64,000 nucleotides of DNA, from contig NZ_CP069362.1 in the NCBI RefSeq assembly GCF_029910535.1, positions 2,380,242 to 2,444,241 on the forward strand, given 5' to 3'. The stretch comes from Marinitoga aeolica. Its GTDB lineage: Bacteria; Thermotogota; Thermotogae; Petrotogales; Petrotogaceae. The notes below the pieces were generated by a model. That model did not search any database, was not told where the DNA came from, and saw nothing but the letters and a program-made list of their open reading frames with translations. Made by a program: the position numbers and the translations under genes. The stretch's first letter is position 1; every line of letters starts with the position of its first letter. Positions 1-64,000 of the stretch are shown in pieces.

Positions 1-1163
1 ATATTTCCTAATTCCACGTATCCTTTAAGAGGAGATATTTCTCCAAAAATCATTTTTAATATTGTACTTTTTCCTTCACCAGATAAACCCACAAGACCTA
101 TTTTTTTATTTACTTCCAGATTAAGGTTTTCTATTATCTCTGTATTGGAATATGAAAATGAACAATTGTTTATTTTTATTGTATTATTTTGAGGTAAATA
201 TAATTTGGGTTTTTTTAAAAGATTATCTTCTATTCTCTTATAAAACATTTCAAATTTATTTATATTCGAATATATTTCCTGAATTGAATCGATGGGTTTA
301 AATACAATAGGAAAGTAGGATAATATTGCAATAAATGCTGATAATTCCAACTTCCCTTTCTGTATTTGAAACATTGCAAATATAAAAAATAACGTCAATA
401 CTATATTCTTTATGGCGGATATTGCTGAATTGCCAAATATAGATGCATATGATGCTTTTTTAAAGTAATTATCTCTTTTTTTAAATAGTTCATATATCTT
501 ATTTTCAAGTTTTAATATATTACCATATCCACTTATACTTCTTCTATTTTCAATGAACTCTAGCATTTTTGGATTTGTTTCAAATACCAATTCTCGTGCT
601 TTTGTAAAGTTATTTATGTGTATTTTATTTGTTATCTTTATTATGGCAAATATTAATATATAGGAAACTATAACTAATGTCGGAAAAATCAATGTCCATT
701 TTGCCGAGATTGTCAACGCAACTAAACTTACCATAACCCCTATAATCATGGAAAAATAATTCTTTTTTAACAACATTGATATTTGTTCAGAATTTCCAAA
801 AAGGCCTGTCATATATGCCCCCGGTCCTCTTTGATCGATAATTTTATTATCCTGTCTCGTTATGGAAGTCAATAGTTCATATTGTATCCGTCCTTTTAAA
901 TTTCTAAATAGATTTTCCAATAATAATGATTCTATTACATATATTATAGAAATGGTTAATCCTGATATAAGAAAGACAAAAATTAATCCATTTTCAATAT
1001 TATTATTAATAATCGCATCTATTATATTCTTTTGAAGTAATGGCAATATTATAGTGAGAATATTCACTATAATTGAAATTAACATTATAAAAAGCACACT
1101 TTTTTTAATTTTTTTCCCAAATCTTGAAGATACAAATTTAAAAACAATTTTTATTTTACCCAT
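1..1163 (-). CDS. ABC exporter, fused membrane and ATPase domains (3' end cut by window edge)
   Basis: The frame opens with ATG at 1163 after a GGAGC ribosome site and runs off the left edge without a stop. The first roughly 290 residues are hydrophobic helices typical of an ABC exporter membrane domain. The ATPase domain follows, with Walker A GLSGEGKST near residue 365; the signature and Walker B lie outside the window. It starts 15 bp after the radical SAM gene and is the last visible gene of RiPP operon I, so it probably exports (and perhaps trims) the modified product of the 2552-2689 precursor. No N-terminal C39 peptidase domain is seen. The exporter call is firm; the substrate is inferred from context. 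Confidence 0.85.
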   Translation of the reverse strand, partial: MGKIKIVFKFVSSRFGKKIKKSVLFIMLISIIVNILTIILPLLQKNIIDAIINNNIENGLIFVFLISGLTISIIYVIESLLLENLFRNLKGRIQYELLTSITRQDNKIIDQRGPGAYMTGLFGNSEQISMLLKKNYFSMIIGVMVSLVALTISAKWTLIFPTLVIVSYILIFAIIKITNKIHINNFTKARELVFETNPKMLEFIENRRSISGYGNILKLENKIYELFKKRDNYFKKASYASIFGNSAISAIKNIVLTLFFIFAMFQIQKGKLELSAFIAILSYFPIVFKPIDSIQEIYSNINKFEMFYKRIEDNLLKKPKLYLPQNNTIKINNCSFSYSNTEIIENLNLEVNKKIGLVGLSGEGKSTILKMIFGEISPLKGYVELGN

Positions 1164-1178
1164 ATTCAGCTCCTTCCA

Positions 1179-2447
1179 TTAGGAAATACCTAAAATCTTT
1201 TTTAGATGTTTTTCTTTTAATTTTGGAATTAATCTTAGAGATAATTCTGTCATTTTTTGAGAATATATGCACCAATATATATTTTTATCATCAGAGGAAC
1301 CTGTGAGTTTCAAATCGTTATAACTACATCCATGAGAACATGTATATCTATTCCAACATTTTTCACATTTTTTAAAACTAAAATTTAAATTAATTTTTTT
1401 TATTCCTGAATTTATATTTCCCATTTTATATTCTATTTCTGATGAATATCTATGACAGGGGTAAATATCACCTTTTATATCTATAGAATAGGTTGTTTCA
1501 CCTAAACCACAACTAAATGCGTTTCTAATTTTAGGCATAAAAATTCTTCTAATATGGTCTGTAAACAATCCGAATGGGAAGTCATCATGAACTTTAATAT
1601 ATTCTACTATATATTCATAAAGATTTTCAAGTTGAGACAATAATTTAGGATAAGTATTTTTTATATTAGGATTTAAAATATCTGGTGGAACGTTAACTTC
1701 TCTAAATCCTAATTTAAGCAAATCATCATATATCTTTACTAAAGATATATCAAAATCAAAATAGGTACCTCTAGCGTGTACTTTTTTTACTTTACGTAAT
1801 AAATAATCTAAATTTTTTACTATTAAATCATATGAATTTTTTTGATTTATTAAAGGACGTTGAAAATTTTGAATATTTCTTCCACCGTCAATACTTACAG
1901 CAACACCAAAATTATGCTCATAAAAAAAATCAATTTTTTCTCTACTTAGTAAAGTTCCATTTGTAACTATATGAAATTGATAAGATTTTTCTCCTAAATA
2001 TTTTTTATTAGTATATTCTACAGTATTTATAATTTCCTTAAAGGCTAATAAAGGTTCTCCACCAAAAAAGATAATATATGCTTCAGCATCTTTAGGAATC
2101 ATTTCCATAAACTTATCAATAGCTTTATAAGCAATTTCTGATGGCATTATTCCTTTTTCTTTTCCGTAATCTCCATGATTTGCAAAACAATATATACATT
2201 TTGCATTACATATATTGGCTATACATAAAAACAATCCATAACGTTTATTTCTAGTATTTAAATTTTGATATTCATCAATTTTAGTAATCCTATTTTTGTA
2301 AAAATTCAATATATTATTTTTTATTTTTTCATCGACAGAACTTTTCAAAGTTTCATATTCATTTCTATCTAAATAAAACAATTGTTTATAATTTGGTAAA
2401 TATAAAAAAAAATCAAACTTATCTCTAAAAACATGATATTGAATCAT
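1179..2447 (-). CDS. Radical SAM/SPASM peptide maturase of RiPP operon I
   Basis: A 422-residue protein with the radical SAM cluster motif CNAKCIYC (Cys80, Cys84, Cys87), the FFGGEPLL motif and a C-terminal SPASM domain with auxiliary-cluster cysteines (CGLGETTYS, CHRYSS, CEKCWNRYTCSHGC). Such enzymes install thioether, C-C or epimerised residues in RiPP precursors. It shares the motif SIDG followed by IQNFQRP with the enzyme at 13123-14352, unlike the three other maturases in the island, so the window holds two maturase subclasses. It lies 104 bp downstream of a 45-residue precursor and just upstream of an exporter. The exact modification cannot be told from sequence. Confidence 0.92.
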   Translation of the reverse strand: MIQYHVFRDKFDFFLYLPNYKQLFYLDRNEYETLKSSVDEKIKNNILNFYKNRITKIDEYQNLNTRNKRYGLFLCIANICNAKCIYCFANHGDYGKEKGIMPSEIAYKAIDKFMEMIPKDAEAYIIFFGGEPLLAFKEIINTVEYTNKKYLGEKSYQFHIVTNGTLLSREKIDFFYEHNFGVAVSIDGGRNIQNFQRPLINQKNSYDLIVKNLDYLLRKVKKVHARGTYFDFDISLVKIYDDLLKLGFREVNVPPDILNPNIKNTYPKLLSQLENLYEYIVEYIKVHDDFPFGLFTDHIRRIFMPKIRNAFSCGLGETTYSIDIKGDIYPCHRYSSEIEYKMGNINSGIKKINLNFSFKKCEKCWNRYTCSHGCSYNDLKLTGSSDDKNIYWCIYSQKMTELSLRLIPKLKEKHLKKILGIS

Positions 2448-2511
2448 TTATTTAGCTCCTTTCTTCTAAATAATACATATATATATTAAAGTATTAAAAA
2501 TACTATCCACA

Positions 2512-2535
2512 AGGGATAGCATAATAGCTATCCCT
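2512..2535. other. Stem-loop between precursor I and its maturase
   Basis: AGGGATAGC pairs perfectly with GCTATCCCT across a 6-base loop. The T-run (ATTTTTT) follows only on the plus strand, where no gene needs a terminator. In the operon direction (minus) there is no U-tract, so it looks more like a stabilising or processing hairpin that keeps precursor mRNA in excess over maturase mRNA. Confidence 0.55.
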
Positions 2536-2551
2536 ATTTTTTCCCTACTTT

Positions 2552-2689
2552 TTAAGTTGTAAATTTTGGCCAGCTATCATCTGAACCACATCCAGCATAT
2601 TCACAAGATAATATAATTTGTGAATCTTTTACCAAATGTTTTAAATAAGGATTAATTAAAGGTTGTTTAATTTCAATTTTCTGTTTCAT
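2552..2689 (-). CDS. RiPP precursor peptide I (45 aa)
   Basis: ATG at 2689 sits 7 bases after a strong AAAGGAGGA ribosome site. The 45-residue product begins MKQKIEIKQPLINPYLKHLV, a charged leader-like half, and ends with the core-like tail CEYAGCGSDDSWPKFTT. The tail holds the only two cysteines (C29 and C34), two Asp, and a Trp-Pro. It lies directly upstream of a radical SAM/SPASM maturase and an ABC exporter, the usual position of a RiPP precursor. I do not recognise the family. Precursor identity is inferred from size, composition, ribosome site and neighbours. Confidence 0.75.
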   Translation of the reverse strand: MKQKIEIKQPLINPYLKHLVKDSQIILSCEYAGCGSDDSWPKFTT

Positions 2690-2747
2690 TGAAGTATTCC
2701 TCCTTTCTAAATTAAAATTACTCAATAATCTTTAGCACTAAAAAAAA

Positions 2748-2759
2748 TCAGCCGGCTGA
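2748..2759. promoter_or_regulatory. 12-bp perfect palindrome with A/T-runs
   Basis: TCAGCCGGCTGA is an unusually GC-rich palindrome between the pheromone-like gene and precursor I. On the minus strand it is followed by a run of Ts, so it could be a weak terminator or attenuator between the two genes, or a protein-binding site. Confidence 0.4.
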
Positions 2760-2789
2760 AAAATTTTAATTTTAGTTTATAAACACATC

Positions 2790-2840
2790 GTATTACAAAA
2801 AATCATATGTTATAATGTTAATAAAACAATTGAGTCTAGA
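2790..2840 (-). promoter_or_regulatory. Putative promoter of RiPP operon I
   Basis: On the minus strand this block reads ACTCAATTGTTTT, then, after a short gap, TTATAACATAT. It resembles the better conserved blocks at 14384-14447 and 19664-19727, which read ACTCAGTTATTTGT and TTATAGCA and hold the same place between the pheromone-like gene and the RiPP operon. The spacing here is 8 bases shorter. TTATAA may serve as the -10 element. Confidence 0.4.
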
Positions 2841-2848
2841 GATGTTTT

Positions 2849-2980
2849 TTATTCATAAATTTCAGTTTGAATTTGAGGATTTGATGAATTGGTTGATGAA
2901 TAATCATAATCATCTTCAGCATATAGTATATTTGAGAATAGAAAAAGTATAATTAATATTGATACTATAATTTTTTTCAT
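2849..2980 (-). CDS. Small secreted peptide, candidate pheromone 1 (43 aa)
   Basis: ATG at 2980 follows GGGAGGTGAT; an in-frame ATG at 2986 is too close to that site. The product starts with a clear signal peptide (MKKIIVSILIILFLFSNILY, then AED) and has a polar tail, DDYDYSSTNSSNPQIQTEIY plus E. Two paralogues (14474-14608, 19754-19885) share the signal peptide and the N-[PS]-Q-[IV]-Q-x-E tail core but differ at the last residues. All three are divergent from a TPR-like protein gene or its remnant. This is the architecture of Phr-type pre-pheromones paired with TPR receptors. The secretion call is strong; the signalling role is inference. Confidence 0.75.
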   Translation of the reverse strand: MKKIIVSILIILFLFSNILYAEDDYDYSSTNSSNPQIQTEIYE

Positions 2981-3005
2981 CCCCATCACCTCCCAATTAT
3001 TATTT

Positions 3006-3033
3006 ATTTTAGCAATTCTAACATGATTTTCAA
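3006..3033 (-). promoter_or_regulatory. Putative promoter of pheromone-like gene 1
   Basis: On the minus strand: TTGAAA, 16 bases, TAAAAT. The same hexamers with the same spacing and the inner bases CATGTTAGAA recur before the two paralogous peptide genes. The -10 lies very close to the ribosome site, so the transcript would have a very short leader; part of the conservation may be an operator. Confidence 0.5.
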
Positions 3034-3257
3034 CTATTACTATAATGTTAACAAAGCTTTATTTATCAGGGTTTTGTTTTTACGATAAAATTACATTTAT
3101 GTTATAAAGTTTTTTGTAACATTATTTGTGAATTGCATAATACATTTTAATAGTATATTTTATATACTAATTCTTTTTATTTCACAATCTAAAAAATAGC
3201 AAGAATTATGATTTTAAATTTTTGTAAATTATGTAACTATTTGGTTGGTGATAATAT

Positions 3258-4861
3258 ATGAAGATTAATAATATGTTTCTAAAAAAGATTATAGATATAG
3301 TCGAGTACGGAAGTTTTTCAAAACCAATTGTGAATTATATTGAAAGTAATATTAACGATATTTCATTAAAATATTATATTTCTTTATTAAAATCAAAATG
3401 GGAGATGGATTTTTCTTCTGCTATTTACTATGCAAATAACTCTATTTCAACAACAACAACAACAACAATACTAAAGGAACTTTCAAGATATGAACTTGTG
3501 TTGTTGTATTCAAGAATGAATAATTTTGATAAATCAAAAAAAGTTTTCAATACACTAAAAAATAATATAATCAATATTTCACCGTATGCAAGAAGAATAA
3601 TTATACCTGGGTTAAAAGCCTTATCAGAGAAATTAAATCAAAATTTTGAGATTTTAAAATGTTATGGTGATTTATATGAGGAAAGTTATGTTCAAAAAGC
3701 AATAATAGAATATTCAAAGGCCAGAAGATTATTGTCTGAAAAAAATATGATGAAGCTTATAATAATTTTTTAAAAGGTTTTTCATATGCTAAAAAATTTA
3801 ATCACCCTTCAATGATGTGTGCAGGTTTAAATTCTGCAACGTGGTGGATAAGGAATGAAGATAAGAAAAAAGCTTTAATTATTGCTAATTTACTGGAATA
3901 TTATATTGGTTATTATTTCGATGATTTTAATTATATATCTAATTGGATTGATACTATTATAAGTGTAAAAGAATTAAACAATGATATAAGAGTTTTTGGC
4001 CTTTTAGAAATTATACATAACGCTTTAATATTATTTCCGGATTTAAAAATACTTATTGAAAATATGCAATGCCCAGATTTTAAAATAGAAGAATATACAC
4101 TAAATAAAAAATTGAATTATTTTATTTATAAAAAAAGTAAAAAAAGATTGAAAGGTAAAACATTAAATGTTGTGGAATTAAAAAGATTTATTCAAAAATA
4201 TGGTTTAACATATAAGAAAACATATCCATATGAAATAAAAAATGAATTATATAAAATACATATAAATAAAACTTTTAAAGAAAACATAATCAAATTTAAA
4301 AAGAAAAATAAAATAAAAATACAAGAATTATTTTTTGCAACATATTCATCATTAATAGAAAAACCATATTTTACAAAAAGTTGCATTTTAAAATTGGTTT
4401 TTGAAGGAGATAAAGATAAAATCATTAAATATTTCTCAAGTAATTATGAGAAAATGTATTTTTTTAACTTAATGCTATCTGAATTTAAGGTTAAAGAAAT
4501 TGAGAAAAGGATAATGAATCCTGATGATTTTGAAAAGATAAAACCTAATGTATCTCCATTTTTTGTATCAAGAAAAAAACTCATCTTTAATCTTTTAAAA
4601 AATGCGAAAAATTTTAAAGAATTTATTCTTAAATATTTCGAACTCAACGAGGAAGAAATAAGAACTTTTGATGTGTTTTTAAGAAATTGTGTTCGTTATG
4701 ATATAATATGGCCAATTACGCCTTATCCTAAAGGAAAGGTTCGTGATTTTGCAATTAAATATGGTCTTGGTCAAAAACGCGTTGCTTTAGGATATTATTC
4801 TTTTGAAGATGCTGAACGAAAACTTCTTGATTCTATTATTGAGAAGTTTTTAAGATTATAA
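3258..4861 (+). pseudogene. TPR-like helical regulator, copy 1, one-base frameshift
   Basis: Two overlapping reading frames (3258-3773 and from about 3755 to 4861) together match the intact 533-residue paralogue at 14879-16477 end to end. The break lies in a run of seven As at about 3739-3745: one more A restores the sequence LSEKKYDEAY and a full-length protein of about 534 residues. The N-terminal part is helical and TPR-like. The C-terminal part is nearly identical to copy 2 at the DNA level. It is divergent from pheromone-like gene 1, as receptor genes often are from their peptide gene. It may be a true pseudogene, a homopolymer sequencing error, or a gene rescued by transcriptional slippage. 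No known DNA-binding domain is certain. Confidence 0.75.
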
Positions 4862-4872
4862 ACTTTATTAAG

Positions 4873-4950
4873 TTGCCTAAATTTTTTTGTGTAAATATTA
4901 ATGGTCAAACTATTTTAGTAGATGGTGGATTGTCAAAATCTCCATTATAA
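4873..4950 (+). pseudogene. Possible C-terminal fragment of a short-chain dehydrogenase
   Basis: A short open stretch downstream of regulator copy 1 encodes CVNINGQTILVDGGLS and then a stop. NGQTILVDGG resembles the conserved C-terminal segment of FabG-like SDR enzymes (usually TGQTLxVDGG). There is no start codon or upstream homology, so it is likely debris left by an insertion or deletion. The match is short and tentative. Confidence 0.35.
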
Positions 4951-4996
4951 TAAAGTCCATAAAAGAGACCATAAAAAATTTTGTGTAAATAAAAAT

Positions 4997-5033
4997 AAAA
5001 CCCTTCTTATTTTACAATATCAAGAAGGGTTTT
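4997..5033. terminator. Bidirectional rho-independent terminator
   Basis: AAAACCCTTCTT pairs with AAGAAGGGTTTT (12 bp, 13-base loop) and is followed by a T-run on the plus strand and an A-rich start that serves the minus strand. It separates regulator copy 1 from the convergent RiPP operon II-B. Confidence 0.85.
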
Positions 5034-5066
5034 TTCTGTTTTTAACAGCGTATTTATAATTTAACT

Positions 5067-5243
5067 TCAATTTTTGTATTTCCATATGTTAATTATTGTT
5101 ATTTTTAATAAAATATATCCTATAACAAACCAGAATATAGCATTTAATGCTGAAACTGATGCTGATATTCCCGATAATGTCATTGTTTGAATTAATAAAA
5201 ATATAAATATAATTGAGAATTTATACAAAAACGAACTATTCAT
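5067..5243 (-). CDS. Small two-helix membrane protein at the end of RiPP operon II-B (58 aa)
   Basis: The ATG at 5243 overlaps the stop of the ABC ATPase gene (ATGA), a sign of translational coupling. The 58-residue product has two hydrophobic helices (about residues 6-25 and 31-50) and a basic end, IWKYKN. I do not recognise the family. Its coupling to the ABC-2 type transporter suggests an accessory membrane subunit or a self-immunity protein; that role is inferred from position only. Confidence 0.65.
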   Translation of the reverse strand: MNSSFLYKFSIIFIFLLIQTMTLSGISASVSALNAIFWFVIGYILLKITIINIWKYKN

Positions 5244-5962
5244 TTTATTAATTCCAGTAATCTTTCTTCATTTTTTCTCGTTGTTTTTTCCAGTAATTCT
5301 TCTGTTTTTATGTCTGCTGTTATTTCTCCTTTTTTTAATACCACTATTCTATCGGTTTTCTCTATTTCACTTACATCATGACTTGCTAATATTATTGTTT
5401 TTCCATTTTTGGATAATTCTTCCATCATTTCATATATTTTCATCTTTGTTTCTATATCCACTCCATTTGTCGGTTCATCTAATAAATATATTTCCGCTTC
5501 TTTTATTAATGCTCTTGCTAAATTTAATCTTCTTTTCATTCCTGTTGATGCTTCCATATATTTGATTTTTCTGTTTTCATATAACCCCATCTCTTTTAAT
5601 CCCTTTTCTACTTTCTTTTTTAATTCTTTTCCTGTTAGATTATTTAACATTCCAAAAAAATTTAAATTTTCTTCTAAATTCAATCTATAGTAAAATGACC
5701 TTTCATTTGATGTTGCTATTGATATTAATTTTTTTATTTGTTTTGATTCTTTTTTTATGTCATATTCTTTTATTTTTATTTCACCGTCATCTGGTATTAT
5801 AAACATCCCTATTGTTTTTATTAATGTTGTTTTTCCTGCTCCATTTGAGCCGAATATTGTTACTTTTTCTCCTCTGTTTATTGTAAGATTTATGTTTTTT
5901 AATGCTTTTATCCCATTTTTGTATATCTTTGTCAGATTTTTTATTTCTATTATTTTTTCCAT
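5240..5962 (-). CDS. ABC transporter ATP-binding protein (RiPP operon II-B)
   Basis: A 240-residue ATPase with Walker A GSNGAGKTT near residue 38, a modified signature STGMKRR in place of LSGGQ, Walker B IYLLDEPT and a switch His in LASHDVSE. This is the CcmA/drug-export type of ATPase that partners ABC-2 permeases, here the gene 11 bp upstream. Together they likely export, or give immunity to, the product of the 6790-6951 precursor. The ATPase call is certain; the substrate is inferred. Confidence 0.92.
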   Translation of the reverse strand: MEKIIEIKNLTKIYKNGIKALKNINLTINRGEKVTIFGSNGAGKTTLIKTIGMFIIPDDGEIKIKEYDIKKESKQIKKLISIATSNERSFYYRLNLEENLNFFGMLNNLTGKELKKKVEKGLKEMGLYENRKIKYMEASTGMKRRLNLARALIKEAEIYLLDEPTNGVDIETKMKIYEMMEELSKNGKTIILASHDVSEIEKTDRIVVLKKGEITADIKTEELLEKTTRKNEERLLELIK

Positions 5963-5973
5963 TTTTTCACATC

Positions 5974-6786
5974 CTAATATTGCGATATTGTGCCATATTT
6001 TCTTGCTTTATCAAAACTGTTTTTAAACCAGTACATTCCTATTGGTAATATTATTATTGTCATTATAATCAATATTATTATATCCTCTTTTATTTGGTAT
6101 AAAGTATATCCATTTATTAATGTTTTTCTCAATCCATCCATTGCATATGTTGTTGGTAATATATAAGATATACCTCTTAACCATTTTGGTAATATTTCTA
6201 CTGGATAATATATACCAGAAAACATTCCTGTTAAGAATGAATATACCCAGCTCACAGGATCACCTTTTTTTGTTATTACAATAAATCCTGCACTTAATAA
6301 TCCTATTCCACTTAAACTTATCATTGTTATTATTAATAATATTATTGAAGATATTATATTCATTTTTATTTCTACATCAAATGTATATATTAAAAATACA
6401 AATACTATTCCAGTATTTAATATTGTAAATATCAATTTTGAGAATATAGTGTATATAAACACTTCCCATAATGGTGTTTCAGATAGAAGCAGGTATTCTA
6501 TTGTCCCCATTACCTGCTCCTGTCTTATTACACTTTTAAATGTTGTTAGAGAGAGAGTAGTATAACTCATAAATACGCTTCCAGATATGAAATATGCAAG
6601 AATATTTCCCCCATATTGTTCAATCATTGGAAAGTAATTACCCTGAGCTATGAACCTTCCCATGAATCCAAATTGTAATAATCCCAAGAATCCACTGAGT
6701 ATTCCCAGTACTGCTTGTGTTTTATAACTTTTCCATATGAGTATGTCTCTACCTAAAAAATATAGAAATTTTTTTATTGTTTTCAT
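5974..6786 (-). CDS. ABC-2 type permease (RiPP operon II-B)
   Basis: A 270-residue integral membrane protein with about six predicted helices and the ABC-2 family feature MFSGIYYPVEILPKWLRGIS before the last helices. The ATG at 6786 follows the precursor stop by 3 bases, so the two are probably translated together. It forms the membrane half of the exporter whose ATPase is encoded just downstream. The substrate is probably the modified peptide from the adjacent precursor, judged from operon order. Confidence 0.88.
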   Translation of the reverse strand: MKTIKKFLYFLGRDILIWKSYKTQAVLGILSGFLGLLQFGFMGRFIAQGNYFPMIEQYGGNILAYFISGSVFMSYTTLSLTTFKSVIRQEQVMGTIEYLLLSETPLWEVFIYTIFSKLIFTILNTGIVFVFLIYTFDVEIKMNIISSIILLIITMISLSGIGLLSAGFIVITKKGDPVSWVYSFLTGMFSGIYYPVEILPKWLRGISYILPTTYAMDGLRKTLINGYTLYQIKEDIIILIIMTIIILPIGMYWFKNSFDKARKYGTISQY

Positions 6787-6789
6787 GAC

Positions 6790-6951
6790 TTAAGAATCAC
6801 ACCAATCCCAGAACCCTTTATCTTCTCCTTTGCATTTAGCATTTTGTTCACATCCTTGATTACTACATTCATCACAGTTTTCTACTTTATCTTTTCCAAA
6901 ATCACAAAATGAAAATAAACTTTCTTCTTTTGGTTCATTTACGAATTCCAT
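6790..6951 (-). CDS. RiPP precursor peptide II-B, Cys-rich (53 aa)
   Basis: ATG at 6951 follows GGAGGCGAAAAA; an in-frame ATG upstream of that site is less likely. The 53-residue product has an acidic leader-like start (MEFVNEPKEESLFSF) and a tail with six cysteines: CDFGKDKVENCDECSN, GCEQNAKCKGED and WDWCDS. Several Cys have a nearby Asp. It overlaps the 3' end of the maturase gene by 17 bases and precedes an ABC exporter. The position and composition make it a strong precursor candidate for the two tandem maturases upstream. I do not recognise the family. Confidence 0.75.
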   Translation of the reverse strand: MEFVNEPKEESLFSFCDFGKDKVENCDECSNQGCEQNAKCKGEDKGFWDWCDS

Positions 6952-8275
6952 TTTTTCGCCTCCCATATGTTTTTTCTGTTAATAATATCATTTCTTCTAA
7001 ATTATATTTTATTGGAAGACATCTTTCCCTTCCGTATTCTATTACACTATATTTTTCTGCTAATACTTTACCCAATATACATCCTCCCATACAATACGGT
7101 AACACTTTACAACTTTTACATTCTTCATCAAATGGATCTATTGCGAGCCATATGTTTTTTCTGTAGTTTAATTTCATTTTACCATTTTCTTTTAATTCGC
7201 CAATTTCTTTTGAAATACCACCAATTTCTCCCCAACATTTGTATAATTTCCCATCTGCATCTATTACTAATGAATTTATACTTGTCGCATCACATCTTGC
7301 TTGATTTATTTTTAAAAATGGATTGAAATTATAGTAATCTATCTTTTCTATTATATAATTATATAATTCACTTTCTATTTTGGCGAATTCTTTTAATGTG
7401 AATGATTTCAATTTTTTATTATCTCCCATTTCACCCTGTCTTAAATCTATTTCCACCTTTAATCTATCTTCAGATATTTTATCTATTAATCTTTTTATAC
7501 TTTCTATATTGTGTGGAAATACATTAATTCTTATTTTTACAAAAATTTCTTTTGATGCATTTTTTATATTTTCATATATTCTTTTAAATGTTCCTTTTCC
7601 ATTTTTTAATAATCTTAATTTATTGTGTTCTTCTTCTGTTCCATCCAGCGTTATTATTAATTTTTTTATTCCAGAATCTTTCAGTTCTTTTATGGTCATT
7701 TTATCAAGTAAATATCCATTTGTTATAATAAATGCATCATATTCCACTTTTTCTTTTTCACAAATCTTTTTTATTTTTTCGCTTAATTTTTTAATTTTTT
7801 CTTTTTCTAATAGCGGCTCTCCACCCCAAAAAGTTACACTAAATATTTTTGGCTTTTTTTCTTCTATTTTTTCTTTTACCAGTGTTATTATTGAGTCTAT
7901 TGTATTTTCCTTTATATTGTTTATCTTAAAAGGTTTTATGCTTATTTCTTTTGCCTGGTTTTGATAACAATATTTACAATTAAAATTACAATTGGTTGTC
8001 ATTGTCACTGTTAAATGAAAATAATCGTTTGAAAATTGAAATTTTTTATATTTTGCTATTATGTCGCTTAATTCGTCTTTATCATCTTCTATTATAAATC
8101 CACCTTTTTTAAGTATTTCTATATCCTTATCAATTTTTATTTTGCCTGATAATATTTTTTTTATTTTATCGACATTTTTCTTTTCTACTTTCAATATTGC
8201 ATTGGTCATTCCATTAAAAAGAAGAAGACTACCGTCTTCTTTTTCAATTAACGTATTATACTGAGATGATTTCAT
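6935..8275 (-). CDS. Radical SAM/SPASM peptide maturase II-B2
   Basis: A 446-residue enzyme. The N-terminal about 80 residues form a small domain ending in GGFIIEDDKDEL, as in many peptide-modifying radical SAM proteins. CNFNCKYC (Cys96, 100, 103), FWGGEPLL and the SPASM cysteines (CDATSIN, YKCWGE, CKSCKVLPYCMGGC, RERC) follow. Its ATG overlaps the stop of the preceding maturase (ATGA), so two related enzymes are made together. They may act in turn on one precursor or form a pair. This is one of three members of the H-x-K-x-R subclass in the island. Confidence 0.92.
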   Translation of the reverse strand: MKSSQYNTLIEKEDGSLLLFNGMTNAILKVEKKNVDKIKKILSGKIKIDKDIEILKKGGFIIEDDKDELSDIIAKYKKFQFSNDYFHLTVTMTTNCNFNCKYCYQNQAKEISIKPFKINNIKENTIDSIITLVKEKIEEKKPKIFSVTFWGGEPLLEKEKIKKLSEKIKKICEKEKVEYDAFIITNGYLLDKMTIKELKDSGIKKLIITLDGTEEEHNKLRLLKNGKGTFKRIYENIKNASKEIFVKIRINVFPHNIESIKRLIDKISEDRLKVEIDLRQGEMGDNKKLKSFTLKEFAKIESELYNYIIEKIDYYNFNPFLKINQARCDATSINSLVIDADGKLYKCWGEIGGISKEIGELKENGKMKLNYRKNIWLAIDPFDEECKSCKVLPYCMGGCILGKVLAEKYSVIEYGRERCLPIKYNLEEMILLTEKTYGRRKNGIRK

Positions 8276-9567
8276 TTAACCACCATCTTTTTCTCAAATT
8301 TTTTTACTCTATACCATAATTTTATAAAACTTTCTGTTTCTTTTTTTTCTTCAGGACAACCTTTGCTTCCGCGAAGTGCAGCATTTCTACATCCACCATG
8401 ACATAAAGGCAATATTTTGCATTCTTTACAATTTTTATCTTCATATCCATTATAACTATGCCATTTTAACTGTTTTTTTGTTTCTAATTTTATTTTTCCA
8501 TTTTCTATTTTCCCCATTTCCATTCCTTCTTCTACTGCAACTGTACATGGATATATTTCCCCTTCTGGACCAATTACCATATTATATACATTATCAAATT
8601 CGCAATACATATCTCCATTTAATATTGGTAACATTACTTTAAATCCTCTATTTATTGCCATTTCATATAATTTTGAGAGTTTTGTAAATGAATTTTCTTT
8701 TCTGAAATCTCTGACGTGTATATGAAATTCTTCATTCCTTTCTGATGCTTGGAATATCCATCTAAAATATATTTTCATTCTTTCTTTTGGAAACTTCTCT
8801 AAATAATCAAATAATTTCTCTATTTTTTCATAATTTTCAGGACCTACATTTACTCTTATTGATATATTTGTTTCTTTTGTATTTTCAAATAACGTTTCTA
8901 TTCCTTCTATTATTTTTTTAAATGTTTTTCCTCCACCAACTAATGGTCGATATTTATCGTGTGTTTCTTCTATTCCATCAAGAGTTATCTGAACATTTTT
9001 TATTTTTAATTCATCAAATTTTGATATATCTATATAATTCAATAAATATCCATTTGATGACATTGATGAAAACAGTTCTGCTTCACTTTCATCTATTATT
9101 TTTTTATTTATATATTCAATGACTTTGAAGTTCATCAATGGTTCTCCACCAAACCAACCTATTGATATTATTTTTTTATTCTTGCTTATGTTGATAATAT
9201 AATCTGCTATTTCTTCTGCTTTTTCTATTGTCATTATTTTATTTCTTTTTGTTTCATAACAATATACACAATCAAAATTGCATTGGAAAGTTGGAATTAT
9301 TGTAAACGTCGCTCGAGAATTATCAAATCGCGCTCTATAATTTCTCATTTTTATTTCTTCATATTCATTATAATCTTTTTCTATAATATATCCACCATAT
9401 TTTAATTGTTCAAATAATTCATCATCAACTATATTCCCTTTTAATATTTCTTTTATTTTTTGAACATTTTCACGTTTTACTTCAGCTATTGCTCCTGTTC
9501 TTAAGTTAACTAATACCGGAACTTTATCTATTTCTAAAAAGTAATTGTAATATGATTCTTTATACAT
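8272..9567 (-). CDS. Radical SAM/SPASM peptide maturase II-B1
   Basis: ATG at 9567 is preferred over the GTG at 9576 because it lies 5 bases after AGGTGG. The protein of about 431 residues has an N-terminal domain ending GGYIIEKDYNEY, the CNFDCVYC motif (about Cys96, 100, 103), WFGGEPLM, and SPASM cysteines (YCEFDN, YPCTVA, CKECKILPLCHGGC). It is the first gene of operon II-B. The 274-bp gap upstream (9577-9850) has no gene; it holds a TATAAT-like site and should carry the promoter. It likely modifies the 53-residue precursor together with the next enzyme. Confidence 0.92.
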   Translation of the reverse strand: MYKESYYNYFLEIDKVPVLVNLRTGAIAEVKRENVQKIKEILKGNIVDDELFEQLKYGGYIIEKDYNEYEEIKMRNYRARFDNSRATFTIIPTFQCNFDCVYCYETKRNKIMTIEKAEEIADYIINISKNKKIISIGWFGGEPLMNFKVIEYINKKIIDESEAELFSSMSSNGYLLNYIDISKFDELKIKNVQITLDGIEETHDKYRPLVGGGKTFKKIIEGIETLFENTKETNISIRVNVGPENYEKIEKLFDYLEKFPKERMKIYFRWIFQASERNEEFHIHVRDFRKENSFTKLSKLYEMAINRGFKVMLPILNGDMYCEFDNVYNMVIGPEGEIYPCTVAVEEGMEMGKIENGKIKLETKKQLKWHSYNGYEDKNCKECKILPLCHGGCRNAALRGSKGCPEEKKETESFIKLWYRVKKFEKKMVVK

Positions 9568-9850
9568 TTTTTCCACCTGCTATTATAAAGATTTAGTTTT
9601 TATTTATTAATTATAATAATTTTAACAAAGAATATATATAATATAAATAACGTTAATGTAAATTTCTCTTTTCTTAAATTTAATAATTTTACTTATTTAT
9701 TTTATCAAATGATATGTTTTTATTGTTAATTATTTAATTTATATTATACAATATTTGATATATTCTCTTTGTGAATGAGGTTAAGAAAATTCAGGAACTT
9801 TTTTGTGTCCATTTACAAATTCTATATGTTTTTACTAATATCTTTCTAAT

Positions 9851-10594
9851 CTAATATTTTGGTTCATATTTTCTGAAAAATAGATATCCTATTATAAATA
9901 CTGTTGTTGCCATTAATAATGGTATTATTATTTTCCACAAACTAAGATACATTATAAATTCTATTCCTTTTGAAGATATTAATTTTCTTGTCATTATATA
10001 TACAAAATTTAATGGATGATATATTTTATTTTGAACTGGCAATAGGAAATAACTATATATTACAAATAATGATATTATTATTGAAAAGAGGTTATTTTTT
10101 ACAATTACATATATCATCATTCCTAATAATGCAGTAAATAATATTGCTATTTCATAGTTTAAGTAGGCTACTATTGTTAATGACATCCCTTTTGTATCGG
10201 GTTTTCCAATTACTATCATATAGTAATATGTTAATATTATTAGATTATATATACTATACAATGTTGTTATCCAGAATAATGATATTGATTTTTTTATGTA
10301 GAATTTTAATCTTGTGTTTTCCATGAATATATATGTGTATAATCTGCTTTCTGTTATTTCATGTAATATTTTTATTCCAAGTATTATTGCTATTAATTGT
10401 ATTAATCCCATAAAGTTCCACATTGATCCAAAGTATTTTGCTGCTATTATGGATATTGATGGTTTTCCATAATACCCCCTTGCTATCATATAAACTATAC
10501 CTTTGGCTCTTATTGTTGAAAAGAAATAGTATATTATTAATGATGCTATAAAAAATTTATCTTTTTTTATCTTTTGTATTTCTGCTTTAATCAT
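9851..10594 (-). CDS. ABC-2 type membrane permease (RiPP operon II-A)
   Basis: A protein of about 247 residues with six hydrophobic helices, little sequence conservation and no catalytic motifs, typical of lantibiotic-immunity or ABC-2 permeases. ATG at 10594 is chosen because an AGGGG ribosome site lies 9 bases upstream; the ATG at 10603 would sit directly against it. It overlaps the end of the ATPase gene. It ends operon II-A. Export of, or immunity to, the 69-residue precursor product is inferred from order. Confidence 0.82.
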   Translation of the reverse strand: MIKAEIQKIKKDKFFIASLIIYYFFSTIRAKGIVYMIARGYYGKPSISIIAAKYFGSMWNFMGLIQLIAIILGIKILHEITESRLYTYIFMENTRLKFYIKKSISLFWITTLYSIYNLIILTYYYMIVIGKPDTKGMSLTIVAYLNYEIAILFTALLGMMIYVIVKNNLFSIIISLFVIYSYFLLPVQNKIYHPLNFVYIMTRKLISSKGIEFIMYLSLWKIIIPLLMATTVFIIGYLFFRKYEPKY

Positions 10595-11432
10595 TTTTTC
10601 CATCCCCTGATGATATTTTTATAAATGTTTTTTCCAGGATAGATGTATTTTTTTCTATATCTTTTATTCTTACTCCATATTGCGTAAGTTTTTTCAATGT
10701 TTGTATTATATTGTTGCTTTTTATTATTGTTTTACCCTCTTCTATTTTGTATTCTAACCATTCGGGATATTTCTGTGTTTCTGTATATATTATATATTCA
10801 TCATTTTTTTTAAATTCATCTTTTGATAAGATTTTTTTTATTTTTCCATCATGTAATATACCTACTCTGTCTGCCATTTCTTTTGCTTCTGATAATACAT
10901 GAGTGCTTATTATTATACTTTTTCCTCTTTCTTTTAAATCTTCCATTAATTTAATGAAGTTTTTTCTTTCTATTGGGTCCAATCCTTCTGTTGGTTCATC
11001 AAATATGTATATATCTGGATCTATTAATAGTAATATTGAAACCGCAAGCCTTTTTTTCATTCCTGTTGAATATTTACCAACTTTCTTTTTTGCATGTTGT
11101 TGTATTCCCGTTATTTTTAAATATTTATCCATACTTTCTTTGTTTATTTTTTTATATATTGATGATGTTATATATTTTATGTTTTCGTATGCATTCATAT
11201 TTTTCATAAATTGTGGTTCTTCTACAAAACCCAATAGTTTTTTGCCTTTTTTTATTTTTATTTCACCTTCATCTGGATTATATACTTTTGTTAATATATA
11301 AAATAGTGTTGATTTCCCTGCTCCATTTTCTCCTAATATTACAAATTTTTCCTCTTCTTTTACATCAAAGTTTATTCCTTTTAAAACTTCTTTTTCTTTA
11401 AACTTCTTTTTTATGTTTTTTATATCTATCAT
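10587..11432 (-). CDS. ABC transporter ATP-binding protein (RiPP operon II-A)
   Basis: A 281-residue ATPase: Walker A GENGAGKST near residue 35, signature YSTGMKKRL, Walker B IYIFDEPTEGLD and switch His STHVLSEA. The C-terminal about 70 residues extend beyond the core, as in bacitracin- or lantibiotic-type exporters. It partners the overlapping permease gene. It lies 127 bp downstream of the Cys-rich precursor and after one arm of an inverted repeat, so expression may be lower than that of the precursor. Confidence 0.92.
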   Translation of the reverse strand: MIDIKNIKKKFKEKEVLKGINFDVKEEEKFVILGENGAGKSTLFYILTKVYNPDEGEIKIKKGKKLLGFVEEPQFMKNMNAYENIKYITSSIYKKINKESMDKYLKITGIQQHAKKKVGKYSTGMKKRLAVSILLLIDPDIYIFDEPTEGLDPIERKNFIKLMEDLKERGKSIIISTHVLSEAKEMADRVGILHDGKIKKILSKDEFKKNDEYIIYTETQKYPEWLEYKIEEGKTIIKSNNIIQTLKKLTQYGVRIKDIEKNTSILEKTFIKISSGDGKND

Positions 11433-11537
11433 TTTTTCACCACCAATTTCAACACTTTTTATATTTTGTATTTCTAAATATTTTATGTTAAAATTATAAT
11501 GTTTTTTAAAGTTTTTAATAAAAAATATCCATAGGGT

Positions 11538-11815
11538 TGTGGCTGGAAAAGTAAGTTTATTATTCTGGAATATCTATATTATTACCAGTGCAGTGATCAA
11601 CAACACACCAATCGGCATCATTACAATCTCCTAAGTCAATAATCGTGCACCAATCAGGTGCAGGGCTACAATTTCCACCATCATAACCTGAACAATAATC
11701 AAAAGGAAGAGTACAATCACTATTCAAAGAATTCTTAGTTGTTCCATTAATAACCTTTATATGTTTCATAATATATCAACCTCCATTTAAAACTTGCTTT
11801 TCTTTTCCAGCCACA
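11538..11815. repeat. 14-bp inverted repeat bracketing precursor gene II-A
   Basis: TGTGGCTGGAAAAG at 11538-11551 is the exact reverse complement of CTTTTCCAGCCACA at 11802-11815. The similarity goes on inward with a small gap (AAACTTAC against AAACTTGC). The two arms enclose only the 69-residue precursor gene. The transcript could fold with the arms paired around the precursor message, or the unit could be a mobile cassette. Confidence 0.8.
11560..11769 (-). CDS. RiPP precursor peptide II-A with seven Cys-x(n)-Asp motifs (69 aa)
   Basis: ATG at 11769 follows an AATGGAGGTTGA ribosome site. The product has a leader-like start (MKHIKVINGTTKNSLNS) and a core with seven Cys. Each Cys is followed by Asp within two to six residues: CTLPFD, CSGYD, CSPAPD, CTIID, CNDAD, CVVD and CTGNNID. 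Freyrasin-type ranthipeptides carry thioethers from Cys to Asp side-chain carbons in Cx3D motifs, made by a radical SAM/SPASM enzyme. The pattern here suggests a related polycyclic product. The maturase is probably the one at 13123-14352. The precursor call is strong; the linkage chemistry is inferred. Confidence 0.85.
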   Translation of the reverse strand: MKHIKVINGTTKNSLNSDCTLPFDYCSGYDGGNCSPAPDWCTIIDLGDCNDADWCVVDHCTGNNIDIPE

Positions 11816-11834
11816 GAATTTAAAATTCATATTT

Positions 11835-13118
11835 TTATTCAAGTTTTAATTCATAAACTTCAAATATAAAAAGATTTTTATCTTCTTTTTTTTCTATTTC
11901 GTTTAATACACCATAATACTTATCTTTCATTTTAAAAAAATGTATTGCTTTATTCAAAATTTTATTTATGTTACCTGTTTCAAGATTTATTTTATAAATG
12001 TTTCCATTAAAAAGAAATATTTCAAATTGATTTTGTAAGTTCAAACTAACTTTAAAAGGTGTATTTGAACAGAGAAATGTAGCATAATCGGATTTTTTTA
12101 ATTCGCTTTCCCATGATATTTTAAATTTATTATCTATTATTTTTCCTAATATTATTTTTGTTGTACTATCTTCCTGCACTTCTATTAATATTTTTTCATT
12201 TTTATAGGTATTATAGTGATAATTTATATTTCCTTCTTTCAAAAATGGATATATTTCTTCCATATTTATATTTTCTATTTTATTATTATCGAGATTATAT
12301 CTTTTTATATTTATTTTTCCACCATAATTACCAAAATATACATATTTTTCATCTTGATATATATATGTATAATAGTTCATATCTGAAAATATTTTTTCAT
12401 CTTTCTTTATTAATTCATAGTTTTTTGCATCAAATGTGTGTTTTAACTTTATGTATTTACTGTTTGAACCAAAAAAAGATGTCACACTTTTTTCTGGTAT
12501 TGTTTCGAATAGATATAGTTTATCTTTATACTCTGCCATTTCTAATATCCCTGAAAAATCTTTTAATGTTATTAATTCTTTATACCAGTTTAAATCTTTA
12601 TCCACTATCATTACCGTTCGTTCTGATTCATTTACTCCTACACTCATTATTATTTTATCTTTCAATTCATAATCAATCATAACTGCAAATGACTTTACTC
12701 CTAAATTAAGCTTTTTGTTAAATATATATTTTCCTTCTTTTCTTATATATTCATTTATTTCCATATCTCCATTTTTTTCATTTCCACATATTATCCAGAA
12801 TTTATCATCAAAATTGTATACTGTTATTATTGTTGCACCTGTAAGTCCTCCGATCTCATATAATGCTGGAGCACGCATTTTTATTGTTTGTTTTGTATTA
12901 TTTTTTAAGGAGTATATGCGTGTCTCAAAATCTTTTTCAGTAGTTACAACAAATGGTGTAATTATTGCTTCATTTTTTGTAAATGTTGCTATTAATTTTG
13001 GTGGTTTTTTTTCATTTTCTATTTCTATCTCAATTCTTTTTATCATTTTTAATCTATCAGAAAATAAAGAAATTGATATTGTTAATATAAATAAAATCAT
13101 TAATATATTTCTTTTCAT
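11835..13118 (-). CDS. Secreted beta-rich protein of unknown function in RiPP operon II-A
   Basis: A 427-residue protein with an N-terminal signal peptide (KRNILMILFILTISISLFS). The rest is made of repeating short strands with aromatic and Lys-rich turns (KFWIICGNEKNGD, KYVYFGNYGGKINI, KIILGKIIDNKFKISWE), like a beta-propeller. No catalytic motif is visible. It starts 4 bp after the maturase stop and ends 65 bp before the precursor start, so it belongs to the RiPP operon. It could bind the mature peptide, help its secretion or protect the producer. I do not recognise the family. Confidence 0.75.
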   Translation of the reverse strand: MKRNILMILFILTISISLFSDRLKMIKRIEIEIENEKKPPKLIATFTKNEAIITPFVVTTEKDFETRIYSLKNNTKQTIKMRAPALYEIGGLTGATIITVYNFDDKFWIICGNEKNGDMEINEYIRKEGKYIFNKKLNLGVKSFAVMIDYELKDKIIMSVGVNESERTVMIVDKDLNWYKELITLKDFSGILEMAEYKDKLYLFETIPEKSVTSFFGSNSKYIKLKHTFDAKNYELIKKDEKIFSDMNYYTYIYQDEKYVYFGNYGGKINIKRYNLDNNKIENINMEEIYPFLKEGNINYHYNTYKNEKILIEVQEDSTTKIILGKIIDNKFKISWESELKKSDYATFLCSNTPFKVSLNLQNQFEIFLFNGNIYKINLETGNINKILNKAIHFFKMKDKYYGVLNEIEKKEDKNLFIFEVYELKLE

Positions 13119-13122
13119 TTTA

Positions 13123-14352
13123 TCATCTCCCTACTTTTAATTTTTCTACTCCTATTTTTGTTAGGTTGCAAGAAATACTTCGGCTTTTACTTTTTGTTAA
13201 TAATTCATATGGGCATCCACCACCGCATATATTTCTCAATTCGCATAAACCGCAATCTTCTTCTATTTTTTTAACTACTTTCTTATAAAATTCCTTTTTA
13301 TAGTTAATAAATTCTTCCCATTGCATCCCCACTTCTCCAAGTTCATAGTCTTTTTCACCTGTGAATCTCTGGCATGGGTATATTTTTCCATCTATATCTA
13401 TTGATACTATTCCCAACCCCGCTCCACATGGATATTTTTTAATTTCTCCTTTTTTTATAGTTTCCCATACTCCACTTATATTTAACGGGATAAACCTTTT
13501 ATCTTTTTCTTCTATTATTTCTTCAACTTCTTTGTATAATTTTTTCTTTTCTTTTTCTGTCCATTTTTTTGTGTAAGGGTATGATGCAATCGCAAAAGAA
13601 TAGCCACCAACATTTAGCTCTTTTATAAAATGTTCTGCTATTTTTTTAATTTCTATTTTCTGATTTGTTACTGTTGCTCTAACGTTTAACTTTTTCCTTT
13701 TTTCCAGTATTAACTCTATATTTTCTGCTATTTTTTCATATGATCCCTTTCCTCCAACAAATGGCCTTTGAAAATTTTGTATATACTCACAACCATCTAT
13801 ACTTAATGTTAATGAAAAATTTTCTTTGATTAAAAAGTCTATTATTTCTTTATCCATTATCGTCCCATTAGTGGTTATTGAATATCCAATCTTTTTGTTA
13901 TATTTCTTTCCTAATTTTTTTGATAATGCCACGCTTTCTTTTATTTTTTTGAATTCAAGTAATGGTTCTCCACCAAAAAACGTTATTGTTATTTTTTTCT
14001 TTTTTGTATTTGAAAATATATATTCTAAACTTTCTTTTATCAATTTCATATTCATACTTTCTGGTTTCTCTTTATGAGCATAGCAGTATATACATTCAAG
14101 ATTACATGCTTTTGTTATATTTAATATAATATTTGATGGTTCAAATATTATGTCTGAATTATAGAATTTTTCGCTTTCTTTTATTTTTTTATTGATTATA
14201 TTTTTTAATGTTTTTATATCTTTTTCAACATCTTTATTTTTTTTATTTTCTGTAAGATGTGAATAGGCTATTTCATCTAGTTCGACTAATGTTACACTAT
14301 CAAGGTCCAATAGATACTTTCTTTTATTATTTTGATAGAGTTTATATTTCAT
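13123..14352 (-). CDS. Radical SAM/SPASM peptide maturase II-A
   Basis: A 409-residue enzyme with CNLECIYC (Cys83, 87, 90), FFGGEPLL and SPASM cysteines (YPCGAGLG, YPCQRFTG, CGLCELRNICGGGC, SISC). It shares SIDG...IQNFQRP with the operon I enzyme, so the two are closer to each other than to the other three maturases. It is the first gene of operon II-A, 121 bp downstream of pheromone-like gene 2, and probably acts on the CxnD-rich precursor at 11560-11769. Confidence 0.92.
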   Translation of the reverse strand: MKYKLYQNNKRKYLLDLDSVTLVELDEIAYSHLTENKKNKDVEKDIKTLKNIINKKIKESEKFYNSDIIFEPSNIILNITKACNLECIYCYAHKEKPESMNMKLIKESLEYIFSNTKKKKITITFFGGEPLLEFKKIKESVALSKKLGKKYNKKIGYSITTNGTIMDKEIIDFLIKENFSLTLSIDGCEYIQNFQRPFVGGKGSYEKIAENIELILEKRKKLNVRATVTNQKIEIKKIAEHFIKELNVGGYSFAIASYPYTKKWTEKEKKKLYKEVEEIIEEKDKRFIPLNISGVWETIKKGEIKKYPCGAGLGIVSIDIDGKIYPCQRFTGEKDYELGEVGMQWEEFINYKKEFYKKVVKKIEEDCGLCELRNICGGGCPYELLTKSKSRSISCNLTKIGVEKLKVGR

Positions 14353-14383
14353 TTTTTTCTCCTTTCTTTTTAATATTAAAAAT

Positions 14384-14447
14384 GTATTGTATCATAAAAC
14401 CTTATATGCTATAATTTAAATGTATTTTACAAATAACTGAGTATAAA
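14384..14447 (-). promoter_or_regulatory. Conserved promoter block of RiPP operon II-A
   Basis: On the minus strand: ACTCAGTTATTTGT, a gap, then ATTTAAATTATAGCA and ATAAGG. Nearly the same roughly 60 bases occur at 19664-19727 before operon III, and a looser form at 2790-2840 before operon I. Position and conservation outside coding sequence suggest promoter plus operator for the RiPP genes. Confidence 0.55.
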
Positions 14448-14473
14448 GCTTTTAGTTTTCATATGATATCTTA

Positions 14474-14608
14474 TTATCCTCTGGAATTTTCAATTTGAAC
14501 TTGAGGATTAGTTGAATCAGTTTTATATTTATCCTCATTATCTCCTGCAAAAATAATATTTGTTAACATTAATAAAAAAATAATAAATAAAATTAATATT
14601 TTTTTCAT
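14474..14608 (-). CDS. Small secreted peptide, candidate pheromone 2 (44 aa)
   Basis: ATG at 14608 follows GGAGGTGATAGG. The 44-residue product has a signal peptide (MKKILILFIIFLLMLTNIIF, then AGD) and a polar tail (NEDKYKTDSTNPQVQIENSR, then G). The middle GDNEDKYKTDS is shared with pheromone-like peptide 3 and the N-P-Q-V-Q-x-E core with both paralogues; the last residues are unique. It is divergent from the intact TPR-like gene at 14879, its most likely partner. The secretion call is strong, the signalling role inferred. Confidence 0.75.
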   Translation of the reverse strand: MKKILILFIIFLLMLTNIIFAGDNEDKYKTDSTNPQVQIENSRG

Positions 14609-14626
14609 CCTATCACCTCCGTTATT

Positions 14627-14654
14627 ATTTTACTATTTCTAACATGGTTTTCAA
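14627..14654 (-). promoter_or_regulatory. Putative promoter of pheromone-like gene 2
   Basis: TTGAAA, 16 bases, TAAAAT on the minus strand. The 28-base block is identical to the one at 19904-19931 and close to 3006-3033. Confidence 0.5.
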
Positions 14655-14878
14655 GCATTTTTGGCTATTTTATAATTCTTTATTTATGGTATTTTTAATT
14701 TTTATATTTTCTCATTTTTTTATTAACTCCATCTTGTTACTTTATGTTAATATTAGCTATTTCCTTTTTCTTAATATTTTTAATTTAATCTTCTTCATTT
14801 TGTTTTTGTAAAAAATTACAAAATAAATCAGAGATTTTTAAGTAAAAATATGATTACAAATTTATTGAGGTGTTTTTA

Positions 14879-16477
14879 ATGAAAAATAATATTTCTTTAA
14901 AATCCTTGATTGATATCATAAGTTTTGGATATTATTCTTATCCAATTATTAATTTCTTATATTTAAATATAAATGATATTTCTTTAAAATATTATCTTTT
15001 GTTATTAAAATCCAAATGGAAAAAAGATTATTATTTAGCTATTGATTATTCTAAAAAAACTATTTCAACAACAACAACAACAACAATATTAAGAGAACTT
15101 GCAAGATTTGAACTTGTTTCTTTATACAATAAAGTTGGGAAATATGATTTAGCAAAAAAAGAAATTAATATTTTAAAAAATAATTTTGATAAACTTCCAT
15201 CATATGCAAGATATTTAATGGTACCAGGGTTAAACTTGCTCAATAAATCATATAACATAACTGATAATTTTAAAGTTTATTCAGACAATTATATTGAAAA
15301 TGATTTAGATAAAGCTATTTTGATTTATTCAAAAGCAAGAGATTTCATTAAAGAGAAAGAATATTCTAAAGCATATAAAAGATTTATTGAGGGATTTTTT
15401 CTTTCTAAAAATTTCCCTCATCCTACTATGATTTGTAATGGTTTAAATGGTGCTGCGTGGTGGATAAGAGAAGTAGATAAGAAGAAAGCGTTAGTTGTAG
15501 CTGATTTATTAGAGTATTATGTTGGTTATTATTTTGAAGATTTACCTAAGATATATAATTGGTTTGATACTATTTTTGAAGTAAAGAAAATTAATAATGA
15601 TATAACAATATTTGATATATCGAGTATTGTTATTAAGCTAAATAAATTAAATAAGGTTAAAATAAAAAAACAGTTTTTCCATTTTATTCCTGATATTTCT
15701 TCATCAACGTATAATATAACCAATGAATTAAAAAATTATATTTTAAAATATGTTGATTTAATGGTTAAAAAAGGAATAATAAATTCCAAAAGTATATTAA
15801 AAATCATAAATTCAAAAAAAATAAGTTATACCTCTAGAAAACCATATGCTATAAAAAATGAATTGTATAAAATGTATATAAATAAAACTTTTAAAGAAAA
15901 CATAATCAAATTTAAAAAGAAAAATAAAATAAAAATACAAGAATTATTTTTTGCAACATATTCATCATTAATAGAAAAACCATATTTTACAAAAAGTTGC
16001 ATTTTAAAATTGTTTTTTGAAGGAGATAAAGATAAAATCATTAAATATTTCTCAAGTAATTATGAGAAAATGTATTTTTTTAACTTAATGCTATCTGAAT
16101 TTAAGGTTAAAGAAATTGAGAAAAGGATAATGAATCCTGATGATTTTGAAAAGATAAAACCTGATGTATCTCCATTTTTCATATCAAGAAAAAAATTAAT
16201 ATTTAATCTTTTAAAAAATGCGAAAAATTTTAAAGAGTTTATTCTTAAATATTTCGAACTCAATGAGGAAGAAATGAGAACTTTTGATATGTTTTTAAGA
16301 AATGGTGTTCGTTATGATATAATATGGCCTATTATTCCAAAAGTTGATGGTAATTTGAAATCTTTCGCTTTAAAATATAATATTACTCAAAAACGAGTTG
16401 CTTTAGGATATTATTCTTTTGAAGATGCTGAACGAAAACTTCTTGATTCTATTATTGAGAATTTTGTGAAAATATAG
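14879..16477 (+). CDS. TPR-like helical protein, candidate pheromone receptor/regulator (intact copy 2)
   Basis: ATG at 14879 lies 8 bases after TTGAGG; the GTG at 14870 overlaps that site. The protein of about 532 residues is almost wholly helical. Hairpins such as ELARFELVSLYNKVGKYDLA and ARDFIKEKEYSKAYKRFIEG have TPR spacing. There is no signal peptide or membrane helix, so it is cytosolic. The C-terminal 210 residues are nearly identical to copy 1 except for a 20-residue island (about PKVDGNLKSFALKYNITQKR) that could be a helix-turn-helix. Divergence from a secreted-peptide gene recalls RRNPP receptors of Firmicutes, but no standard N-terminal HTH is present. A (ACA)6 run encodes six Thr near residue 63. 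Confidence 0.7.
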   Translation: MKNNISLKSLIDIISFGYYSYPIINFLYLNINDISLKYYLLLLKSKWKKDYYLAIDYSKKTISTTTTTTILRELARFELVSLYNKVGKYDLAKKEINILKNNFDKLPSYARYLMVPGLNLLNKSYNITDNFKVYSDNYIENDLDKAILIYSKARDFIKEKEYSKAYKRFIEGFFLSKNFPHPTMICNGLNGAAWWIREVDKKKALVVADLLEYYVGYYFEDLPKIYNWFDTIFEVKKINNDITIFDISSIVIKLNKLNKVKIKKQFFHFIPDISSSTYNITNELKNYILKYVDLMVKKGIINSKSILKIINSKKISYTSRKPYAIKNELYKMYINKTFKENIIKFKKKNKIKIQELFFATYSSLIEKPYFTKSCILKLFFEGDKDKIIKYFSSNYEKMYFFNLMLSEFKVKEIEKRIMNPDDFEKIKPDVSPFFISRKKLIFNLLKNAKNFKEFILKYFELNEEEMRTFDMFLRNGVRYDIIWPIIPKVDGNLKSFALKYNITQKRVALGYYSFEDAERKLLDSIIENFVKI

Positions 16478-16558
16478 AGTTTATATATTATTTGTAATTT
16501 TTTTACAAATTCAATGATAATTATATAAATTTACAAATCCTTTGATACTTCATAAAAA

Positions 16559-16580
16559 GTAGAAGGGCGAACCCTTCTAC
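16559..16580 (-). terminator. Terminator of RiPP operon III
   Basis: GTAGAAGGG pairs with CCCTTCTAC; on the minus strand the loop is TTCG, a very stable tetraloop, followed by TTTTT. It lies just after the 36-residue precursor stop and can also stop the convergent TPR gene. Confidence 0.88.
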
Positions 16581-16585
16581 AAGTT

Positions 16586-16696
16586 TTAGTTTAATTTAGA
16601 AGATGTGCCATTACAACAATTTGAAACTCCACCTACGCCACATTCTGCGGTATATCCTATTTTTTTAACTTTTAATGGTTTTAAAATTTCTCTCAT
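16586..16696 (-). CDS. RiPP precursor peptide III (36 aa)
   Basis: ATG at 16696 follows a perfect AAGGAGGTGG ribosome site inside the end of the ABC gene and overlaps its stop by 4 bases. The peptide starts MREILKPLKVKKIGYT and ends with the core-like AECGVGGVSNCCNGTSSKLN, with three Cys, Gly-rich and Ser/Thr-rich. It is the last gene of the operon after a maturase and an exporter and is followed by a strong terminator. It has no Cys-x(n)-Asp pattern, so its modification should differ from that of precursor II-A. Family not recognised. Confidence 0.72.
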   Translation of the reverse strand: MREILKPLKVKKIGYTAECGVGGVSNCCNGTSSKLN

Positions 16697-18326
16697 TCTA
16701 CCACCTCCTTCCTTTCCTCAAGAAATTTATTATCAATTATGTTATAAATTTTATCAGCAATATCATCAAATAGATTTTCATGGGATACAACCAATATTAT
16801 TTTTTCCTTTTTTATTTTACTCAAATATTTTTTAATATTTTCTTTAGTTTTATAATCAAGGTTTGAAAGAGGTTCATCTAATAATAAAATACTTTTATTT
16901 TTTGAAAAATACAAAACTCTTGCCATATGTATTTTTTGTTTTTCACCTAATGAAATATTTAAATTTTGAAAATCTACTTTTTTATCTAAATTGTTTATAT
17001 TTAGCATAGAGATTATCTCTTCTAAATAGTTAGAATCTTCTGCATTATTAAATATAATATTTGTTTTAACATCTCCCTCAAAAAGATATATTGGATTATA
17101 TAAATACGAACAATTCTTAATAAAGTCTTTAGAAAAATAAAATACAGAATTCTTATTATTTTTTTTGATCATTTCAGGTGAAGATATTTGAGTTAATAAA
17201 TTAAAAATAGTTGTTTTTCCAGCTCCATTTTTTCCTTTTATAATATATAATCCATTCCTTTTATTTAATATAAAGTTTTCTATTTCTAATAATTTTTCTT
17301 TATTTTCCGTATATATTGAGCAATTCTTTATTTCTATAATATTATCTTTATTCTCATTCTCTAAGTTAATATTTTCTTTTTCTTTATAATTATAGAAATC
17401 ATTTATTCTATTCAATATACCTTTGTTTGAATGTTTTTCCACAATCGCTTGAGCAATTTGACTTAATGGTTCAAAAAGCATACTTAAATATTGAGAAAAC
17501 ATTATTAAACTACCTAATGTCATTTTTTGTGAAATTACGTAATATGCACCAATACCCATTATTGTAAAAGAAGATAATGTATTTACAAACATCGGTACTT
17601 CTTTTCCAAAATTATACCAATAAGAATATTTTAATCTAATATTTTTCCATTCTTCTAATTTTTTTTCAAATATCTTTTCAAAGTATTGTTCTTTCTGATA
17701 TAGATTAATATGAATTTTTCCTTCTATATTCTTATTTGCATTTGTAATAAATTCATCAGCTTTAATTCTTTCTAACTTTGAATATTGTTCTAATTTTTTC
17801 TTATTTATTCCCATTGAAAATACATATAAAGGTATAAATATTGCACTTATCAAAGATAAAATTGGATTTATAAAAAATAATATTATATATCCTGAAATTA
17901 CTCTAAGTATTCCAATAGTTAAAGTTCCTAAATAAGTAACTACCACATTAGCATATGTTCCGCTATCTGAAATAAGATAATTTAATAATTGTCCTTTATC
18001 AAAATTTTTGTAATTATATTTTTTTATTTTAAAAATTTTTTTCAGTAATATTTTTTTTAATTTCACTGAAAAATATAACGGTATTTTATCCCATTGATAC
18101 TTTAAGAAATAAAAAATATATGAATGTAAGAATACTGAAAATCCCAATCCCAAAAATAACCAAATTTTTAATTCTTTAATATTATTAGCACTTATAATAT
18201 TATCAATTAAATATTTAGTGAATATCGGAAAGATATAATATAAACATATACCAATAAACGAAAAAAATACCAATTGTATTATTTTAATTAAATTTTTTTT
18301 TCTTTAAAATCTAGAATTTTTCTCAT
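16693..18326 (-). CDS. ABC exporter, fused membrane and ATPase domains (RiPP operon III), apparent frameshift at the 5' end
   Basis: The main frame gives about 526 residues from a TTG at 18273: membrane helices, then an ATPase with GKNGAGKTT, LSLGEKQKI-like signature (ISLGEKQK), and Walker B SILLLDEPLSNLD. The TTG lacks a ribosome site. A strong GAGGAGG lies 9 bases before an ATG at 18326; that frame reads MRKILDFKEKK and leaves the main frame at a run of nine As (18293-18301). One more A would join it to NLIKIIQLVFFSF. So the real start is probably 18326, with a sequencing error, mutation or slippage at the A-run. It likely exports the peptide of the overlapping precursor gene. Confidence 0.82.
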
Positions 18327-19626
18327 TATTTATTGCCTCCTCATAATACAACTTTATCAAGTCATTCAAAATATATTTTTCTGGTATACATTTTTTAAGT
18401 TTTTTCGTTTCTAGTAAAAAACATCCACCCATACACCATGGTAACACTTTACAATTTAAACATTCTCCTGAAAATGGATTTCTTAATATTTTTTTATAAT
18501 AATTCTTTTCATTCAAATTCAAATCTCCATTATTATCAATATATCCCATTTCAAAAGTCTTGTCATTTTCACTAGACGTACAATGATATAGTGTACCGTT
18601 TGTTTCAACTAGAAAGGTATTTATTCTATCAAAACCACAATTATAACCTTTTATATCATAAAATGGAACTTTTTTTCCATATTTTAATAAAGTTTTATAT
18701 ATTTTTAATAACACTTTGGAATACTCTTTAATATCCTTATAAAAAATATCTTCATTGGTATAATTTATATCAAATTTTTTTGCTTCATTAAAATGTAGCA
18801 TTACATTTTCTTTAGATAAAATTTTATATTTTTTTAACTCATAAAGATAATTTTCTATATTTTCATTATTTTTATTTATATTTAATCTTAAAATTATATC
18901 TACTTCAGGCCATATATCAAGAAGTAATAAAATATTTTTTATAATTTGGTCATATGTACCTTCTTTATTTCTTAATATTCTGCTCTTATTATGTTGCTTT
19001 TTATCCCCATCTAAAGTGATCTGGATTGTTTTTATTTTGGTATTTTTTAGTTTTAATATATTGTTTTTAGTTAGTAAAAAACCATTTGTTGTTAAATTAC
19101 TAAAAAAATTTATATCTTTATAGTTGTCTTGGATATAATTTTCTATTTCAATTATTGCATTAAGATTTAATAATGGTTCTCCACCAAACCAATGGATATT
19201 GAGAATATCTATATTATTTTCTAATACTGTTTTATCTATCCATTTCTTTATAGAGTTTATTGTGTTATCTTCCATCATTTTTTTATTATGACTTTGATAA
19301 CAATAACTACATAAAAAATTACAATCATTTGTAGTTTTAATTGTTAGAGAATATATTTTATTATCAAATTTATTTTTATTATGTATATAATGCAATCTAT
19401 CCATTTCATCTAATTCTTTGTTTATCCACATACCATATTCTATAAATTTTTCCTCTATTTCTGAATTTTCAATAAAAAAATTTTTGTAATTCTCATAATA
19501 TTCCTCATTTAATTCAAGCATTCCATGGGTGTATGTATTAAAAATAATCCAATTATCATCTTTTTTTATTTCAACATTAAATTTTGAATGTTTATATTTT
19601 TGAGATTTATTTTTTATCTTATCCAT
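18304..19626 (-). CDS. Radical SAM/SPASM peptide maturase of RiPP operon III
   Basis: A 440-residue enzyme with CNFLCSYC (Cys102, 106, 109), WFGGEPLL and SPASM cysteines (YNCGFDR, YHCTSSEN, CLNCKVLPWCMGGC, KKC). ATG at 19626 follows GAGGTGACA. The motif TLDGDKKQHNKSR places it with the two II-B enzymes. It is the first gene of operon III after pheromone-like gene 3 and overlaps the ABC gene start, so maturase and exporter are coupled. Its substrate should be the 36-residue peptide at the operon end. Confidence 0.92.
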   Translation of the reverse strand: MDKIKNKSQKYKHSKFNVEIKKDDNWIIFNTYTHGMLELNEEYYENYKNFFIENSEIEEKFIEYGMWINKELDEMDRLHYIHNKNKFDNKIYSLTIKTTNDCNFLCSYCYQSHNKKMMEDNTINSIKKWIDKTVLENNIDILNIHWFGGEPLLNLNAIIEIENYIQDNYKDINFFSNLTTNGFLLTKNNILKLKNTKIKTIQITLDGDKKQHNKSRILRNKEGTYDQIIKNILLLLDIWPEVDIILRLNINKNNENIENYLYELKKYKILSKENVMLHFNEAKKFDINYTNEDIFYKDIKEYSKVLLKIYKTLLKYGKKVPFYDIKGYNCGFDRINTFLVETNGTLYHCTSSENDKTFEMGYIDNNGDLNLNEKNYYKKILRNPFSGECLNCKVLPWCMGGCFLLETKKLKKCIPEKYILNDLIKLYYEEAINNEKNSRF

Positions 19627-19663
19627 AATGTCACCTCACTAACCTAATTTTATATATAATATA

Positions 19664-19727
19664 TATTGTATTATAAAACCTCATATTGCTATAATTTAAA
19701 TATATTCCACAAATAACTGAGTATAAA
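19664..19727 (-). promoter_or_regulatory. Conserved promoter block of RiPP operon III
   Basis: On the minus strand ACTCAGTTATTTGT, then ATTTAAATTATAGCA and GAGGTTTTATAATAC; nearly identical to 14384-14447 although the flanking genes differ. Confidence 0.55.
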
Positions 19728-19753
19728 TATTTTTTGGTATTCATAAGTTATTT

Positions 19754-19885
19754 TTACTCTGAAAATTCATGTTGAATTTGAGAATTGATTGAATCAGTTT
19801 TATATTTATCTTCATTATCACCTGCTAAAATAATATTTGTTGAGATTAATAAAAAGATAATAAGTAAAATCACTATTTTTTTCAT
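19754..19885 (-). CDS. Small secreted peptide, candidate pheromone 3, partner gene lost (43 aa)
   Basis: ATG at 19885 follows GGAGGTGATGGG. The product has a signal peptide (MKKIVILLIIFLLISTNIIL, then AGD) and the tail NEDKYKTDSINSQIQHEFSE. It is closest to peptide 2, yet the non-coding DNA further upstream is closest to module 1, so this module is a mosaic. The divergent TPR gene is reduced to a 114-bp remnant. It may therefore signal through one of the other two receptors, or be obsolete. Confidence 0.72.
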   Translation of the reverse strand: MKKIVILLIIFLLISTNIILAGDNEDKYKTDSINSQIQHEFSE

Positions 19886-19903
19886 CCCATCACCTCCACT
19901 GTT

Positions 19904-19931
19904 ATTTTACTATTTCTAACATGGTTTTCAA
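19904..19931 (-). promoter_or_regulatory. Putative promoter of pheromone-like gene 3
   Basis: TTGAAA, 16 bases, TAAAAT on the minus strand; identical to 14627-14654. Just beyond TTGAAA the sequence switches from module 2 type to module 1 type. Confidence 0.5.
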
Positions 19932-20156
19932 CCATTACTGTAATGTTAACAAAGCTCTATTTATAAGGGTTTTCTTTTTGCGATAAAATTACATTTCTGT
20001 TATAAAATTCATGTAACATTATTTTGTGAATTATATAATACTTTTTAATAGTTTATTTTATATACTAATTCTTTTTGTTTCACATTGTAAAAAATAGCAA
20101 AAATTTTGGTTTTAAATTTTTGTGAAGTATGTAACTATTTGGTTGGTGATAATATA

Positions 20157-20270
20157 TGAAGATTAATAATATGTTTCTTAAAAAGATTATATATAGTCGA
20201 ATACGGAAGTTTTTCATAACCAATTATGAATTATATTGATTCTATTATTGAGAAGTTTTTAAGATTATAA
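20157..20270 (+). pseudogene. Remnant of a third TPR-like regulator gene with large internal deletion
   Basis: The first 80 or so bases match the start of copy 1 (both begin MKINNMFLKK) with a 2-base deletion that shifts the frame. The last about 35 bases match the end of copy 1 (DSIIEKFLRL and stop). The join falls at TTGA, present at both breakpoints in copy 1 (3340-3343 and 4827-4830), so about 1.5 kb was probably lost by recombination at a 4-bp microhomology. No functional product is expected. Confidence 0.85.
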
Positions 20271-20308
20271 AATAATACCCTGGCAATTCAGTTTGCCAGG
20301 GTATTATT
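20271..20308 (+). terminator. Strong terminator after the regulator remnant
   Basis: AATAATACCCTGGCAA pairs with TTGCCAGGGTATTATT, a 16-bp perfect stem with a 6-base loop. Confidence 0.8.
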
Positions 20309-20326
20309 TATAATTTACAGATTATT

Positions 20327-20384
20327 TTCTAAGGAAACTCTAAGGTTATTTTAAGGGGATTCTAAGTATAATAAGTTATTATAT
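20327..20384 (+). promoter_or_regulatory. Operator of four 11-bp direct repeats and -10 site before the DUF2202 gene
   Basis: TTCTAAG, CTCTAAG, TTTTAAG and TTCTAAG start at 20327, 20338, 20349 and 20360, exactly 11 bp apart. GTTATTATAT follows 8 bases after the last. The same layout occurs at 23683-23740. Direct repeats of 11 bp next to a -10 are the classic binding form of OmpR/PhoB-family activators. The regulator is not in this window. Confidence 0.7.
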
Positions 20385-20438
20385 AGATGTCGAAAGAAAA
20401 ATATAAAAAAATAACTTAAATTTTAGGAGGCGGTTTAT

Positions 20439-21113
20439 ATGAAAAAAAGTTTATTAGTAGGAATAGTGGCATTGATTTTAGTAGTAGTATCATTTGCAGG
20501 TGGTTTTTTTAATAATCCAAGCGCAGCAGTATCTACTTTACCAGTTGAAACATTATCAGCAAGTGAGACTGAAGGATTATTATTAATGAGAGAGGAAGAA
20601 AAATTAGCAAGGGATGTTTATTTAACATTGTATGATACATGGGGTATTCAAACATTTTACAATATAGCGCAAGCAGAACAAACACATATGAATGCAGTAA
20701 AAAGTATTTTGGATAAATATGATTTACAAGACCCAATAACAGATTATACAGTTGGAGTTTTTAATAATGAAGAATTACAAAAATTATATTATGATTTAGT
20801 AGCAGAAGGTCAAAAATCAGTTATAGATGCTTTAAAGGTAGGAGCAACAATAGAAGATTTGGATATATATGATTTAAATAAATTATTAAAAGAAACAGAC
20901 AATCAAGATATAAAATTAGTATATGAAAATTTAATATCCGGATCAGAAAGTCACATGAGAGCATTTGCGGGTCAATTAGATAGATATAATGTAACATATT
21001 CAGCCCAATACATAACCAATGAAGAATTACAAGAAATTTTAAATGGAAACAATGGCTCATCTTCTAATAATTCTAGTTCAAAAGGCTATGGAAATAAAGG
21101 TAGAAGAAGATAA
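20439..21113 (+). CDS. Secreted DUF2202 ferritin-like protein
   Basis: A 224-residue protein after AGGAGGCGG. It has a signal peptide (MKKSLLVGIVALILVVVSFA) and a DUF2202 four-helix region: REEEKLARDVY, AEQTHMNAV and SGSESHMRAF give the Glu and Glu-x-x-His ligands of a ferritin-like di-metal site. The tail is Asn/Ser/Gly-rich and ends in KGRRR. The biochemical role of DUF2202 is not established; metal or oxidative stress is plausible from the fold. It has its own promoter with the repeat operator and a terminator, so it is a single-gene unit. Confidence 0.88.
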   Translation: MKKSLLVGIVALILVVVSFAGGFFNNPSAAVSTLPVETLSASETEGLLLMREEEKLARDVYLTLYDTWGIQTFYNIAQAEQTHMNAVKSILDKYDLQDPITDYTVGVFNNEELQKLYYDLVAEGQKSVIDALKVGATIEDLDIYDLNKLLKETDNQDIKLVYENLISGSESHMRAFAGQLDRYNVTYSAQYITNEELQEILNGNNGSSSNNSSSKGYGNKGRRR

Positions 21114-21137
21114 AAATATTATAGAAAATAATAAAAG

Positions 21138-21165
21138 AGGTTTCGGAATATCCGAAACCTTTTTT
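21138..21165 (+). terminator. Terminator of the DUF2202 gene
   Basis: AGGTTTCGGA pairs with TCCGAAACCT around a 3-base loop, followed by TTTTT. Convergent with the next gene. Confidence 0.9.
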
Positions 21166-21167
21166 AA

Positions 21168-21443
21168 TTAATATATATATTTTAATCTATAATAATTTTC
21201 TCCAGAGATTACATATAATGTATCTTCTTTATTTAATTTATATGGGTTTTCATTAACTTTAACTTCTGTGCCTAATAATTCGCTTATTTCTTTTGCTTTT
21301 TCTTCACATCCTATATGACTTTCAAAACCTTCTTTAATTCCATGTTTTAATTCTTCCAAAGAAATTCTTTCAACTCTTAAATCTTCAACTGGTTTTACTA
21401 ATATCAAATCTAAATCAACCTTATCTGAAATGTATTTAGCCAT
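21168..21443 (-). CDS. DUF1874 (STIV B116/AcrIII-1 fold) protein without the usual catalytic residues
   Basis: A 91-residue protein after GGGAGG. The stretch ERISLEELKHGIKEGFESHI, then GCEEKAKEISELLGTEVKVN, follows the DUF1874 pattern (SAIGHxSTAxLLSELLGxxVxxNR). Viral members of this fold (AcrIII-1) and host Crn2 cleave the type III CRISPR messenger cA4 with a His in IGH and an Arg in the NR motif. Here IGH is IGC and NR is NE, so ring-nuclease activity of the known kind is unlikely. Ligand binding may remain. Family assignment is from pattern memory and moderately sure. Confidence 0.6.
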   Translation of the reverse strand: MAKYISDKVDLDLILVKPVEDLRVERISLEELKHGIKEGFESHIGCEEKAKEISELLGTEVKVNENPYKLNKEDTLYVISGENYYRLKYIY

Positions 21444-21600
21444 AATATCCCTCCCTGATTTGGTATTTTACAATTCTATTATACCATAGTTAAAACTTTA
21501 AATCAAATTAGATAAATCAAATTCTAACTGTATATCTAACGGTTCTCTCTCATAAATCTCTCTAATTATTACTTTTGAATATAAATATCAAAATCTATTT

Positions 21601-22509
21601 TTATAGATACTTTGCTATTTGTGCAGCTAATTTTGCATTATTATATACCAGCTGTATATTTGAAGCTAAACTTTCACCACCAGTAATTTCTTTAATTTTA
21701 GCTAATAAGAAAGGTGTTGTTTCTTTTCCTTTTATTCCTAACTTTTCAGCTTCTTTTAATGCTTCTTCAATTGCCTTGGTTATGACTTCATAATCCATTT
21801 GATATTCTTCAGGTATTGGATTAGCTATAACAGCTCCACCTTTTAAATTAAGATCCCATTTTACTTTTAAAAAATTTGCAATTTCTTCTGGTGAATCTAA
21901 TCTGAAGTTTACATTAAATCCGCTTTTTCTTGTATAAAATGCCGGCAGTTCAACTGTTTGATATCCGATAACAGGAACACCAAAAGTTTCTAAATATTCT
22001 AAAGTTAATCCAAGATCTAATATAGATTTTGCTCCAGCACAAACTACAGCTACGTTTGTATTTGCTAATTCTTGAAGATCTGCTGAAATATCAAAAGTTT
22101 CCTGTGCATTTCTATGAACTCCACCTATACCTCCTGTAGCAAAAACTTTTATTCCAGCTAATGCTGCTATGATCATTGTACCAGCAACAGTTGTTGCACC
22201 ATCTAGTTTTTTTGAAACAACATATGGAATATCTCTTCTACTAACCTTTATAACTTCTCTTCCTTTTTTTCCTAAATATTCTATTTCTTCCTTATTTAAA
22301 CCTGCTTTTAATTTTCCGTTTATAATAGCAATAGTTGCAGGAACTGCACCATTTTCTCTAACAATTTGTTCTACATTTAATGCAGTTTCAACATTTTGAG
22401 GATAAGGCATTCCATGTGAAATGATGGTTGACTCTAAAGCAACAACTGGCTTTTTTGATTCTAATGCTTCTTTTACTTCTTCAGAAATAACTAAATATTC
22501 ATTTAACAT
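21601..22509 (-). CDS. psuG: Pseudouridine-5'-phosphate glycosidase
   Basis: A 302-residue protein matching PsuG: ALESTIISHGMPYPQN at the N-terminus (catalytic Glu), the glycine-rich ATGGIGGVHR, and VVCAGAKSILD with the catalytic Lys. It splits pseudouridine 5'-phosphate reversibly into uracil and ribose 5-phosphate. It overlaps the upstream kinase gene by 7 bases, giving a two-gene pathway that first phosphorylates pseudouridine and then cleaves it. Confidence 0.95.
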   Translation of the reverse strand: MLNEYLVISEEVKEALESKKPVVALESTIISHGMPYPQNVETALNVEQIVRENGAVPATIAIINGKLKAGLNKEEIEYLGKKGREVIKVSRRDIPYVVSKKLDGATTVAGTMIIAALAGIKVFATGGIGGVHRNAQETFDISADLQELANTNVAVVCAGAKSILDLGLTLEYLETFGVPVIGYQTVELPAFYTRKSGFNVNFRLDSPEEIANFLKVKWDLNLKGGAVIANPIPEEYQMDYEVITKAIEEALKEAEKLGIKGKETTPFLLAKIKEITGGESLASNIQLVYNNAKLAAQIAKYL

Positions 22510-23594
22510 ATTTCCATCTCCTTTATTATTTTTTTTATATTTTCAACATTTAAATCTTCAGATATTGTATTTTTAGATTGCAAAGCTATTATAGAAGCAC
22601 CTATTGCAAAAGAACCAGAATATTTTAAATCATAATCATTCAAATAAGAATAAACTAATGCTGCGGTAAAAGCATCTCCTGCACCAGTTGCATTAGTTAC
22701 TTTAATTTTCGGAGACTCTATCTTTATTATTTCTTTTTCATTTGCACAAATTATCCCATTTTCTCCCATAGTTAAAAACACCTGTTTTACACCTTTATCG
22801 ATTAATACTTCACATGCTTTTTGAGCATCATTTTCATCATTAATTTTTATATTTGTTAAAATTTCGGCTTCTAACTTATTAGGTTTTATTGTATGAAATC
22901 TTCCTATAATATCTTTTACTTTTTCTGTTTTAGTAGTTGAAACTGTATCTAAGAAAATAGGATTTTTATATGTTTCTAATAAGTATTCAATACTTTCTTT
23001 AGGTAAATTTGTATCCAATATCAGAACTTCACTATTTAGTATTATACCCTTTCTTGATTTAAAAAAATCAATTGTTAGTTCATCGCAAATATCCATATGG
23101 GATATAGCAACTTCCATATCTCTGTCATTATTTAATATGGCTAAATATATAGATGTTTGATTTTTTGAAGATATTAGAGAATTTCCTATATCGATACCAA
23201 TTTCTTTAGAATGTTTTATAATTTTTTCTCCATATATATCGTTACCAATAGCTGTAATAAATTTTACATTTAAATCTAATTTCGCCAAATTTTCTGCAAT
23301 ATTTCTTCCAACCCCGCCTAATGACATATTTACAACACCTGGATTAGAATCTTTTGATATAAGATCATTCTTTGGAAAGCCAGTTATATCGATATTTGAT
23401 CCACCTATTACAAGAACATAATTATTTTTATTTACAATATAACCTCTTCCAAGTATATACCCTTTTTTAATTAAATTAGTTATATGTATTGCTACAGAAG
23501 ATCTTGCAATATTTAAAATGGATGCTATTTCTTCTTGAGAAATAAAAGGATTATCTTTTATAAGCTTTAAAATTTCTTTTTCTCTATCCGTCAT
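22503..23594 (-). CDS. psuK: PfkB-family pseudouridine kinase with N-terminal winged helix
   Basis: A 363-residue protein. Residues 1-55 form a MarR/Lrp-like helix-turn-helix (NPFISQEEIASILNIARSSV). The rest is a PfkB sugar kinase with GGVGRNIAENLAKL near residue 94 and the C-terminal signature TNATGAGDAFTAALVYS with the catalytic Asp. Fusion of an HTH to a PfkB kinase is common in PsuK homologues and suggests that it also controls its own operon. It is coupled to psuG. The substrate is deduced from this pairing. Confidence 0.9.
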   Translation of the reverse strand: MTDREKEILKLIKDNPFISQEEIASILNIARSSVAIHITNLIKKGYILGRGYIVNKNNYVLVIGGSNIDITGFPKNDLISKDSNPGVVNMSLGGVGRNIAENLAKLDLNVKFITAIGNDIYGEKIIKHSKEIGIDIGNSLISSKNQTSIYLAILNNDRDMEVAISHMDICDELTIDFFKSRKGIILNSEVLILDTNLPKESIEYLLETYKNPIFLDTVSTTKTEKVKDIIGRFHTIKPNKLEAEILTNIKINDENDAQKACEVLIDKGVKQVFLTMGENGIICANEKEIIKIESPKIKVTNATGAGDAFTAALVYSYLNDYDLKYSGSFAIGASIIALQSKNTISEDLNVENIKKIIKEMEIC

Positions 23595-23682
23595 TTTATC
23601 ACCTAACTTTTGTTTAATTTATAAACAATTTTATAATATCACAAATAGAATAATTTTTCAAGTAGTTCAAATAAATTATTAT

Positions 23683-23740
23683 TTCTAAGGATTTTTTAAG
23701 TATATTCTAAGTTTATTTTAAGGGTTAAAGGTTATTATAT
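23683..23740 (+). promoter_or_regulatory. Operator of four 11-bp direct repeats and -10 site before the SHOCT gene
   Basis: TTCTAAG, TTTTAAG, TTCTAAG and TTTTAAG start at 23683, 23694, 23705 and 23716. GTTATTATAT follows 8 bases after the last, then CAGTGTC. Repeat number, phase and distance to the -10 match 20327-20384, so both genes should answer to one OmpR/PhoB-like activator. Confidence 0.7.
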
Positions 23741-23778
23741 CAGTGTCATAAAAAGATAAAATGAATGGAGGAGATATT

Positions 23779-24045
23779 ATGAGAGGTTATTATCCAGGTT
23801 ATCATACATTTGGCAGTTTTTTCGGAATTGGTTATGGTTGGATAGGAATGATTGTTATAGGTGTAATAATATTTATAGTTTTGTATTTATTATTTAAAGG
23901 TAGTTCTAGAAGAAATAAAGATTATTATTTTTCAGAAATGCAAGAAAAAAAAGACAAAGCATTAGAAATATTAAATGAAAAATTTGTAAAAGGCGAAATT
24001 GATGAAGAAGAATATTTAAGAAAAAAGAAATTAATAAAAGATTAG
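23779..24045 (+). CDS. Small membrane protein with C-terminal SHOCT domain
   Basis: ATG at 23779 is chosen because GGAGGAG lies just before it; an in-frame ATG at 23761 precedes the ribosome site. The 88-residue product has a Gly/Tyr-rich start (MRGYYPGYHTFGSFFGIGYG), one membrane helix (about residues 20-40) and a SHOCT motif (KALEILNEKFVKGEIDEEEY, then LRKKKLI). SHOCT domains are thought to aid oligomerisation. The role is unknown; the promoter links it to the secreted DUF2202 protein. Confidence 0.85.
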   Translation: MRGYYPGYHTFGSFFGIGYGWIGMIVIGVIIFIVLYLLFKGSSRRNKDYYFSEMQEKKDKALEILNEKFVKGEIDEEEYLRKKKLIKD

Positions 24046-24070
24046 GAGATGATTATTTCATTAATATATA

Positions 24071-24099
24071 AAATAAAGCCCTTTAACAGGGCTTTATTT
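24071..24099. terminator. Bidirectional terminator
   Basis: AAATAAAGCCCT pairs with AGGGCTTTATTT around a 5-base loop, between convergent genes. Confidence 0.88.
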
Positions 24100-25029
24100 T
24101 ATAATTTCTAGATATTTTTCATTATCATATGATACAATATTAAGCTTTTCTTTTAATTTATCCAATACTTTCTCTTTATCCTCATTAAATTCAGATATTA
24201 TTTTCATTGCTTGTTCAAGACGTAAGGGATGTTTTTCTGTAATATCCAAAATTGCTTCTATTGAATTTTTATATCTACTAATATCAAATTCTCCTTCCTC
24301 TCTAAAAGCTATTGATGAAGAATTTGGGATTATTTTTAATGCATAAGCTAAAGATTCTTGATCAGGAATTTTTACCCATTTTTCAACAGGTGGCCTTACT
24401 GGTACATTAATAAACACTTTTTCAGGAATTGGATTTATTGATTTTATAATTTCAGCAATTTTTTCAATATCTTCTTTTGAATCATTAACATCTTTTATTA
24501 ACATTATTTCAACCCATATTTTTCCTTTAAAATTTTTTGCGAATATTTTCAAACCATTTATTATTTCATTATATTCTACATTCATAATAGGTCTATTTAT
24601 CAACTTATATTTTTTCTCATCTGGTGCATCAATACTTGGTAGAATCAAATCAACATCCATTAATTCCTCTCGGACTTCTTCAAGATAAAATAAAGAGCCA
24701 TTAGTAACAACTGCAATTTTATACTTGTTTTGGTAAGTATCTCTAATCCATTTTATAATATCTCCTATTCCTGAATGTAAAGTTGGCTCTCCATCACCTA
24801 CAAAAGTTATATAATCTATAGGTATATTACTAGTTTTAATTGCATAATTCAATTCTTCAATAATACTTTTTGTTGGTATATATTCTTTCCTTTCATTTGT
24901 AAAATTAGTTGTTTTACCTAATTGACAATAGATACAAGAATAATTACATGTTTTTAATGGTGTTAAATTTATTCCTAATGAATTTCCCAATCTTCTTGAA
25001 GGTACTGGCCCAAATACATTACCCATCAT
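24094..25029 (-). CDS. Radical SAM protein of the COG0731 type
   Basis: A 311-residue protein beginning MMGNVFGPVPSRRLGNSLG, with the cluster motif CNYSCIYC near residue 33 and FVGDGEPTLH in place of the usual GGEP. This VFGPVPSRRLG opening defines a conserved group of stand-alone radical SAM enzymes (COG0731) without a SPASM domain. The C-terminal third looks like a small helical domain (ITEKHPLRLEQAMKII). The substrate is unknown. It is not part of the RiPP island and is divergent from a drug/metabolite transporter gene. Confidence 0.85.
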   Translation of the reverse strand: MMGNVFGPVPSRRLGNSLGINLTPLKTCNYSCIYCQLGKTTNFTNERKEYIPTKSIIEELNYAIKTSNIPIDYITFVGDGEPTLHSGIGDIIKWIRDTYQNKYKIAVVTNGSLFYLEEVREELMDVDLILPSIDAPDEKKYKLINRPIMNVEYNEIINGLKIFAKNFKGKIWVEIMLIKDVNDSKEDIEKIAEIIKSINPIPEKVFINVPVRPPVEKWVKIPDQESLAYALKIIPNSSSIAFREEGEFDISRYKNSIEAILDITEKHPLRLEQAMKIISEFNEDKEKVLDKLKEKLNIVSYDNEKYLEIIK

Positions 25030-25120
25030 TTCACCTCATTCACAATATATATTTAATACATATATATTATATCATAATTTTTATGCTATAATAAATTAAA
25101 ATATGTAATTAGGTGATATT

Positions 25121-25942
25121 ATGAAAAAATCCATTATTTATATTTTACTGGCTTCTATACTCATGGGAAGCACATTTCCCATACAAAAAATTGGTTTATT
25201 AAATGTTGATCCTTTAACTTATATTTTTCTAAGATTTTTAATTGCCACATTTTTATCTTTTCTTATTTTTAAAAAGAATGATATCTTTCATTCTTTTATT
25301 TTAGGATTAGTTCTTTCTGTGGGATATATTTCTCAAATTATTGGGATCAAATATACAACTGCATCGAAATCTGGTTTTATTGTTTCGCAATACATCATTT
25401 TTATCCCTATATTTTCCTACATTATAGAAAAGGAAAAAATAACTAAATATCAATCTGTAGGATTTCTTTTTTCCATAATAGGTTCTTATTTATTATCTGG
25501 TGGAATAAGCGGTTTCAATTTTGGTGATTTATTAATGTTTATTTGTGCAATAAGTTTTGCTTTACATATTGTTTTGATTACTAAGTTTAGTAAAATAGTT
25601 GATGAAAAACATTTATTGAGTTTTCAATTTTTGACTGTAACTGTTATTAGTTTTATAGCTCTTCTTATTTTCAAAAAAAGCATCTATGTAACTCCTGTAT
25701 CATTTCTTACAATTTTTTATACAGCAATCGTTGGAAGTATTATAGTAATCTATTTGCAGCTAAAATATCAAAAAAATATAGGAAGCAATCTAACTGCAAT
25801 ATTATTTTTATCACAACCTATTTTTTCTGCACTTCTATCTTTTATCTTATTAAAAGAATCATTTACATTTAAACAAATAATTGGTTCTTCTATTTTGTTA
25901 TTTGGAATTATAATATCTAATTTTTCAAATAAAAAAAACTAA
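25121..25942 (+). CDS. EamA/DMT-family transporter
   Basis: A 273-residue protein with about ten membrane helices in two EamA repeats. The start ILLASILMGSTFPIQKIGLL and the second-repeat end LSQPIFSALLSFILLKESFT are typical of drug/metabolite transporters. ATG follows TAGGTGATATT. The substrate cannot be inferred. A terminator hairpin duplicated around a repeat element follows directly. Confidence 0.9.
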   Translation: MKKSIIYILLASILMGSTFPIQKIGLLNVDPLTYIFLRFLIATFLSFLIFKKNDIFHSFILGLVLSVGYISQIIGIKYTTASKSGFIVSQYIIFIPIFSYIIEKEKITKYQSVGFLFSIIGSYLLSGGISGFNFGDLLMFICAISFALHIVLITKFSKIVDEKHLLSFQFLTVTVISFIALLIFKKSIYVTPVSFLTIFYTAIVGSIIVIYLQLKYQKNIGSNLTAILFLSQPIFSALLSFILLKESFTFKQIIGSSILLFGIIISNFSNKKN

Positions 25943-25963
25943 TCATGCAGATACATGATTAGT
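25938..25963. terminator. Left copy of a duplicated terminator hairpin
   Basis: ACTAATCATG pairs with CATGATTAGT, loop CAGATA. Eight As precede it, so it ends minus-strand transcripts. On the plus strand the expected T-run is replaced by the repeat element. Confidence 0.8.
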
Positions 25964-26203
25964 CAGACTGTTGATAAAGTATTTTCTAAAAAAATAATAT
26001 GAACGAATACTTGAAAATTCCCGAAAAAATATGAATGAAGGCGGATAAAATCACATGGATGTGATTTTAAGAGAAATCAATCAGGATGTGCGTTTGAGCG
26101 ACCGCCGAGAATGAATATTTTTGAGGATTTAGAATTTTCCGTATGAGTGAATATTATTTTTGAAAATACTTTGTATTTAATTATAAAGTTTGTCTACAAA
26201 CTA
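25964..26203. mobile_element. MITE-like repeat element, copy 1 (240 bp)
   Basis: Begins CAGACTGTTGATAAA and ends TTTGTCTACAAACTA, the same ends as 48338-48614. The ends are imperfect inverted repeats: AAAGTATTTTC followed by AAAAATAATAT occurs near both ends in opposite sense. It has no coding potential. Inside, AAAATCACAT pairs with ATGTGATTTT, enclosed by GGCGG and CCGCC. It is flanked by two copies of one 26-bp terminator hairpin, as if that hairpin were the duplicated target. Confidence 0.7.
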
Positions 26204-26233
26204 ACTGATCATGCAGATACATGATTAGTTTTT
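26204..26233 (+). terminator. Right copy of the duplicated terminator hairpin
   Basis: ACTGATCATG pairs with CATGATTAGT (one mismatch to the left copy), followed by TTTTTA on the plus strand. Confidence 0.8.
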
Positions 26234-26241
26234 ATTAGTTT

Positions 26242-27516
26242 TTAATTGTTTAACTGTTTTTTCAGAATTTTATTTAAATAATTTTCTTTAGCTAATATTT
26301 CAATTTCATATCCATTTTCCAATTGTTTTTGTTTTCTAATACCTATATCATTCTTTAGTTTTTCAATCTTCCACATATTATTGAATTCAATAAAGACTTT
26401 AGTTGACTTTATAACATTAAACTCTAATAACTTATCTTCTAGTTTTAAAAGAAACTCATGAACACTTTCTTTAGATTTTGCACTTACCAACAAAGCATTT
26501 GGATATAATGTTTTTATATGTTGTATTTTCTCAAAGGAGAGTTTGTCAATTTTATTAAAAACGACAATTCTGGGAATCTCTTCTTTTAATATATCATTTA
26601 TTATGTTATCTACAACTCGCATCTTATCTTCAAAATTTTCTTCACTAATATCTATTAATTCTATTATTACATCTGCATAATTAATTTCATCTAATGTGGA
26701 TTTAAATGATTCTACTAATTCTACAGGTAATTTTCTAATAAATCCAACTGTATCAGAAAATATTGCTGACAATCCTGAAGGGAAATGAATTTTTCTTGAG
26801 AGTGTAGAAAGTGTAGAAAATAATTTTTGTGAAACCAAAATTTTCTCATCTTCAGATAATGCTTTTAATAACGTAGATTTACCTGCACTTGTATAACCTA
26901 ATATTGAAATTTGTGGGATATATGATTCATTTCTTTTTTTATTTTTAACTTCTCTAACTTGTTCTAAAGATTTTAATTGCTTTTTTAAATAATTAATTCT
27001 ATCTTTTATATTACGTCTTCTATATTCTAATAATGTTTCACCAGAACCTCTGGTTCCAGTTCCTGTACCTCTTGCACCTCCACCTATTCTTGAAAGTTCT
27101 TTACCTAAACCTATTAATTTTGGTAATTCATATGTCAATGTAGCTAATTCTACTTGCAATTTTGATTCTGCAGTTCGAGCATTTCTTTTAAAAATTTCAA
27201 GTATTACCTCATTTCTATCTACAATCTTAATTTCTTCTCCTAATTGTTCTTGAATATTTTTTCTTTGAGAGTTAAAAAGAGAATCATTAAAAACAATTAC
27301 ATCTGCGTTATATGCTTTAACGATCTCTAACATTTCTTGGAATTTACCTTTACCCAAATAAAACTTTTTGTCTATATGATTCCTATTTTGATATATCTCA
27401 GTCAATATTTTAATACCTATATTTTCACATAATAATTTTAATTCTTCGATTTGCTTATCAAAGTCTTTTTCACCTATATTAACAGCTACTATTATTCCAT
27501 TTAAAAATTCGTTCGT
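26242..27516 (-). CDS. hflX: GTPase HflX, probably with a non-standard start codon
   Basis: Motifs: the Gly-rich linker GGGARGTGTGTRGSGE, G1 GYTSAGKST, G3 DTVGFIRKLP and G4 NKIDKL. HflX is a ribosome-associated GTPase that splits stalled ribosomes. The first standard start in frame is TTG at 27405, but that would cut off a conserved N-terminal stretch that stays open upstream (NGIIVAVNIGEKDFDKQIEE). A strong GGAGGAG lies at 27523-27529, 6 bases before an in-frame ACG at 27516; ATT at 27522 is the only other choice. With ACG the protein has 424 residues. The function is sure, the start is not. Confidence 0.88.
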   Translation of the reverse strand, partial: TNEFLNGIIVAVNIGEKDFDKQIEELKLLCENIGIKILTEIYQNRNHIDKKFYLGKGKFQEMLEIVKAYNADVIVFNDSLFNSQRKNIQEQLGEEIKIVDRNEVILEIFKRNARTAESKLQVELATLTYELPKLIGLGKELSRIGGGARGTGTGTRGSGETLLEYRRRNIKDRINYLKKQLKSLEQVREVKNKKRNESYIPQISILGYTSAGKSTLLKALSEDEKILVSQKLFSTLSTLSRKIHFPSGLSAIFSDTVGFIRKLPVELVESFKSTLDEINYADVIIELIDISEENFEDKMRVVDNIINDILKEEIPRIVVFNKIDKLSFEKIQHIKTLYPNALLVSAKSKESVHEFLLKLEDKLLEFNVIKSTKVFIEFNNMWKIEKLKNDIGIRKQKQLENGYEIEILAKENYLNKILKKQLNN

Positions 27517-27657
27517 ATTAATCTCCTCCTCTAACTTTTATATAATTTATTATACCAGAAAACATAATATATTATGCTTGAATTTTATAATATAAAGGAG
27601 TATAATTTATATGTAAATAAAATAATCAAATTTATAATTCCTATAGGAGGGAAAAAT

Positions 27658-28512
27658 ATGAGTAAAAAAAGAATATTTTTTATATCATTTTTATTATTAA
27701 TCTTATCTTTTAGTTTAGTAGGATGTTTCTCTGAGAAAGTCCCTTCTGCTACAAAAAATGTTTCTTTAGATGTATTATTAACGGATAGACCTGTTAGTGA
27801 CATTGATGAACTTCATGTATTTATTAAAGATATATACTTTACTTATGAATTAAATGGAGAAAGTTTTGAGTCAACTCCAGTAACTATAAACAAGGATTAT
27901 GATATTTTGAGTTTAGCAGGAACAGAAGTAACTTTGTTTTCACTGGATATTCCAGAAGGATCTGAATTAGGTACTATACATATGGATGTTGAACAGGAAG
28001 CTACAGTTATAATAACAAATAATAATTATACCGCAACTGTTGCAGCTAATGGGAAATTGGTTATTCCAAATGCTGGAATAGATGTTAATGCTGATGGTGA
28101 ATTAGTAATTGATTTTGATGCAGCTAGTTCTTTAAAACAAATTGGTAATACAAACAATTACAAACTTATTCCTGTATTAAAACCATCATTCCGAAGGAAG
28201 AATTCTACTGATATATTTGCTATAAAAGGAAAAGTTTTAGATGTTTCTGAAAATCCTGTTAGCAAAGCCATAATTACTTTGTCCGCTACAATAACAAATG
28301 AGCCGACCATTATAAGAGTAAGTTTAACAAATAAAGATGGAGAATTTTATTTAGGAAAACATGAAAACGGAAAATATGATATAAATCTTTATACAAACGT
28401 AATTTTACCAGAAGATGGAGAAATTAATTTTGATTCTTTGGCTTCAGATTATTCTACAACTTTATATATAAACAGTGAAGATGTGAATATAACCATAAAT
28501 TTAAATCAATAA
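27658..28512 (+). CDS. DUF4382 lipoprotein with C-terminal carboxypeptidase-regulatory-like domain
   Basis: ATG at 27658 follows ATAGGAGGGAAAAAT; an upstream frame extension lacks a ribosome site. The 284-residue protein has a lipoprotein signal with lipobox LVGC (Cys about residue 22). A DUF4382 domain follows, marked by LDVLLTDRPVSDIDELHVFI, and then a beta-sandwich, GKVLDVSENPVSKAIITLSA, like CarboxypepD_reg domains. It is probably an anchored envelope protein that binds a ligand or sugar. No catalytic residues are seen. Confidence 0.85.
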   Translation: MSKKRIFFISFLLLILSFSLVGCFSEKVPSATKNVSLDVLLTDRPVSDIDELHVFIKDIYFTYELNGESFESTPVTINKDYDILSLAGTEVTLFSLDIPEGSELGTIHMDVEQEATVIITNNNYTATVAANGKLVIPNAGIDVNADGELVIDFDAASSLKQIGNTNNYKLIPVLKPSFRRKNSTDIFAIKGKVLDVSENPVSKAIITLSATITNEPTIIRVSLTNKDGEFYLGKHENGKYDINLYTNVILPEDGEINFDSLASDYSTTLYINSEDVNITINLNQ

Positions 28513-28520
28513 TAAAGTTT

Positions 28521-28546
28521 AAAAGACTGGCTCCAGCCAGTCTTTT
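28521..28546. terminator. Bidirectional terminator
   Basis: AAAAGACTGGCT pairs with AGCCAGTCTTTT between convergent genes. Confidence 0.9.
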
Positions 28547-28549
28547 AAT

Positions 28550-30142
28550 TTAATAAACAGCTATATATCCATCTGCTCTTTTTTCAGTTCCTGCTACATA
28601 ACTTTTACCATTTTTAATTATTATTTGACCTCTTCCGAATGGCCCGGAACTTAAAGAAATTTTTATGTCGTGGCCTTTTCTTTCTAAATTTTCAGCAACA
28701 TATGTTGGAAAATCTTTTTCTATTAATATCGTTTTTTTCTCAATCCATTGCCATCTTGGAGCATCTAACGCAGCTTGAGGATTTAAGTTTTTATCAATCA
28801 TATTTAATATAACCTGTAAATGTCCCTGTGGTTGCATAAATCCCCCCATTACTCCAAATGGTCCAATTGGTTGATTATCTTTAGTGATAAATCCAGGTAT
28901 AATTGTATGATATGGCTTTTTTCTTGGTTCTAAATAATTTATATGATTTTTATTCAATGAAAAACTATGTCCTCTATTTTGAAGAGCAATGCCTGTTTCA
29001 GGAACTACAATACCAGAACCAAATCCCATATAATTACTTTGGATAAAAGAAACCATATTTCCCCATTTGTCTGCTGTTGCTAAATAAACAGTGTTAGACG
29101 CTGGTATCTTTCCAGGTGTTGGAATTATAGCATTATTAGAAATCAATTTTGCTCTTTCTTTAGCATAATTTTCTGATAACATTTCTTCTAATTTTACCTT
29201 CATTTTAGTTATATCAGTTATATATTCTTTTCCATCTATAAAAGCTAATTTTAAAGCTTCTATTGATTTATGATAAAATTCATAATCAGAATTTATCTCT
29301 AAGTTTTTATAAATGTTCAACGCCATTAAAGTGATTATTCCTTGGACATTTGGTGGTAATTCCCATATATCATATCCTTTATAATTTACACTTATTGGTT
29401 CTACTAAATTATTTTTAAATTCAGCGAAATCATTATAATTAAAATATCCACCATATTTTTTAGAAAATTCAATGATCTTTTTAGTTATTGAACCATTATA
29501 AAACTCTTCAGCATTAGACTCTGCAATTAATTCTAATGTTTTTGCATGGTAAGGAAGTCTTACTATTTCTCCAGGTTTAGGCGCATCATCTCCAAATGTT
29601 TCAAACCAATATTTAAAAACTTCTCCTTTTAATTTTTCCTTATAAATTTTATTTGCTCTATTCCAGTAATAAGAAACTGTTGGTGAAACTGGATACCCTT
29701 CTAAAGCATATTTTATAGCTGGTTCAAAAATTTCCCTAAATTCTAAATTCCCAAATTTATTCCACAATAAATTCCAACCTGCTGGTGTTCCTGGTACAGT
29801 TACTGCCTCCCAACTATGTGGTTTTATTTCATTGATTCTTCTTTTTCTTAATTCTTCAAGTGATAATTTTTGTGGAGCATATCCGCTTGAATTCATTCCA
29901 TATAGTTTTCCTTTGTACCAAATAATTGCAAAATTATCTGAACCAATGCCATTAGAAGTAGGTTCAACAACTGTAAGAACTGCAGCTGTTGCTATCGCAG
30001 CATCAATTGCATTACCGCCTTTTTTCAATATTTCTAATCCAGCTTGTGCAGCTAATGGTTCGCTTGTAGCTACTACCCCATTTTTTGCAAATACACATGT
30101 TCTCTTTGAATTAAATGGATATTCCAAAAAATCAAATTCCAT
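28550..30142 (-). CDS. ggt: Gamma-glutamyltransferase family Ntn hydrolase
   Basis: A 530-residue protein with GGT hallmarks: GGNAIDAAIATAAVLTVVEP near residue 39, the autoprocessing Thr in SNTVYLATADKWGN near residue 353, and GVMGGFMQPQGHLQV. GGT enzymes cleave themselves into two subunits and remove or transfer gamma-glutamyl groups, for example from glutathione. There is no signal peptide, so this form is cytosolic. It starts 12 bp after the TauE/SafE permease gene in a likely operon. The true substrate could be another gamma-glutamyl compound. Confidence 0.93.
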   Translation of the reverse strand: MEFDFLEYPFNSKRTCVFAKNGVVATSEPLAAQAGLEILKKGGNAIDAAIATAAVLTVVEPTSNGIGSDNFAIIWYKGKLYGMNSSGYAPQKLSLEELRKRRINEIKPHSWEAVTVPGTPAGWNLLWNKFGNLEFREIFEPAIKYALEGYPVSPTVSYYWNRANKIYKEKLKGEVFKYWFETFGDDAPKPGEIVRLPYHAKTLELIAESNAEEFYNGSITKKIIEFSKKYGGYFNYNDFAEFKNNLVEPISVNYKGYDIWELPPNVQGIITLMALNIYKNLEINSDYEFYHKSIEALKLAFIDGKEYITDITKMKVKLEEMLSENYAKERAKLISNNAIIPTPGKIPASNTVYLATADKWGNMVSFIQSNYMGFGSGIVVPETGIALQNRGHSFSLNKNHINYLEPRKKPYHTIIPGFITKDNQPIGPFGVMGGFMQPQGHLQVILNMIDKNLNPQAALDAPRWQWIEKKTILIEKDFPTYVAENLERKGHDIKISLSSGPFGRGQIIIKNGKSYVAGTEKRADGYIAVY

Positions 30143-30153
30143 AATTTCACCCC

Positions 30154-30897
30154 TTATTTTGTAAGAGCATTATAAATATAATAAATACCTATAATGATCA
30201 ACACAATAAATAATACTCTTTGTATCCATTTAGCACCTTTCTTAATTGAAAATGTACTTCCCAAATATCCACCTGAAATACTTCCTAAAGCCAATACAAA
30301 ACCAGCTATATAATTAACCTGATCATTTACCGCAAATACTATAAATGCAAATAATGTATATATTAAAACTAAAAATACCTTTATTGCATTTGTTTTTACT
30401 AAATCATATCCTTCTAATAATACTAATGCAGACATTAAAAAGAATCCTACACCTGCTTGTATAAACCCACCATATATACCGATTAAAAAGAATACCACAA
30501 AACTTATAATATTGTTCCTTTTTACTTTTCTTTCTTTTGTCCATAAATCAGGTTTTTTTACTAAAAAAATACTCATAATAATTAATATAAATCCAACAAT
30601 ACTTTTTAATAATGCTTTATCTATATTAACGACAATATTTGCACCAACCAATGCACCTAAGGTAGCTGGTATTGCTAAAAATATTGCTCTTTTTAAATCT
30701 AAAACATCATTTTTTCTGAATTTGGTAGTTGCTGTAATATTTTGAAAAATTATTCCAATCCTATTTGTACCATTTGCTACATCAATAGGTAATCCTAATA
30801 AATTTAATACAGGTAATGTTATTAAAGATCCTCCTCCGGCTATAACATTAATAAATCCACTAAATAATCCAGCTAAAAATACCAAAATATATAACAT
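30154..30897 (-). CDS. TauE/SafE family permease
   Basis: A 247-residue protein with about eight helices in two repeats. GFINVIAGGGSLITLPVLNL and GIYGGFIQAGVGFFLMSALV are the family motifs. Members move sulfite, sulfoacetate or other organic anions. Its operon partner is a gamma-glutamyltransferase. A second family member is at 33866-34633. The substrate is unknown. Confidence 0.9.
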   Translation of the reverse strand: MLYILVFLAGLFSGFINVIAGGGSLITLPVLNLLGLPIDVANGTNRIGIIFQNITATTKFRKNDVLDLKRAIFLAIPATLGALVGANIVVNIDKALLKSIVGFILIIMSIFLVKKPDLWTKERKVKRNNIISFVVFFLIGIYGGFIQAGVGFFLMSALVLLEGYDLVKTNAIKVFLVLIYTLFAFIVFAVNDQVNYIAGFVLALGSISGGYLGSTFSIKKGAKWIQRVLFIVLIIIGIYYIYNALTK

Positions 30898-30970
30898 ATT
30901 ATCCCTCCCAAAAATTTGCTAAGCTAATTATTCTTATTATATTGAAATTTACATATTTTGTCAACAAAAA

Positions 30971-30992
30971 AATTCCCCATTACCGGGGAATT
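30971..30992 (-). terminator. Terminator of the DegV gene
   Basis: AATTCCCC pairs with GGGGAATT, with a T-run on the minus strand; it overlaps the degV stop codon. Confidence 0.85.
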
Positions 30993-31824
30993 AAAAGGAG
31001 ATTATTATACCTTTATTTCCTGCATATGTTGCAAGTGTCGAGCCCATATAATTTATATATATTTCTTTAGGTTTATATTTTTCCTGAATTATATTTTTAA
31101 AATATTCTGCATCTTCTCTATTATTTACATGAGTTATACCTACTATTTTTTCACGAAAATCCACTTTGCTTTTTTCTATTAACTCCAAGACTTTTAAATG
31201 AAATTTCTTTCTGCCTCTAACTCTTTCAAGCATTTCTACTGCGCCTTCATTATTATGTAAAATAATCTTGAAATTTAATATCTTGGCTATTGTACCACGA
31301 AATTTACTTAATCTTCCACCTTTTACTATATTTTCAAGTGTATCCAACAATATTAGTATAGTAATTTCATCTCTAAGTTTTTTTAGTTCATTAATTATCT
31401 CTTCTAGAGAATATCCTTCAGAAGCCATTTCTGCAGCTTTAATAACCTGAACTCCTTCTCCTGATGAAGCTCCAAGAGTATCAAAAATATGAATTTTATT
31501 GTTTTCTCCAATTAAATTTTTGGCCAAATTAGCCGCTTGAACAGTTCCACTTAATTTCGAAGAAATTGTTAAACACAACACTTCATCCCCATCATTTATA
31601 ATTTTTTCAAAAGCCTCTCTAAATAACTCTGGAGATGGCTGTGAAGTTTTTGGAAGTTTCTCAGTACGTAACATTTTATTTTGAAACTCTTCAGCTGAAA
31701 TTGAAACTCCATCTTGATAACTAACTCCATCAATTTCAACATTTAAAGGAATAACTATAATATTATACTTTTCAATTATTTCTTTAGGTAAATCAGCCGC
31801 ACTGTCAGTTACTATCTTTACCAT
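30991..31824 (-). CDS. DegV family fatty-acid-binding protein
   Basis: ATG at 31824 follows AGGAGGAGAAT; the in-frame ATG at 31839 precedes that site. The 277-residue protein has VKIVTDSAADLPKEIIEKYN, TSQPSPELF and TISSKLSGTVQAA, the lipid-binding DegV motifs. DegV (FakB-type) proteins present fatty acids to a kinase for phospholipid synthesis; no fakA gene is nearby. Single gene with its own terminator. Confidence 0.93.
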   Translation of the reverse strand: MVKIVTDSAADLPKEIIEKYNIIVIPLNVEIDGVSYQDGVSISAEEFQNKMLRTEKLPKTSQPSPELFREAFEKIINDGDEVLCLTISSKLSGTVQAANLAKNLIGENNKIHIFDTLGASSGEGVQVIKAAEMASEGYSLEEIINELKKLRDEITILILLDTLENIVKGGRLSKFRGTIAKILNFKIILHNNEGAVEMLERVRGRKKFHLKVLELIEKSKVDFREKIVGITHVNNREDAEYFKNIIQEKYKPKEIYINYMGSTLATYAGNKGIIISF

Positions 31825-32007
31825 ATTCTCCTCCTGCATGATTAATATTATAGTATATTATTGTTAGTTATACCTATTATATCATATTTGTTTGTATAAT
31901 AAAAAAGTGGTGGTCAATTATTTAGAGATATAAATTTATTATTTATATTTTACTAATTTGATTATATATTGTATAATTTAATTACAAATAAATCGGGAGG
32001 TGATTAC

Positions 32008-32826
32008 ATGAAAATTTACATATCCTTTGATTTTGAGGGGTTAGCTGGAGTTACTCAATGGAGTGATGTTACTAAAGGTAAGGATTTTAAACAGTATTAT
32101 GCTATGGAACAATTAAAGGCTTTATTAAAACCTTTAAAAGAACATGATATTGTTATTTCCGATTCTCATGCAATGGGAGATAATATTCTCTGGGAAATAT
32201 CTAAAGAATTTCCAAATGTTGAATTAATAAGTGGGGGTATTAGAAAATATTATATGATGTCAGGAATAGATAAATCTTTTGATAGAATGATATTTTTTGG
32301 TTACCATTCTGGTGTTGGAGAATTATATTCAACAATGGATCATACCTATTCAAGCTCTTCTATACACAATATCTGGATAAATGGGAAATATATGAATGAA
32401 ACTTTGATAAACGCAGCTTTTGGTGGTTTGTTTAATGTACCTTTAGCTATGGTTATTGGTGATGATAAATTAAAAAAACAATTAAATGGATATTTTAATA
32501 ATCTAATTTATGTATCAACCAAAGAATCTATAGGTAGATTCTCAGCTAAATTTAAACCTATGAAAAAATTATTAGAAGAAATTGAAAATGCTACTCAAGT
32601 AATGCTTAATTATAAAAAAGAAGACTTTACAATATTTACTTTTGAAAAGCCAATTGAAATGATTGTAGAATTTTCTGATACTTTAAGGGCAGATATGGTG
32701 GAATCAATGCCATTAGTAGAAAGAATAGATGGAAGAAAGGTAAAACTGGTTCATGATGATTACAAAGTTGTTTTTGAAGGATTATTAGCTATGACTTATA
32801 TAACAATGGCTGCTAAATATTTATAA
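32008..32826 (+). CDS. M55 family metallopeptidase (DppA-like D-aminopeptidase)
   Basis: ATG at 32008 follows CGGGAGGTGATTAC. The 272-residue protein begins MKIYISFDFEGLAGVTQWSD (Asp-x-Glu zinc ligands) and contains ISDSHAMGDNI, ELISGGIRKYYMM and FFGYHSGVG, all M55 landmarks. The family frees D-Ala or other residues from peptides. It is convergent with, and overlaps by 6 bases, a racemase-like gene, so both may act on amino acids from cell-wall turnover; that link is inferred. Confidence 0.9.
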   Translation: MKIYISFDFEGLAGVTQWSDVTKGKDFKQYYAMEQLKALLKPLKEHDIVISDSHAMGDNILWEISKEFPNVELISGGIRKYYMMSGIDKSFDRMIFFGYHSGVGELYSTMDHTYSSSSIHNIWINGKYMNETLINAAFGGLFNVPLAMVIGDDKLKKQLNGYFNNLIYVSTKESIGRFSAKFKPMKKLLEEIENATQVMLNYKKEDFTIFTFEKPIEMIVEFSDTLRADMVESMPLVERIDGRKVKLVHDDYKVVFEGLLAMTYITMAAKYL

Positions 32827-33843
32827 ATTATTCAAATAAACTTTTCTTACATAGGGAGAATTCATTGAAAGAAGTAATCCTCCGTATGAAAGATTAAAAA
32901 AAATTTCATCATTTAAATTATGTTTTTTTTCTGATTCGGTTAAATCAAGAATTATATAATCATTATTTATATCAATTATCTTTATTTTTTTATCTGTTGG
33001 TATAAAATATTCTTTTTTCATTCCCGGAGTATTAATAATACATACTCCGATTTTTTTTATTTTATTATTTAAAATCTTCTTTTTTATTTCAACTAATTCA
33101 ACAGCAAATTCGCATGTGTTTTGATGCAAATATTCAAACGGCATATCATTAAGACCTATTCCCAAAGCAATAGATGCCCCACATCTTAATTGATTTACAT
33201 CTTTTGGAATATTTATTTCATCAATTAAAGATAGCGTCCCAGAACTTCCTCCGGAAATTTCTTTTATTTTTATGTTTAAATCCTTCTCTAACCTATTTTT
33301 TATATTTATTAATATATTATATTTTTCCTCTGAGGGTATTACTCCACCAAAACATGAAAAATTTGTTCCTAATCCTTTTAGTTTTATATTTTTTAATTTA
33401 ATAACATTTTTTACAGTATTATATATTTCATTATAATTTTCAAAGAAAATACCTTCTCTTAAATCTCCAACATCTATCATTAACATTATTTCATATATTT
33501 TATTCCTTATTTTAGCATATTTATTAATCTCAAAAATAGTTTCTAATTCTGAATTCAAAGAAATGTCCGTATATTTTACTACTTCTTCTATTTCGCTTTT
33601 CATAGGTATTCTTATCAACATTTTTTTAATTTTTAAATCATTAAATTTTTTTAAATTCTTCAATCTAGAATCAGCTAATATATTTATACCACTATCGATA
33701 ATGCTTTTAATTATATATTTATCTCCAGCAAAAACTTTGGTTACAGCAGCAACCTCACTATTTTTCTCTCTACATTTTTCAATTACTTTTTTTGTATTTT
33801 CTCTAATTTTTTTCAAATCAATTCTTAAAATAGGAAAATATAT
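32821..33843 (-). CDS. PLP-dependent alanine/ornithine racemase-like protein
   Basis: A TIM-barrel racemase of the alanine racemase N-terminal family: the PLP Lys is in VAAVTKVFAGD, and the phosphate-binding region is EISGGSSGTLS. No separate C-terminal beta domain is present; the length of 331-340 residues fits the YhfX/OrdE-like group. The first standard start is TTG at 33816, but the frame is open to IYFPILRIDLKK, the usual N-terminus. A GGAGAAGG lies before an ATA at 33843, so that codon is taken with doubt. It starts about 20 bp after a TauE/SafE gene. The amino-acid substrate is unknown. Confidence 0.8.
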   Translation of the reverse strand: MYFPILRIDLKKIRENTKKVIEKCREKNSEVAAVTKVFAGDKYIIKSIIDSGINILADSRLKNLKKFNDLKIKKMLIRIPMKSEIEEVVKYTDISLNSELETIFEINKYAKIRNKIYEIMLMIDVGDLREGIFFENYNEIYNTVKNVIKLKNIKLKGLGTNFSCFGGVIPSEEKYNILINIKNRLEKDLNIKIKEISGGSSGTLSLIDEINIPKDVNQLRCGASIALGIGLNDMPFEYLHQNTCEFAVELVEIKKKILNNKIKKIGVCIINTPGMKKEYFIPTDKKIKIIDINNDYIILDLTESEKKHNLNDEIFFNLSYGGLLLSMNSPYVRKVYLNNL

Positions 33844-33865
33844 AACAGCACCTTCTCCGAATAAA

Positions 33866-34633
33866 TTAGATTATATCAAATAATATTTTTATAAACAATA
33901 TGGTTAATACTACTATTATAATAGGTTTTATTATTTTACTCCCTTTTTTTAACGCTAAACCCGAACCAATCCAATGTCCTGCTATTCCAAATATTGCAGC
34001 TGGTAATCCTATTGAAAATATTACTTTTCCTCCTATTATAAATGCTGTTAATGCACTTACATTGGAAGCTAAATTTACAATTTTAGCTGTTCCTGAAGCT
34101 TTCACATGATCAATAGATAATATAGATACATAAGCTATTATTAAAAAGGTTCCTGTTCCAGGTCCAAAGAATCCATCATACGCACCAATAAAAAATCCTA
34201 TTATCGAAGATAAAACAATTACCTTCATTCTTGAAAAATTAATGCTATTATCTTCTTTATGCATACTATTATGTCTAAACAAAATAAATAACGTCGCTAT
34301 TGGAATCAATATGGCTAACACTATTTTCAATATATTATCTGGAATAAACATTGCAATCCTTGCTCCCAAAAAAGATCCGATAAAAGAAAATATTGCTGAA
34401 AATACTCCTATTTCAAAAATAATAGCTTTTCCATGATTATATCTCAAAACACTTACAATAGTTCCTATGGAAGAAGAGAGTTTATTTGTAGCTAAAGCAT
34501 TATGACTTGGAAGACCTATAAATAAATAGGCCGGCAATGAAATCAATCCACCTCCACCGGCTATTGAATCAACAAAACCAGCTAAAAATATTAGTGGGAA
34601 TAATATGAGTTTATCGATTAAATTTATATTCAT
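33866..34633 (-). CDS. TauE/SafE family permease (second copy)
   Basis: A 255-residue membrane protein with the motifs AGFVDSIAGGGGLISLPAYL and GAYDGFFGPGTGTFLIIAYV. It resembles the YfcA branch. It ends 2 bp before the upstream gene stop and lies in an apparent five-gene operon (35978 down to 32821). The substrate is unknown; the racemase neighbour hints at amino-acid related acids, but weakly. Confidence 0.9.
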   Translation of the reverse strand: MNINLIDKLILFPLIFLAGFVDSIAGGGGLISLPAYLFIGLPSHNALATNKLSSSIGTIVSVLRYNHGKAIIFEIGVFSAIFSFIGSFLGARIAMFIPDNILKIVLAILIPIATLFILFRHNSMHKEDNSINFSRMKVIVLSSIIGFFIGAYDGFFGPGTGTFLIIAYVSILSIDHVKASGTAKIVNLASNVSALTAFIIGGKVIFSIGLPAAIFGIAGHWIGSGLALKKGSKIIKPIIIVVLTILFIKILFDII

Positions 34634-34634
34634 A

Positions 34635-35090
34635 TTAACCCCTCTTTAATTCAGAAATTATTTTTTTTAGTCTTTTTAATTTTGTTTCTTCTTTCTTTGC
34701 ATTTTCAATTAAATTATTATATTCTTTTTTCCTTGAATAAGATAATTTTTCAAAAACTTCAATTAGATTATTTTCTTTTAATTTGTTTTCTAATAATTTA
34801 TTTAAAATTATTTTTCTTTCTTCAGTATCTTCGTATAAAGTTATTTCAACTTTATCTCCAATATCTTTATTAATTTTTTTTCTTATAGCCTTTTGAATAC
34901 CTAAAATATGACAATCAGTCCCCATTTTTACTAGTGATCCTCTATATTCAACTCCATCAAAAAAAGCTACAACCTTTATTCTTCCTTTTTTTCCAAACTC
35001 TTTTTCCACATCATATGGGAATTCAATATATGCTCCGCCTTTTCCTATTTTAGATTCTTTTATTTCAGCAATAAAATTATATTTTTTCAT
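34635..35090 (-). CDS. DUF1905/YdeI-OmpD-associated protein
   Basis: A 151-residue soluble protein. The first 95 residues fit DUF1905 (GAYIEFPYDVEKEFGKKGRI, then RGSLVKMGTDCHILGIQKAI). The rest is a helical tail with LSYSRKKEYNNLIENAKKEE, as in YdeI/OmpD-associated (bacteriocin-protection) proteins, where this stretch usually reads SxxRKKEY-x-WIxxAKxxETRxRR. The function is not established. It overlaps the upstream gene by 14 bases. Confidence 0.85.
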   Translation of the reverse strand: MKKYNFIAEIKESKIGKGGAYIEFPYDVEKEFGKKGRIKVVAFFDGVEYRGSLVKMGTDCHILGIQKAIRKKINKDIGDKVEITLYEDTEERKIILNKLLENKLKENNLIEVFEKLSYSRKKEYNNLIENAKKEETKLKRLKKIISELKRG

Positions 35091-35361
35091 TTTTATCCTC
35101 CAACTGTATATTTAATTTCAAATATTTATTAATAAAATTAAATATAATACCAACAAATAAACCTAATAAAAAACCAAAAATTGAAAATATTAAAGGCATT
35201 CCTATTAAAGCAAGAAAAGCTAATAGTGTTCCATAACCAACTGAATTGTGGATTATATCATAAATTAATCCACCAAATGAATATAGAATGCCTAAAACCA
35301 TCCCTATAAAACCTAATACAATAAAATGTATTTTTGAAAAATCAAATATTTTTATTTTCAT
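35077..35361 (-). CDS. Small membrane protein, unknown function (94 aa)
   Basis: Two or three hydrophobic helices (about residues 12-33, 41-60 and 61-80) with small-residue motifs such as GFIGMVLGILYSFGG. The end is charged (QLEDKNEKI). It overlaps both neighbours (4 and 14 bases), so it is translated with them. I do not recognise the family. Confidence 0.75.
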   Translation of the reverse strand: MKIKIFDFSKIHFIVLGFIGMVLGILYSFGGLIYDIIHNSVGYGTLLAFLALIGMPLIFSIFGFLLGLFVGIIFNFINKYLKLNIQLEDKNEKI

Positions 35362-35978
35362 AGTTCTGTTGCCATCATTAAAAATCCAGTAAAGGCTGCA
35401 TTATCAATATCTAAAGACTTATCTACATATTTTTTCATTTCTAAAATATAATTTCTATATTTTTCATAGAAATCATATGTTGGTTTTGGTGAATATTTGA
35501 TATCTTCTAATTCATAATATTTTATTATTAACTTAGTAGTGTTTGGTTTTACAAATACTTCTTCCCTAGGACTATAATAATATGGAACTATTGTTAATAA
35601 TGTCCATTTTGCTAATTTATAACTTCCTAAAATTTCTAAAGTTAAATTAAAACCTAATTCTTTATCTCCATGAATTAATTGTTTAATTCCTTCAGATAAT
35701 TGTTTCTTTTCTTCTTCAGTCATAGCTTTAACAGCATCTCTGAATTTAGGTTTTTCAAATAATGAAACTAAAGATGCTTTGGAAACAATTTTAATTAAAT
35801 TATCTGTTACTTTGTTTATATCCTCAAAAGCATCTAAATTAAAAAATTCTAATGCCATATTATGCATTTTTTCTGGAATATGTTTTTTTGCTAATTTTAG
35901 TAATTCGGGATTTGAAAAACCCCCAGGATAAACACTTAAGAATTTTTTTGATGCTTCTTCAATCTTATTAATATTCAT
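35358..35978 (-). CDS. Conserved-looking helical protein, unknown function (206 aa)
   Basis: First gene of the 35978-32821 operon, with a GGAGGAAGAAT ribosome site. The product is soluble and mostly helical: PGGFSNPELLKLAKKHIPEK, AMTEEEKKQLSEGIKQLIHG and a C-terminal GFLMMATEL. No known motif is visible. Real coding is supported by the ribosome site, length and tight coupling to the next gene. Confidence 0.75.
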   Translation of the reverse strand: MNINKIEEASKKFLSVYPGGFSNPELLKLAKKHIPEKMHNMALEFFNLDAFEDINKVTDNLIKIVSKASLVSLFEKPKFRDAVKAMTEEEKKQLSEGIKQLIHGDKELGFNLTLEILGSYKLAKWTLLTIVPYYYSPREEVFVKPNTTKLIIKYYELEDIKYSPKPTYDFYEKYRNYILEMKKYVDKSLDIDNAAFTGFLMMATEL

Positions 35979-36092
35979 TATTCTTCCTCCTTTTTAAATA
36001 ATAAAATTCTAATTTTTCTTCATTATAATACAGGTTTAAATTTTAATATTTCTAGATAATACATATTATTCTCCCATTTAACAATAATAAAA

Positions 36093-36788
36093 TTAATAAT
36101 AATAAGTATAATAATTTTTTTCTTTATACTTTTTAGCAATATATGCACCAAATATAAATCCACCTATATGAGCCCACCAGGCTACTCCTGCACCATAATA
36201 TGGACCCACTAACGATAATATACCATTAAATATTTGAGATAAAAACCATATTCCAATAAATATAAATGAAGGAATATTCACAAATATTGGAATCCATAAT
36301 AGTAAAAATAATGTTTGAATTTTAGCCAATGGAAACAGGACAAAATAGATACCAATTACACCGGCAATTGCTCCAGATGCTCCAATAGTAACAATAGGCG
36401 AATTTAAATTAAAAATATAATGCGTAAAAGATGCAATAAATCCACTCGATAAATATATTAGTAAAAATTTAAAATGTCCTAATTTATCTTCTACATTATC
36501 TCCAAATAACCAAAGAGACCACATATTTCCTAAAATATGCATAAAACTACCATGTAAAAACATACTGGTAAATATTGTAAAAATATTTATTCCAATATAT
36601 CCCATATCCCCATACGCAATAGCCTTCGTCAGTTCTGATGGCATAAAACCATAATATTGTATAAAAGATTCTCTTAAATGAGAAGGTAAAATCATTTCAA
36701 AAACAAATACTATAACATTTATAATTATAAGAGTTATAGTTACTACAGGTTTTTTACTACTTGGATTAATATCTCTTAATGGAAACAT
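36093..36788 (-). CDS. Rhomboid family intramembrane serine protease
   Basis: A 231-residue protein with six helices. The catalytic Ser is in TIGASGAIAGVIG and the catalytic His in WWAHIGGFIFGA. An N-terminal FPLRDINPS and a conserved helix-2 HGSFMHILGNMWSLWLFGDN (His and Asn oxyanion residues) complete the family pattern. It cleaves membrane proteins within the bilayer. Single gene. Confidence 0.95.
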   Translation of the reverse strand: MFPLRDINPSSKKPVVTITLIIINVIVFVFEMILPSHLRESFIQYYGFMPSELTKAIAYGDMGYIGINIFTIFTSMFLHGSFMHILGNMWSLWLFGDNVEDKLGHFKFLLIYLSSGFIASFTHYIFNLNSPIVTIGASGAIAGVIGIYFVLFPLAKIQTLFLLLWIPIFVNIPSFIFIGIWFLSQIFNGILSLVGPYYGAGVAWWAHIGGFIFGAYIAKKYKEKNYYTYYY

Positions 36789-36848
36789 ATACTTTCACCA
36801 CTTTCAAATATTGTTTTTATTATATTATATATTATTATATTATTAAAT

Positions 36849-36873
36849 AAACCCCATCCAAAAGATGGAGTTT
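36849..36873 (-). terminator. Terminator of the RNA methyltransferase operon
   Basis: AAACCCCATC and GATGGAGTTT form a 10-bp stem with one mismatch and a 5-base loop, right after the stop codon. Confidence 0.7.
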
Positions 36874-36876
36874 AAA

Positions 36877-38025
36877 TTATTTTCTTACAAGTTTCGCTAC
36901 AGATTCAAGGTGTTTAGTATGTGGGAACATATCAACAAATACGAATTTTTCGATTTCATACATATCTTTTAAATAAATCATATCTCTTGCAAAATTAGCT
37001 GGATTACAAGACACATATACTACATTGTCAAATTTATTATCCATAATAAAATTAATGACATTCTTATGTAATCCCGCTCTTGGTGGATCAACTACTATTG
37101 TATCTAATTTCTCATCTAATAGTTTTACAATATCTTTTGCATCTCCTAAATAAAATTCAACATTATTTGCATTATTATCTTTAGCATTTTCTTTTGCTGC
37201 TTCAACAGCTTCTTTTACAATTTCAACTCCAATTACTTTTTCAAGTTTTTTAGCCATTAATAATGTTATAGTACCAGCACCACAATATAAATCAAATCCA
37301 GTTTTAGCATTTTCATCAATATAATCTAAGACCTTAGAATATAATACTTCAGATCCTAATGTATTTGTCTGTAGAAATGAAAATGGGCCTACCTTAAATT
37401 TAATTCCTAATATTTCTTCTTCAAAATAATCTTTACCATATAATTTTTTTAACTCATCTGGTTTAACTACTGTGGATTTAGCATCTGTTATAGTATGATA
37501 TATACTTACTATTTTTCCTTCTAATTCTAATTTTAAAACTTCATTTACCCATTTTTCTACATGAGAATGATAATCTTCTGATGAAGTTGATATATTTAAT
37601 AATATTTCATTTGTTTTAAATCCTTTTCTCATAACAAGATGTCTTAAATAACCACTATGTTTCTTATAATTTCTAAATGGCAAATCTTTAAAAAACATTT
37701 CTGAAAATTCAATTATTTTCCCAAAATCTTTTGGCGCAATTTTACATGTTTTTGCAGAATATACGTCATAAAATTTCCCTTTACCTCTTAATCCTATAGT
37801 TAATGGTCCATCTTTCATTTCATTTCCAAAAGAATACTCCATTTTGTTTCTATAATGATAAATTTCTGGTGAGCTTAATACACCTTCATAATTTTTTATT
37901 TCTATTTGACTATCTTCTAATATTTTAAGAATATTTTCTGTTTTTTCTTTTAATTGAACATCATAGTCTATATCTAAATAAGTACATCCTCCACATTTTC
38001 CAAAAACATCACATATATTAGACAT
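36877..38025 (-). CDS. RNA m5U methyltransferase of the RumA/RlmCD (COG2265) family
   Basis: A 382-residue protein with a 4Fe-4S site (FGKCGGCTY plus CKIAP), SAM motif DLYCGAGTITLLMAKK, VVDPPRAG and the catalytic Cys in VYVSCNPANFARD. It methylates C5 of a uridine in 23S rRNA or tRNA. The N-terminal TRAM domain is missing, a common variant in this group. It is the last gene of a run of closely spaced genes from about 42055 down (AKR, dynamin, PfkB, Bcp). The exact target is unknown. Confidence 0.93.
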   Translation of the reverse strand: MSNICDVFGKCGGCTYLDIDYDVQLKEKTENILKILEDSQIEIKNYEGVLSSPEIYHYRNKMEYSFGNEMKDGPLTIGLRGKGKFYDVYSAKTCKIAPKDFGKIIEFSEMFFKDLPFRNYKKHSGYLRHLVMRKGFKTNEILLNISTSSEDYHSHVEKWVNEVLKLELEGKIVSIYHTITDAKSTVVKPDELKKLYGKDYFEEEILGIKFKVGPFSFLQTNTLGSEVLYSKVLDYIDENAKTGFDLYCGAGTITLLMAKKLEKVIGVEIVKEAVEAAKENAKDNNANNVEFYLGDAKDIVKLLDEKLDTIVVDPPRAGLHKNVINFIMDNKFDNVVYVSCNPANFARDMIYLKDMYEIEKFVFVDMFPHTKHLESVAKLVRK

Positions 38026-38037
38026 TAGATACCTCCA

Positions 38038-38514
38038 TTATTTTTGTAATTGTTTTATTTTATTTAATACATCTTCTGCATGACCTTTTACTTTTACTTT
38101 TTCCCATAGATAGGCTATTTTTCCTTCTGGATCTATTAATATGGTTGTTCTCACGACACCATAATATTCTTTTCCAAAATTCTTTTTTAGTTGCCAAACC
38201 CCAAATTTTTCTAATAATTCTTTGTTTTCATCTGAACCCAACTTTACTTTTAAATCATGTTTAGAAATAAATTTTTTATGTTTATCAATACTATCAGGAC
38301 TAACTCCTATTACTTCTGCATTTAGTTTATGAAACTCATCAATTAATGATGTAAAATCTTTAGCTTCAGTTGTACATCCTGGAGTGTTATCTTTAGGATA
38401 AAAATATAACACTATCCATTTACCCTTTAAATCTTCACTTTTTATTATTTCACCATTTGTTTCTACAATTTCAAAGTCAACCTTATCACCAATATTATAT
38501 TTTACATAACCCAT
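38038..38514 (-). CDS. bcp: Thioredoxin-dependent peroxiredoxin, Bcp/PrxQ type
   Basis: A 158-residue protein with YFYPKDNTPGCTTEAKDF, where the peroxidatic Cys is in PGCTTE. The usual resolving Cys five residues later (CTxEACxF) is absent (Lys-Asp there), so it is a 1-Cys form. It removes peroxides in the cytosol. It lies 12 bp upstream of the methyltransferase gene. Confidence 0.94.
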   Translation of the reverse strand: MGYVKYNIGDKVDFEIVETNGEIIKSEDLKGKWIVLYFYPKDNTPGCTTEAKDFTSLIDEFHKLNAEVIGVSPDSIDKHKKFISKHDLKVKLGSDENKELLEKFGVWQLKKNFGKEYYGVVRTTILIDPEGKIAYLWEKVKVKGHAEDVLNKIKQLQK

Positions 38515-38529
38515 TATACGGCCCCCTTA

Positions 38530-39453
38530 CTAAAGCTTTTCAATTTTAATTTTAGGTAATAATTCCAAAACATCTTTTTTCCTACATAACTCTGTACCGG
38601 GAGTTAATACTGCAGCATTACCTGCCGCATTAGCTAATCTAAATGCCTCTAATTTATCTTCTTCATATTTCATTACATATCCTGCTAAAAAAGAATCTCC
38701 AGCACCTACAGCGCTTTTTACTTCTAATTTAACAGGATAGGCGTAATATGCTTCATCCCAATTTGCATAAACGCTACCGTATTTTCCCATTGAAACCAAA
38801 ATTTCATTTAATTTATATTTTTCTAATGTTTCTTTTGCATATTTAGATATAGATATTTTATCTTTTTCGTCAATGTCTTTATCTAATAATCTAGATAATT
38901 CATGTGTATTTGGTTTTATACAATGTGGTTCTGCTTCTAATCCTGCTTTTAAATTTTTTCCATCCGCATCAAAAAATACTGTTGCTCCCCATTGTTTTAA
39001 TGAGAAAATCAATCCAGTGTAATAATCTGGATCAACACCTTTTGGCAAACTTCCGGAAATTACAATTGTGTCTCCTTCTCTTACAAGAGAATGCAATATA
39101 TCAAAAACTTTTTGCAGCTTTTCTCTTTTCACAGATGCACCAGGCATGCTCATCCTATATTGTGTTTTTTCTTCTAAAATAATATTCATACGAGTTTCAT
39201 GTTCAATTCTAACAGAAGAATATATAACACCTTCTTCATCAAGCATTTCTTCTATTTTCCGGCCATTATAACCTCCAAGTAAAGCTACAGCAACTGATAC
39301 TCCTCCTAATTCTTTAATTACTCTTGAAACATCTATCCCTTTACCTGCAGGATAATCAACCAATTTTTTTGCCCTATTCGTGTCATCTGGAATTAATTGA
39401 TCAATATAGATATATCTATCAAGACTTGGATTCATTGTTAATGTAAAAATCAC
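38530..39453 (-). CDS. 1-phosphofructokinase/tagatose-6-P kinase type PfkB kinase
   Basis: A 307-residue kinase beginning MIFTLTMNPSLDRYIYID, as FruK/LacC do. The sugar motif is DYPAGKGIDVSRVIKELGG and the C-terminal signature KSAVGAGDSFLAGYV with the catalytic Asp. It phosphorylates a sugar phosphate, most likely fructose 1-phosphate or tagatose 6-phosphate. No sugar transporter adjoins it, so the substrate is open. Confidence 0.92.
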   Translation of the reverse strand: MIFTLTMNPSLDRYIYIDQLIPDDTNRAKKLVDYPAGKGIDVSRVIKELGGVSVAVALLGGYNGRKIEEMLDEEGVIYSSVRIEHETRMNIILEEKTQYRMSMPGASVKREKLQKVFDILHSLVREGDTIVISGSLPKGVDPDYYTGLIFSLKQWGATVFFDADGKNLKAGLEAEPHCIKPNTHELSRLLDKDIDEKDKISISKYAKETLEKYKLNEILVSMGKYGSVYANWDEAYYAYPVKLEVKSAVGAGDSFLAGYVMKYEEDKLEAFRLANAAGNAAVLTPGTELCRKKDVLELLPKIKIEKL

Positions 39454-39455
39454 AT

Positions 39456-41144
39456 TTATCCCCCCAATGTTTTAATATATTCATTCAATTTTTTCAAATA
39501 CCTATTTAACGCTTTATCCAATTCCTCAAGTTTTTCATTTTCAGTTATTATATTTGCTTCAAACTCAGAAAATAATGTAGCTATATCATTATAAATCAAT
39601 TCAACAACACCATATAAATTTGATTCTAAATTATTCTTTATTAATTCTTCACCTTCATCAAACTTTTTTTCTATCTTTTTTACTATCTTATTTTTCTTGA
39701 ATGCAGCAAAAAGTGTTCCAGTCGCAACACCAAGACCAGTTATAATTCCTCCAGTTATATCAAAAATAGAAATTTGTGTTGATGCCATCAAGATGATTCC
39801 TAATACAGATAACCCAGTTCCGCTAAATACTGTAGAATTTATTGATTTTAATTTTTCTTCTTTTATTAAATCCATAAATTTTTCATTTTTTATATATTCA
39901 TCAATTTTATTTATAGTATTTTCAATTAGTTTTTTTCTTTGTTCACCAAATTCATAATATATATTCTTTAAATCTACGGATTTTTCTATTTTTTTTAATT
40001 CTTCAAGATTTTTAATCAGCATACTTTTTATATTATCAATAAATTTAACAGATCTTTCAGAAGATATCTCTTTGGTAGAATTTAATAATTCATTTATAAA
40101 TAGATTTTTTATCTCATCTTCGAGAACTCTCAAATTTTCTTTTTTAGAAAAAGATCTTTTTAATAATTTCCATAATGTAATTTCTTCCTCTAATTTAATT
40201 TTAACTTTTTTCGAAATATTTCTATAATTTTCTAAGATTATTTTTATCCATAATTCTACTTCATTTAAAGAATTCTTTTTTGAAATTTCTATATTTTTAT
40301 TTATTATATCAATAATGTCTTTTTGTTCTATTAAGTTCTTTTTCTTTTTATATAAATCTTCTTTTATTTCTAATAGAAAAGCTTTTATTTGATTTGCTGA
40401 AGATTCTAATTTTCCAAATTCTTTTTTGCTACCTGTAACAGTGTCCAAAATAAACTTTCTAATTTCTTCAAATCCTGAATCTTTATTATTTTCAAATTCC
40501 ATATCAGATGAAGTAATAAATATAGGTGTTTCTTTTCCCTTATCTTTAGCTCTTATTTTAGCATTTTCATAATTTATTTTTATTTGTTCTTCTTTAGCTA
40601 TGTCTTTCATAGTAAGCACAATAATAATGTTCTTTTGGTATTTTTTTACAATTTTTTCAAAAAACTTCCATGCGCTTCCTGCTTCAATATTATTTGCAGG
40701 AAATATAAATATTATTAAATCAGCATTAGGAATAAATGATTCTGTAATTTCTTCGTGTTCTGCTATCATACTGTTAGTACCTGGAGTATCAACTATTCTA
40801 ATGTTCTTTAATATTTCATAAGGTCTTCCAATATATTTTATATATTTATCCAGCAATTCTTTTTCGTATGATTGTTCAGAAAATTCTATAACATTTATTT
40901 TGTCTGTACATGTTTGAGGAGAAACCTTTGCTAAATCTTTACTTTTTAGCAAAGCATTAACAAAACTACTTTTTCCTGAATTTACTTCTCCTACAATCAT
41001 AAATGTATATGGCTCGTTTATTCTGTCTTTTATTTCCTTTAATACAATATCTTTTTTTATTGTTTTTAAAATAAAATTCAAATCTTCCATGATGTTTAAT
41101 AGCTCATTTTTCTTTTCTATTACCTTTTCATCTATAATATTCAC
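39456..41144 (-). CDS. Bacterial dynamin-like GTPase
   Basis: A 562-residue protein with P-loop GEVNSGKSSFVNALL near residue 53, the switch Thr in SPQTCTDKI, G3 DTPGTNS and G4 TMKDIAKE. A long helical middle follows, then two hydrophobic segments (about residues 440-490, LSVLGIILMASTQISI and GLGVATGTLFAAF), and a coiled C-terminus. Such proteins remodel or protect membranes. It starts 11 bp after the aldo/keto reductase gene. Confidence 0.9.
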   Translation of the reverse strand: MNIIDEKVIEKKNELLNIMEDLNFILKTIKKDIVLKEIKDRINEPYTFMIVGEVNSGKSSFVNALLKSKDLAKVSPQTCTDKINVIEFSEQSYEKELLDKYIKYIGRPYEILKNIRIVDTPGTNSMIAEHEEITESFIPNADLIIFIFPANNIEAGSAWKFFEKIVKKYQKNIIIVLTMKDIAKEEQIKINYENAKIRAKDKGKETPIFITSSDMEFENNKDSGFEEIRKFILDTVTGSKKEFGKLESSANQIKAFLLEIKEDLYKKKKNLIEQKDIIDIINKNIEISKKNSLNEVELWIKIILENYRNISKKVKIKLEEEITLWKLLKRSFSKKENLRVLEDEIKNLFINELLNSTKEISSERSVKFIDNIKSMLIKNLEELKKIEKSVDLKNIYYEFGEQRKKLIENTINKIDEYIKNEKFMDLIKEEKLKSINSTVFSGTGLSVLGIILMASTQISIFDITGGIITGLGVATGTLFAAFKKNKIVKKIEKKFDEGEELIKNNLESNLYGVVELIYNDIATLFSEFEANIITENEKLEELDKALNRYLKKLNEYIKTLGG

Positions 41145-41155
41145 AACATCCCTCC

Positions 41156-42055
41156 CTAAGGAACTTTATGACCAAGTGCTGCTTCATAAATCATAAACCA
41201 TTGTTCTCTATTCATTTTTATATCTATAGCTTCAACAGCATTTTTTAATCTTTCAATTTTTCCACTACCAGAAATAGGGATAATTCCTACAGGATGATTT
41301 AATAGCCATGCATATACAATTTTATCCAAAGAAGACACATTAAAATCCTTTGCTACTTCTTTTAATGCTTTTAAAATTCTTTGCCCTTTTTCTTCAGAAG
41401 GATTAAATATTTTTCCTCCAGCTAATGGAGACCATGCCATCGGATTTATTTTTTTCTGTAATAAGAAATAAATATTTTCATTTTCAAAATGTTCTAAATT
41501 ATATGGAGATATTTCTATTTGGTTAGTTATTAATGGGAGATTTGTATATTCCTGCAATGTTTTAAATTGTTGAATTGTAAAATTAGAAACTCCAAAATTT
41601 AAAACCTTACCTGATTTATGTAATTCATAAAAAGCTTCAGCAATTTCTTCTGGATTCATAAATGGATCTGGCCTATGTATTAGCAATAAATCTATATAGT
41701 CTGTATGAAGCTTTTTCAATGAATTTTCGACTGACTTTAATATATGTTCTTTACTTGTATTATAATGTTTAACACGAATATTCGAATTTTCATCCTTCCT
41801 TATAATTCCGCATTTTGTAATTAATTGTATTTCATTTCTTATACTGGGATTATTTTTAAGTACATTTCCAAATATCTCTTCACACTCTCCATTACCATAA
41901 ATATCAGCATGATCAAATGTAGTAACACCTATATCTATAGCCTTCTGTATAAAATCAGTTAGTTCTTTTTCTGTATATCCCCAAGAATTTAAACGCATCA
42001 TACCTTGAACTATTCTCGAAACTTCCAAATTGCTTTTTGATAACTTTACTCTCAT
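41156..42055 (-). CDS. Aldo/keto reductase (YdhF-like)
   Basis: A 299-residue (beta/alpha)8 reductase. Catalytic tetrad: Asp and Tyr in FDHADIYGNGE, Lys in LITKCG, His in LLIHRPDPF. NADPH contacts are in WSPLAGGKIF and PISGSGKIERL. It reduces aldehydes or ketones, with an unknown natural substrate. First gene of the operon that continues with the dynamin-like GTPase. Confidence 0.95.
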   Translation of the reverse strand: MRVKLSKSNLEVSRIVQGMMRLNSWGYTEKELTDFIQKAIDIGVTTFDHADIYGNGECEEIFGNVLKNNPSIRNEIQLITKCGIIRKDENSNIRVKHYNTSKEHILKSVENSLKKLHTDYIDLLLIHRPDPFMNPEEIAEAFYELHKSGKVLNFGVSNFTIQQFKTLQEYTNLPLITNQIEISPYNLEHFENENIYFLLQKKINPMAWSPLAGGKIFNPSEEKGQRILKALKEVAKDFNVSSLDKIVYAWLLNHPVGIIPISGSGKIERLKNAVEAIDIKMNREQWFMIYEAALGHKVP

Positions 42056-42115
42056 AATTTTCCCTCTCTTTTGAAATTTTCTTTATCTTATATATTATAT
42101 CATTTTTTAATAAAA

Positions 42116-42144
42116 AAACTCAGCCAATTTTAATGACTGAGTTT
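42116..42144. terminator. Terminator downstream of the lipoprotein gene
   Basis: AAACTCAG pairs with CTGAGTTT; the minus strand reads on into a T-run. Confidence 0.82.
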
Positions 42145-42170
42145 ATACTTGTTATAATTTTAATATTATA

Positions 42171-43544
42171 TTATTCAACAGGTTCTTGGGAAATTGCATT
42201 AACAGAACTAAGAGGTAAATTAAATACATATTCTATTGATCGTCTTAATAATAATATATACCATTCATTGTCATAACTATTACCATTATTAACATAGAAT
42301 TCAAGTGGTGATGTTGAAGCAACAACTCTCCCATCTCCATATCTATATTCAATATACGTAGGATATTTTTCAGTTGATGAATATTCTTTAATGAATACTA
42401 CTAAATTCTGTATATCTGCATCATTTAAATTGTCAAAACCACCATGACTTGCATAATTTCCATAAAGTTCATTATCATTTGGGAATCCTTCTAATAATGG
42501 ATGGGTTAAATTTACAAGTTCATTATAATTATCATAATAATCTCTCCATGTTACTTCTCCAGGTAATGTTCCAGTAAAATCTCCCCCGGTCCAACCGTTA
42601 TCACAAGCAATCCAGAATAATGTTCCTCCATTTTCTACAAAAGCATCAAATTTACTTGAATTTGTTTTATAAATTTCATAGAAATTAGTTGTTTGGTCTC
42701 CTTCAATAATTATTGCCCATGATGAATCAAAACTGTTTAAATTATTTATATCTGTAGAACTCATTATTTCATATTGATGAATACCAGCACCATTTGTGAA
42801 TCCTATATCTTCTAAAATATTTGGTATAGCATCAGGTGCCCCCCAAGCAGATACATCTCTAAAAATAACAACATGTTCTGCAGCTTTTCTCAATATAAGA
42901 TCTGGCACTATTGTATTTTTAGAATTTTCTACTAATACTGGTGCAGCATCTGCAGAATATTCAGAATTTTTTGAAGGATCATGTGCATAAACTACATAAT
43001 TTCCAATTGGTACAAAATCAAAACTATAATTTCCATCTTTATCAGAAAACGTATACATACCAGGTAATGGTTCGCCTTCAGGAGTTCTAATTTCTAATAA
43101 AATACCAGTATGATCAGATTTATCAATATATTTTACATTTCCATTTAGTGTTCCATAATCGCCTAAAGGATATAATACTAATGTGTTGTCTAATATAATT
43201 TCAGAATTATCTTTTACTTCAATAAACTGTTTAGTAGGGAAATAACCATCTTTTTCAGCTTTAATAATATAATTTCCTGCTGGAATGTTTTCTAATAAAA
43301 AATCCCCATTTTTATCAGATAATGTATCTCCTAATGAAGAAATTGTATCTATTGGGCTAAATCCTTCCCCTTCACTTTCTAAACCCTCTATGGAAACTTT
43401 TATATTTTCATGATTACTAGAATCATTTAAGTTTACAATTCCTGATATATTACTATTACCTAATAATGGATCTATTTTTTGACAAGAAAATAATACAAGA
43501 ATTGATAATATTGATAATAATATTATATATCCATATTTTTTCAT
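42171..43544 (-). CDS. Lipoprotein with carboxypeptidase-regulatory-like repeats and a ThuA-like C-terminal region
   Basis: A 457-residue protein with a lipobox LFSC (Cys about residue 21). Two beta-sandwich repeats follow (GDFLLENIPAGNYIIKAEKD and GNYSFDFVPIGNYVVYAHD). The last about 240 residues look like a glutamine-amidotransferase-type fold: IIEGDQTTNFYEIYKT, FVENGGTLFWIACDN and YRYGDGRVVASTSPLEFY. It is 14 bp downstream of a beta-barrel-like protein gene. It is probably an outer-surface protein; the substrate is unknown. Confidence 0.8.
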   Translation of the reverse strand: MKKYGYIILLSILSILVLFSCQKIDPLLGNSNISGIVNLNDSSNHENIKVSIEGLESEGEGFSPIDTISSLGDTLSDKNGDFLLENIPAGNYIIKAEKDGYFPTKQFIEVKDNSEIILDNTLVLYPLGDYGTLNGNVKYIDKSDHTGILLEIRTPEGEPLPGMYTFSDKDGNYSFDFVPIGNYVVYAHDPSKNSEYSADAAPVLVENSKNTIVPDLILRKAAEHVVIFRDVSAWGAPDAIPNILEDIGFTNGAGIHQYEIMSSTDINNLNSFDSSWAIIIEGDQTTNFYEIYKTNSSKFDAFVENGGTLFWIACDNGWTGGDFTGTLPGEVTWRDYYDNYNELVNLTHPLLEGFPNDNELYGNYASHGGFDNLNDADIQNLVVFIKEYSSTEKYPTYIEYRYGDGRVVASTSPLEFYVNNGNSYDNEWYILLLRRSIEYVFNLPLSSVNAISQEPVE

Positions 43545-43558
43545 ATTTCCCCCTCCAA

Positions 43559-44029
43559 TCAGAATCTTAATCCAAATTCACCATATACACCATAAATTCC
43601 AAATGTTTGTTGAAATGAAAGATCAATTATAGTATTAATCCCTCCAGTAAATACTAAAGGACCTAAATATAAAGATACTCCCGCTTTTGTTAAATACATT
43701 GTATAAGAGTATAATGAAAATTTATTATCGTAGAACTGGAATATAGGACTTATTCCTGTAAAAATTTTAAAATTTTTGAATGGTAGTTGAACTAAAATAA
43801 AAGTTGTTGGTTGAAAATAAGTTAATTCTCCTGTTTCAATTGTTTCTGGAGGTATAAATACTCCAACTTCTAATCCTATAATATCTTTATCACCTAATGT
43901 AATACCTCCTCCATAAAACGTTCTTTCATAACCAGATAACTCCATTAAATAACTTCCTGAAATTTCAAAACTGAATATAGAAATTGCGAAAACAAGGATA
44001 AATAATAATACAAATAATTTTGTTTTCAT
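43559..44029 (-). CDS. Secreted beta-strand protein, probably outer envelope
   Basis: A 156-residue protein with a signal peptide (MKTKLFVLLFILVFAISIFS) and alternating beta strands with Gly-rich turns. It ends in GVYGEFGLRF, a terminal Phe as in outer-membrane barrels. Its size fits an eight-strand barrel. No family recognised. Precedes the lipoprotein gene in one operon. Confidence 0.75.
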   Translation of the reverse strand: MKTKLFVLLFILVFAISIFSFEISGSYLMELSGYERTFYGGGITLGDKDIIGLEVGVFIPPETIETGELTYFQPTTFILVQLPFKNFKIFTGISPIFQFYDNKFSLYSYTMYLTKAGVSLYLGPLVFTGGINTIIDLSFQQTFGIYGVYGEFGLRF

Positions 44030-44100
44030 ATTCCCCCTCCTTATTATTAATAAGTTATAATTATATCACTAAAAAGTTAAAATAAAACATATAATATATT

Positions 44101-44143
44101 TTTGAAATCAAATATTATTTAATTGTTAACATTTGATTTCAAA
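44101..44143. promoter_or_regulatory. 13-bp inverted repeat upstream of the PadR gene
   Basis: TTTGAAATCAAAT and ATTTGATTTCAAA are exact reverse complements with a 17-bp gap, between the divergent envelope operon and padR. It is a likely operator for PadR or another dimeric repressor. A hairpin role is less likely with such a loop and no T-run. Confidence 0.5.
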
Positions 44144-44151
44144 ATAAACTA

Positions 44152-44180
44152 TTGACATTTTGTCAATATTGATGTATAAT
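44152..44180 (+). promoter_or_regulatory. Consensus sigma-A promoter of the PadR gene
   Basis: TTGACA, 17 bases, TATAAT: a perfect consensus. ATTGACA-TTT-TGTCAAT also forms a 7-bp inverted repeat over the -35, a good place for repression. Confidence 0.8.
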
Positions 44181-44200
44181 AAATACCGGAGGGGAAAAAT

Positions 44201-44569
44201 ATGAAAAAAAAATGCCCAAGATTTAAAAGCGCTGATTTATTAAGTGGATATCTATTATTATTCTTAAAAGATAATCCCACTCATGGTTATTCATTGATCT
44301 CAAAATTAAAAGAATTGGGTTTTGAAATTAATGAACCTACAATTATTTATAGGCATTTAAAAAAGATGGAAAATTTTGGCTTTATTTATTCAAAAATTAT
44401 GCCAAGTGATGAAGGACCACCTAAAAAAGTTTTTTTTATCACAGATTTAGGAAAGGTTTATTTAAAAGAAATATCTGAAAATATTAAAAATAGAGTAAAA
44501 GTTCTAAATATATTTTTAGAAAAATATGAAAGGAGTGCAGAAGATGAAAATAGCAATTCCGTTAATTGA
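44201..44569 (+). CDS. PadR family transcriptional regulator
   Basis: A 122-residue winged-helix protein with NPTHGYSLISKLKELGFEIN and PTIIYRHLKKMENFGFIYSK, the PadR pattern. The C-terminal helix that normally dimerises is short. It has GGAGGGG before ATG. It overlaps the next gene by 26 bases, so the pair is coupled. It probably represses its own consensus promoter. Confidence 0.92.
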   Translation: MKKKCPRFKSADLLSGYLLLFLKDNPTHGYSLISKLKELGFEINEPTIIYRHLKKMENFGFIYSKIMPSDEGPPKKVFFITDLGKVYLKEISENIKNRVKVLNIFLEKYERSAEDENSNSVN

Positions 44570-44933
44570 AAATTTAGGAAAAAATTCTAAAATTAGTGAA
44601 CATTTTGGTCATGCACCATATTTTGGCTTTATTAATCTTAAAGATAATGGTGAATATGAGCTTGAAGTAATAGAAAACCCTCTTGAAGAACATGGGCCAG
44701 GTGATGTACCAAATTTTCTTCATAGCAAGGGTGTAGATTTACTCATTGCGAGAGGTATTGGCGGAAGAGCAATAGCCTTTTTTGAACAACTAGGAATACA
44801 GGTAATAAGAGGAGCAAATGGAACAGTAGAAGAAATCATAAATGCTTTAAAAGAAAATATTTTAAAAGATAGAGAGTATGAAGTAAAAGAACATTTTCAT
44901 AAACATGGTGACGATCACGATTGTAATCATTAA
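44544..44933 (+). CDS. NifX/NifB-type dinitrogenase cofactor-like protein
   Basis: ATG at 44544 follows AAGGAGTGCAG. The 129-residue protein starts MKIAIPLIENLGKNSKISEH and has FGHAPYFGF and DLLIARGIGGRAIAFFEQLG, the Fe-Mo cofactor-biosynthesis fold. The tail is His-rich (HFHKHGDDHDCNH), a likely metal site. Non-nitrogen-fixing bacteria carry many such proteins of unclear role; metal or Fe-S handling under PadR control is inferred. Confidence 0.9.
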   Translation: MKIAIPLIENLGKNSKISEHFGHAPYFGFINLKDNGEYELEVIENPLEEHGPGDVPNFLHSKGVDLLIARGIGGRAIAFFEQLGIQVIRGANGTVEEIINALKENILKDREYEVKEHFHKHGDDHDCNH

Positions 44934-44937
44934 AAAC

Positions 44938-44965
44938 ATGACTCATCGGATATCCGATGAGTCAT
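44938..44965. terminator. Bidirectional terminator (28-bp palindrome)
   Basis: ATGACTCATCGGAT is followed directly by its reverse complement, then ATTTTT. Lies between convergent genes. Confidence 0.82.
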
Positions 44966-44969
44966 ATTT

Positions 44970-45629
44970 TTAATTAAAATTTGTTTTATACGTTTTACAT
45001 AAAAATTTTAATTTGCAGTTTTCGCATAATGGTTTCTTTTTACATATATTTTTAGAATGTTCTACAATCAAACCATGATAATTCTTATATAACATAATAT
45101 CTTTAGGTAAATTATTTTCAAAAAAATTTTTATATGTATCATAATCAACTTTAATATTTAATCCTAATCTCGAAAACATTCTCTTTGTATAAGCATCTAT
45201 AACAAAAGATAATTTATTAAATGCATATAGCAAAATTGAATCTGCCGTTTCTTTTCCAATTCCCTTAATGTTTAATAACTCATTTCTCAATATTTCTTTT
45301 TCTTTTTTATTTATAACTTCAAATGAAAAATTATATGTTTTAAACCATTCTAAGAGATTTTTTATATATTTTGCTTTAACAGTATAAAAACCAGAAGGTC
45401 TTATTAATTCTTCTAATTCATTTATGGGTAAATAATATAATGATTCAGGATTCATTAAATTTCTTTTTTTAATATTATCTAATGACTTTTCTACATTATT
45501 CCAATTTGTATTTTGAGTTAATAATGCTCCAATCATTATTTCAAATTCGTTATCTCCTGGCCACCAACCTTCAGGAATATTATATTCACTATATAACTTA
45601 TTATATACTTCCATTAAATCAATATACAT
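44970..45629 (-). CDS. Endonuclease III-like DNA glycosylase, probably monofunctional
   Basis: A 219-residue HhH-GPD protein: MIGALLTQNTNWNNVEKSL, helix-hairpin-helix LNIKGIGKETADSILLYAF, the catalytic Asp in VIDAYTKRMFSRLG and a 4Fe-4S loop CKKKPLCENCKLKFLC. The Lys of the endonuclease III GVGRKTA motif is Glu here, so it should lack lyase activity, as in alkyl-base glycosylases (MagIII-like). It overlaps the dehydrogenase gene by 11 bases. Confidence 0.9.
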   Translation of the reverse strand: MYIDLMEVYNKLYSEYNIPEGWWPGDNEFEIMIGALLTQNTNWNNVEKSLDNIKKRNLMNPESLYYLPINELEELIRPSGFYTVKAKYIKNLLEWFKTYNFSFEVINKKEKEILRNELLNIKGIGKETADSILLYAFNKLSFVIDAYTKRMFSRLGLNIKVDYDTYKNFFENNLPKDIMLYKNYHGLIVEHSKNICKKKPLCENCKLKFLCKTYKTNFN

Positions 45630-46581
45630 TGTTAGGTGGTACTTCCCCTTTCAATGCAGAAATTACATTTTCTGCAACCATTTTTGCCATATTATCTCTT
45701 GTTTCATATGTTGCACTTCCAGTATGAGGTGTTAAAACAACATTGTCTAATTCAATTAATTCTTGAGGAACTTTAGGTTCTTCCTCATATACATCTAATC
45801 CCGCTCCAGCAATTTTTCCTTCTTTCAAATATTTAATAAGAACTTTTTCATTTATTACAGGACCTCTTGCAGTGTTTATTATAATGGTATTAGGTTTCAT
45901 CATAGAAAATTCTTTTTCATCTAGTAAATGATATGTTTCATCTGTTAATGGTGTGTGTAATGAGATATAGTCAGAATTTTTAATTAATTCCTCTAAAGTT
46001 GCATATTTTACCCCTAATTCTTTTTCTTCTATTTCTGATAATTTATTTCTCTTGTAATATAATACATTCATTTCAAAACCCTTAGCTCTTTTAGCCATTT
46101 CTTTTCCAATTCTCCCCATTCCAATAATACCTAATGTTTTTCCTTTTATATCATAACCTAAAAATAATTTTGGTCTCCAACCTACAAATTTACCTTCTCT
46201 AACAAATTTATCACTTTCCACAATCTTCCTAGCCACCGCGAATAATAAAGCCCAGGCTAAATCAGCAGTTGCATCACTTAAAACCCCAGGTGTGTTAGTA
46301 ACATATATTCCAGCTTCTTTGGCTGCATCAACATCTATATTATTGTATCCAACAGCATAATTAGAGATAACTTTTAATTTACCTTTCCCAGCTTTAATAA
46401 CTTCTTCATCAATTTTGTCACTTAATAATGTAATTAATGCGTCATTATTTTTTGCTAATTTAATAATCTCTTCGTGAGTTAATGTTCTATCTTCTCTATT
46501 TACCCACACATCAAAACCTTCATTTAATAATATTTTTTCAGCGATTTCTGGAATTTCATAAGTAAAAGCCACTTTAGCCAT
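45619..46581 (-). CDS. D-isomer 2-hydroxyacid dehydrogenase (glyoxylate/hydroxypyruvate reductase type)
   Basis: A 320-residue NAD(P)-dependent enzyme: GIIGMGRIGKEMAKRAKGF, NTARGPVINEKVL (catalytic Arg region), LDVYEEEP with the Glu and LTPHTGSATYETR with the catalytic His. It is close to GyaR-type glyoxylate reductases. ATG follows GGGAGGGATAAAG. Substrate specificity is inferred from the overall pattern only. Confidence 0.93.
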   Translation of the reverse strand: MAKVAFTYEIPEIAEKILLNEGFDVWVNREDRTLTHEEIIKLAKNNDALITLLSDKIDEEVIKAGKGKLKVISNYAVGYNNIDVDAAKEAGIYVTNTPGVLSDATADLAWALLFAVARKIVESDKFVREGKFVGWRPKLFLGYDIKGKTLGIIGMGRIGKEMAKRAKGFEMNVLYYKRNKLSEIEEKELGVKYATLEELIKNSDYISLHTPLTDETYHLLDEKEFSMMKPNTIIINTARGPVINEKVLIKYLKEGKIAGAGLDVYEEEPKVPQELIELDNVVLTPHTGSATYETRDNMAKMVAENVISALKGEVPPNNVY

Positions 46582-46660
46582 CTTTATCCCTCCCGAATAA
46601 GTTTTTTATAACTGATATTATTATATCAAAATTACATCAATTTTTAGTATATAATAAAAA

Positions 46661-46679
46661 AACCGGCTAAAAGCCGGTT
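46661..46679 (-). terminator. Terminator of the tRNA-Leu gene
   Basis: AACCGGC pairs with GCCGGTT; on the minus strand the stem is followed by TTTTTTT. Confidence 0.88.
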
Positions 46680-46683
46680 AAAA

Positions 46684-46772
46684 TGGTGCCGAGAGTGGGA
46701 CTTGAACCCACACGAGGTTTCACCCTCAGTGGATTTTGAGTCCACCGCGTCTGCCAATTCCGCCATCTCGGC
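46684..46772 (-). tRNA. tRNA-Leu (anticodon CAA), CCA encoded
   Basis: The minus strand folds as a class II tRNA: acceptor GCCGAGA with TCTCGGC, anticodon stem GTGGA/TCCAC around loop CTCAAAA (anticodon CAA), long variable arm TGAGGGTGAAACCTCGT, T arm GTGGG-TTCAAGT-CCCAC and encoded CCA. It reads UUG. Confidence 0.97.
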
Positions 46773-46874
46773 AAAACCAAAATTATTATACCATTAAAAA
46801 TATTATTAGTCAAGTATAATTTTGAAATTTAAAAATAATTAAAAATTTGAGTAATTTATTATTTCAAATTTATT

Positions 46875-47255
46875 TTATTCTATGTAAATCTTTACAACAT
46901 CTCCATCTTCTGAATCTACATCTACTATATTTTCACCTTCAAACTCATCAAAATTAATATTCTCTATTGCTTCTATAATTTGATCAATTTGTTCTTTACT
47001 CATATTTGTTCCTTGCTGAGCTAGTCCTAAGGGTATCATAGCTTTAGCTATTTTTATTAATCCAAGAGGTATCTTTACATTAACCTTATCACCTTTTGCT
47101 GAATCTACTTTGATAACTAATTTTCTCTTTGATTTTGATTTTTTAATATCTTCAGTCTTTGTATCAAAAAAAGCTTCTATTAAATCAGCAGCTTCATCAA
47201 TTTCTATTGTACCTTCTTTTACCATATTTAACACTCTTATCAATTCTTCTCTCAT
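46875..47255 (-). CDS. SHOCT-like (YvlB/LiaX N-terminal type) protein
   Basis: A 126-residue protein. EELIRVLNMVKEGTIEIDEA, then ADLIEAFF, is the SHOCT-like helical hairpin seen at the N-terminus of YvlB/LiaX envelope-stress proteins. A beta part follows (KVNVKIPLGLIKIAKAMIPL) and an acidic end. Its gene overlaps the DUF2089 gene by one base. The neighbour at 47670 shares the VFPLGILIATK pattern, so this operon may form one membrane-stress system. Confidence 0.85.
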   Translation of the reverse strand: MREELIRVLNMVKEGTIEIDEAADLIEAFFDTKTEDIKKSKSKRKLVIKVDSAKGDKVNVKIPLGLIKIAKAMIPLGLAQQGTNMSKEQIDQIIEAIENINFDEFEGENIVDVDSEDGDVVKIYIE

Positions 47256-47656
47256 TATTTTTCCCCCTTTAATAATTTTAATTTTTCTATAGCATCTTTT
47301 GGCTTTATTAAACCTTTTTCTAAATCATCAATAATCTTTTTTTTCTCACTAACAAGATTTTTATTTTTTTCATCATCTGAAATATATTCTTTTGAAACAT
47401 AACCAAGATCAGATAACAATTTATTAAACTTATTTAAAACCGTTGGATATGATAATTTCAATATTTCAGATACTTTCGATAAATTTCCACGATTTAATAA
47501 ATAAAGACGCAAAAATTCTATATTCTCATCACTCAAAGAAGCAAATTCATTCATTTCAAAATTTCCTTCAAGCTTTGATTTACAATTATCACATCTTAAT
47601 ACTTCAATATGCATTTTACTACCACAAACCGGACATATAATAGGTGCTTTATACAT
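47255..47656 (-). CDS. DUF2089 zinc-ribbon/HTH protein, likely regulator
   Basis: ATG at 47656 is chosen because AAGGAG lies 9 bases before it; the ATG at 47665 abuts that site. The 133-residue protein has a zinc ribbon (CPVCGSKMHIEVLRCDNCKS) and an HTH (NLSKVSEILKLSYPTVLNKF), the DUF2089 layout. It is probably the DNA-binding regulator of the SHOCT-like operon around it. Confidence 0.9.
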   Translation of the reverse strand: MYKAPIICPVCGSKMHIEVLRCDNCKSKLEGNFEMNEFASLSDENIEFLRLYLLNRGNLSKVSEILKLSYPTVLNKFNKLLSDLGYVSKEYISDDEKNKNLVSEKKKIIDDLEKGLIKPKDAIEKLKLLKGEK

Positions 47657-47669
47657 TAAATTCATCTCC

Positions 47670-48197
47670 TTAGGCTACATATATTTTTACTTTTGTTTTT
47701 CCTCCATCAGTTTCTACATCTATAAAATCACCATAAAAATCTGCAAAATAATCGATAGATTCTATCACTACATCAAATATCGGATCAAAATCAAAATTGA
47801 TTCCACCAGTTTTTTCTTCTGTATCATATTTCATATATTTTTTCATCATTGGTTTCATCGCGTATAATAACGGTTTTGTTGCTATTAATATTCCTAATGG
47901 GAAAACTAAATTCACATTAGTTTCTTCAGATTTCACACTTATTACAAATTTTGTTCCTACAGGGTATTTTATTTTTCTACTAATGATTTTAGCTGCTTCT
48001 TCTGGATCATTTTCTTTAATAACTTTTACAATGGATTTTTCTAAAATCTTTTTTTGAGTCTTTGTTCTTTTAAAAGCTGTATAATAAGTATAAAAAATGT
48101 AAAGTCCTAAACTTATAAAGAAAAATGCCCAAAAAATTTTAGCTCCAAAAAATATAAGTATTAATCCATACAAAATTAATAATATCACTCCAACCAT
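47670..48197 (-). CDS. Membrane protein with SHOCT-like/YvlB-type beta domain
   Basis: ATG at 48197 follows GGGGGGTGATAAA; the ATG at 48212 precedes that site. The 175-residue product has two N-terminal membrane helices (VGVILLILYGLILIFFGAKI and the next 20 residues) and a soluble domain (TNVNLVFPLGILIATKPLLY) like that of the 46875-47255 protein. First gene of the three-gene operon with DUF2089. It probably senses or buffers envelope stress; this is inference. Confidence 0.8.
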   Translation of the reverse strand: MVGVILLILYGLILIFFGAKIFWAFFFISLGLYIFYTYYTAFKRTKTQKKILEKSIVKVIKENDPEEAAKIISRKIKYPVGTKFVISVKSEETNVNLVFPLGILIATKPLLYAMKPMMKKYMKYDTEEKTGGINFDFDPIFDVVIESIDYFADFYGDFIDVETDGGKTKVKIYVA

Positions 48198-48315
48198 TTT
48201 ATCACCCCCCATGTATAGAATTATAAACTATTTTTTATAATATGTCAAGTTAACTTTGAGAAATTTATAAATTTTATTTTCAAATTTTATAATTACTAAT
48301 TTATAAAATATAAAA

Positions 48316-48337
48316 AAGCGAGACAAAAGTCTCGCTT
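48316..48337. terminator. Intact terminator hairpin left of repeat element copy 2
   Basis: AAGCGAGAC pairs with GTCTCGCTT, loop AAAA. A decayed copy with four mismatches lies at 48615-48636 on the other side of the element. Confidence 0.75.
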
Positions 48338-48614
48338 CAGACTGTTGACAAAATAAAATATGAAAAAATAATATGAGTGAATCCTTGAAAATTCCCAAAC
48401 TTTCGCTTCGCGAAATTTTAAATATTATAAACTAAAATATTGCTTTATTTATAACCTATATTAATTATTGTATTTTTTTAATATATAAACATTTGTTTAT
48501 TTTTAATGCTGCGCATTAAAAATATGTTCATGAGCATTTTTGAGGAATAAGAATTTTCACTGGATGAATAAATATTATTTTGAATATTTTATTTTGTACT
48601 TTGTCTACAAACTA
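48338..48614. mobile_element. MITE-like repeat element, copy 2 (277 bp)
   Basis: Begins CAGACTGTTGACAAA and ends TTTGTCTACAAACTA, as in 25964-26203. The ends are inverted repeats: GACAAA, AAAATAAAATAT and AAAATAATAT recur near both ends in opposite sense. The interior differs from copy 1 and carries its own hairpins (TTTCGCTTCGCGAAA; TTTTTAATGCTGCGCATTAA). No coding potential. It sits between two copies of a 22-bp terminator hairpin. Together with flanks it fills the gene-free stretch 48213-48634. Confidence 0.7.
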
Positions 48615-48634
48615 AAGTGTGACAAAAACCTCGC

Positions 48635-49342
48635 TTATATTTCTAAAGTTGTACCCGCACCAAATTTTATAATTCTTCCTTTAAATTCAACATTCATAAC
48701 GTTAATAGCTTCAATTCCTGTACAATGGGAAGGTAATAAAAATTCAACCCCTGTTTTTTTAATTCTATCTAACCTAACAAATAATTTTTCTTCATATAAT
48801 TTATAAAAATGAAACCCGCCTATCACAGCATGCAACTTGTCTTTAAAATATTCTTTTGAAAAATTAAGAATGTTTTCGATTTTAGGATGTGCACATCCAG
48901 CTATTATAACTAATCCTTTCTCTGTTTTTAAAACCATTGAATGTTCTGGAATATTTTCTTTAAATGTTCCTGTAGAATATATATTTTTTTTAATTTCAGT
49001 GGGTTTTTCACATATAACAACTTCTGTTTTCTTTTCTAATTTATTTATTAATTCTTCAGGAAATTGAGAAGGTATATAAGATTTTTTGACATTAAAATTT
49101 TCCAATATGAATTCTAATCCTCCTGTATGATCATCATGATAATGACTTAAAAAAAGAATATCGATATTTTCTAATTTTCGTTCTAATCCTAAATGTTTTA
49201 TATTATGTTCCAAAATCCTATAATCTGCTCCAGTATCAAATAAAATCTTTTTATTTTCATCCTCAATTAAAATAGACAATCCCCAATCTCGTTTTAATAA
49301 TGGATGTACTTTAAAATTATCAACTATGCCTGTTATTTTCAT
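48635..49342 (-). CDS. MBL-fold metallohydrolase
   Basis: ATG at 49342 follows AGAGGAGTGTGA. The 235-residue protein has the metal motif FLSHYHDDHTGGLEFI, IIAGCAHPKIENIL and GGFHFYKL, which match the group annotated as dihydropterin-linked (RFA-P synthase-like) MBL hydrolases, including TM0207-like proteins. It is cytosolic and has an unknown substrate. Convergent with the operon containing DUF2089 through the repeat element. Confidence 0.9.
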   Translation of the reverse strand: MKITGIVDNFKVHPLLKRDWGLSILIEDENKKILFDTGADYRILEHNIKHLGLERKLENIDILFLSHYHDDHTGGLEFILENFNVKKSYIPSQFPEELINKLEKKTEVVICEKPTEIKKNIYSTGTFKENIPEHSMVLKTEKGLVIIAGCAHPKIENILNFSKEYFKDKLHAVIGGFHFYKLYEEKLFVRLDRIKKTGVEFLLPSHCTGIEAINVMNVEFKGRIIKFGAGTTLEI

Positions 49343-49474
49343 ATTCACACTCCTCTTCAAAGAAATATTTTTAATTAGCCTCCTGAATCTTTAGTATAAA
49401 ATTTATAAATTATTTTTTGTTTTCTCCATAAATTATGTTATAATTGAATTCAGTTATAGAATGGAGGTATTATT

Positions 49475-50182
49475 GTGAGGAATTTTATAGTTGCTTTTAT
49501 TTTAATTTTAACAATCTCTGCATTTTCTTTGAACATCGTTACATCCATCAAACCTTTAGAATTAATAGCAAGAGAATTAGCTCCAAACTCTAATATTTAT
49601 AATATTTATGATAATTATGATACTTTTTTAAATTTAAAAGTAGAATCTAAGGATTTTAAAAATGCAGATTTAATGATAGTTCTAAATAACGAAATAATTA
49701 TTAACAGCAATATAAATAAAGTTATTTTATCAGAAGGTGTATTATTTTATCCATATAAAGAAAATCCTTTTATTTGGTCAGATCCTTTATATTCAGTTGT
49801 TATAGCCTATAAAATAGAGAAAAAATTAGAAAATATTGATCCACAAAATGCTTCTGAATATAGAGATAATTTGTTAAACTTTACTCAGAAAATCATAGAA
49901 TTATCGGATGAATTTTCTAAGTCTATTAAAAATAAAAAGATTAGCATAATTGATATAAATAATTTATTTACACATTTTTATGAAAGATATGGTATAGATT
50001 ATAAGATATATAATGATAAAATAACCATTACCAGTGATAAAGTACTAGTCGCAAACTATAATTATAAGAACACTACATATAATAATTTAAAAAATAAAAA
50101 AGTCTTAGTAGATATTTTTGCTTCCAAATATAATAATATCATAAATTTTTATAAATCAATAATAGATAATTTACTAAACTAA
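49475..50182 (+). CDS. ZnuA-like periplasmic binding protein without metal-binding His
   Basis: GTG start after GGAGGTATTATT. The 235-residue protein has a signal peptide (RNFIVAFILILTISAFSLN) and the fold pattern of zinc/manganese binding proteins: VTSIKPLELIARELAP and NPFIWSDPLYSVVIA. In ZnuA these carry His ligands (KPLHSLV, HxWLDP); here they are Glu and Ile. So it probably does not bind Zn in the usual way. No permease or ATPase genes adjoin it. Possibly a decayed or repurposed protein. Confidence 0.7.
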   Translation: MRNFIVAFILILTISAFSLNIVTSIKPLELIARELAPNSNIYNIYDNYDTFLNLKVESKDFKNADLMIVLNNEIIINSNINKVILSEGVLFYPYKENPFIWSDPLYSVVIAYKIEKKLENIDPQNASEYRDNLLNFTQKIIELSDEFSKSIKNKKISIIDINNLFTHFYERYGIDYKIYNDKITITSDKVLVANYNYKNTTYNNLKNKKVLVDIFASKYNNIINFYKSIIDNLLN

Positions 50183-50187
50183 ATTCC

Positions 50188-50213
50188 AAGACAGTCTTGT
50201 ACTGTCTTTTTTT
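50188..50213 (+). terminator. Terminator of the ZnuA-like gene
   Basis: AAGACAGT pairs with ACTGTCTT around CTTGT, followed by TTTTT. Confidence 0.88.
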
Positions 50214-50234
50214 ATCTATAGGAGGAAAAACTAA

Positions 50235-51422
50235 ATGCATTATGATGTTATAATTATAGGTGCAGGTCCTGCTGGATTGTTTTGCGCTTCTAAAATCGAA
50301 CACAAAAATATTTTAATCTTAGAAAAAAAAGAAAAACCTGGAAAAAAATTATTGGTTTCAGGTGGTGGAAAGTGTAATTTCACTAATAATGATGATATAA
50401 AAAAGTTTATTACTCATTATGGGGATAAAAAAAATTTTGTGAAAAGAGCCTTATATAATTATTCAAATTATGATTTATTAAATGATGTAAATTTCGAATA
50501 TATAATTACCGAAGAGGGAAAAGTTTTTCCTAAAAGCATGAAATCAAAAACTGTTTTAAATTGGCTTATAAATAAGATTAATAATAAAAACAATGTTGAA
50601 ATAAAATATAATACAGATATAACAAGTATAGATAAAAAAGAGAAATTTATTGTAAAAACTAACGTTGGTATATATACTTCTGACTTTTTAGTTATCGCCA
50701 CCGGCGGAAAGTCATATCCCATGTTAGGCTCAAATGGTGATGGCTATATATATGCTAAAAGATTTAACCATACAATTATTAAACCAAGACCGGCATTATC
50801 TCCTGTTATTATTAAAGATTACCCTTTTTCAGATCTATCTGGAATTTCTATGGATATTATTTTAAGAAAAGGAAAATTGATATATAAGGGAACTCTTCTT
50901 TTCACACATAAGGGTTTTTCTGGGCCTATTATACTAAATACATCGAGATTTTTTGAAAATAATGATACAATCAAAGTTTCTTTTGTTACTTTTGAAAACG
51001 AAGAGATTTTTAGAAAAAGTTTCAATGATTCATTAGAAAATAATAAGAATGTATTATTATTTGATGTTTTAAAAAAATATAATCTAACTAAAAGATTTAT
51101 AGCTGTTATGTTCAAACGTTTAAATCTTGATAGAAATAAAAAATGCAATAGTGTAAGCAAAGAAGAACGAAATAAAGTAATTAATTATTTGTACAATCAG
51201 GAATTTATTATAGATAAAGTTGGAGATTTCAATATCGCCATGGTTACTGCCGGAGGTGTTTGTACTAAAGAAATAAATTCAAAAACAATGGAATCCAAAT
51301 TAGTTGAAAACCTATATTTTATTGGAGAAGTTTTAGACGTAGATGGAGATACTGGGGGATATAATATTCAATGGGCATTTTCATCTGCTAAAGCTGCAGC
51401 GGATAATATTTCAAAAAAATAA
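50235..51422 (+). CDS. HI0933/BaiN-family FAD-dependent oxidoreductase
   Basis: A 395-residue flavoprotein after ATAGGAGGAAAAACTAA. It has the dinucleotide motif VIIGAGPAGLFCASKI, GGGKCNFTNND, the middle ATGGKSYPMLGSNGDGY and the C-terminal FAD contact GEVLDVDGDTGGYNIQWAFS. Family members are called aminoacetone oxidase or BaiN but mostly have no proven substrate. The next gene begins 13 bp later, so they are co-transcribed. Confidence 0.94.
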   Translation: MHYDVIIIGAGPAGLFCASKIEHKNILILEKKEKPGKKLLVSGGGKCNFTNNDDIKKFITHYGDKKNFVKRALYNYSNYDLLNDVNFEYIITEEGKVFPKSMKSKTVLNWLINKINNKNNVEIKYNTDITSIDKKEKFIVKTNVGIYTSDFLVIATGGKSYPMLGSNGDGYIYAKRFNHTIIKPRPALSPVIIKDYPFSDLSGISMDIILRKGKLIYKGTLLFTHKGFSGPIILNTSRFFENNDTIKVSFVTFENEEIFRKSFNDSLENNKNVLLFDVLKKYNLTKRFIAVMFKRLNLDRNKKCNSVSKEERNKVINYLYNQEFIIDKVGDFNIAMVTAGGVCTKEINSKTMESKLVENLYFIGEVLDVDGDTGGYNIQWAFSSAKAAADNISKK

Positions 51423-51435
51423 TGGGGGTGTTTTT

Positions 51436-53505
51436 ATGAAGAAAATATTTGTGGTATTTTTAGTTTTATTATTAGCTATTAGCATCTTTCCTCAATTGAT
51501 GTTAAAAAAGGTAACAACTAATTCTTTATCTGAATTACCATATTTTTCGAAAGCAAAAAAAGATGATTATCTATTAAAAAATAATAAAATAGCTATTATA
51601 ATAGGTTCTGAAAATAGAAATGATGAATATGCAGGAAAAATAATTGAAGCCTATACTAATGATTTTAAAAGAAATTTGTTAGATAATTATAAAATTTATA
51701 CCCAAAATAAATTACTTATCCCGAAGAAAATAGAAATTAGAAAAAATAATGAATCAATTGAATTTAAAGTAATTAATGATGACATATATCCATTTTCTAT
51801 ATCTACTGTTTATAAACTTAAAGAGAATGATGATTATATTGAGATCTTAAACATCATTAAAAATATTTCTTCAAAAGATTCGAAAATGCTTTTAAAAGAT
51901 ATTGTATCATTTAATGAATTATTCCCAAAGATAATTAAAACAAATGAAAATGGTAAAAAGCTATTATTACAAGAAGATTTTATTTCATATTCTTTTATTC
52001 CTAAAAATAATTTAAAAATTTTCAGATCAATGTTTACCAATAATTTTAGCGCTTTAATATATAGGCCATTCAAAATAAACGCAAATGATGAAATAGTTTT
52101 TTCTCGATATTTTTATATTTCAAAGGATATAGAAGAGGTTAGAAAACAAATATATAACTCAAATAATATGATTTCGGGGAAAATATTGACTAAATTAAAT
52201 CATCAAGAAAATATTCCTATTGTTTTGTATGATGACAATAATACACCTATTTCTTTAAACTATACAGATAAAAATGGGAATTTTTCATTTGTAAATGTCA
52301 AAGATGGATATTATGCCGCTTTAGAATTAGAAGGATTTAAGGAAGAAAAAATCCCTTTAACCTCAAATAAACAAAATTTGATTAATGCTACTCCATTAAA
52401 ATCTGTAAATAATTTTATTTGGCCATTATATTTAACAGATCATACTACATCTTCAGTTATTTTTAATTGGAAAACTGAAATTCCAGCAACTGCTAAAATA
52501 GATATATATGATGGAAATAAAAAAATAAAATCTATTTTTGTCAATATTCCTTTATCACTTCAGCATGTTCCAATAACAGATCTAACTCCGGGAAAAGAGT
52601 ATAATTATAAATTATATATAAATGACTATTATTTAAGTACCAATGCAATGATTTCTGGACATTTCAAAACCAAAAGTTTGAGTGAAGAAAACCTAAAATT
52701 TGCTATTTATGGAGATACCAGAACATATCATGAATGGCATAAATATGTTGCTGATACCCTGGCAAAAGATAATCCAGAATTTGTAATTAATAGTGGCGAT
52801 TTAGTAGAAAAAGGAGATTGGTTAGATGATTGGAATTCATTCTTTAACGAAATATCTAATTTAGCTAAAAATTCTATTTATTATCCATTATTAGGAAATC
52901 ATGAAAGAAATAACTCTTATTATTATCAAGCTTTTTATTTACCAAAAGGAAGTGGTGATTACAATAAAAGATGGTATTACTTTGATTATGGAAAAATAAG
53001 ATTTATTTTCCTTGATTCTAATGCTGTAGGTACTCAACAATTGGAAAAATCTCAGTTAAAATGGTTAGAAAACATTTTAAAAAACTCTTCGGATAAGACA
53101 GTTTTAGTATTTTACCATCATCCATTTTGGAATAATTGTAAAGGTTATAACTACGGAATGGAAAGTCACTTAGAAGAATTGTGGAGACCGCTCTTTGAAA
53201 AATATGGTGTAAAAGCAGTTTTTAATGGCCACGTCCATTCATATGAGAGACATGAGAAAAATGGAATAATTTACGTTATCACAGGTGGTGGCGGGGCACC
53301 ATTGGAAATTGAACATAGAGAAAAATTAGAACCCACAACGGTAAAAATAAATTATGGAACATTACATTATGTATTAGCAGAAGTGAAAAATAATAGAATT
53401 ATTTTCACAGTAAAAGCTGTTGCAAAAATTAAAAATAAGAATAATGATAGAGACCTTGAAAAAATCAGTGAAATAATAGACACTTTTGAAATTCCATTAA
53501 AATAA
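51436..53505 (+). CDS. Secreted metallophosphoesterase with carboxypeptidase-regulatory-like and Fn3-like domains
   Basis: ATG at 51436 follows TGGGGGTGTTTTT. The 689-residue protein has a signal peptide (MKKIFVVFLVLLLAISIFPQ), a beta-rich N-terminal region, a CarboxypepD_reg-like repeat (GNFSFVNVKDGYYAALELEG), an Fn3-like purple-acid-phosphatase domain (DHTTSSVIFNWKTEIPATAK), and the phosphoesterase domain: YGDTRTY, SGDLVEKGDW, LLGNHERNN, YHHPFWN and GHVHSYERH. It probably hydrolyses phosphate esters outside the cytoplasmic membrane. Confidence 0.92.
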   Translation: MKKIFVVFLVLLLAISIFPQLMLKKVTTNSLSELPYFSKAKKDDYLLKNNKIAIIIGSENRNDEYAGKIIEAYTNDFKRNLLDNYKIYTQNKLLIPKKIEIRKNNESIEFKVINDDIYPFSISTVYKLKENDDYIEILNIIKNISSKDSKMLLKDIVSFNELFPKIIKTNENGKKLLLQEDFISYSFIPKNNLKIFRSMFTNNFSALIYRPFKINANDEIVFSRYFYISKDIEEVRKQIYNSNNMISGKILTKLNHQENIPIVLYDDNNTPISLNYTDKNGNFSFVNVKDGYYAALELEGFKEEKIPLTSNKQNLINATPLKSVNNFIWPLYLTDHTTSSVIFNWKTEIPATAKIDIYDGNKKIKSIFVNIPLSLQHVPITDLTPGKEYNYKLYINDYYLSTNAMISGHFKTKSLSEENLKFAIYGDTRTYHEWHKYVADTLAKDNPEFVINSGDLVEKGDWLDDWNSFFNEISNLAKNSIYYPLLGNHERNNSYYYQAFYLPKGSGDYNKRWYYFDYGKIRFIFLDSNAVGTQQLEKSQLKWLENILKNSSDKTVLVFYHHPFWNNCKGYNYGMESHLEELWRPLFEKYGVKAVFNGHVHSYERHEKNGIIYVITGGGGAPLEIEHREKLEPTTVKINYGTLHYVLAEVKNNRIIFTVKAVAKIKNKNNDRDLEKISEIIDTFEIPLK

Positions 53506-53512
53506 TATATTT

Positions 53513-53538
53513 AACCTAACCCATTTTAGGGTTAGGTT
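53513..53538. terminator. Bidirectional terminator
   Basis: AACCTAACCC pairs with GGGTTAGGTT around ATTTTA. Confidence 0.85.
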
Positions 53539-53551
53539 ATTTCATAAAAAA

Positions 53552-53959
53552 TCACATGTTAGCGTTAAGTATATAATAAGTATTTTTACCTTTTCCAATT
53601 TTTTTCAAATAACCTTTATCAACATACATCTTCAAAATATCTCTTGCTCTTCTTTCCTTAATATTTAAAAGGATTTCAACTTCTTTTCTGGTTATTTTTT
53701 CATTTCCAATTAAATAGTCATAGATTTTTTTATCCATTTCTAATTTTTCCGGCATTTTTCCGGCACCTTCCGGCACTATTCCGGCATTATTATTAGAAAT
53801 AGCATTATTAAATATCTTTTTATTTTCTATTGTTTTATATATAACAATTTTGAAATATCTTCCATCATCATAAAAATCTGGTTCCTTTAATCCATTTAAT
53901 CTACATAATTCCATAATTCTTCTAATTCCAGTTCCCCACTGTTCAATATATCTAATTTC
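53552..53959 (-). pseudogene. C-terminal fragment of an AlbA_2-type ATP-binding/winged-helix protein
   Basis: The frame from 53959 reads RYIEQWGTGIRRIMELCRLN, the conserved C-terminal motif of COG2865 (AlbA_2/ATPase c4) regulators, then a winged helix (NEKITRKEVEILLNIKERRA). A TAA at 53960-53962 stops the frame upstream and the N-terminal two thirds are missing, so this is a 5'-truncated remnant. The ATG at 53914 could still give 120 residues with an intact winged helix, but no ribosome site is evident. Confidence 0.75.
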
Positions 53960-53989
53960 TTATTTATCATGCAAATTATTATATCATAT

Positions 53990-56788
53990 TTATAATTCTA
54001 TAACATTTTCCGCCATTTCAGAAAATGTTCCATCATGAGTAACAATAAATGCCTGTCCTATTTCATCCAACATATTTTTAAGATTCTCTGCAAGCATATT
54101 TTTTCTTTCATCATCAAGATTTACTGTTGGCTCATCTAAAATATAGAAATTTGCTTTTGATAAGAATCTTGCTAATGCCGTTCTTAATGAAATTGCTACA
54201 CTAACCTGCTCTCCACCAGATAATATAGAAAATTCTCTTTCTCCTTTTATTGAATCTTTTAAAATCACTCGATAATTATTCTTAGATTCCCATTTAATAG
54301 TTTCATTTTTCCCTGTCATTTTTCTATAATTTTCTGTAGCTATTGATGAAATAATTTCAGTAAAATTTGAACTAACATTTGTTCCCATTGATTTTATATT
54401 TTCTCTAAAATCTTTAACGAGTTTCAATTTTTTCTCAAGTATTTTTAGGTTTAATTCTAGTTTATTCTTTTGCTTTTCTTTTTCTTTTTTTTCATTTAAT
54501 TGAATTTTAAGGTTTTTCAATTCATTTTTTAATTCACTAAGTTTAGAAGAGTTTTTATTTATTTCATTATAAATATTATTTATTTCACCTTCTATATTCT
54601 TTAGTTTTATTGATAAAATTTCTATGTCCTCATAATTTTTTAATTTTTCATTTAGATATATAATATTATTTTGAATGGTTAAAATCTCTTTTTCTATTTT
54701 TTCTAATTCCAACTGTAGTTTCTCTAATTTTCCAGCTATCTCTTTATTTTTTATATATTTTTCATATTCTTTTTTTAGAGAATTTTTTATTTTTTCTTTT
54801 TCACTAATTATTTTCTCGATATTATCAATTTCTGATAATACATTAGAAAATTCCTTTTCTTTTAAATACAAATTTTCCAATTCTTTATTTATGCTTTCTT
54901 TTTTAGATAAATTTAATTCTTTTAATTTAGTATTTTCATTAATGATTTTTTCTATATTACTTATATTTTCTTTATTCTTTTTTATTTGATTTTTTATATT
55001 TTTTATTTCATTTTCAATAGTACTTTTTAATGAGATTATTTTATTTTTATCAATATCGAGTTCATCTTTCTTTTCTGAAAGATTATTATATATTTTTTCA
55101 ATAGCATTTTTCCTTAACAACAACTCTTCTTTCATAATTTTTTTCTTTTCAATTTCTGTTAATTTATTTTTAGCAGTTTCAATTTTTACCTTTTTTTCAT
55201 TTATTTCTTTTTCTAATTTTACTTTTATTTTATCTAAATCTCCCAAAGAAATAATTTTATTATTTATTTTATCAATATCTTTTTGTATTTTCAAAATATT
55301 TAAATCAAAGTAATTGGTGCTTCCTCCTTTTTCTTCTAAATTCATACATTTTTCATTTAAAATAGGACACATACCATCTTGAAGTTGTTCTTTTGACTTT
55401 TTTAAATTTTCCAGATTTATATTTAGCTCACTTAATTTAGATTCTAACTCCTTCTTTTCATATATTTTTTCATTTATTTCCTCTAAAGATTTTTGAACAT
55501 TTTCCAAATCTATATTGTTATCTTCTATAATCTTCTTTAAATTTTTTTCTTCTATAAGTTGATTTTCTATATCCATTAAAGTTCTTTTTATATCTCTATA
55601 TATTTCATAATCTTTTTCAAATTTATTTATTTCATTAATTATCTCTTTTTCTTTTGATAGTACTTTACTCAACTCAATATTTTTTTTATCTAATATATCA
55701 TTTAGTTGCAAATTTTCTTCTTTTAATTCATTTAATGTTTTCCCCATTTCTTCAATTTTTTCTGATATATTTTTTATTTCAACCTCTAAAACTTTTTGTT
55801 TATTAATATTAGAAGAAATATCATCCTGTATTTTTTTTAGTTGTTTTTCTTTTAATCTCAAATTTCTTTCAGTTAGGTACAATTCATTTAATTCAAATTC
55901 CCTTTTTATATACTCATTATATCCTTTTTCTGATTTCATTAATATTTCCTTAGCACTCTGAGATTCTAATATTTCTTTTTCCAGCTTTTCTTTATTTTTA
56001 GTCAATATTTCTAACTTTTCATTTTCTGTTTTCAATTCACTTTTTATTATTTTCAATTCTTCAATATTTTTTTGTACTATTTTTCTTTCATTTTCTATCT
56101 TTTCTTTTTTACTTTCAAGAGATGATTTCTCTTTTTCCATATAAGAAATTTCATTTTTAAAATAATCTATATTTTCTTCGAGATTAATGTAATTTTTTAA
56201 TTGTTCAGATAATAAATTTATTTTTTCATTATCAGCTAATATTCTTTTATTATACTCATTTTCAACATTTAAGAGAGAATCATATATTTTTTTATATATT
56301 TCTGTATCAAAAATCTTATTAAATAATTCATTTCTTAATGATGGCGTCAAATTGAATATATTTACCAAGTCATTTTGATATGCACTAATAACATTTTTAA
56401 AAATATCCTTAGTATTTTTTCCGTTTATACCAGCTAATTCACCTATTTTTTCTAAAACATTAGTTTTTCTTTCAGAAATAACCGTTCCATTCAATTCTTT
56501 TAAAATATGTCTGCTTTGACTGCCTATTTTTCTTTCTACTATATAATCAACAAAATCATTCCCTGTAAATTCAACAGTTATAGTAGCTGTTTTTTCTTCC
56601 TTAGTTACTGCATTTTTTAAATTATTATCCCTGGGTTCAACATCAAAAAGAGCTATACCTAACGCTTCAAAAATCGAACTTTTTCCAGCTCCATTTTTTC
56701 CTAATAACAAATTAATACCAGATTCAAATTCAATAGTTGTATCCTTATGATTTCTATAATTTTTTAATTTTATTTTATTAATCTTCAT
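53990..56788 (-). CDS. sbcC: SbcC/Rad50-type DNA repair ATPase
   Basis: Start ATG at 56788 (a GTG at 56797 precedes; GAAGGTG fits the ATG better). The 932-residue protein has Walker A LGKNGAGKSSIFEALG, very long coiled coils with a zinc-hook CPILNEKC near residue 480, the signature LSGGEQVSVAIS and Walker B FYILDEPTVNLDD. With SbcD it resects and cleaves DNA ends and hairpins. It overlaps the sbcD gene. Confidence 0.95.
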   Translation of the reverse strand: MKINKIKLKNYRNHKDTTIEFESGINLLLGKNGAGKSSIFEALGIALFDVEPRDNNLKNAVTKEEKTATITVEFTGNDFVDYIVERKIGSQSRHILKELNGTVISERKTNVLEKIGELAGINGKNTKDIFKNVISAYQNDLVNIFNLTPSLRNELFNKIFDTEIYKKIYDSLLNVENEYNKRILADNEKINLLSEQLKNYINLEENIDYFKNEISYMEKEKSSLESKKEKIENERKIVQKNIEELKIIKSELKTENEKLEILTKNKEKLEKEILESQSAKEILMKSEKGYNEYIKREFELNELYLTERNLRLKEKQLKKIQDDISSNINKQKVLEVEIKNISEKIEEMGKTLNELKEENLQLNDILDKKNIELSKVLSKEKEIINEINKFEKDYEIYRDIKRTLMDIENQLIEEKNLKKIIEDNNIDLENVQKSLEEINEKIYEKKELESKLSELNINLENLKKSKEQLQDGMCPILNEKCMNLEEKGGSTNYFDLNILKIQKDIDKINNKIISLGDLDKIKVKLEKEINEKKVKIETAKNKLTEIEKKKIMKEELLLRKNAIEKIYNNLSEKKDELDIDKNKIISLKSTIENEIKNIKNQIKKNKENISNIEKIINENTKLKELNLSKKESINKELENLYLKEKEFSNVLSEIDNIEKIISEKEKIKNSLKKEYEKYIKNKEIAGKLEKLQLELEKIEKEILTIQNNIIYLNEKLKNYEDIEILSIKLKNIEGEINNIYNEINKNSSKLSELKNELKNLKIQLNEKKEKEKQKNKLELNLKILEKKLKLVKDFRENIKSMGTNVSSNFTEIISSIATENYRKMTGKNETIKWESKNNYRVILKDSIKGEREFSILSGGEQVSVAISLRTALARFLSKANFYILDEPTVNLDDERKNMLAENLKNMLDEIGQAFIVTHDGTFSEMAENVIEL

Positions 56789-57938
56789 TGTTTTCACCTT
56801 CTATAATTACATCTAAAAAATGATCAAATGAATCAAATATATCTTGAGAGTTTTCATATATTTTATTTTTTAATATTTCTAAAAACTCTACAGTTTTATC
56901 ACTCTTAAGTGAATAGATATTTTTCCAAGATTTAATTACATTTTCTTCAATATCTTTCTTATTAAGATTTCTAATATCATCAATATTGTTTTTTTGAATA
57001 TTAAAATTCATATTGCTAATTACTTTTAAAGCACCTTTTTCCAATAGAAGTTTTTCTATATTTTCTAATTCTATATTATTATCTGAATTAACAAATATAT
57101 TTAATTTTATAATTTCTCCTTTTTCTACTTTTAAATCGTTTATTTTTTCATCAATAATATTTGAATCAAATGAATAATTAGAAACTTTTCTTTTCTTTGA
57201 TTCGAAGAATTTATATGTATTAGCTTCTGTATCAAAAATAATATAGCCTTTTTCATCTTTTTCATTTAAATCCCAATATTCTGGGCACCCTGGAACAAAA
57301 AAATATGGATTCTCTTTTGGATAATATTTGAAAGTATGAAGATGACCACCAGCTATATATATAACTTTATCTTTAAAGAGATCTATTATTTCACTTTTTA
57401 TACAACCTGGAATAAAATTCCCTCCAATGCCTGTATGTACAATAATGATATTTTTATTATTTTCGTCTATCTTTTTGGATAATTCTATTAACACTTCATC
57501 AATAATTACACCTTGATATGGCACACCATAAAAATAGATATCATTTTTTATATGAGGTTCAAAAATATATTCATCATTAATTTTTCCCATTTTTGGAATA
57601 ATAACTAAATCACGATTTTCTAAATATCTTATCCATGAATCATCATGAGTATATATCTTATCATGATTGCCTTCTATTAATAACACATCTATTTTATTAT
57701 TTTTTAGTTTTTCTAATAACTTTTCTGTTCTAAATAATATATCCGGTAACAATGAACTCCTATCAAATAAATCACCAGAAATAATAAATACATCAACATT
57801 ATTTTCAATCGCTTTATTTACTATATATTCAGCAGCATTAAAATAATCTTCGTATCTAGTTTTCGAATATTCACCTATCCCACCAACTGGACGTCTTCCT
57901 AAATGCCAATCTGATGTGTGTAGTATTTTCAAAAACAT
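56778..57938 (-). CDS. sbcD: SbcD/Mre11-type nuclease
   Basis: The start is ATG at 57938 (MFLKILHTSDWHLGRR) or TTG at 57932; AAAGGTG lies just upstream and fits the TTG slightly better. The 386-residue nuclease has phosphoesterase motifs HTSDWHLG, ISGDLFDRSS, LIEGNHDKI and GGHLHTF. It forms the Mn-dependent nuclease half of SbcCD. The gene ends inside the start of sbcC. Confidence 0.94.
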   Translation of the reverse strand: MFLKILHTSDWHLGRRPVGGIGEYSKTRYEDYFNAAEYIVNKAIENNVDVFIISGDLFDRSSLLPDILFRTEKLLEKLKNNKIDVLLIEGNHDKIYTHDDSWIRYLENRDLVIIPKMGKINDEYIFEPHIKNDIYFYGVPYQGVIIDEVLIELSKKIDENNKNIIIVHTGIGGNFIPGCIKSEIIDLFKDKVIYIAGGHLHTFKYYPKENPYFFVPGCPEYWDLNEKDEKGYIIFDTEANTYKFFESKKRKVSNYSFDSNIIDEKINDLKVEKGEIIKLNIFVNSDNNIELENIEKLLLEKGALKVISNMNFNIQKNNIDDIRNLNKKDIEENVIKSWKNIYSLKSDKTVEFLEILKNKIYENSQDIFDSFDHFLDVIIEGENNED

Positions 57939-57981
57939 CACACCTTTCATATAAAAATTAATGTTATAAATATTATATAAC

Positions 57982-58008
57982 AAAAGGAGTTCAAAATGAA
58001 CTCCTTTT
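57982..58008 (-). terminator. Terminator between tdk and sbcD
   Basis: AAAAGGAGTTCA pairs with TGAACTCCTTTT around a 3-base loop. It follows the tdk stop, so sbcDC probably has its own promoter. Confidence 0.82.
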
Positions 58009-58019
58009 ATTCCAAACAA

Positions 58020-59868
<1,849 letters not shown>

Positions 59869-59869
<1 letters not shown>

Positions 59870-61080
59870 TATGCTCCAAATTTTTCAAGTTTTCTTGCAT
59901 TTGCCATCAACAAACTCATTAAGTCCATTGCATATATTGTACCCATTGAACCTCTTGCTGCTTCAAATTCATCAAAAGATTTTGATAATCCTGCTCTTGT
60001 ATAAGGTGATTTAATCATAAAAGGTACTGGATGCCAGCTGTGCCCGCTTATAGCAACTGGTGTTGAATGATCTCCTGTAACCACTAATACATCTGGATTT
60101 AGTTCTAACAATTTTGGTAATGCTTCATCTACCATTTCTATTACATGTACTTTTGCATCAAAGTTTCCATCTTCACCATATGAGTCAGTTTTCTTGATAT
60201 GAACATAGAAGAAATCATATTCATCCCAATGTTTTTTTAATGTTTCAAATTCATCTGCTGGTGTTTCACCATCAACATGTAAAATATCCATACCAACCAA
60301 TTTTGCTAAACCTTTATACATAGGATAAACAGCAATAGCAGCTGCTCTCATTTTGTATACTTCAGGGAATTGTGGGATATTTGGATATTTAGAAAAACCT
60401 CTAATCAATGCAAAATTAATTTTTGGTTCGTCTTTTAATACTTCTCTAATTTCTTTCATTAATTTTGTAAATATTTCTGCAGTTTTTTCTGCATCTGGAT
60501 GCATAGCCTCTGCCCATTTTATTGGTAATCCTTCTTTTTGTGGATCAGCATCTTCAATTCTATCATCTAATCCTTCTCCTGTTAATTTAACAACAAATCT
60601 ATGTTCTTTACCTGGGTAAAATTGAACTTTAACTCCATCAATTTCTTTGATATTTTCATTTAATTTTTCAACAATTTTCTTTGATTCTTCTGTTGCTGGT
60701 CTTCCTGCTCTTCTATCAACAACTATATCACCATTAATAGTTGCAAAATTACCTCTTGCTACAACATCCATTTCTCCTACTTCTACATCAATACCTAATG
60801 CTTCCAATATACCTCTACCAATTTGGTATTTTATAGGATCATATCCAAATAATCCCAAATGTCCTGGTCCAGAGCCTGGTGTAATACCTGGTAATACTGG
60901 AATTGTTTGGCCTAAGTCAGATTCTGTAGCAACTTTGTCTAAATTTGGAGTTTTAGCAGCTTGTAATGGTGTTTTTCCATTAACAACAGTATCTCCAATA
61001 CCATCCATTACCAACATTACTATTTTGGAATCTGTTTTTGTAATTAATTTTTGTAAAAATTCCTGTCTATCTACCATCAT
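59869..61080 (-). CDS. apgM: Cofactor-independent phosphoglycerate mutase, archaeal type
   Basis: A 403-residue alkaline-phosphatase-fold enzyme: IVMLVMDGIGD (metal Asp), PGITPGSGPGHLGLFGYDP with the catalytic Ser, and VVTGDHSTPVAISGHSWHPV with metal ligands. It interconverts 3- and 2-phosphoglycerate in glycolysis. The ribosome site GGGAGG precedes two adjacent ATG codons. The archaeal type is common in Thermotogota. Confidence 0.96.
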
Positions 61081-61224
61081 GAGTTACTCCCTCCCCAAGT
61101 TAATTAATTTCAATAACATTATATCATACTTTAATTCTATCAATATAATAATTCAGTAAATTTTTAGATAATAGATTATGGTATAATACAATGAAAATAA
61201 CAAAATATTAAAAGGAGTGAAAAA

Positions 61225-61878
61225 ATGAAAAAAGGAATTATTTTTGATCTATACGGAACATTAATAAATGCTAACCATCTTTTTTTACCAATTGCTAAGA
61301 TTATTTCTAAAGAAACAAAATATCCAGCCAGACTATTAGAATTAAAAATAAGAGATACTTATAACAAATATTTCAAAGATTATCATCTAAAACCATTTAA
61401 GCCAGAGAGAGAATATTATAAAATAATGTTTAATGAATTAAAAGATTTTCTGGGTTTAAAAAATTCAATTGATTGGTATATTGATGAAATGTATAAAACA
61501 TTTATTGATCTTAAACCATATGATGATGTGGATTATTTAAAAACATTAAAAGAAAAGAGTTTAAAAATAGCTATTTTATCAAATGCTGATAACGATTTTG
61601 TAATTCCAGCTTTAGAAAAAAAACCTTTTCCATTTGATATATTGATTACATCACATTCTTCAAAACTATATAAACCCGATCCTAAAATATTTGAATATAC
61701 ATTAAATAAAATGAATCTAAAAAAAGAGGATGTTATTTTTGTTGGAGATAATTATTTTGTTGATGTAATAGGCGGAAATAGTTTTGGAATGAAATCAATA
61801 TTGATAAAAAGGGCATTTAATAAATTCGAACATCCTGATACTATTTATAATTTATATGAATTAGAAAAATATATTTAA
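61225..61878 (+). CDS. HAD-superfamily phosphatase
   Basis: A 217-residue hydrolase with motif I IIFDLYGTLINANH (the second Asp is Tyr, so the usual DxD is DLYGT as in dehalogenase-like members), motif II ILSNADND, and motif III/IV KLYKPDPKIFEYTL with VFVGDNYFVDVIGG. The substrate is unknown. It overlaps the convergent DUF364 gene by 4 bases. Confidence 0.92.
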   Translation: MKKGIIFDLYGTLINANHLFLPIAKIISKETKYPARLLELKIRDTYNKYFKDYHLKPFKPEREYYKIMFNELKDFLGLKNSIDWYIDEMYKTFIDLKPYDDVDYLKTLKEKSLKIAILSNADNDFVIPALEKKPFPFDILITSHSSKLYKPDPKIFEYTLNKMNLKKEDVIFVGDNYFVDVIGGNSFGMKSILIKRAFNKFEHPDTIYNLYELEKYI

Positions 61879-62645
61879 AATACTAAATTTACTTTGCGTG
61901 CAGCACCGCTTCTAAATAACGTTCTGGTGCCTGCACCTTTTTTTATTAAATCAAATAATTTTTCTGAGTCTTCAATATATGATCCAGATAATATTTTTAC
62001 CGGAAATACATCTTCTACCATTATTGTAGAAGGTCCTGCTATAGCTACTCTATCAGTATTTATATAATTTAGTATATAATCAATAGTTCCATTTACTATA
62101 GTTGTTCCTGTAATAATTACAGCTGTGCACTTTGGAAGCATTTCAATTATTGCCCAATCTGGCAATATTTGATCATGTCTTCTCTGCCTATCAAAAATTA
62201 AAACATCCCAAACTTTTGGTCTTAAAGCATCTACAAATGGAGTTATTTCTCCAACAATACCTACAATATCTTTCTTATTAAATTCCATTAATTCTAAAGT
62301 GTCTCCTTTAACAAATCTTTCTGGATTTTTATTAAAAATAGCATTTACAGCTGCATATGAAACAGATCTTAATAATGGATCCCCAGAAAACAAACCGACA
62401 TCTAATAGGTCTTTTACTTTCATTCCAACTTCAGCCTTACTTTCAGGTTTCCCATCTAACCCCATACATTTGTAAAATTCTTCACATTTACCCAAAGTAT
62501 CTTCGCGATTTGTAGCGACAAATCCTGTTCTGCCATCGCTTAATTTAACAGCAGTTTCACCAATACCAATAACAAAATCTTCAACATATATATCTTCCGA
62601 AATGTTTTCTAATGCCTTTTTATATAATTTTTTTGATAATGCCAT
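61875..62645 (-). CDS. DUF364/DUF4213 Rossmann-like protein
   Basis: A 256-residue protein with an N-terminal DUF4213 part (DFVIGIGETAVKLSDGRTGF) and a C-terminal DUF364 Rossmann-like domain (VGIVGEITPFVDALRPKVWD, CTAVIITGTTIVNGTIDYIL, VAIAGPSTIMVEDVF). Family members are linked to metal chelate handling, without proven activity. Single gene, with its own promoter region shared with the GAF-protein gene. Confidence 0.88.
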   Translation of the reverse strand: MALSKKLYKKALENISEDIYVEDFVIGIGETAVKLSDGRTGFVATNREDTLGKCEEFYKCMGLDGKPESKAEVGMKVKDLLDVGLFSGDPLLRSVSYAAVNAIFNKNPERFVKGDTLELMEFNKKDIVGIVGEITPFVDALRPKVWDVLIFDRQRRHDQILPDWAIIEMLPKCTAVIITGTTIVNGTIDYILNYINTDRVAIAGPSTIMVEDVFPVKILSGSYIEDSEKLFDLIKKGAGTRTLFRSGAARKVNLVF

Positions 62646-62778
62646 ATTATCCCCCCAATATTATAATGTCAAAACAATTATACTATTTTTAACATTATTA
62701 TTCAAATGTAAATTAAAAATTTTCGTAAGAAAAAAATGATAAAATCAAAGTAAATCAAAATTGTGAGGAGGTAATTAC

Positions 62779-63717
62779 ATGAGAAGTATATTACAAGATT
62801 TCACTCCAGAATTTTTAAAAATATTAAACAAAGACAAAATATATTGGTTTGAAGGTTGGAAAGAATATAAGCAAAGCAAACCTAAAATTATCAGAGAATA
62901 TGAAAAAAAAGAAAATTTAACAGACGAAAAAATAAAAGAAAGATTAAACGCAATTACAAGAAAAGAATTTGATATGTTTAAACAAGACTGGGAAAATAAT
63001 TTTTTAGAAATAAAAAAAGAAATGGTAATGAGATTATCTAGAAATGCTAATCACTACCAATTAAAAAGAGGTGATTTTGTAGTATTTATAATGGGACTTC
63101 TTGGATTAAATTCGCATTATTACATCGAAACATATTATGGAACCGTTATTTTAGTTGATTCATTTTACCATTTTCTATATAAAAAAGATATTAGAGAAAC
63201 AATAGATAATGCAATATTAGAATTCATAAATAACACCCCTATTAATCCTAAAAAAGCTCTTTTTGCTAAATTATTATCTCAAATAGAAAAATATATATAC
63301 GATAATAATGACAAAAATAAGGTAATGGAAAGAATTGTAAAAATTTTATACGAAAATGTGGACTATTATAATTGGGTAGGATTCTATTTAACAGACAAAA
63401 ATGATAAAAATATGTTAATACTCGGCCCTTATTTAGGCGAGCCTACTGAACACATTAAAATTCCTTTTGGAAGTGGTATTTGCGGTCAAGCTGCTTCAAC
63501 AAAAAATACTTTTGTCGTACAAGATGTAACAAAAGAAACAAATTATTTATCCTGTAGTGAAAAAACAAAATCTGAAATAGTTGTTCCTATATTAGACAAA
63601 AACGGAAATGTGTTTGGAGAGCTGGATATAGATAGTCATAAATTAGAACCTTTTACAATAGAAGACTCCCAATTTTTAGAAGAAATTATTAATTTATTCG
63701 TTGAAAAATTTCTTTAA
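62779..63717 (+). CDS. GAF-domain protein, fRMsr-like, with an extra N-terminal domain
   Basis: A 312-residue protein after GTGAGGAGG. Residues 1-150 are a helical domain I do not recognise (RKEFDMFKQDWENNFLEIKK; YYGTVILVDSFYHFLYKKD). Residues 165-312 match free-Met-(R)-sulfoxide reductase: YNWVGFYLTDKND, IPFGSGICGQAASTKNTFVV, NYLSCSEKTKSEIVVPI and FGELDIDSH. The two Cys of GICG and LSC match catalytic-region cysteines, so reductase activity is plausible. Ordinary fRMsr has only about 160 residues; the fusion is unusual. Confidence 0.82.
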   Translation: MRSILQDFTPEFLKILNKDKIYWFEGWKEYKQSKPKIIREYEKKENLTDEKIKERLNAITRKEFDMFKQDWENNFLEIKKEMVMRLSRNANHYQLKRGDFVVFIMGLLGLNSHYYIETYYGTVILVDSFYHFLYKKDIRETIDNAILEFINNTPINPKKALFAKLLSQIEKYIYDNNDKNKVMERIVKILYENVDYYNWVGFYLTDKNDKNMLILGPYLGEPTEHIKIPFGSGICGQAASTKNTFVVQDVTKETNYLSCSEKTKSEIVVPILDKNGNVFGELDIDSHKLEPFTIEDSQFLEEIINLFVEKFL

Positions 63718-64000
63718 TTTTGTTAATTTTTATTTTTTTAACATATTCACAAAATCGAGAATAAAAGCTCATTTAATAGAAATATTTCTTAATGAAAGTA
63801 AAAAAATATTAAAATTATTAAATTTAGGATTATGCTAAAATTCGTTTTTGATAATAATTACATTGATTTAATTCCTTTGTTCACTAAGTTTTAAATCTCA
63901 ACAAAGTTCATAAAAATTTTTCTTGATTATATATGTTAAATCTGATATCCTATATAGTGCTAAACATTCTTTTTATTTTTTTGGTCAGGGGGTAATTGGT
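63718..64000. other. Gene-free end of window
   Basis: No open frame with a ribosome site, RNA fold or repeat was seen in these last 283 bases; they are AT-rich and may contain the promoter of a gene beyond the edge. Confidence 0.5.

What the first reader, a model, noticed from the sequence alone, without database searches (positions are those of the whole stretch)
2552..20270. Three pheromone-like peptide / TPR-protein modules, each heading a radical SAM RiPP operon
Three times in 18 kb the same layout appears: a 43-44 aa signal-peptide-bearing peptide gene (minus), a divergent TPR-like cytosolic protein gene (plus; intact, frameshifted and deleted in turn), and behind the peptide gene a RiPP operon with maturase, precursor and exporter. 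Seen directly: gene order, paralogy and signal peptides. Known: secreted peptide plus divergent TPR receptor is the logic of Rap-Phr/RRNPP signalling in Firmicutes. Inferred: this is a cell-density switch for RiPP production in a Thermotogota, with a receptor lacking the usual N-terminal HTH.
Basis: partly seen in the sequence, partly recalled or inferred. Interest (0 to 1): 0.95.

Follow-up and report, generated by a model that had tools for sequence, protein, structure and literature searches.

The report
Thermotogota peptide-pheromone switches for RiPPs
Across much of the heat-loving phylum Thermotogota, a small gene for a peptide predicted to be secreted sits back to back with a gene for a predicted helical-repeat protein, many of these pairs share one upstream DNA element, and they are likely a pheromone system that would switch on nearby genes for chemically modified peptides.

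Summary
Three peptide/TPR-protein heads, each followed by a radical-SAM operon, lie in this Marinitoga window; the receptor gene is frameshifted, intact and deleted in turn. The pairing is not local: the receptor family is in 60 of 103 Thermotogota genomes, and 56 of 76 testable receptors have a divergent secreted-type peptide gene, against 5 of 519 control genes. New: many peptide promoters share an element, TTGAMA-RYCATRT-N9-TANNAT. In this genome 8 of 8 exact copies precede the peptide-side gene of a head; in ten near-complete genomes 41 of 42 lie within 10 kb of a receptor gene. The modules work like Rap-Phr or Rgg-SHP but fail RRNPP membership by domain order, and no sequence relationship was detected. 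Most likely they are peptide-pheromone switches for RiPP operons, the window receptor acting without its own DNA-reading helices.

The parts
2849..2989 (-). module 1 secreted-type peptide (43 aa from the ATG at 2980; tail ...NSSNPQIQTEIYE)
   Evidence: purifying-selection pattern in 12 peptides of the family
3006..3033 (-). promoter element TTGAAAATCATGTTAGAATTGCTAAAAT of peptide 1 (-35, spacer motif, -10)
   Evidence: 3 matches in the window, 0.00 expected in shuffles
3258..4861 (+). module 1 receptor, split by a frameshift (ORFs 3258-3773 and 3812-4861)
   Evidence: the copy outside the window (L022) is split in the same way
2552..2725 (-). module 1 candidate RiPP precursor (CEYAGCGSDDSWPKFTT end)
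   Evidence: not scanned against family models
1179..2447 (-). module 1 radical SAM protein (nearest NCBIfam model PapB, below its cut-off)
14474..14608 (-). module 2 secreted-type peptide (44 aa; tail ...STNPQVQIENSRG)
14627..14654 (-). promoter element TTGAAAACCATGTTAGAAATAGTAAAAT of peptide 2
14870..16477 (+). module 2 receptor, intact; predicted TPR superhelix (about 1-270), HTH region without its reading helices (about 277-312), C-terminal helical domain (about 323-530, numbering from the ATG at 14879)
13123..14352 (-). module 2 radical SAM protein
11835..13118 (-). module 2 protein with a signal-peptide-like start; a look-alike in L082 is directly preceded by the promoter element
   Evidence: likeness of the N-termini seen by eye
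11560..11769 (-). module 2 candidate Cys-rich precursor
   Evidence: (no family)
10587..11432 (-). ABC transporter ATPase by sequence; operon membership inferred
   Evidence: read by eye
9851..10603 (-). ABC-type permease-like membrane protein
   Evidence: read by eye
8272..9576 (-). radical SAM protein; a look-alike in L080 is preceded by the promoter element
6935..8275 (-). radical SAM protein
6790..6966 (-). candidate Cys-rich precursor
   Evidence: (no family)
5974..6786 (-). ABC permease-like membrane protein
   Evidence: read by eye
5240..5962 (-). ABC transporter ATPase
   Evidence: read by eye
19754..19885 (-). module 3 secreted-type peptide (43 aa; tail ...SINSQIQHEFSE)
19904..19931 (-). 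promoter element TTGAAAACCATGTTAGAAATAGTAAAAT of peptide 3, kept although the receptor is gone
20156..20270 (+). module 3 receptor remnant (about the first 25 and last 11 codons, middle deleted)
18304..19626 (-). module 3 radical SAM protein
16693..18273 (-). module 3 ABC exporter (membrane + ATPase)
16586..16696 (-). module 3 candidate precursor (GYTAECGVGGVSNCCNGTSSKLN end)
   Evidence: (no family)

Best explanation
Each module pairs a gene for a 43-44-residue peptide predicted to be secreted with a divergent gene or gene remnant of a predicted TPR-repeat protein family, and is likely a peptide-pheromone switch that would set transcription of the predicted radical-SAM RiPP operon behind the peptide gene. 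Predicted steps: the peptide leaves by Sec (leader ending FA/YA/LA), its tail gathers outside or under the toga, returns through an oligopeptide ABC importer, and binds the TPR groove of the receptor. In relatives with an internal Cro/C1 HTH the receptor itself would read the element TTGAMA-RYCATRT, which covers the -35 and the start of the spacer of many peptide promoters; because the peptide gene would head the operon, the loop would be autoregulatory. In the Marinitoga clade that holds the window's intact receptor the HTH reading helices are missing, so this receptor would act as Rap does, by protein contact with whatever reads the element. Shown: gene layout, leaders, paralogy, co-occurrence, radical SAM enrichment, the element and its specificity, internal HTH matches in relatives and the missing segment here. 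Inferred: export, import, binding, density sensing, sign of control, operon extent, reader of the element.
Against: 20 of 76 testable receptors had no peptide by the strict test. 25 of 52 receptor+peptide loci had no radical SAM hit within 2.5 kb, so RiPPs are not the only neighbour; the HTH-bearing Marinitoga paralogue (L026, L067, L068, L069, L074) has none within 4 kb, although my radical SAM profile is narrow and missed a real one in L022. Eleven of 56 peptide loci lack the relaxed element, including the T. maritima module with the best-scoring HTH, so HTH strength and element do not go together there. With one mismatch allowed the own genome has 10 matches and the reversed control 4; with two mismatches the window has 5 matches, 1.44 expected, the two extra ones at chance level. 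Two of the three window receptors are broken. Covariation of peptide tail and receptor is weak: best window r=0.35, p=0.016, uncorrected for 11 windows, with a counterexample, L029. No Foldseek match reached E<=0.001, and the matches are TPR proteins in general. No expression or binding data.
Confidence: 0.72

Rival explanations
1. The TPR-HTH family is a regulator of RiPP operons that senses something else, and the small secreted peptide is a product of the operon (envelope peptide, immunity or leader-type factor), not a signal.
For: The peptide gene comes first behind the promoter element; several peptides survive while the receptor is reduced to fragments (w3; L128-L130, L132-L135), so the peptide may have a use without the receptor. 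No binding data.
Against: Peptides stay with the receptor where no radical SAM gene was found (25 of 52 loci), and the duplicated unit is peptide + receptor, not peptide + operon. The genes behind the seven own-genome peptides look different while the peptide family stays the same.
Confidence: 0.15
2. The element is read by a separate regulator or is a specialised promoter, and the receptors, HTH-bearing or not, act on that reader; pheromone control is then indirect in the whole phylum. (This shares the signalling part of the best explanation.)
For: The element is kept in the clade whose receptors lack the reading helices, and in G042, where the HTH-bearing paralogue is not found. The pattern includes the -35 hexamer itself, and the member with the strongest HTH match lacks it.
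Against: In ten genomes 41 of 42 sites lie within 10 kb of a receptor-family gene, which is what a dedicated, locally encoded reader predicts. I did not search the loci for a second, co-occurring regulator.
Confidence: 0.3
3. The hydrophobic peptide and the TPR protein form a small toxin-antitoxin or addiction pair that travels with RiPP operons.
For: Short peptide with a hydrophobic stretch, paired gene, copies that duplicate and decay.
Against: The peptides have a cleavable-type leader and a hydrophilic tail with a conserved end; the peptide is kept where the receptor is a fragment or not found (w3, L125, L128-L130, L132-L135), which is unlikely for a toxin.
Confidence: 0.05

Closest known systems
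Rgg-SHP systems driving radical-SAM RiPP (RaS-RiPP) operons in streptococci (PMC8092268: outline and abstract seen; PMC13361665: passages seen)
   Same: Small secreted peptide gene, often divergent from a TPR-type regulator, and a radical SAM RiPP operon as target; cell-density dependence is reported there for several products.
   Different: Different phylum; no sequence relationship detected; HTH in the middle of the protein or missing, not at the N-terminus; cleavable-type leader with a hydrophilic tail (for example 14 and 23 residues by my reading of the cleavage site); an own promoter element.
Rap-Phr of Bacillus
   Same: TPR receptor without a DNA-binding domain, secreted propeptide, paralogue expansion in one genome; peptide-bound phage Rap 8rte is among the tied best fold matches of the family's HTH-bearing member.
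   Different: Rap has an N-terminal three-helix bundle (recalled; passages mention 3HB domains of Rap and NprR); here the HTH-less form lacks an internal HTH segment and keeps a C-terminal helical domain of about 200 residues. The genes are divergent, whereas rap and phr lie in tandem (recalled).
NprR-NprX / PlcR-PapR (HTH-TPR pheromone regulators)
   Same: One protein with HTH and TPR, paired with a secreted propeptide.
   Different: HTH precedes the TPRs there (recalled); here it follows them (T. maritima member: TPR match 148-212, HTH match 285-334).
Thermotoga maritima TM1316 locus (Frock et al. 2013; title seen in the reference list of PMC13157175; paper not held)
   Same: T. maritima has three members of this receptor family within 20 kb; one module stands before a 31-aa Cys-containing ORF and a radical SAM gene.
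   Different: The title names no receptor or pheromone; that the 31-aa ORF is TM1316 is my recall. This module lacks the promoter element.

Membership tests
RRNPPA receptors | TPR superhelix as the ligand domain | tested here: met
   Predicted models, pLDDT 90.6 and 89.2; TPR_12 over its cut-off in one member (38.9 against 30.1 bits); TPR folds. Met as a fold; ligand role untested.
RRNPPA receptors | HTH (or three-helix bundle in Rap) N-terminal to the TPRs | tested here: not met
   HTH_26/HTH_3 matches lie after the TPR region (four of ten scanned members pass a cut-off); helices 283-332 in the model; reading segment missing in the window's intact receptor.
RRNPPA receptors | sequence relationship to Rap, Rgg, NprR, PlcR, PrgX or AimR | tested here: inconclusive
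   No Pfam or NCBIfam family for the window receptor, and the family profile finds no RRNPPA chain in the PDB at E<=1. No relationship detected at this sensitivity.
RRNPPA receptors | adjacent gene for a short secreted propeptide | tested here: met
   56 of 76 testable receptors against 5 of 519 controls; secretion itself is predicted from a hydropathy rule of my own, not from SignalP.
RRNPPA receptors | direct binding of the re-imported peptide | not testable with these tools
   Needs binding or a co-structure; four SBP_bac_5 genes in the genome show only that import is possible.
Radical-SAM RiPP operon | radical SAM domain | tested here: met
   Radical_SAM over its cut-off in all five window proteins.
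Radical-SAM RiPP operon | SPASM-type auxiliary region and known maturase family | tested here: inconclusive
   SPASM matched in three of five, below its cut-off; the NCBIfam models shown are led by RiPP maturases, all below their cut-offs.
Radical-SAM RiPP operon | precursor peptide and exporter beside the maturase | tested here: inconclusive
   Small Cys-containing ORFs and ABC genes are present; no NCBIfam family matched the three ORFs tested.
Cro/C1 (XRE) transcription factors | complete Cro/C1 HTH | tested here: not met
   For the window receptor: 5 of 25 positions of the reading segment are filled and no HTH match. Other rows: 44 of 76 fill all 25 positions and 14 fill 19-23, by alignment occupancy only; L085 and L107:13005-14615 fill them in whole or in part without a Pfam HTH match.

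The most novel reading that the evidence does not exclude
Thermotogota run their own peptide-pheromone signalling family, built apart from the Firmicutes RRNPP systems: HTH in the middle of the protein, a promoter element shared across 16 genera, peptide tails that differ from module to module. In Marinitoga the DNA-reading helices were cut out once, and the HTH-less receptor then multiplied as a swappable peptide+receptor cassette at the head of one RiPP operon after another, a parallel of the step from HTH-bearing regulators to Rap. It would be a peptide quorum-sensing family of a thermophilic, outer-sheathed phylum, and may explain why a T. maritima locus of this kind is switched on in stationary phase.
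Probability: 0.55. Interest if true: 0.92.

Novelty: new variant of a known kind. Interest (0 to 1): 0.86.

Why it matters
Peptide pheromones with cytosolic TPR receptors are treated in print as a Firmicutes trait (passages of PMC9765709 and PMC10075063; PMC12700828 speaks of gram-positive bacteria in its title; 'Thermotog' occurs in none of the three main texts). A second such family in a thermophilic phylum would show that the logic arose or spread more widely, give synthetic peptides as a handle on gene expression in organisms with few genetic tools, and offer a direct way to turn on silent RiPP operons. HTH-bearing and HTH-less forms in one genus, with the promoter element kept, make the question of how Rap-like receptors arise directly testable.

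Tried and rejected
Tail-receptor coevolution as proof of binding: rejected as proof. By region only receptor 441-532 correlates with the peptide tail (best r=0.35, p=0.016, uncorrected for 11 windows, 18 modules kept of 21; L031 and L073 dropped for missing C-termini, L071 as a copy of L070); L029 breaks the pairing, and gene conversion of the middle of the cassette alone would tie its two ends together.

It is intact in 4 of 7 genomes, broken in G044 and G040, and not found above paralogue background in G042, which keeps the elements.

Shared palindrome in the intergenic regions: none seen in the sets looked at. Window receptor against Pfam and NCBIfam: nothing. Fold of the C-terminal domain: barely tested, since the TPR part filled the lists; I do not claim a new fold. 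Absent matches to particular RRNPPA chains mean nothing there.

Literature: in the listings of ten searches (10-20 rows shown each) I saw no report of a TPR-receptor peptide pheromone in Thermotogota. Subscription papers are mostly not held, and the key T. maritima paper was not.

Test choice: the strict peptide criteria were set after looking, and the element pattern was derived from peptide promoters; the less biased tests of the element are the whole-genome scans. One search placed 42 of the 105 sites, those of ten genomes in one to three contigs, against receptor places copied (one counts at 9,987 bp); the other 63 were not placed there. The 78 sites come from loci mostly fetched because they hold receptors. 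In one search mostly 14 candidates per genome were scored and the match list was cut, so copy numbers are lower bounds. Closely related genomes and paralogues mean that no count here is of independent events.

Full report
WHERE IT IS. The window is the last 64 kb, in record coordinates, of a 2,444,241-bp single-contig genome. The nearest named relative found with this gene family is Marinitoga lauensis (86% identity in the best segment).

WHAT IS THERE. Three heads of the same build lie at 2849-4861, 14474-16477 and 19754-20270: a minus-strand peptide gene with a leader and a hydrophilic tail, and a divergent receptor gene that is frameshifted, intact, and reduced to its two ends. Behind the peptides come radical SAM genes, small Cys-containing ORFs and ABC-type genes. 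Outside the window the genome holds five more relatives of the receptor (C1: 536033, 1372297, 1735465, 1741622, 1825229) and a near-copy of head 1 at 2377219. A peptide-only search gives 7 hits at E<=1.1e-6, each beside a receptor or its remnant. The genome has 40 radical SAM domains over the Pfam cut-off; by coordinates all 7 peptides have one within 1 kb on the same strand. The duplicated unit is the head itself: 97.7% identity over 2,083 bp for head 1 and its outside copy, 92.7% over 1,993 bp for the 1735/1741-kb pair, with different genes behind.

IS IT MORE THAN LOCAL. The receptor profile matches 60 of 103 Thermotogota genomes and 32 of 38 genera at E<=0.001; homologues also carry the names of Dictyoglomaceae and Candidatus Atribacteria bins. 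I fetched 60 stretches around hits. A strict test for a leader-plus-tail ORF, divergent at 100-450 bp, finds one in 56 of 76 testable receptors and in 5 of 519 other genes of 250 aa or more in the same loci. Going the other way, the window's peptide 2 has 33 hits in 7 Marinitoga genomes and one borderline hit elsewhere. By coordinates 30 of the 33 lie beside a receptor or remnant, 2 at contig ends, 1 alone; the borderline hit (G005) also lies beside a receptor piece and a radical SAM gene. A peptide of the same-family relatives (from L085) has matches in 9 of 103 genomes; of 11 of its places that I fetched, 10 have a receptor piece nearby and L136 has none. Peptide coding looks constrained: for 12 peptides mean pN 0.24, pS 0.47, 62 of 66 pairs. 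A radical SAM gene lies within 2.5 kb on the peptide side in 27 of 52 receptor+peptide loci, 4 of 20 receptors without a peptide call, and 4 of 416 control genes; within 4 kb 30 of 49, 5 of 19 and 10 of 362. So RiPP-type operons are a favoured but not the only neighbour.

THE PROMOTER ELEMENT. An open search for -35/-10 pairs upstream of the peptides gave the same spacer again and again: 16 bp, starting RYCATRT. Taken to the whole genome, TTGAMARYCATRTN9TANNAT has 8 exact copies, all ahead of a peptide-side gene facing a receptor gene or remnant: six window-type peptides, the L026-type peptide and a longer secreted-type protein at 1824969. With one mismatch there are 10, against 4 for the reversed control. 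In the phylum the slightly wider pattern has 105 exact copies in 33 of 103 genomes and 16 of 38 genera; the reversed control has 2 (my sum). Of the 33 genomes, 32 had a receptor match; G071 had none. In the ten genomes in one to three contigs that I checked, 42 sites: 30 within 500 bp of a receptor gene, 41 within 10 kb, stretches that make up 1-10% of those genomes. A relaxed form is in 45 of 56 receptor+peptide loci and near 2 of 554 control genes. Within the loci in hand, 63 of 78 sites face a receptor piece within 900 bp; of the other 15, 2 precede window-type peptides (L125, L147), 5 precede operon-type genes (a radical SAM gene in L080; by the look of the ORFs L082, L086 twice, L136), and 8 are not assigned. 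In L166 a site with a receptor remnant stands directly before an ORF whose start resembles the window's radical SAM proteins. In the window the Marinitoga form has three copies, at 3006-3033, 14627-14654 and 19904-19931, with none expected; the loose form with two mismatches adds two at about chance level. Exceptions: 11 of 56 loci lack it, among them the L023/L030/L064/L075 group and the T. maritima module with the strongest HTH.

HOW IT MOST LIKELY WORKS. The peptide gene comes first behind the element, so whatever reads the element would control both the signal and, if the genes behind form one operon, the product. In the clade of the window's intact receptor the reading helices are gone, so this receptor would work like Rap, by holding or releasing a partner. 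The obvious partner, the HTH-bearing paralogue at 1372297, is intact in 4 of 7 Marinitoga genomes but not found in G042, which keeps the elements, so the partner remains open. Export, re-import, binding and density response are inference; four SBP_bac_5 genes make import possible.

LINK TO KNOWN DATA. G090, a single contig of 1,860,725 bp, holds a receptor that matches THEMA_07735 of T. maritima MSB8 at 100%. It has three receptors within 20 kb. In one module the peptide gene L107:7236-7409 is followed by a 31-aa ORF ending CGGAGLVCGWCG and a radical SAM gene. I recall that TM1316 is such a 31-aa peptide; the title of Frock et al. [quoted passage not shown] That fits a density- or starvation-linked switch but does not prove one.

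MEMBERSHIP AND NOVELTY. It works like Rgg-SHP with a RaS-RiPP operon, which rests on experiments in streptococci (PMC8092268 outline and abstract, PMC13361665 passages). It is not an RRNPPA member by the tests I could run: domain order fails, no sequence relationship was detected, fold and gene pairing pass. Three papers on that family do not contain 'Thermotog' in their main texts, and the listings of ten searches showed no report of such a system in this phylum. Verdict: new variant of a known kind, strongly supported as a genetic unit, unproven as a signal.

Noticed in passing
window 3448-3468 and 15066-15086; L023, L024, L065, L066, L079: The Marinitoga HTH-less receptors looked at carry an in-frame ACA (or ACT) trinucleotide run coding 5-10 threonines, of different length in different copies; it looks like a microsatellite in the TPR region. 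L026, HTH-bearing, showed none.
   Followed up: partly
window 20156-20270; L128-L130, L132-L135: Receptor genes are repeatedly reduced to fragments, often the two ends, while the peptide gene stays, in Marinitoga and in same-family relatives. Repeated receptor loss with a kept peptide is unexplained.
   Followed up: partly
L025:9519-9986 (G000 about 1824.5 kb): The diverged receptor at 1825229 faces a longer Cys-containing secreted-type protein instead of a short peptide, behind an exact copy of the promoter element.
   Followed up: partly
L026:8935-9096 and relatives in L067, L068, L069, L074: The HTH-bearing Marinitoga paralogue has its own peptide family (...DSTEITQNAVVFTLNTFDINQ) and no radical SAM hit within 4 kb; its target is unknown.
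   Followed up: no
L023, L030, L064, L075 intergenic regions: The IFSDEN-type peptide group lacks the promoter element; L023 has TTTTGTTTAACAAAA in its place, a possible alternative site.
   Followed up: no
L125 (G043:C49): A peptide of the window type with the promoter element but no receptor piece detected nearby, the one orphan among 31 testable Marinitoga hits.
   Followed up: partly
L023:17320-18734 and L025:454-1868: The same pair of transposase-like ORFs (by eye) occurs near two of the receptor loci; possibly linked to the spread of heads.
   Followed up: no
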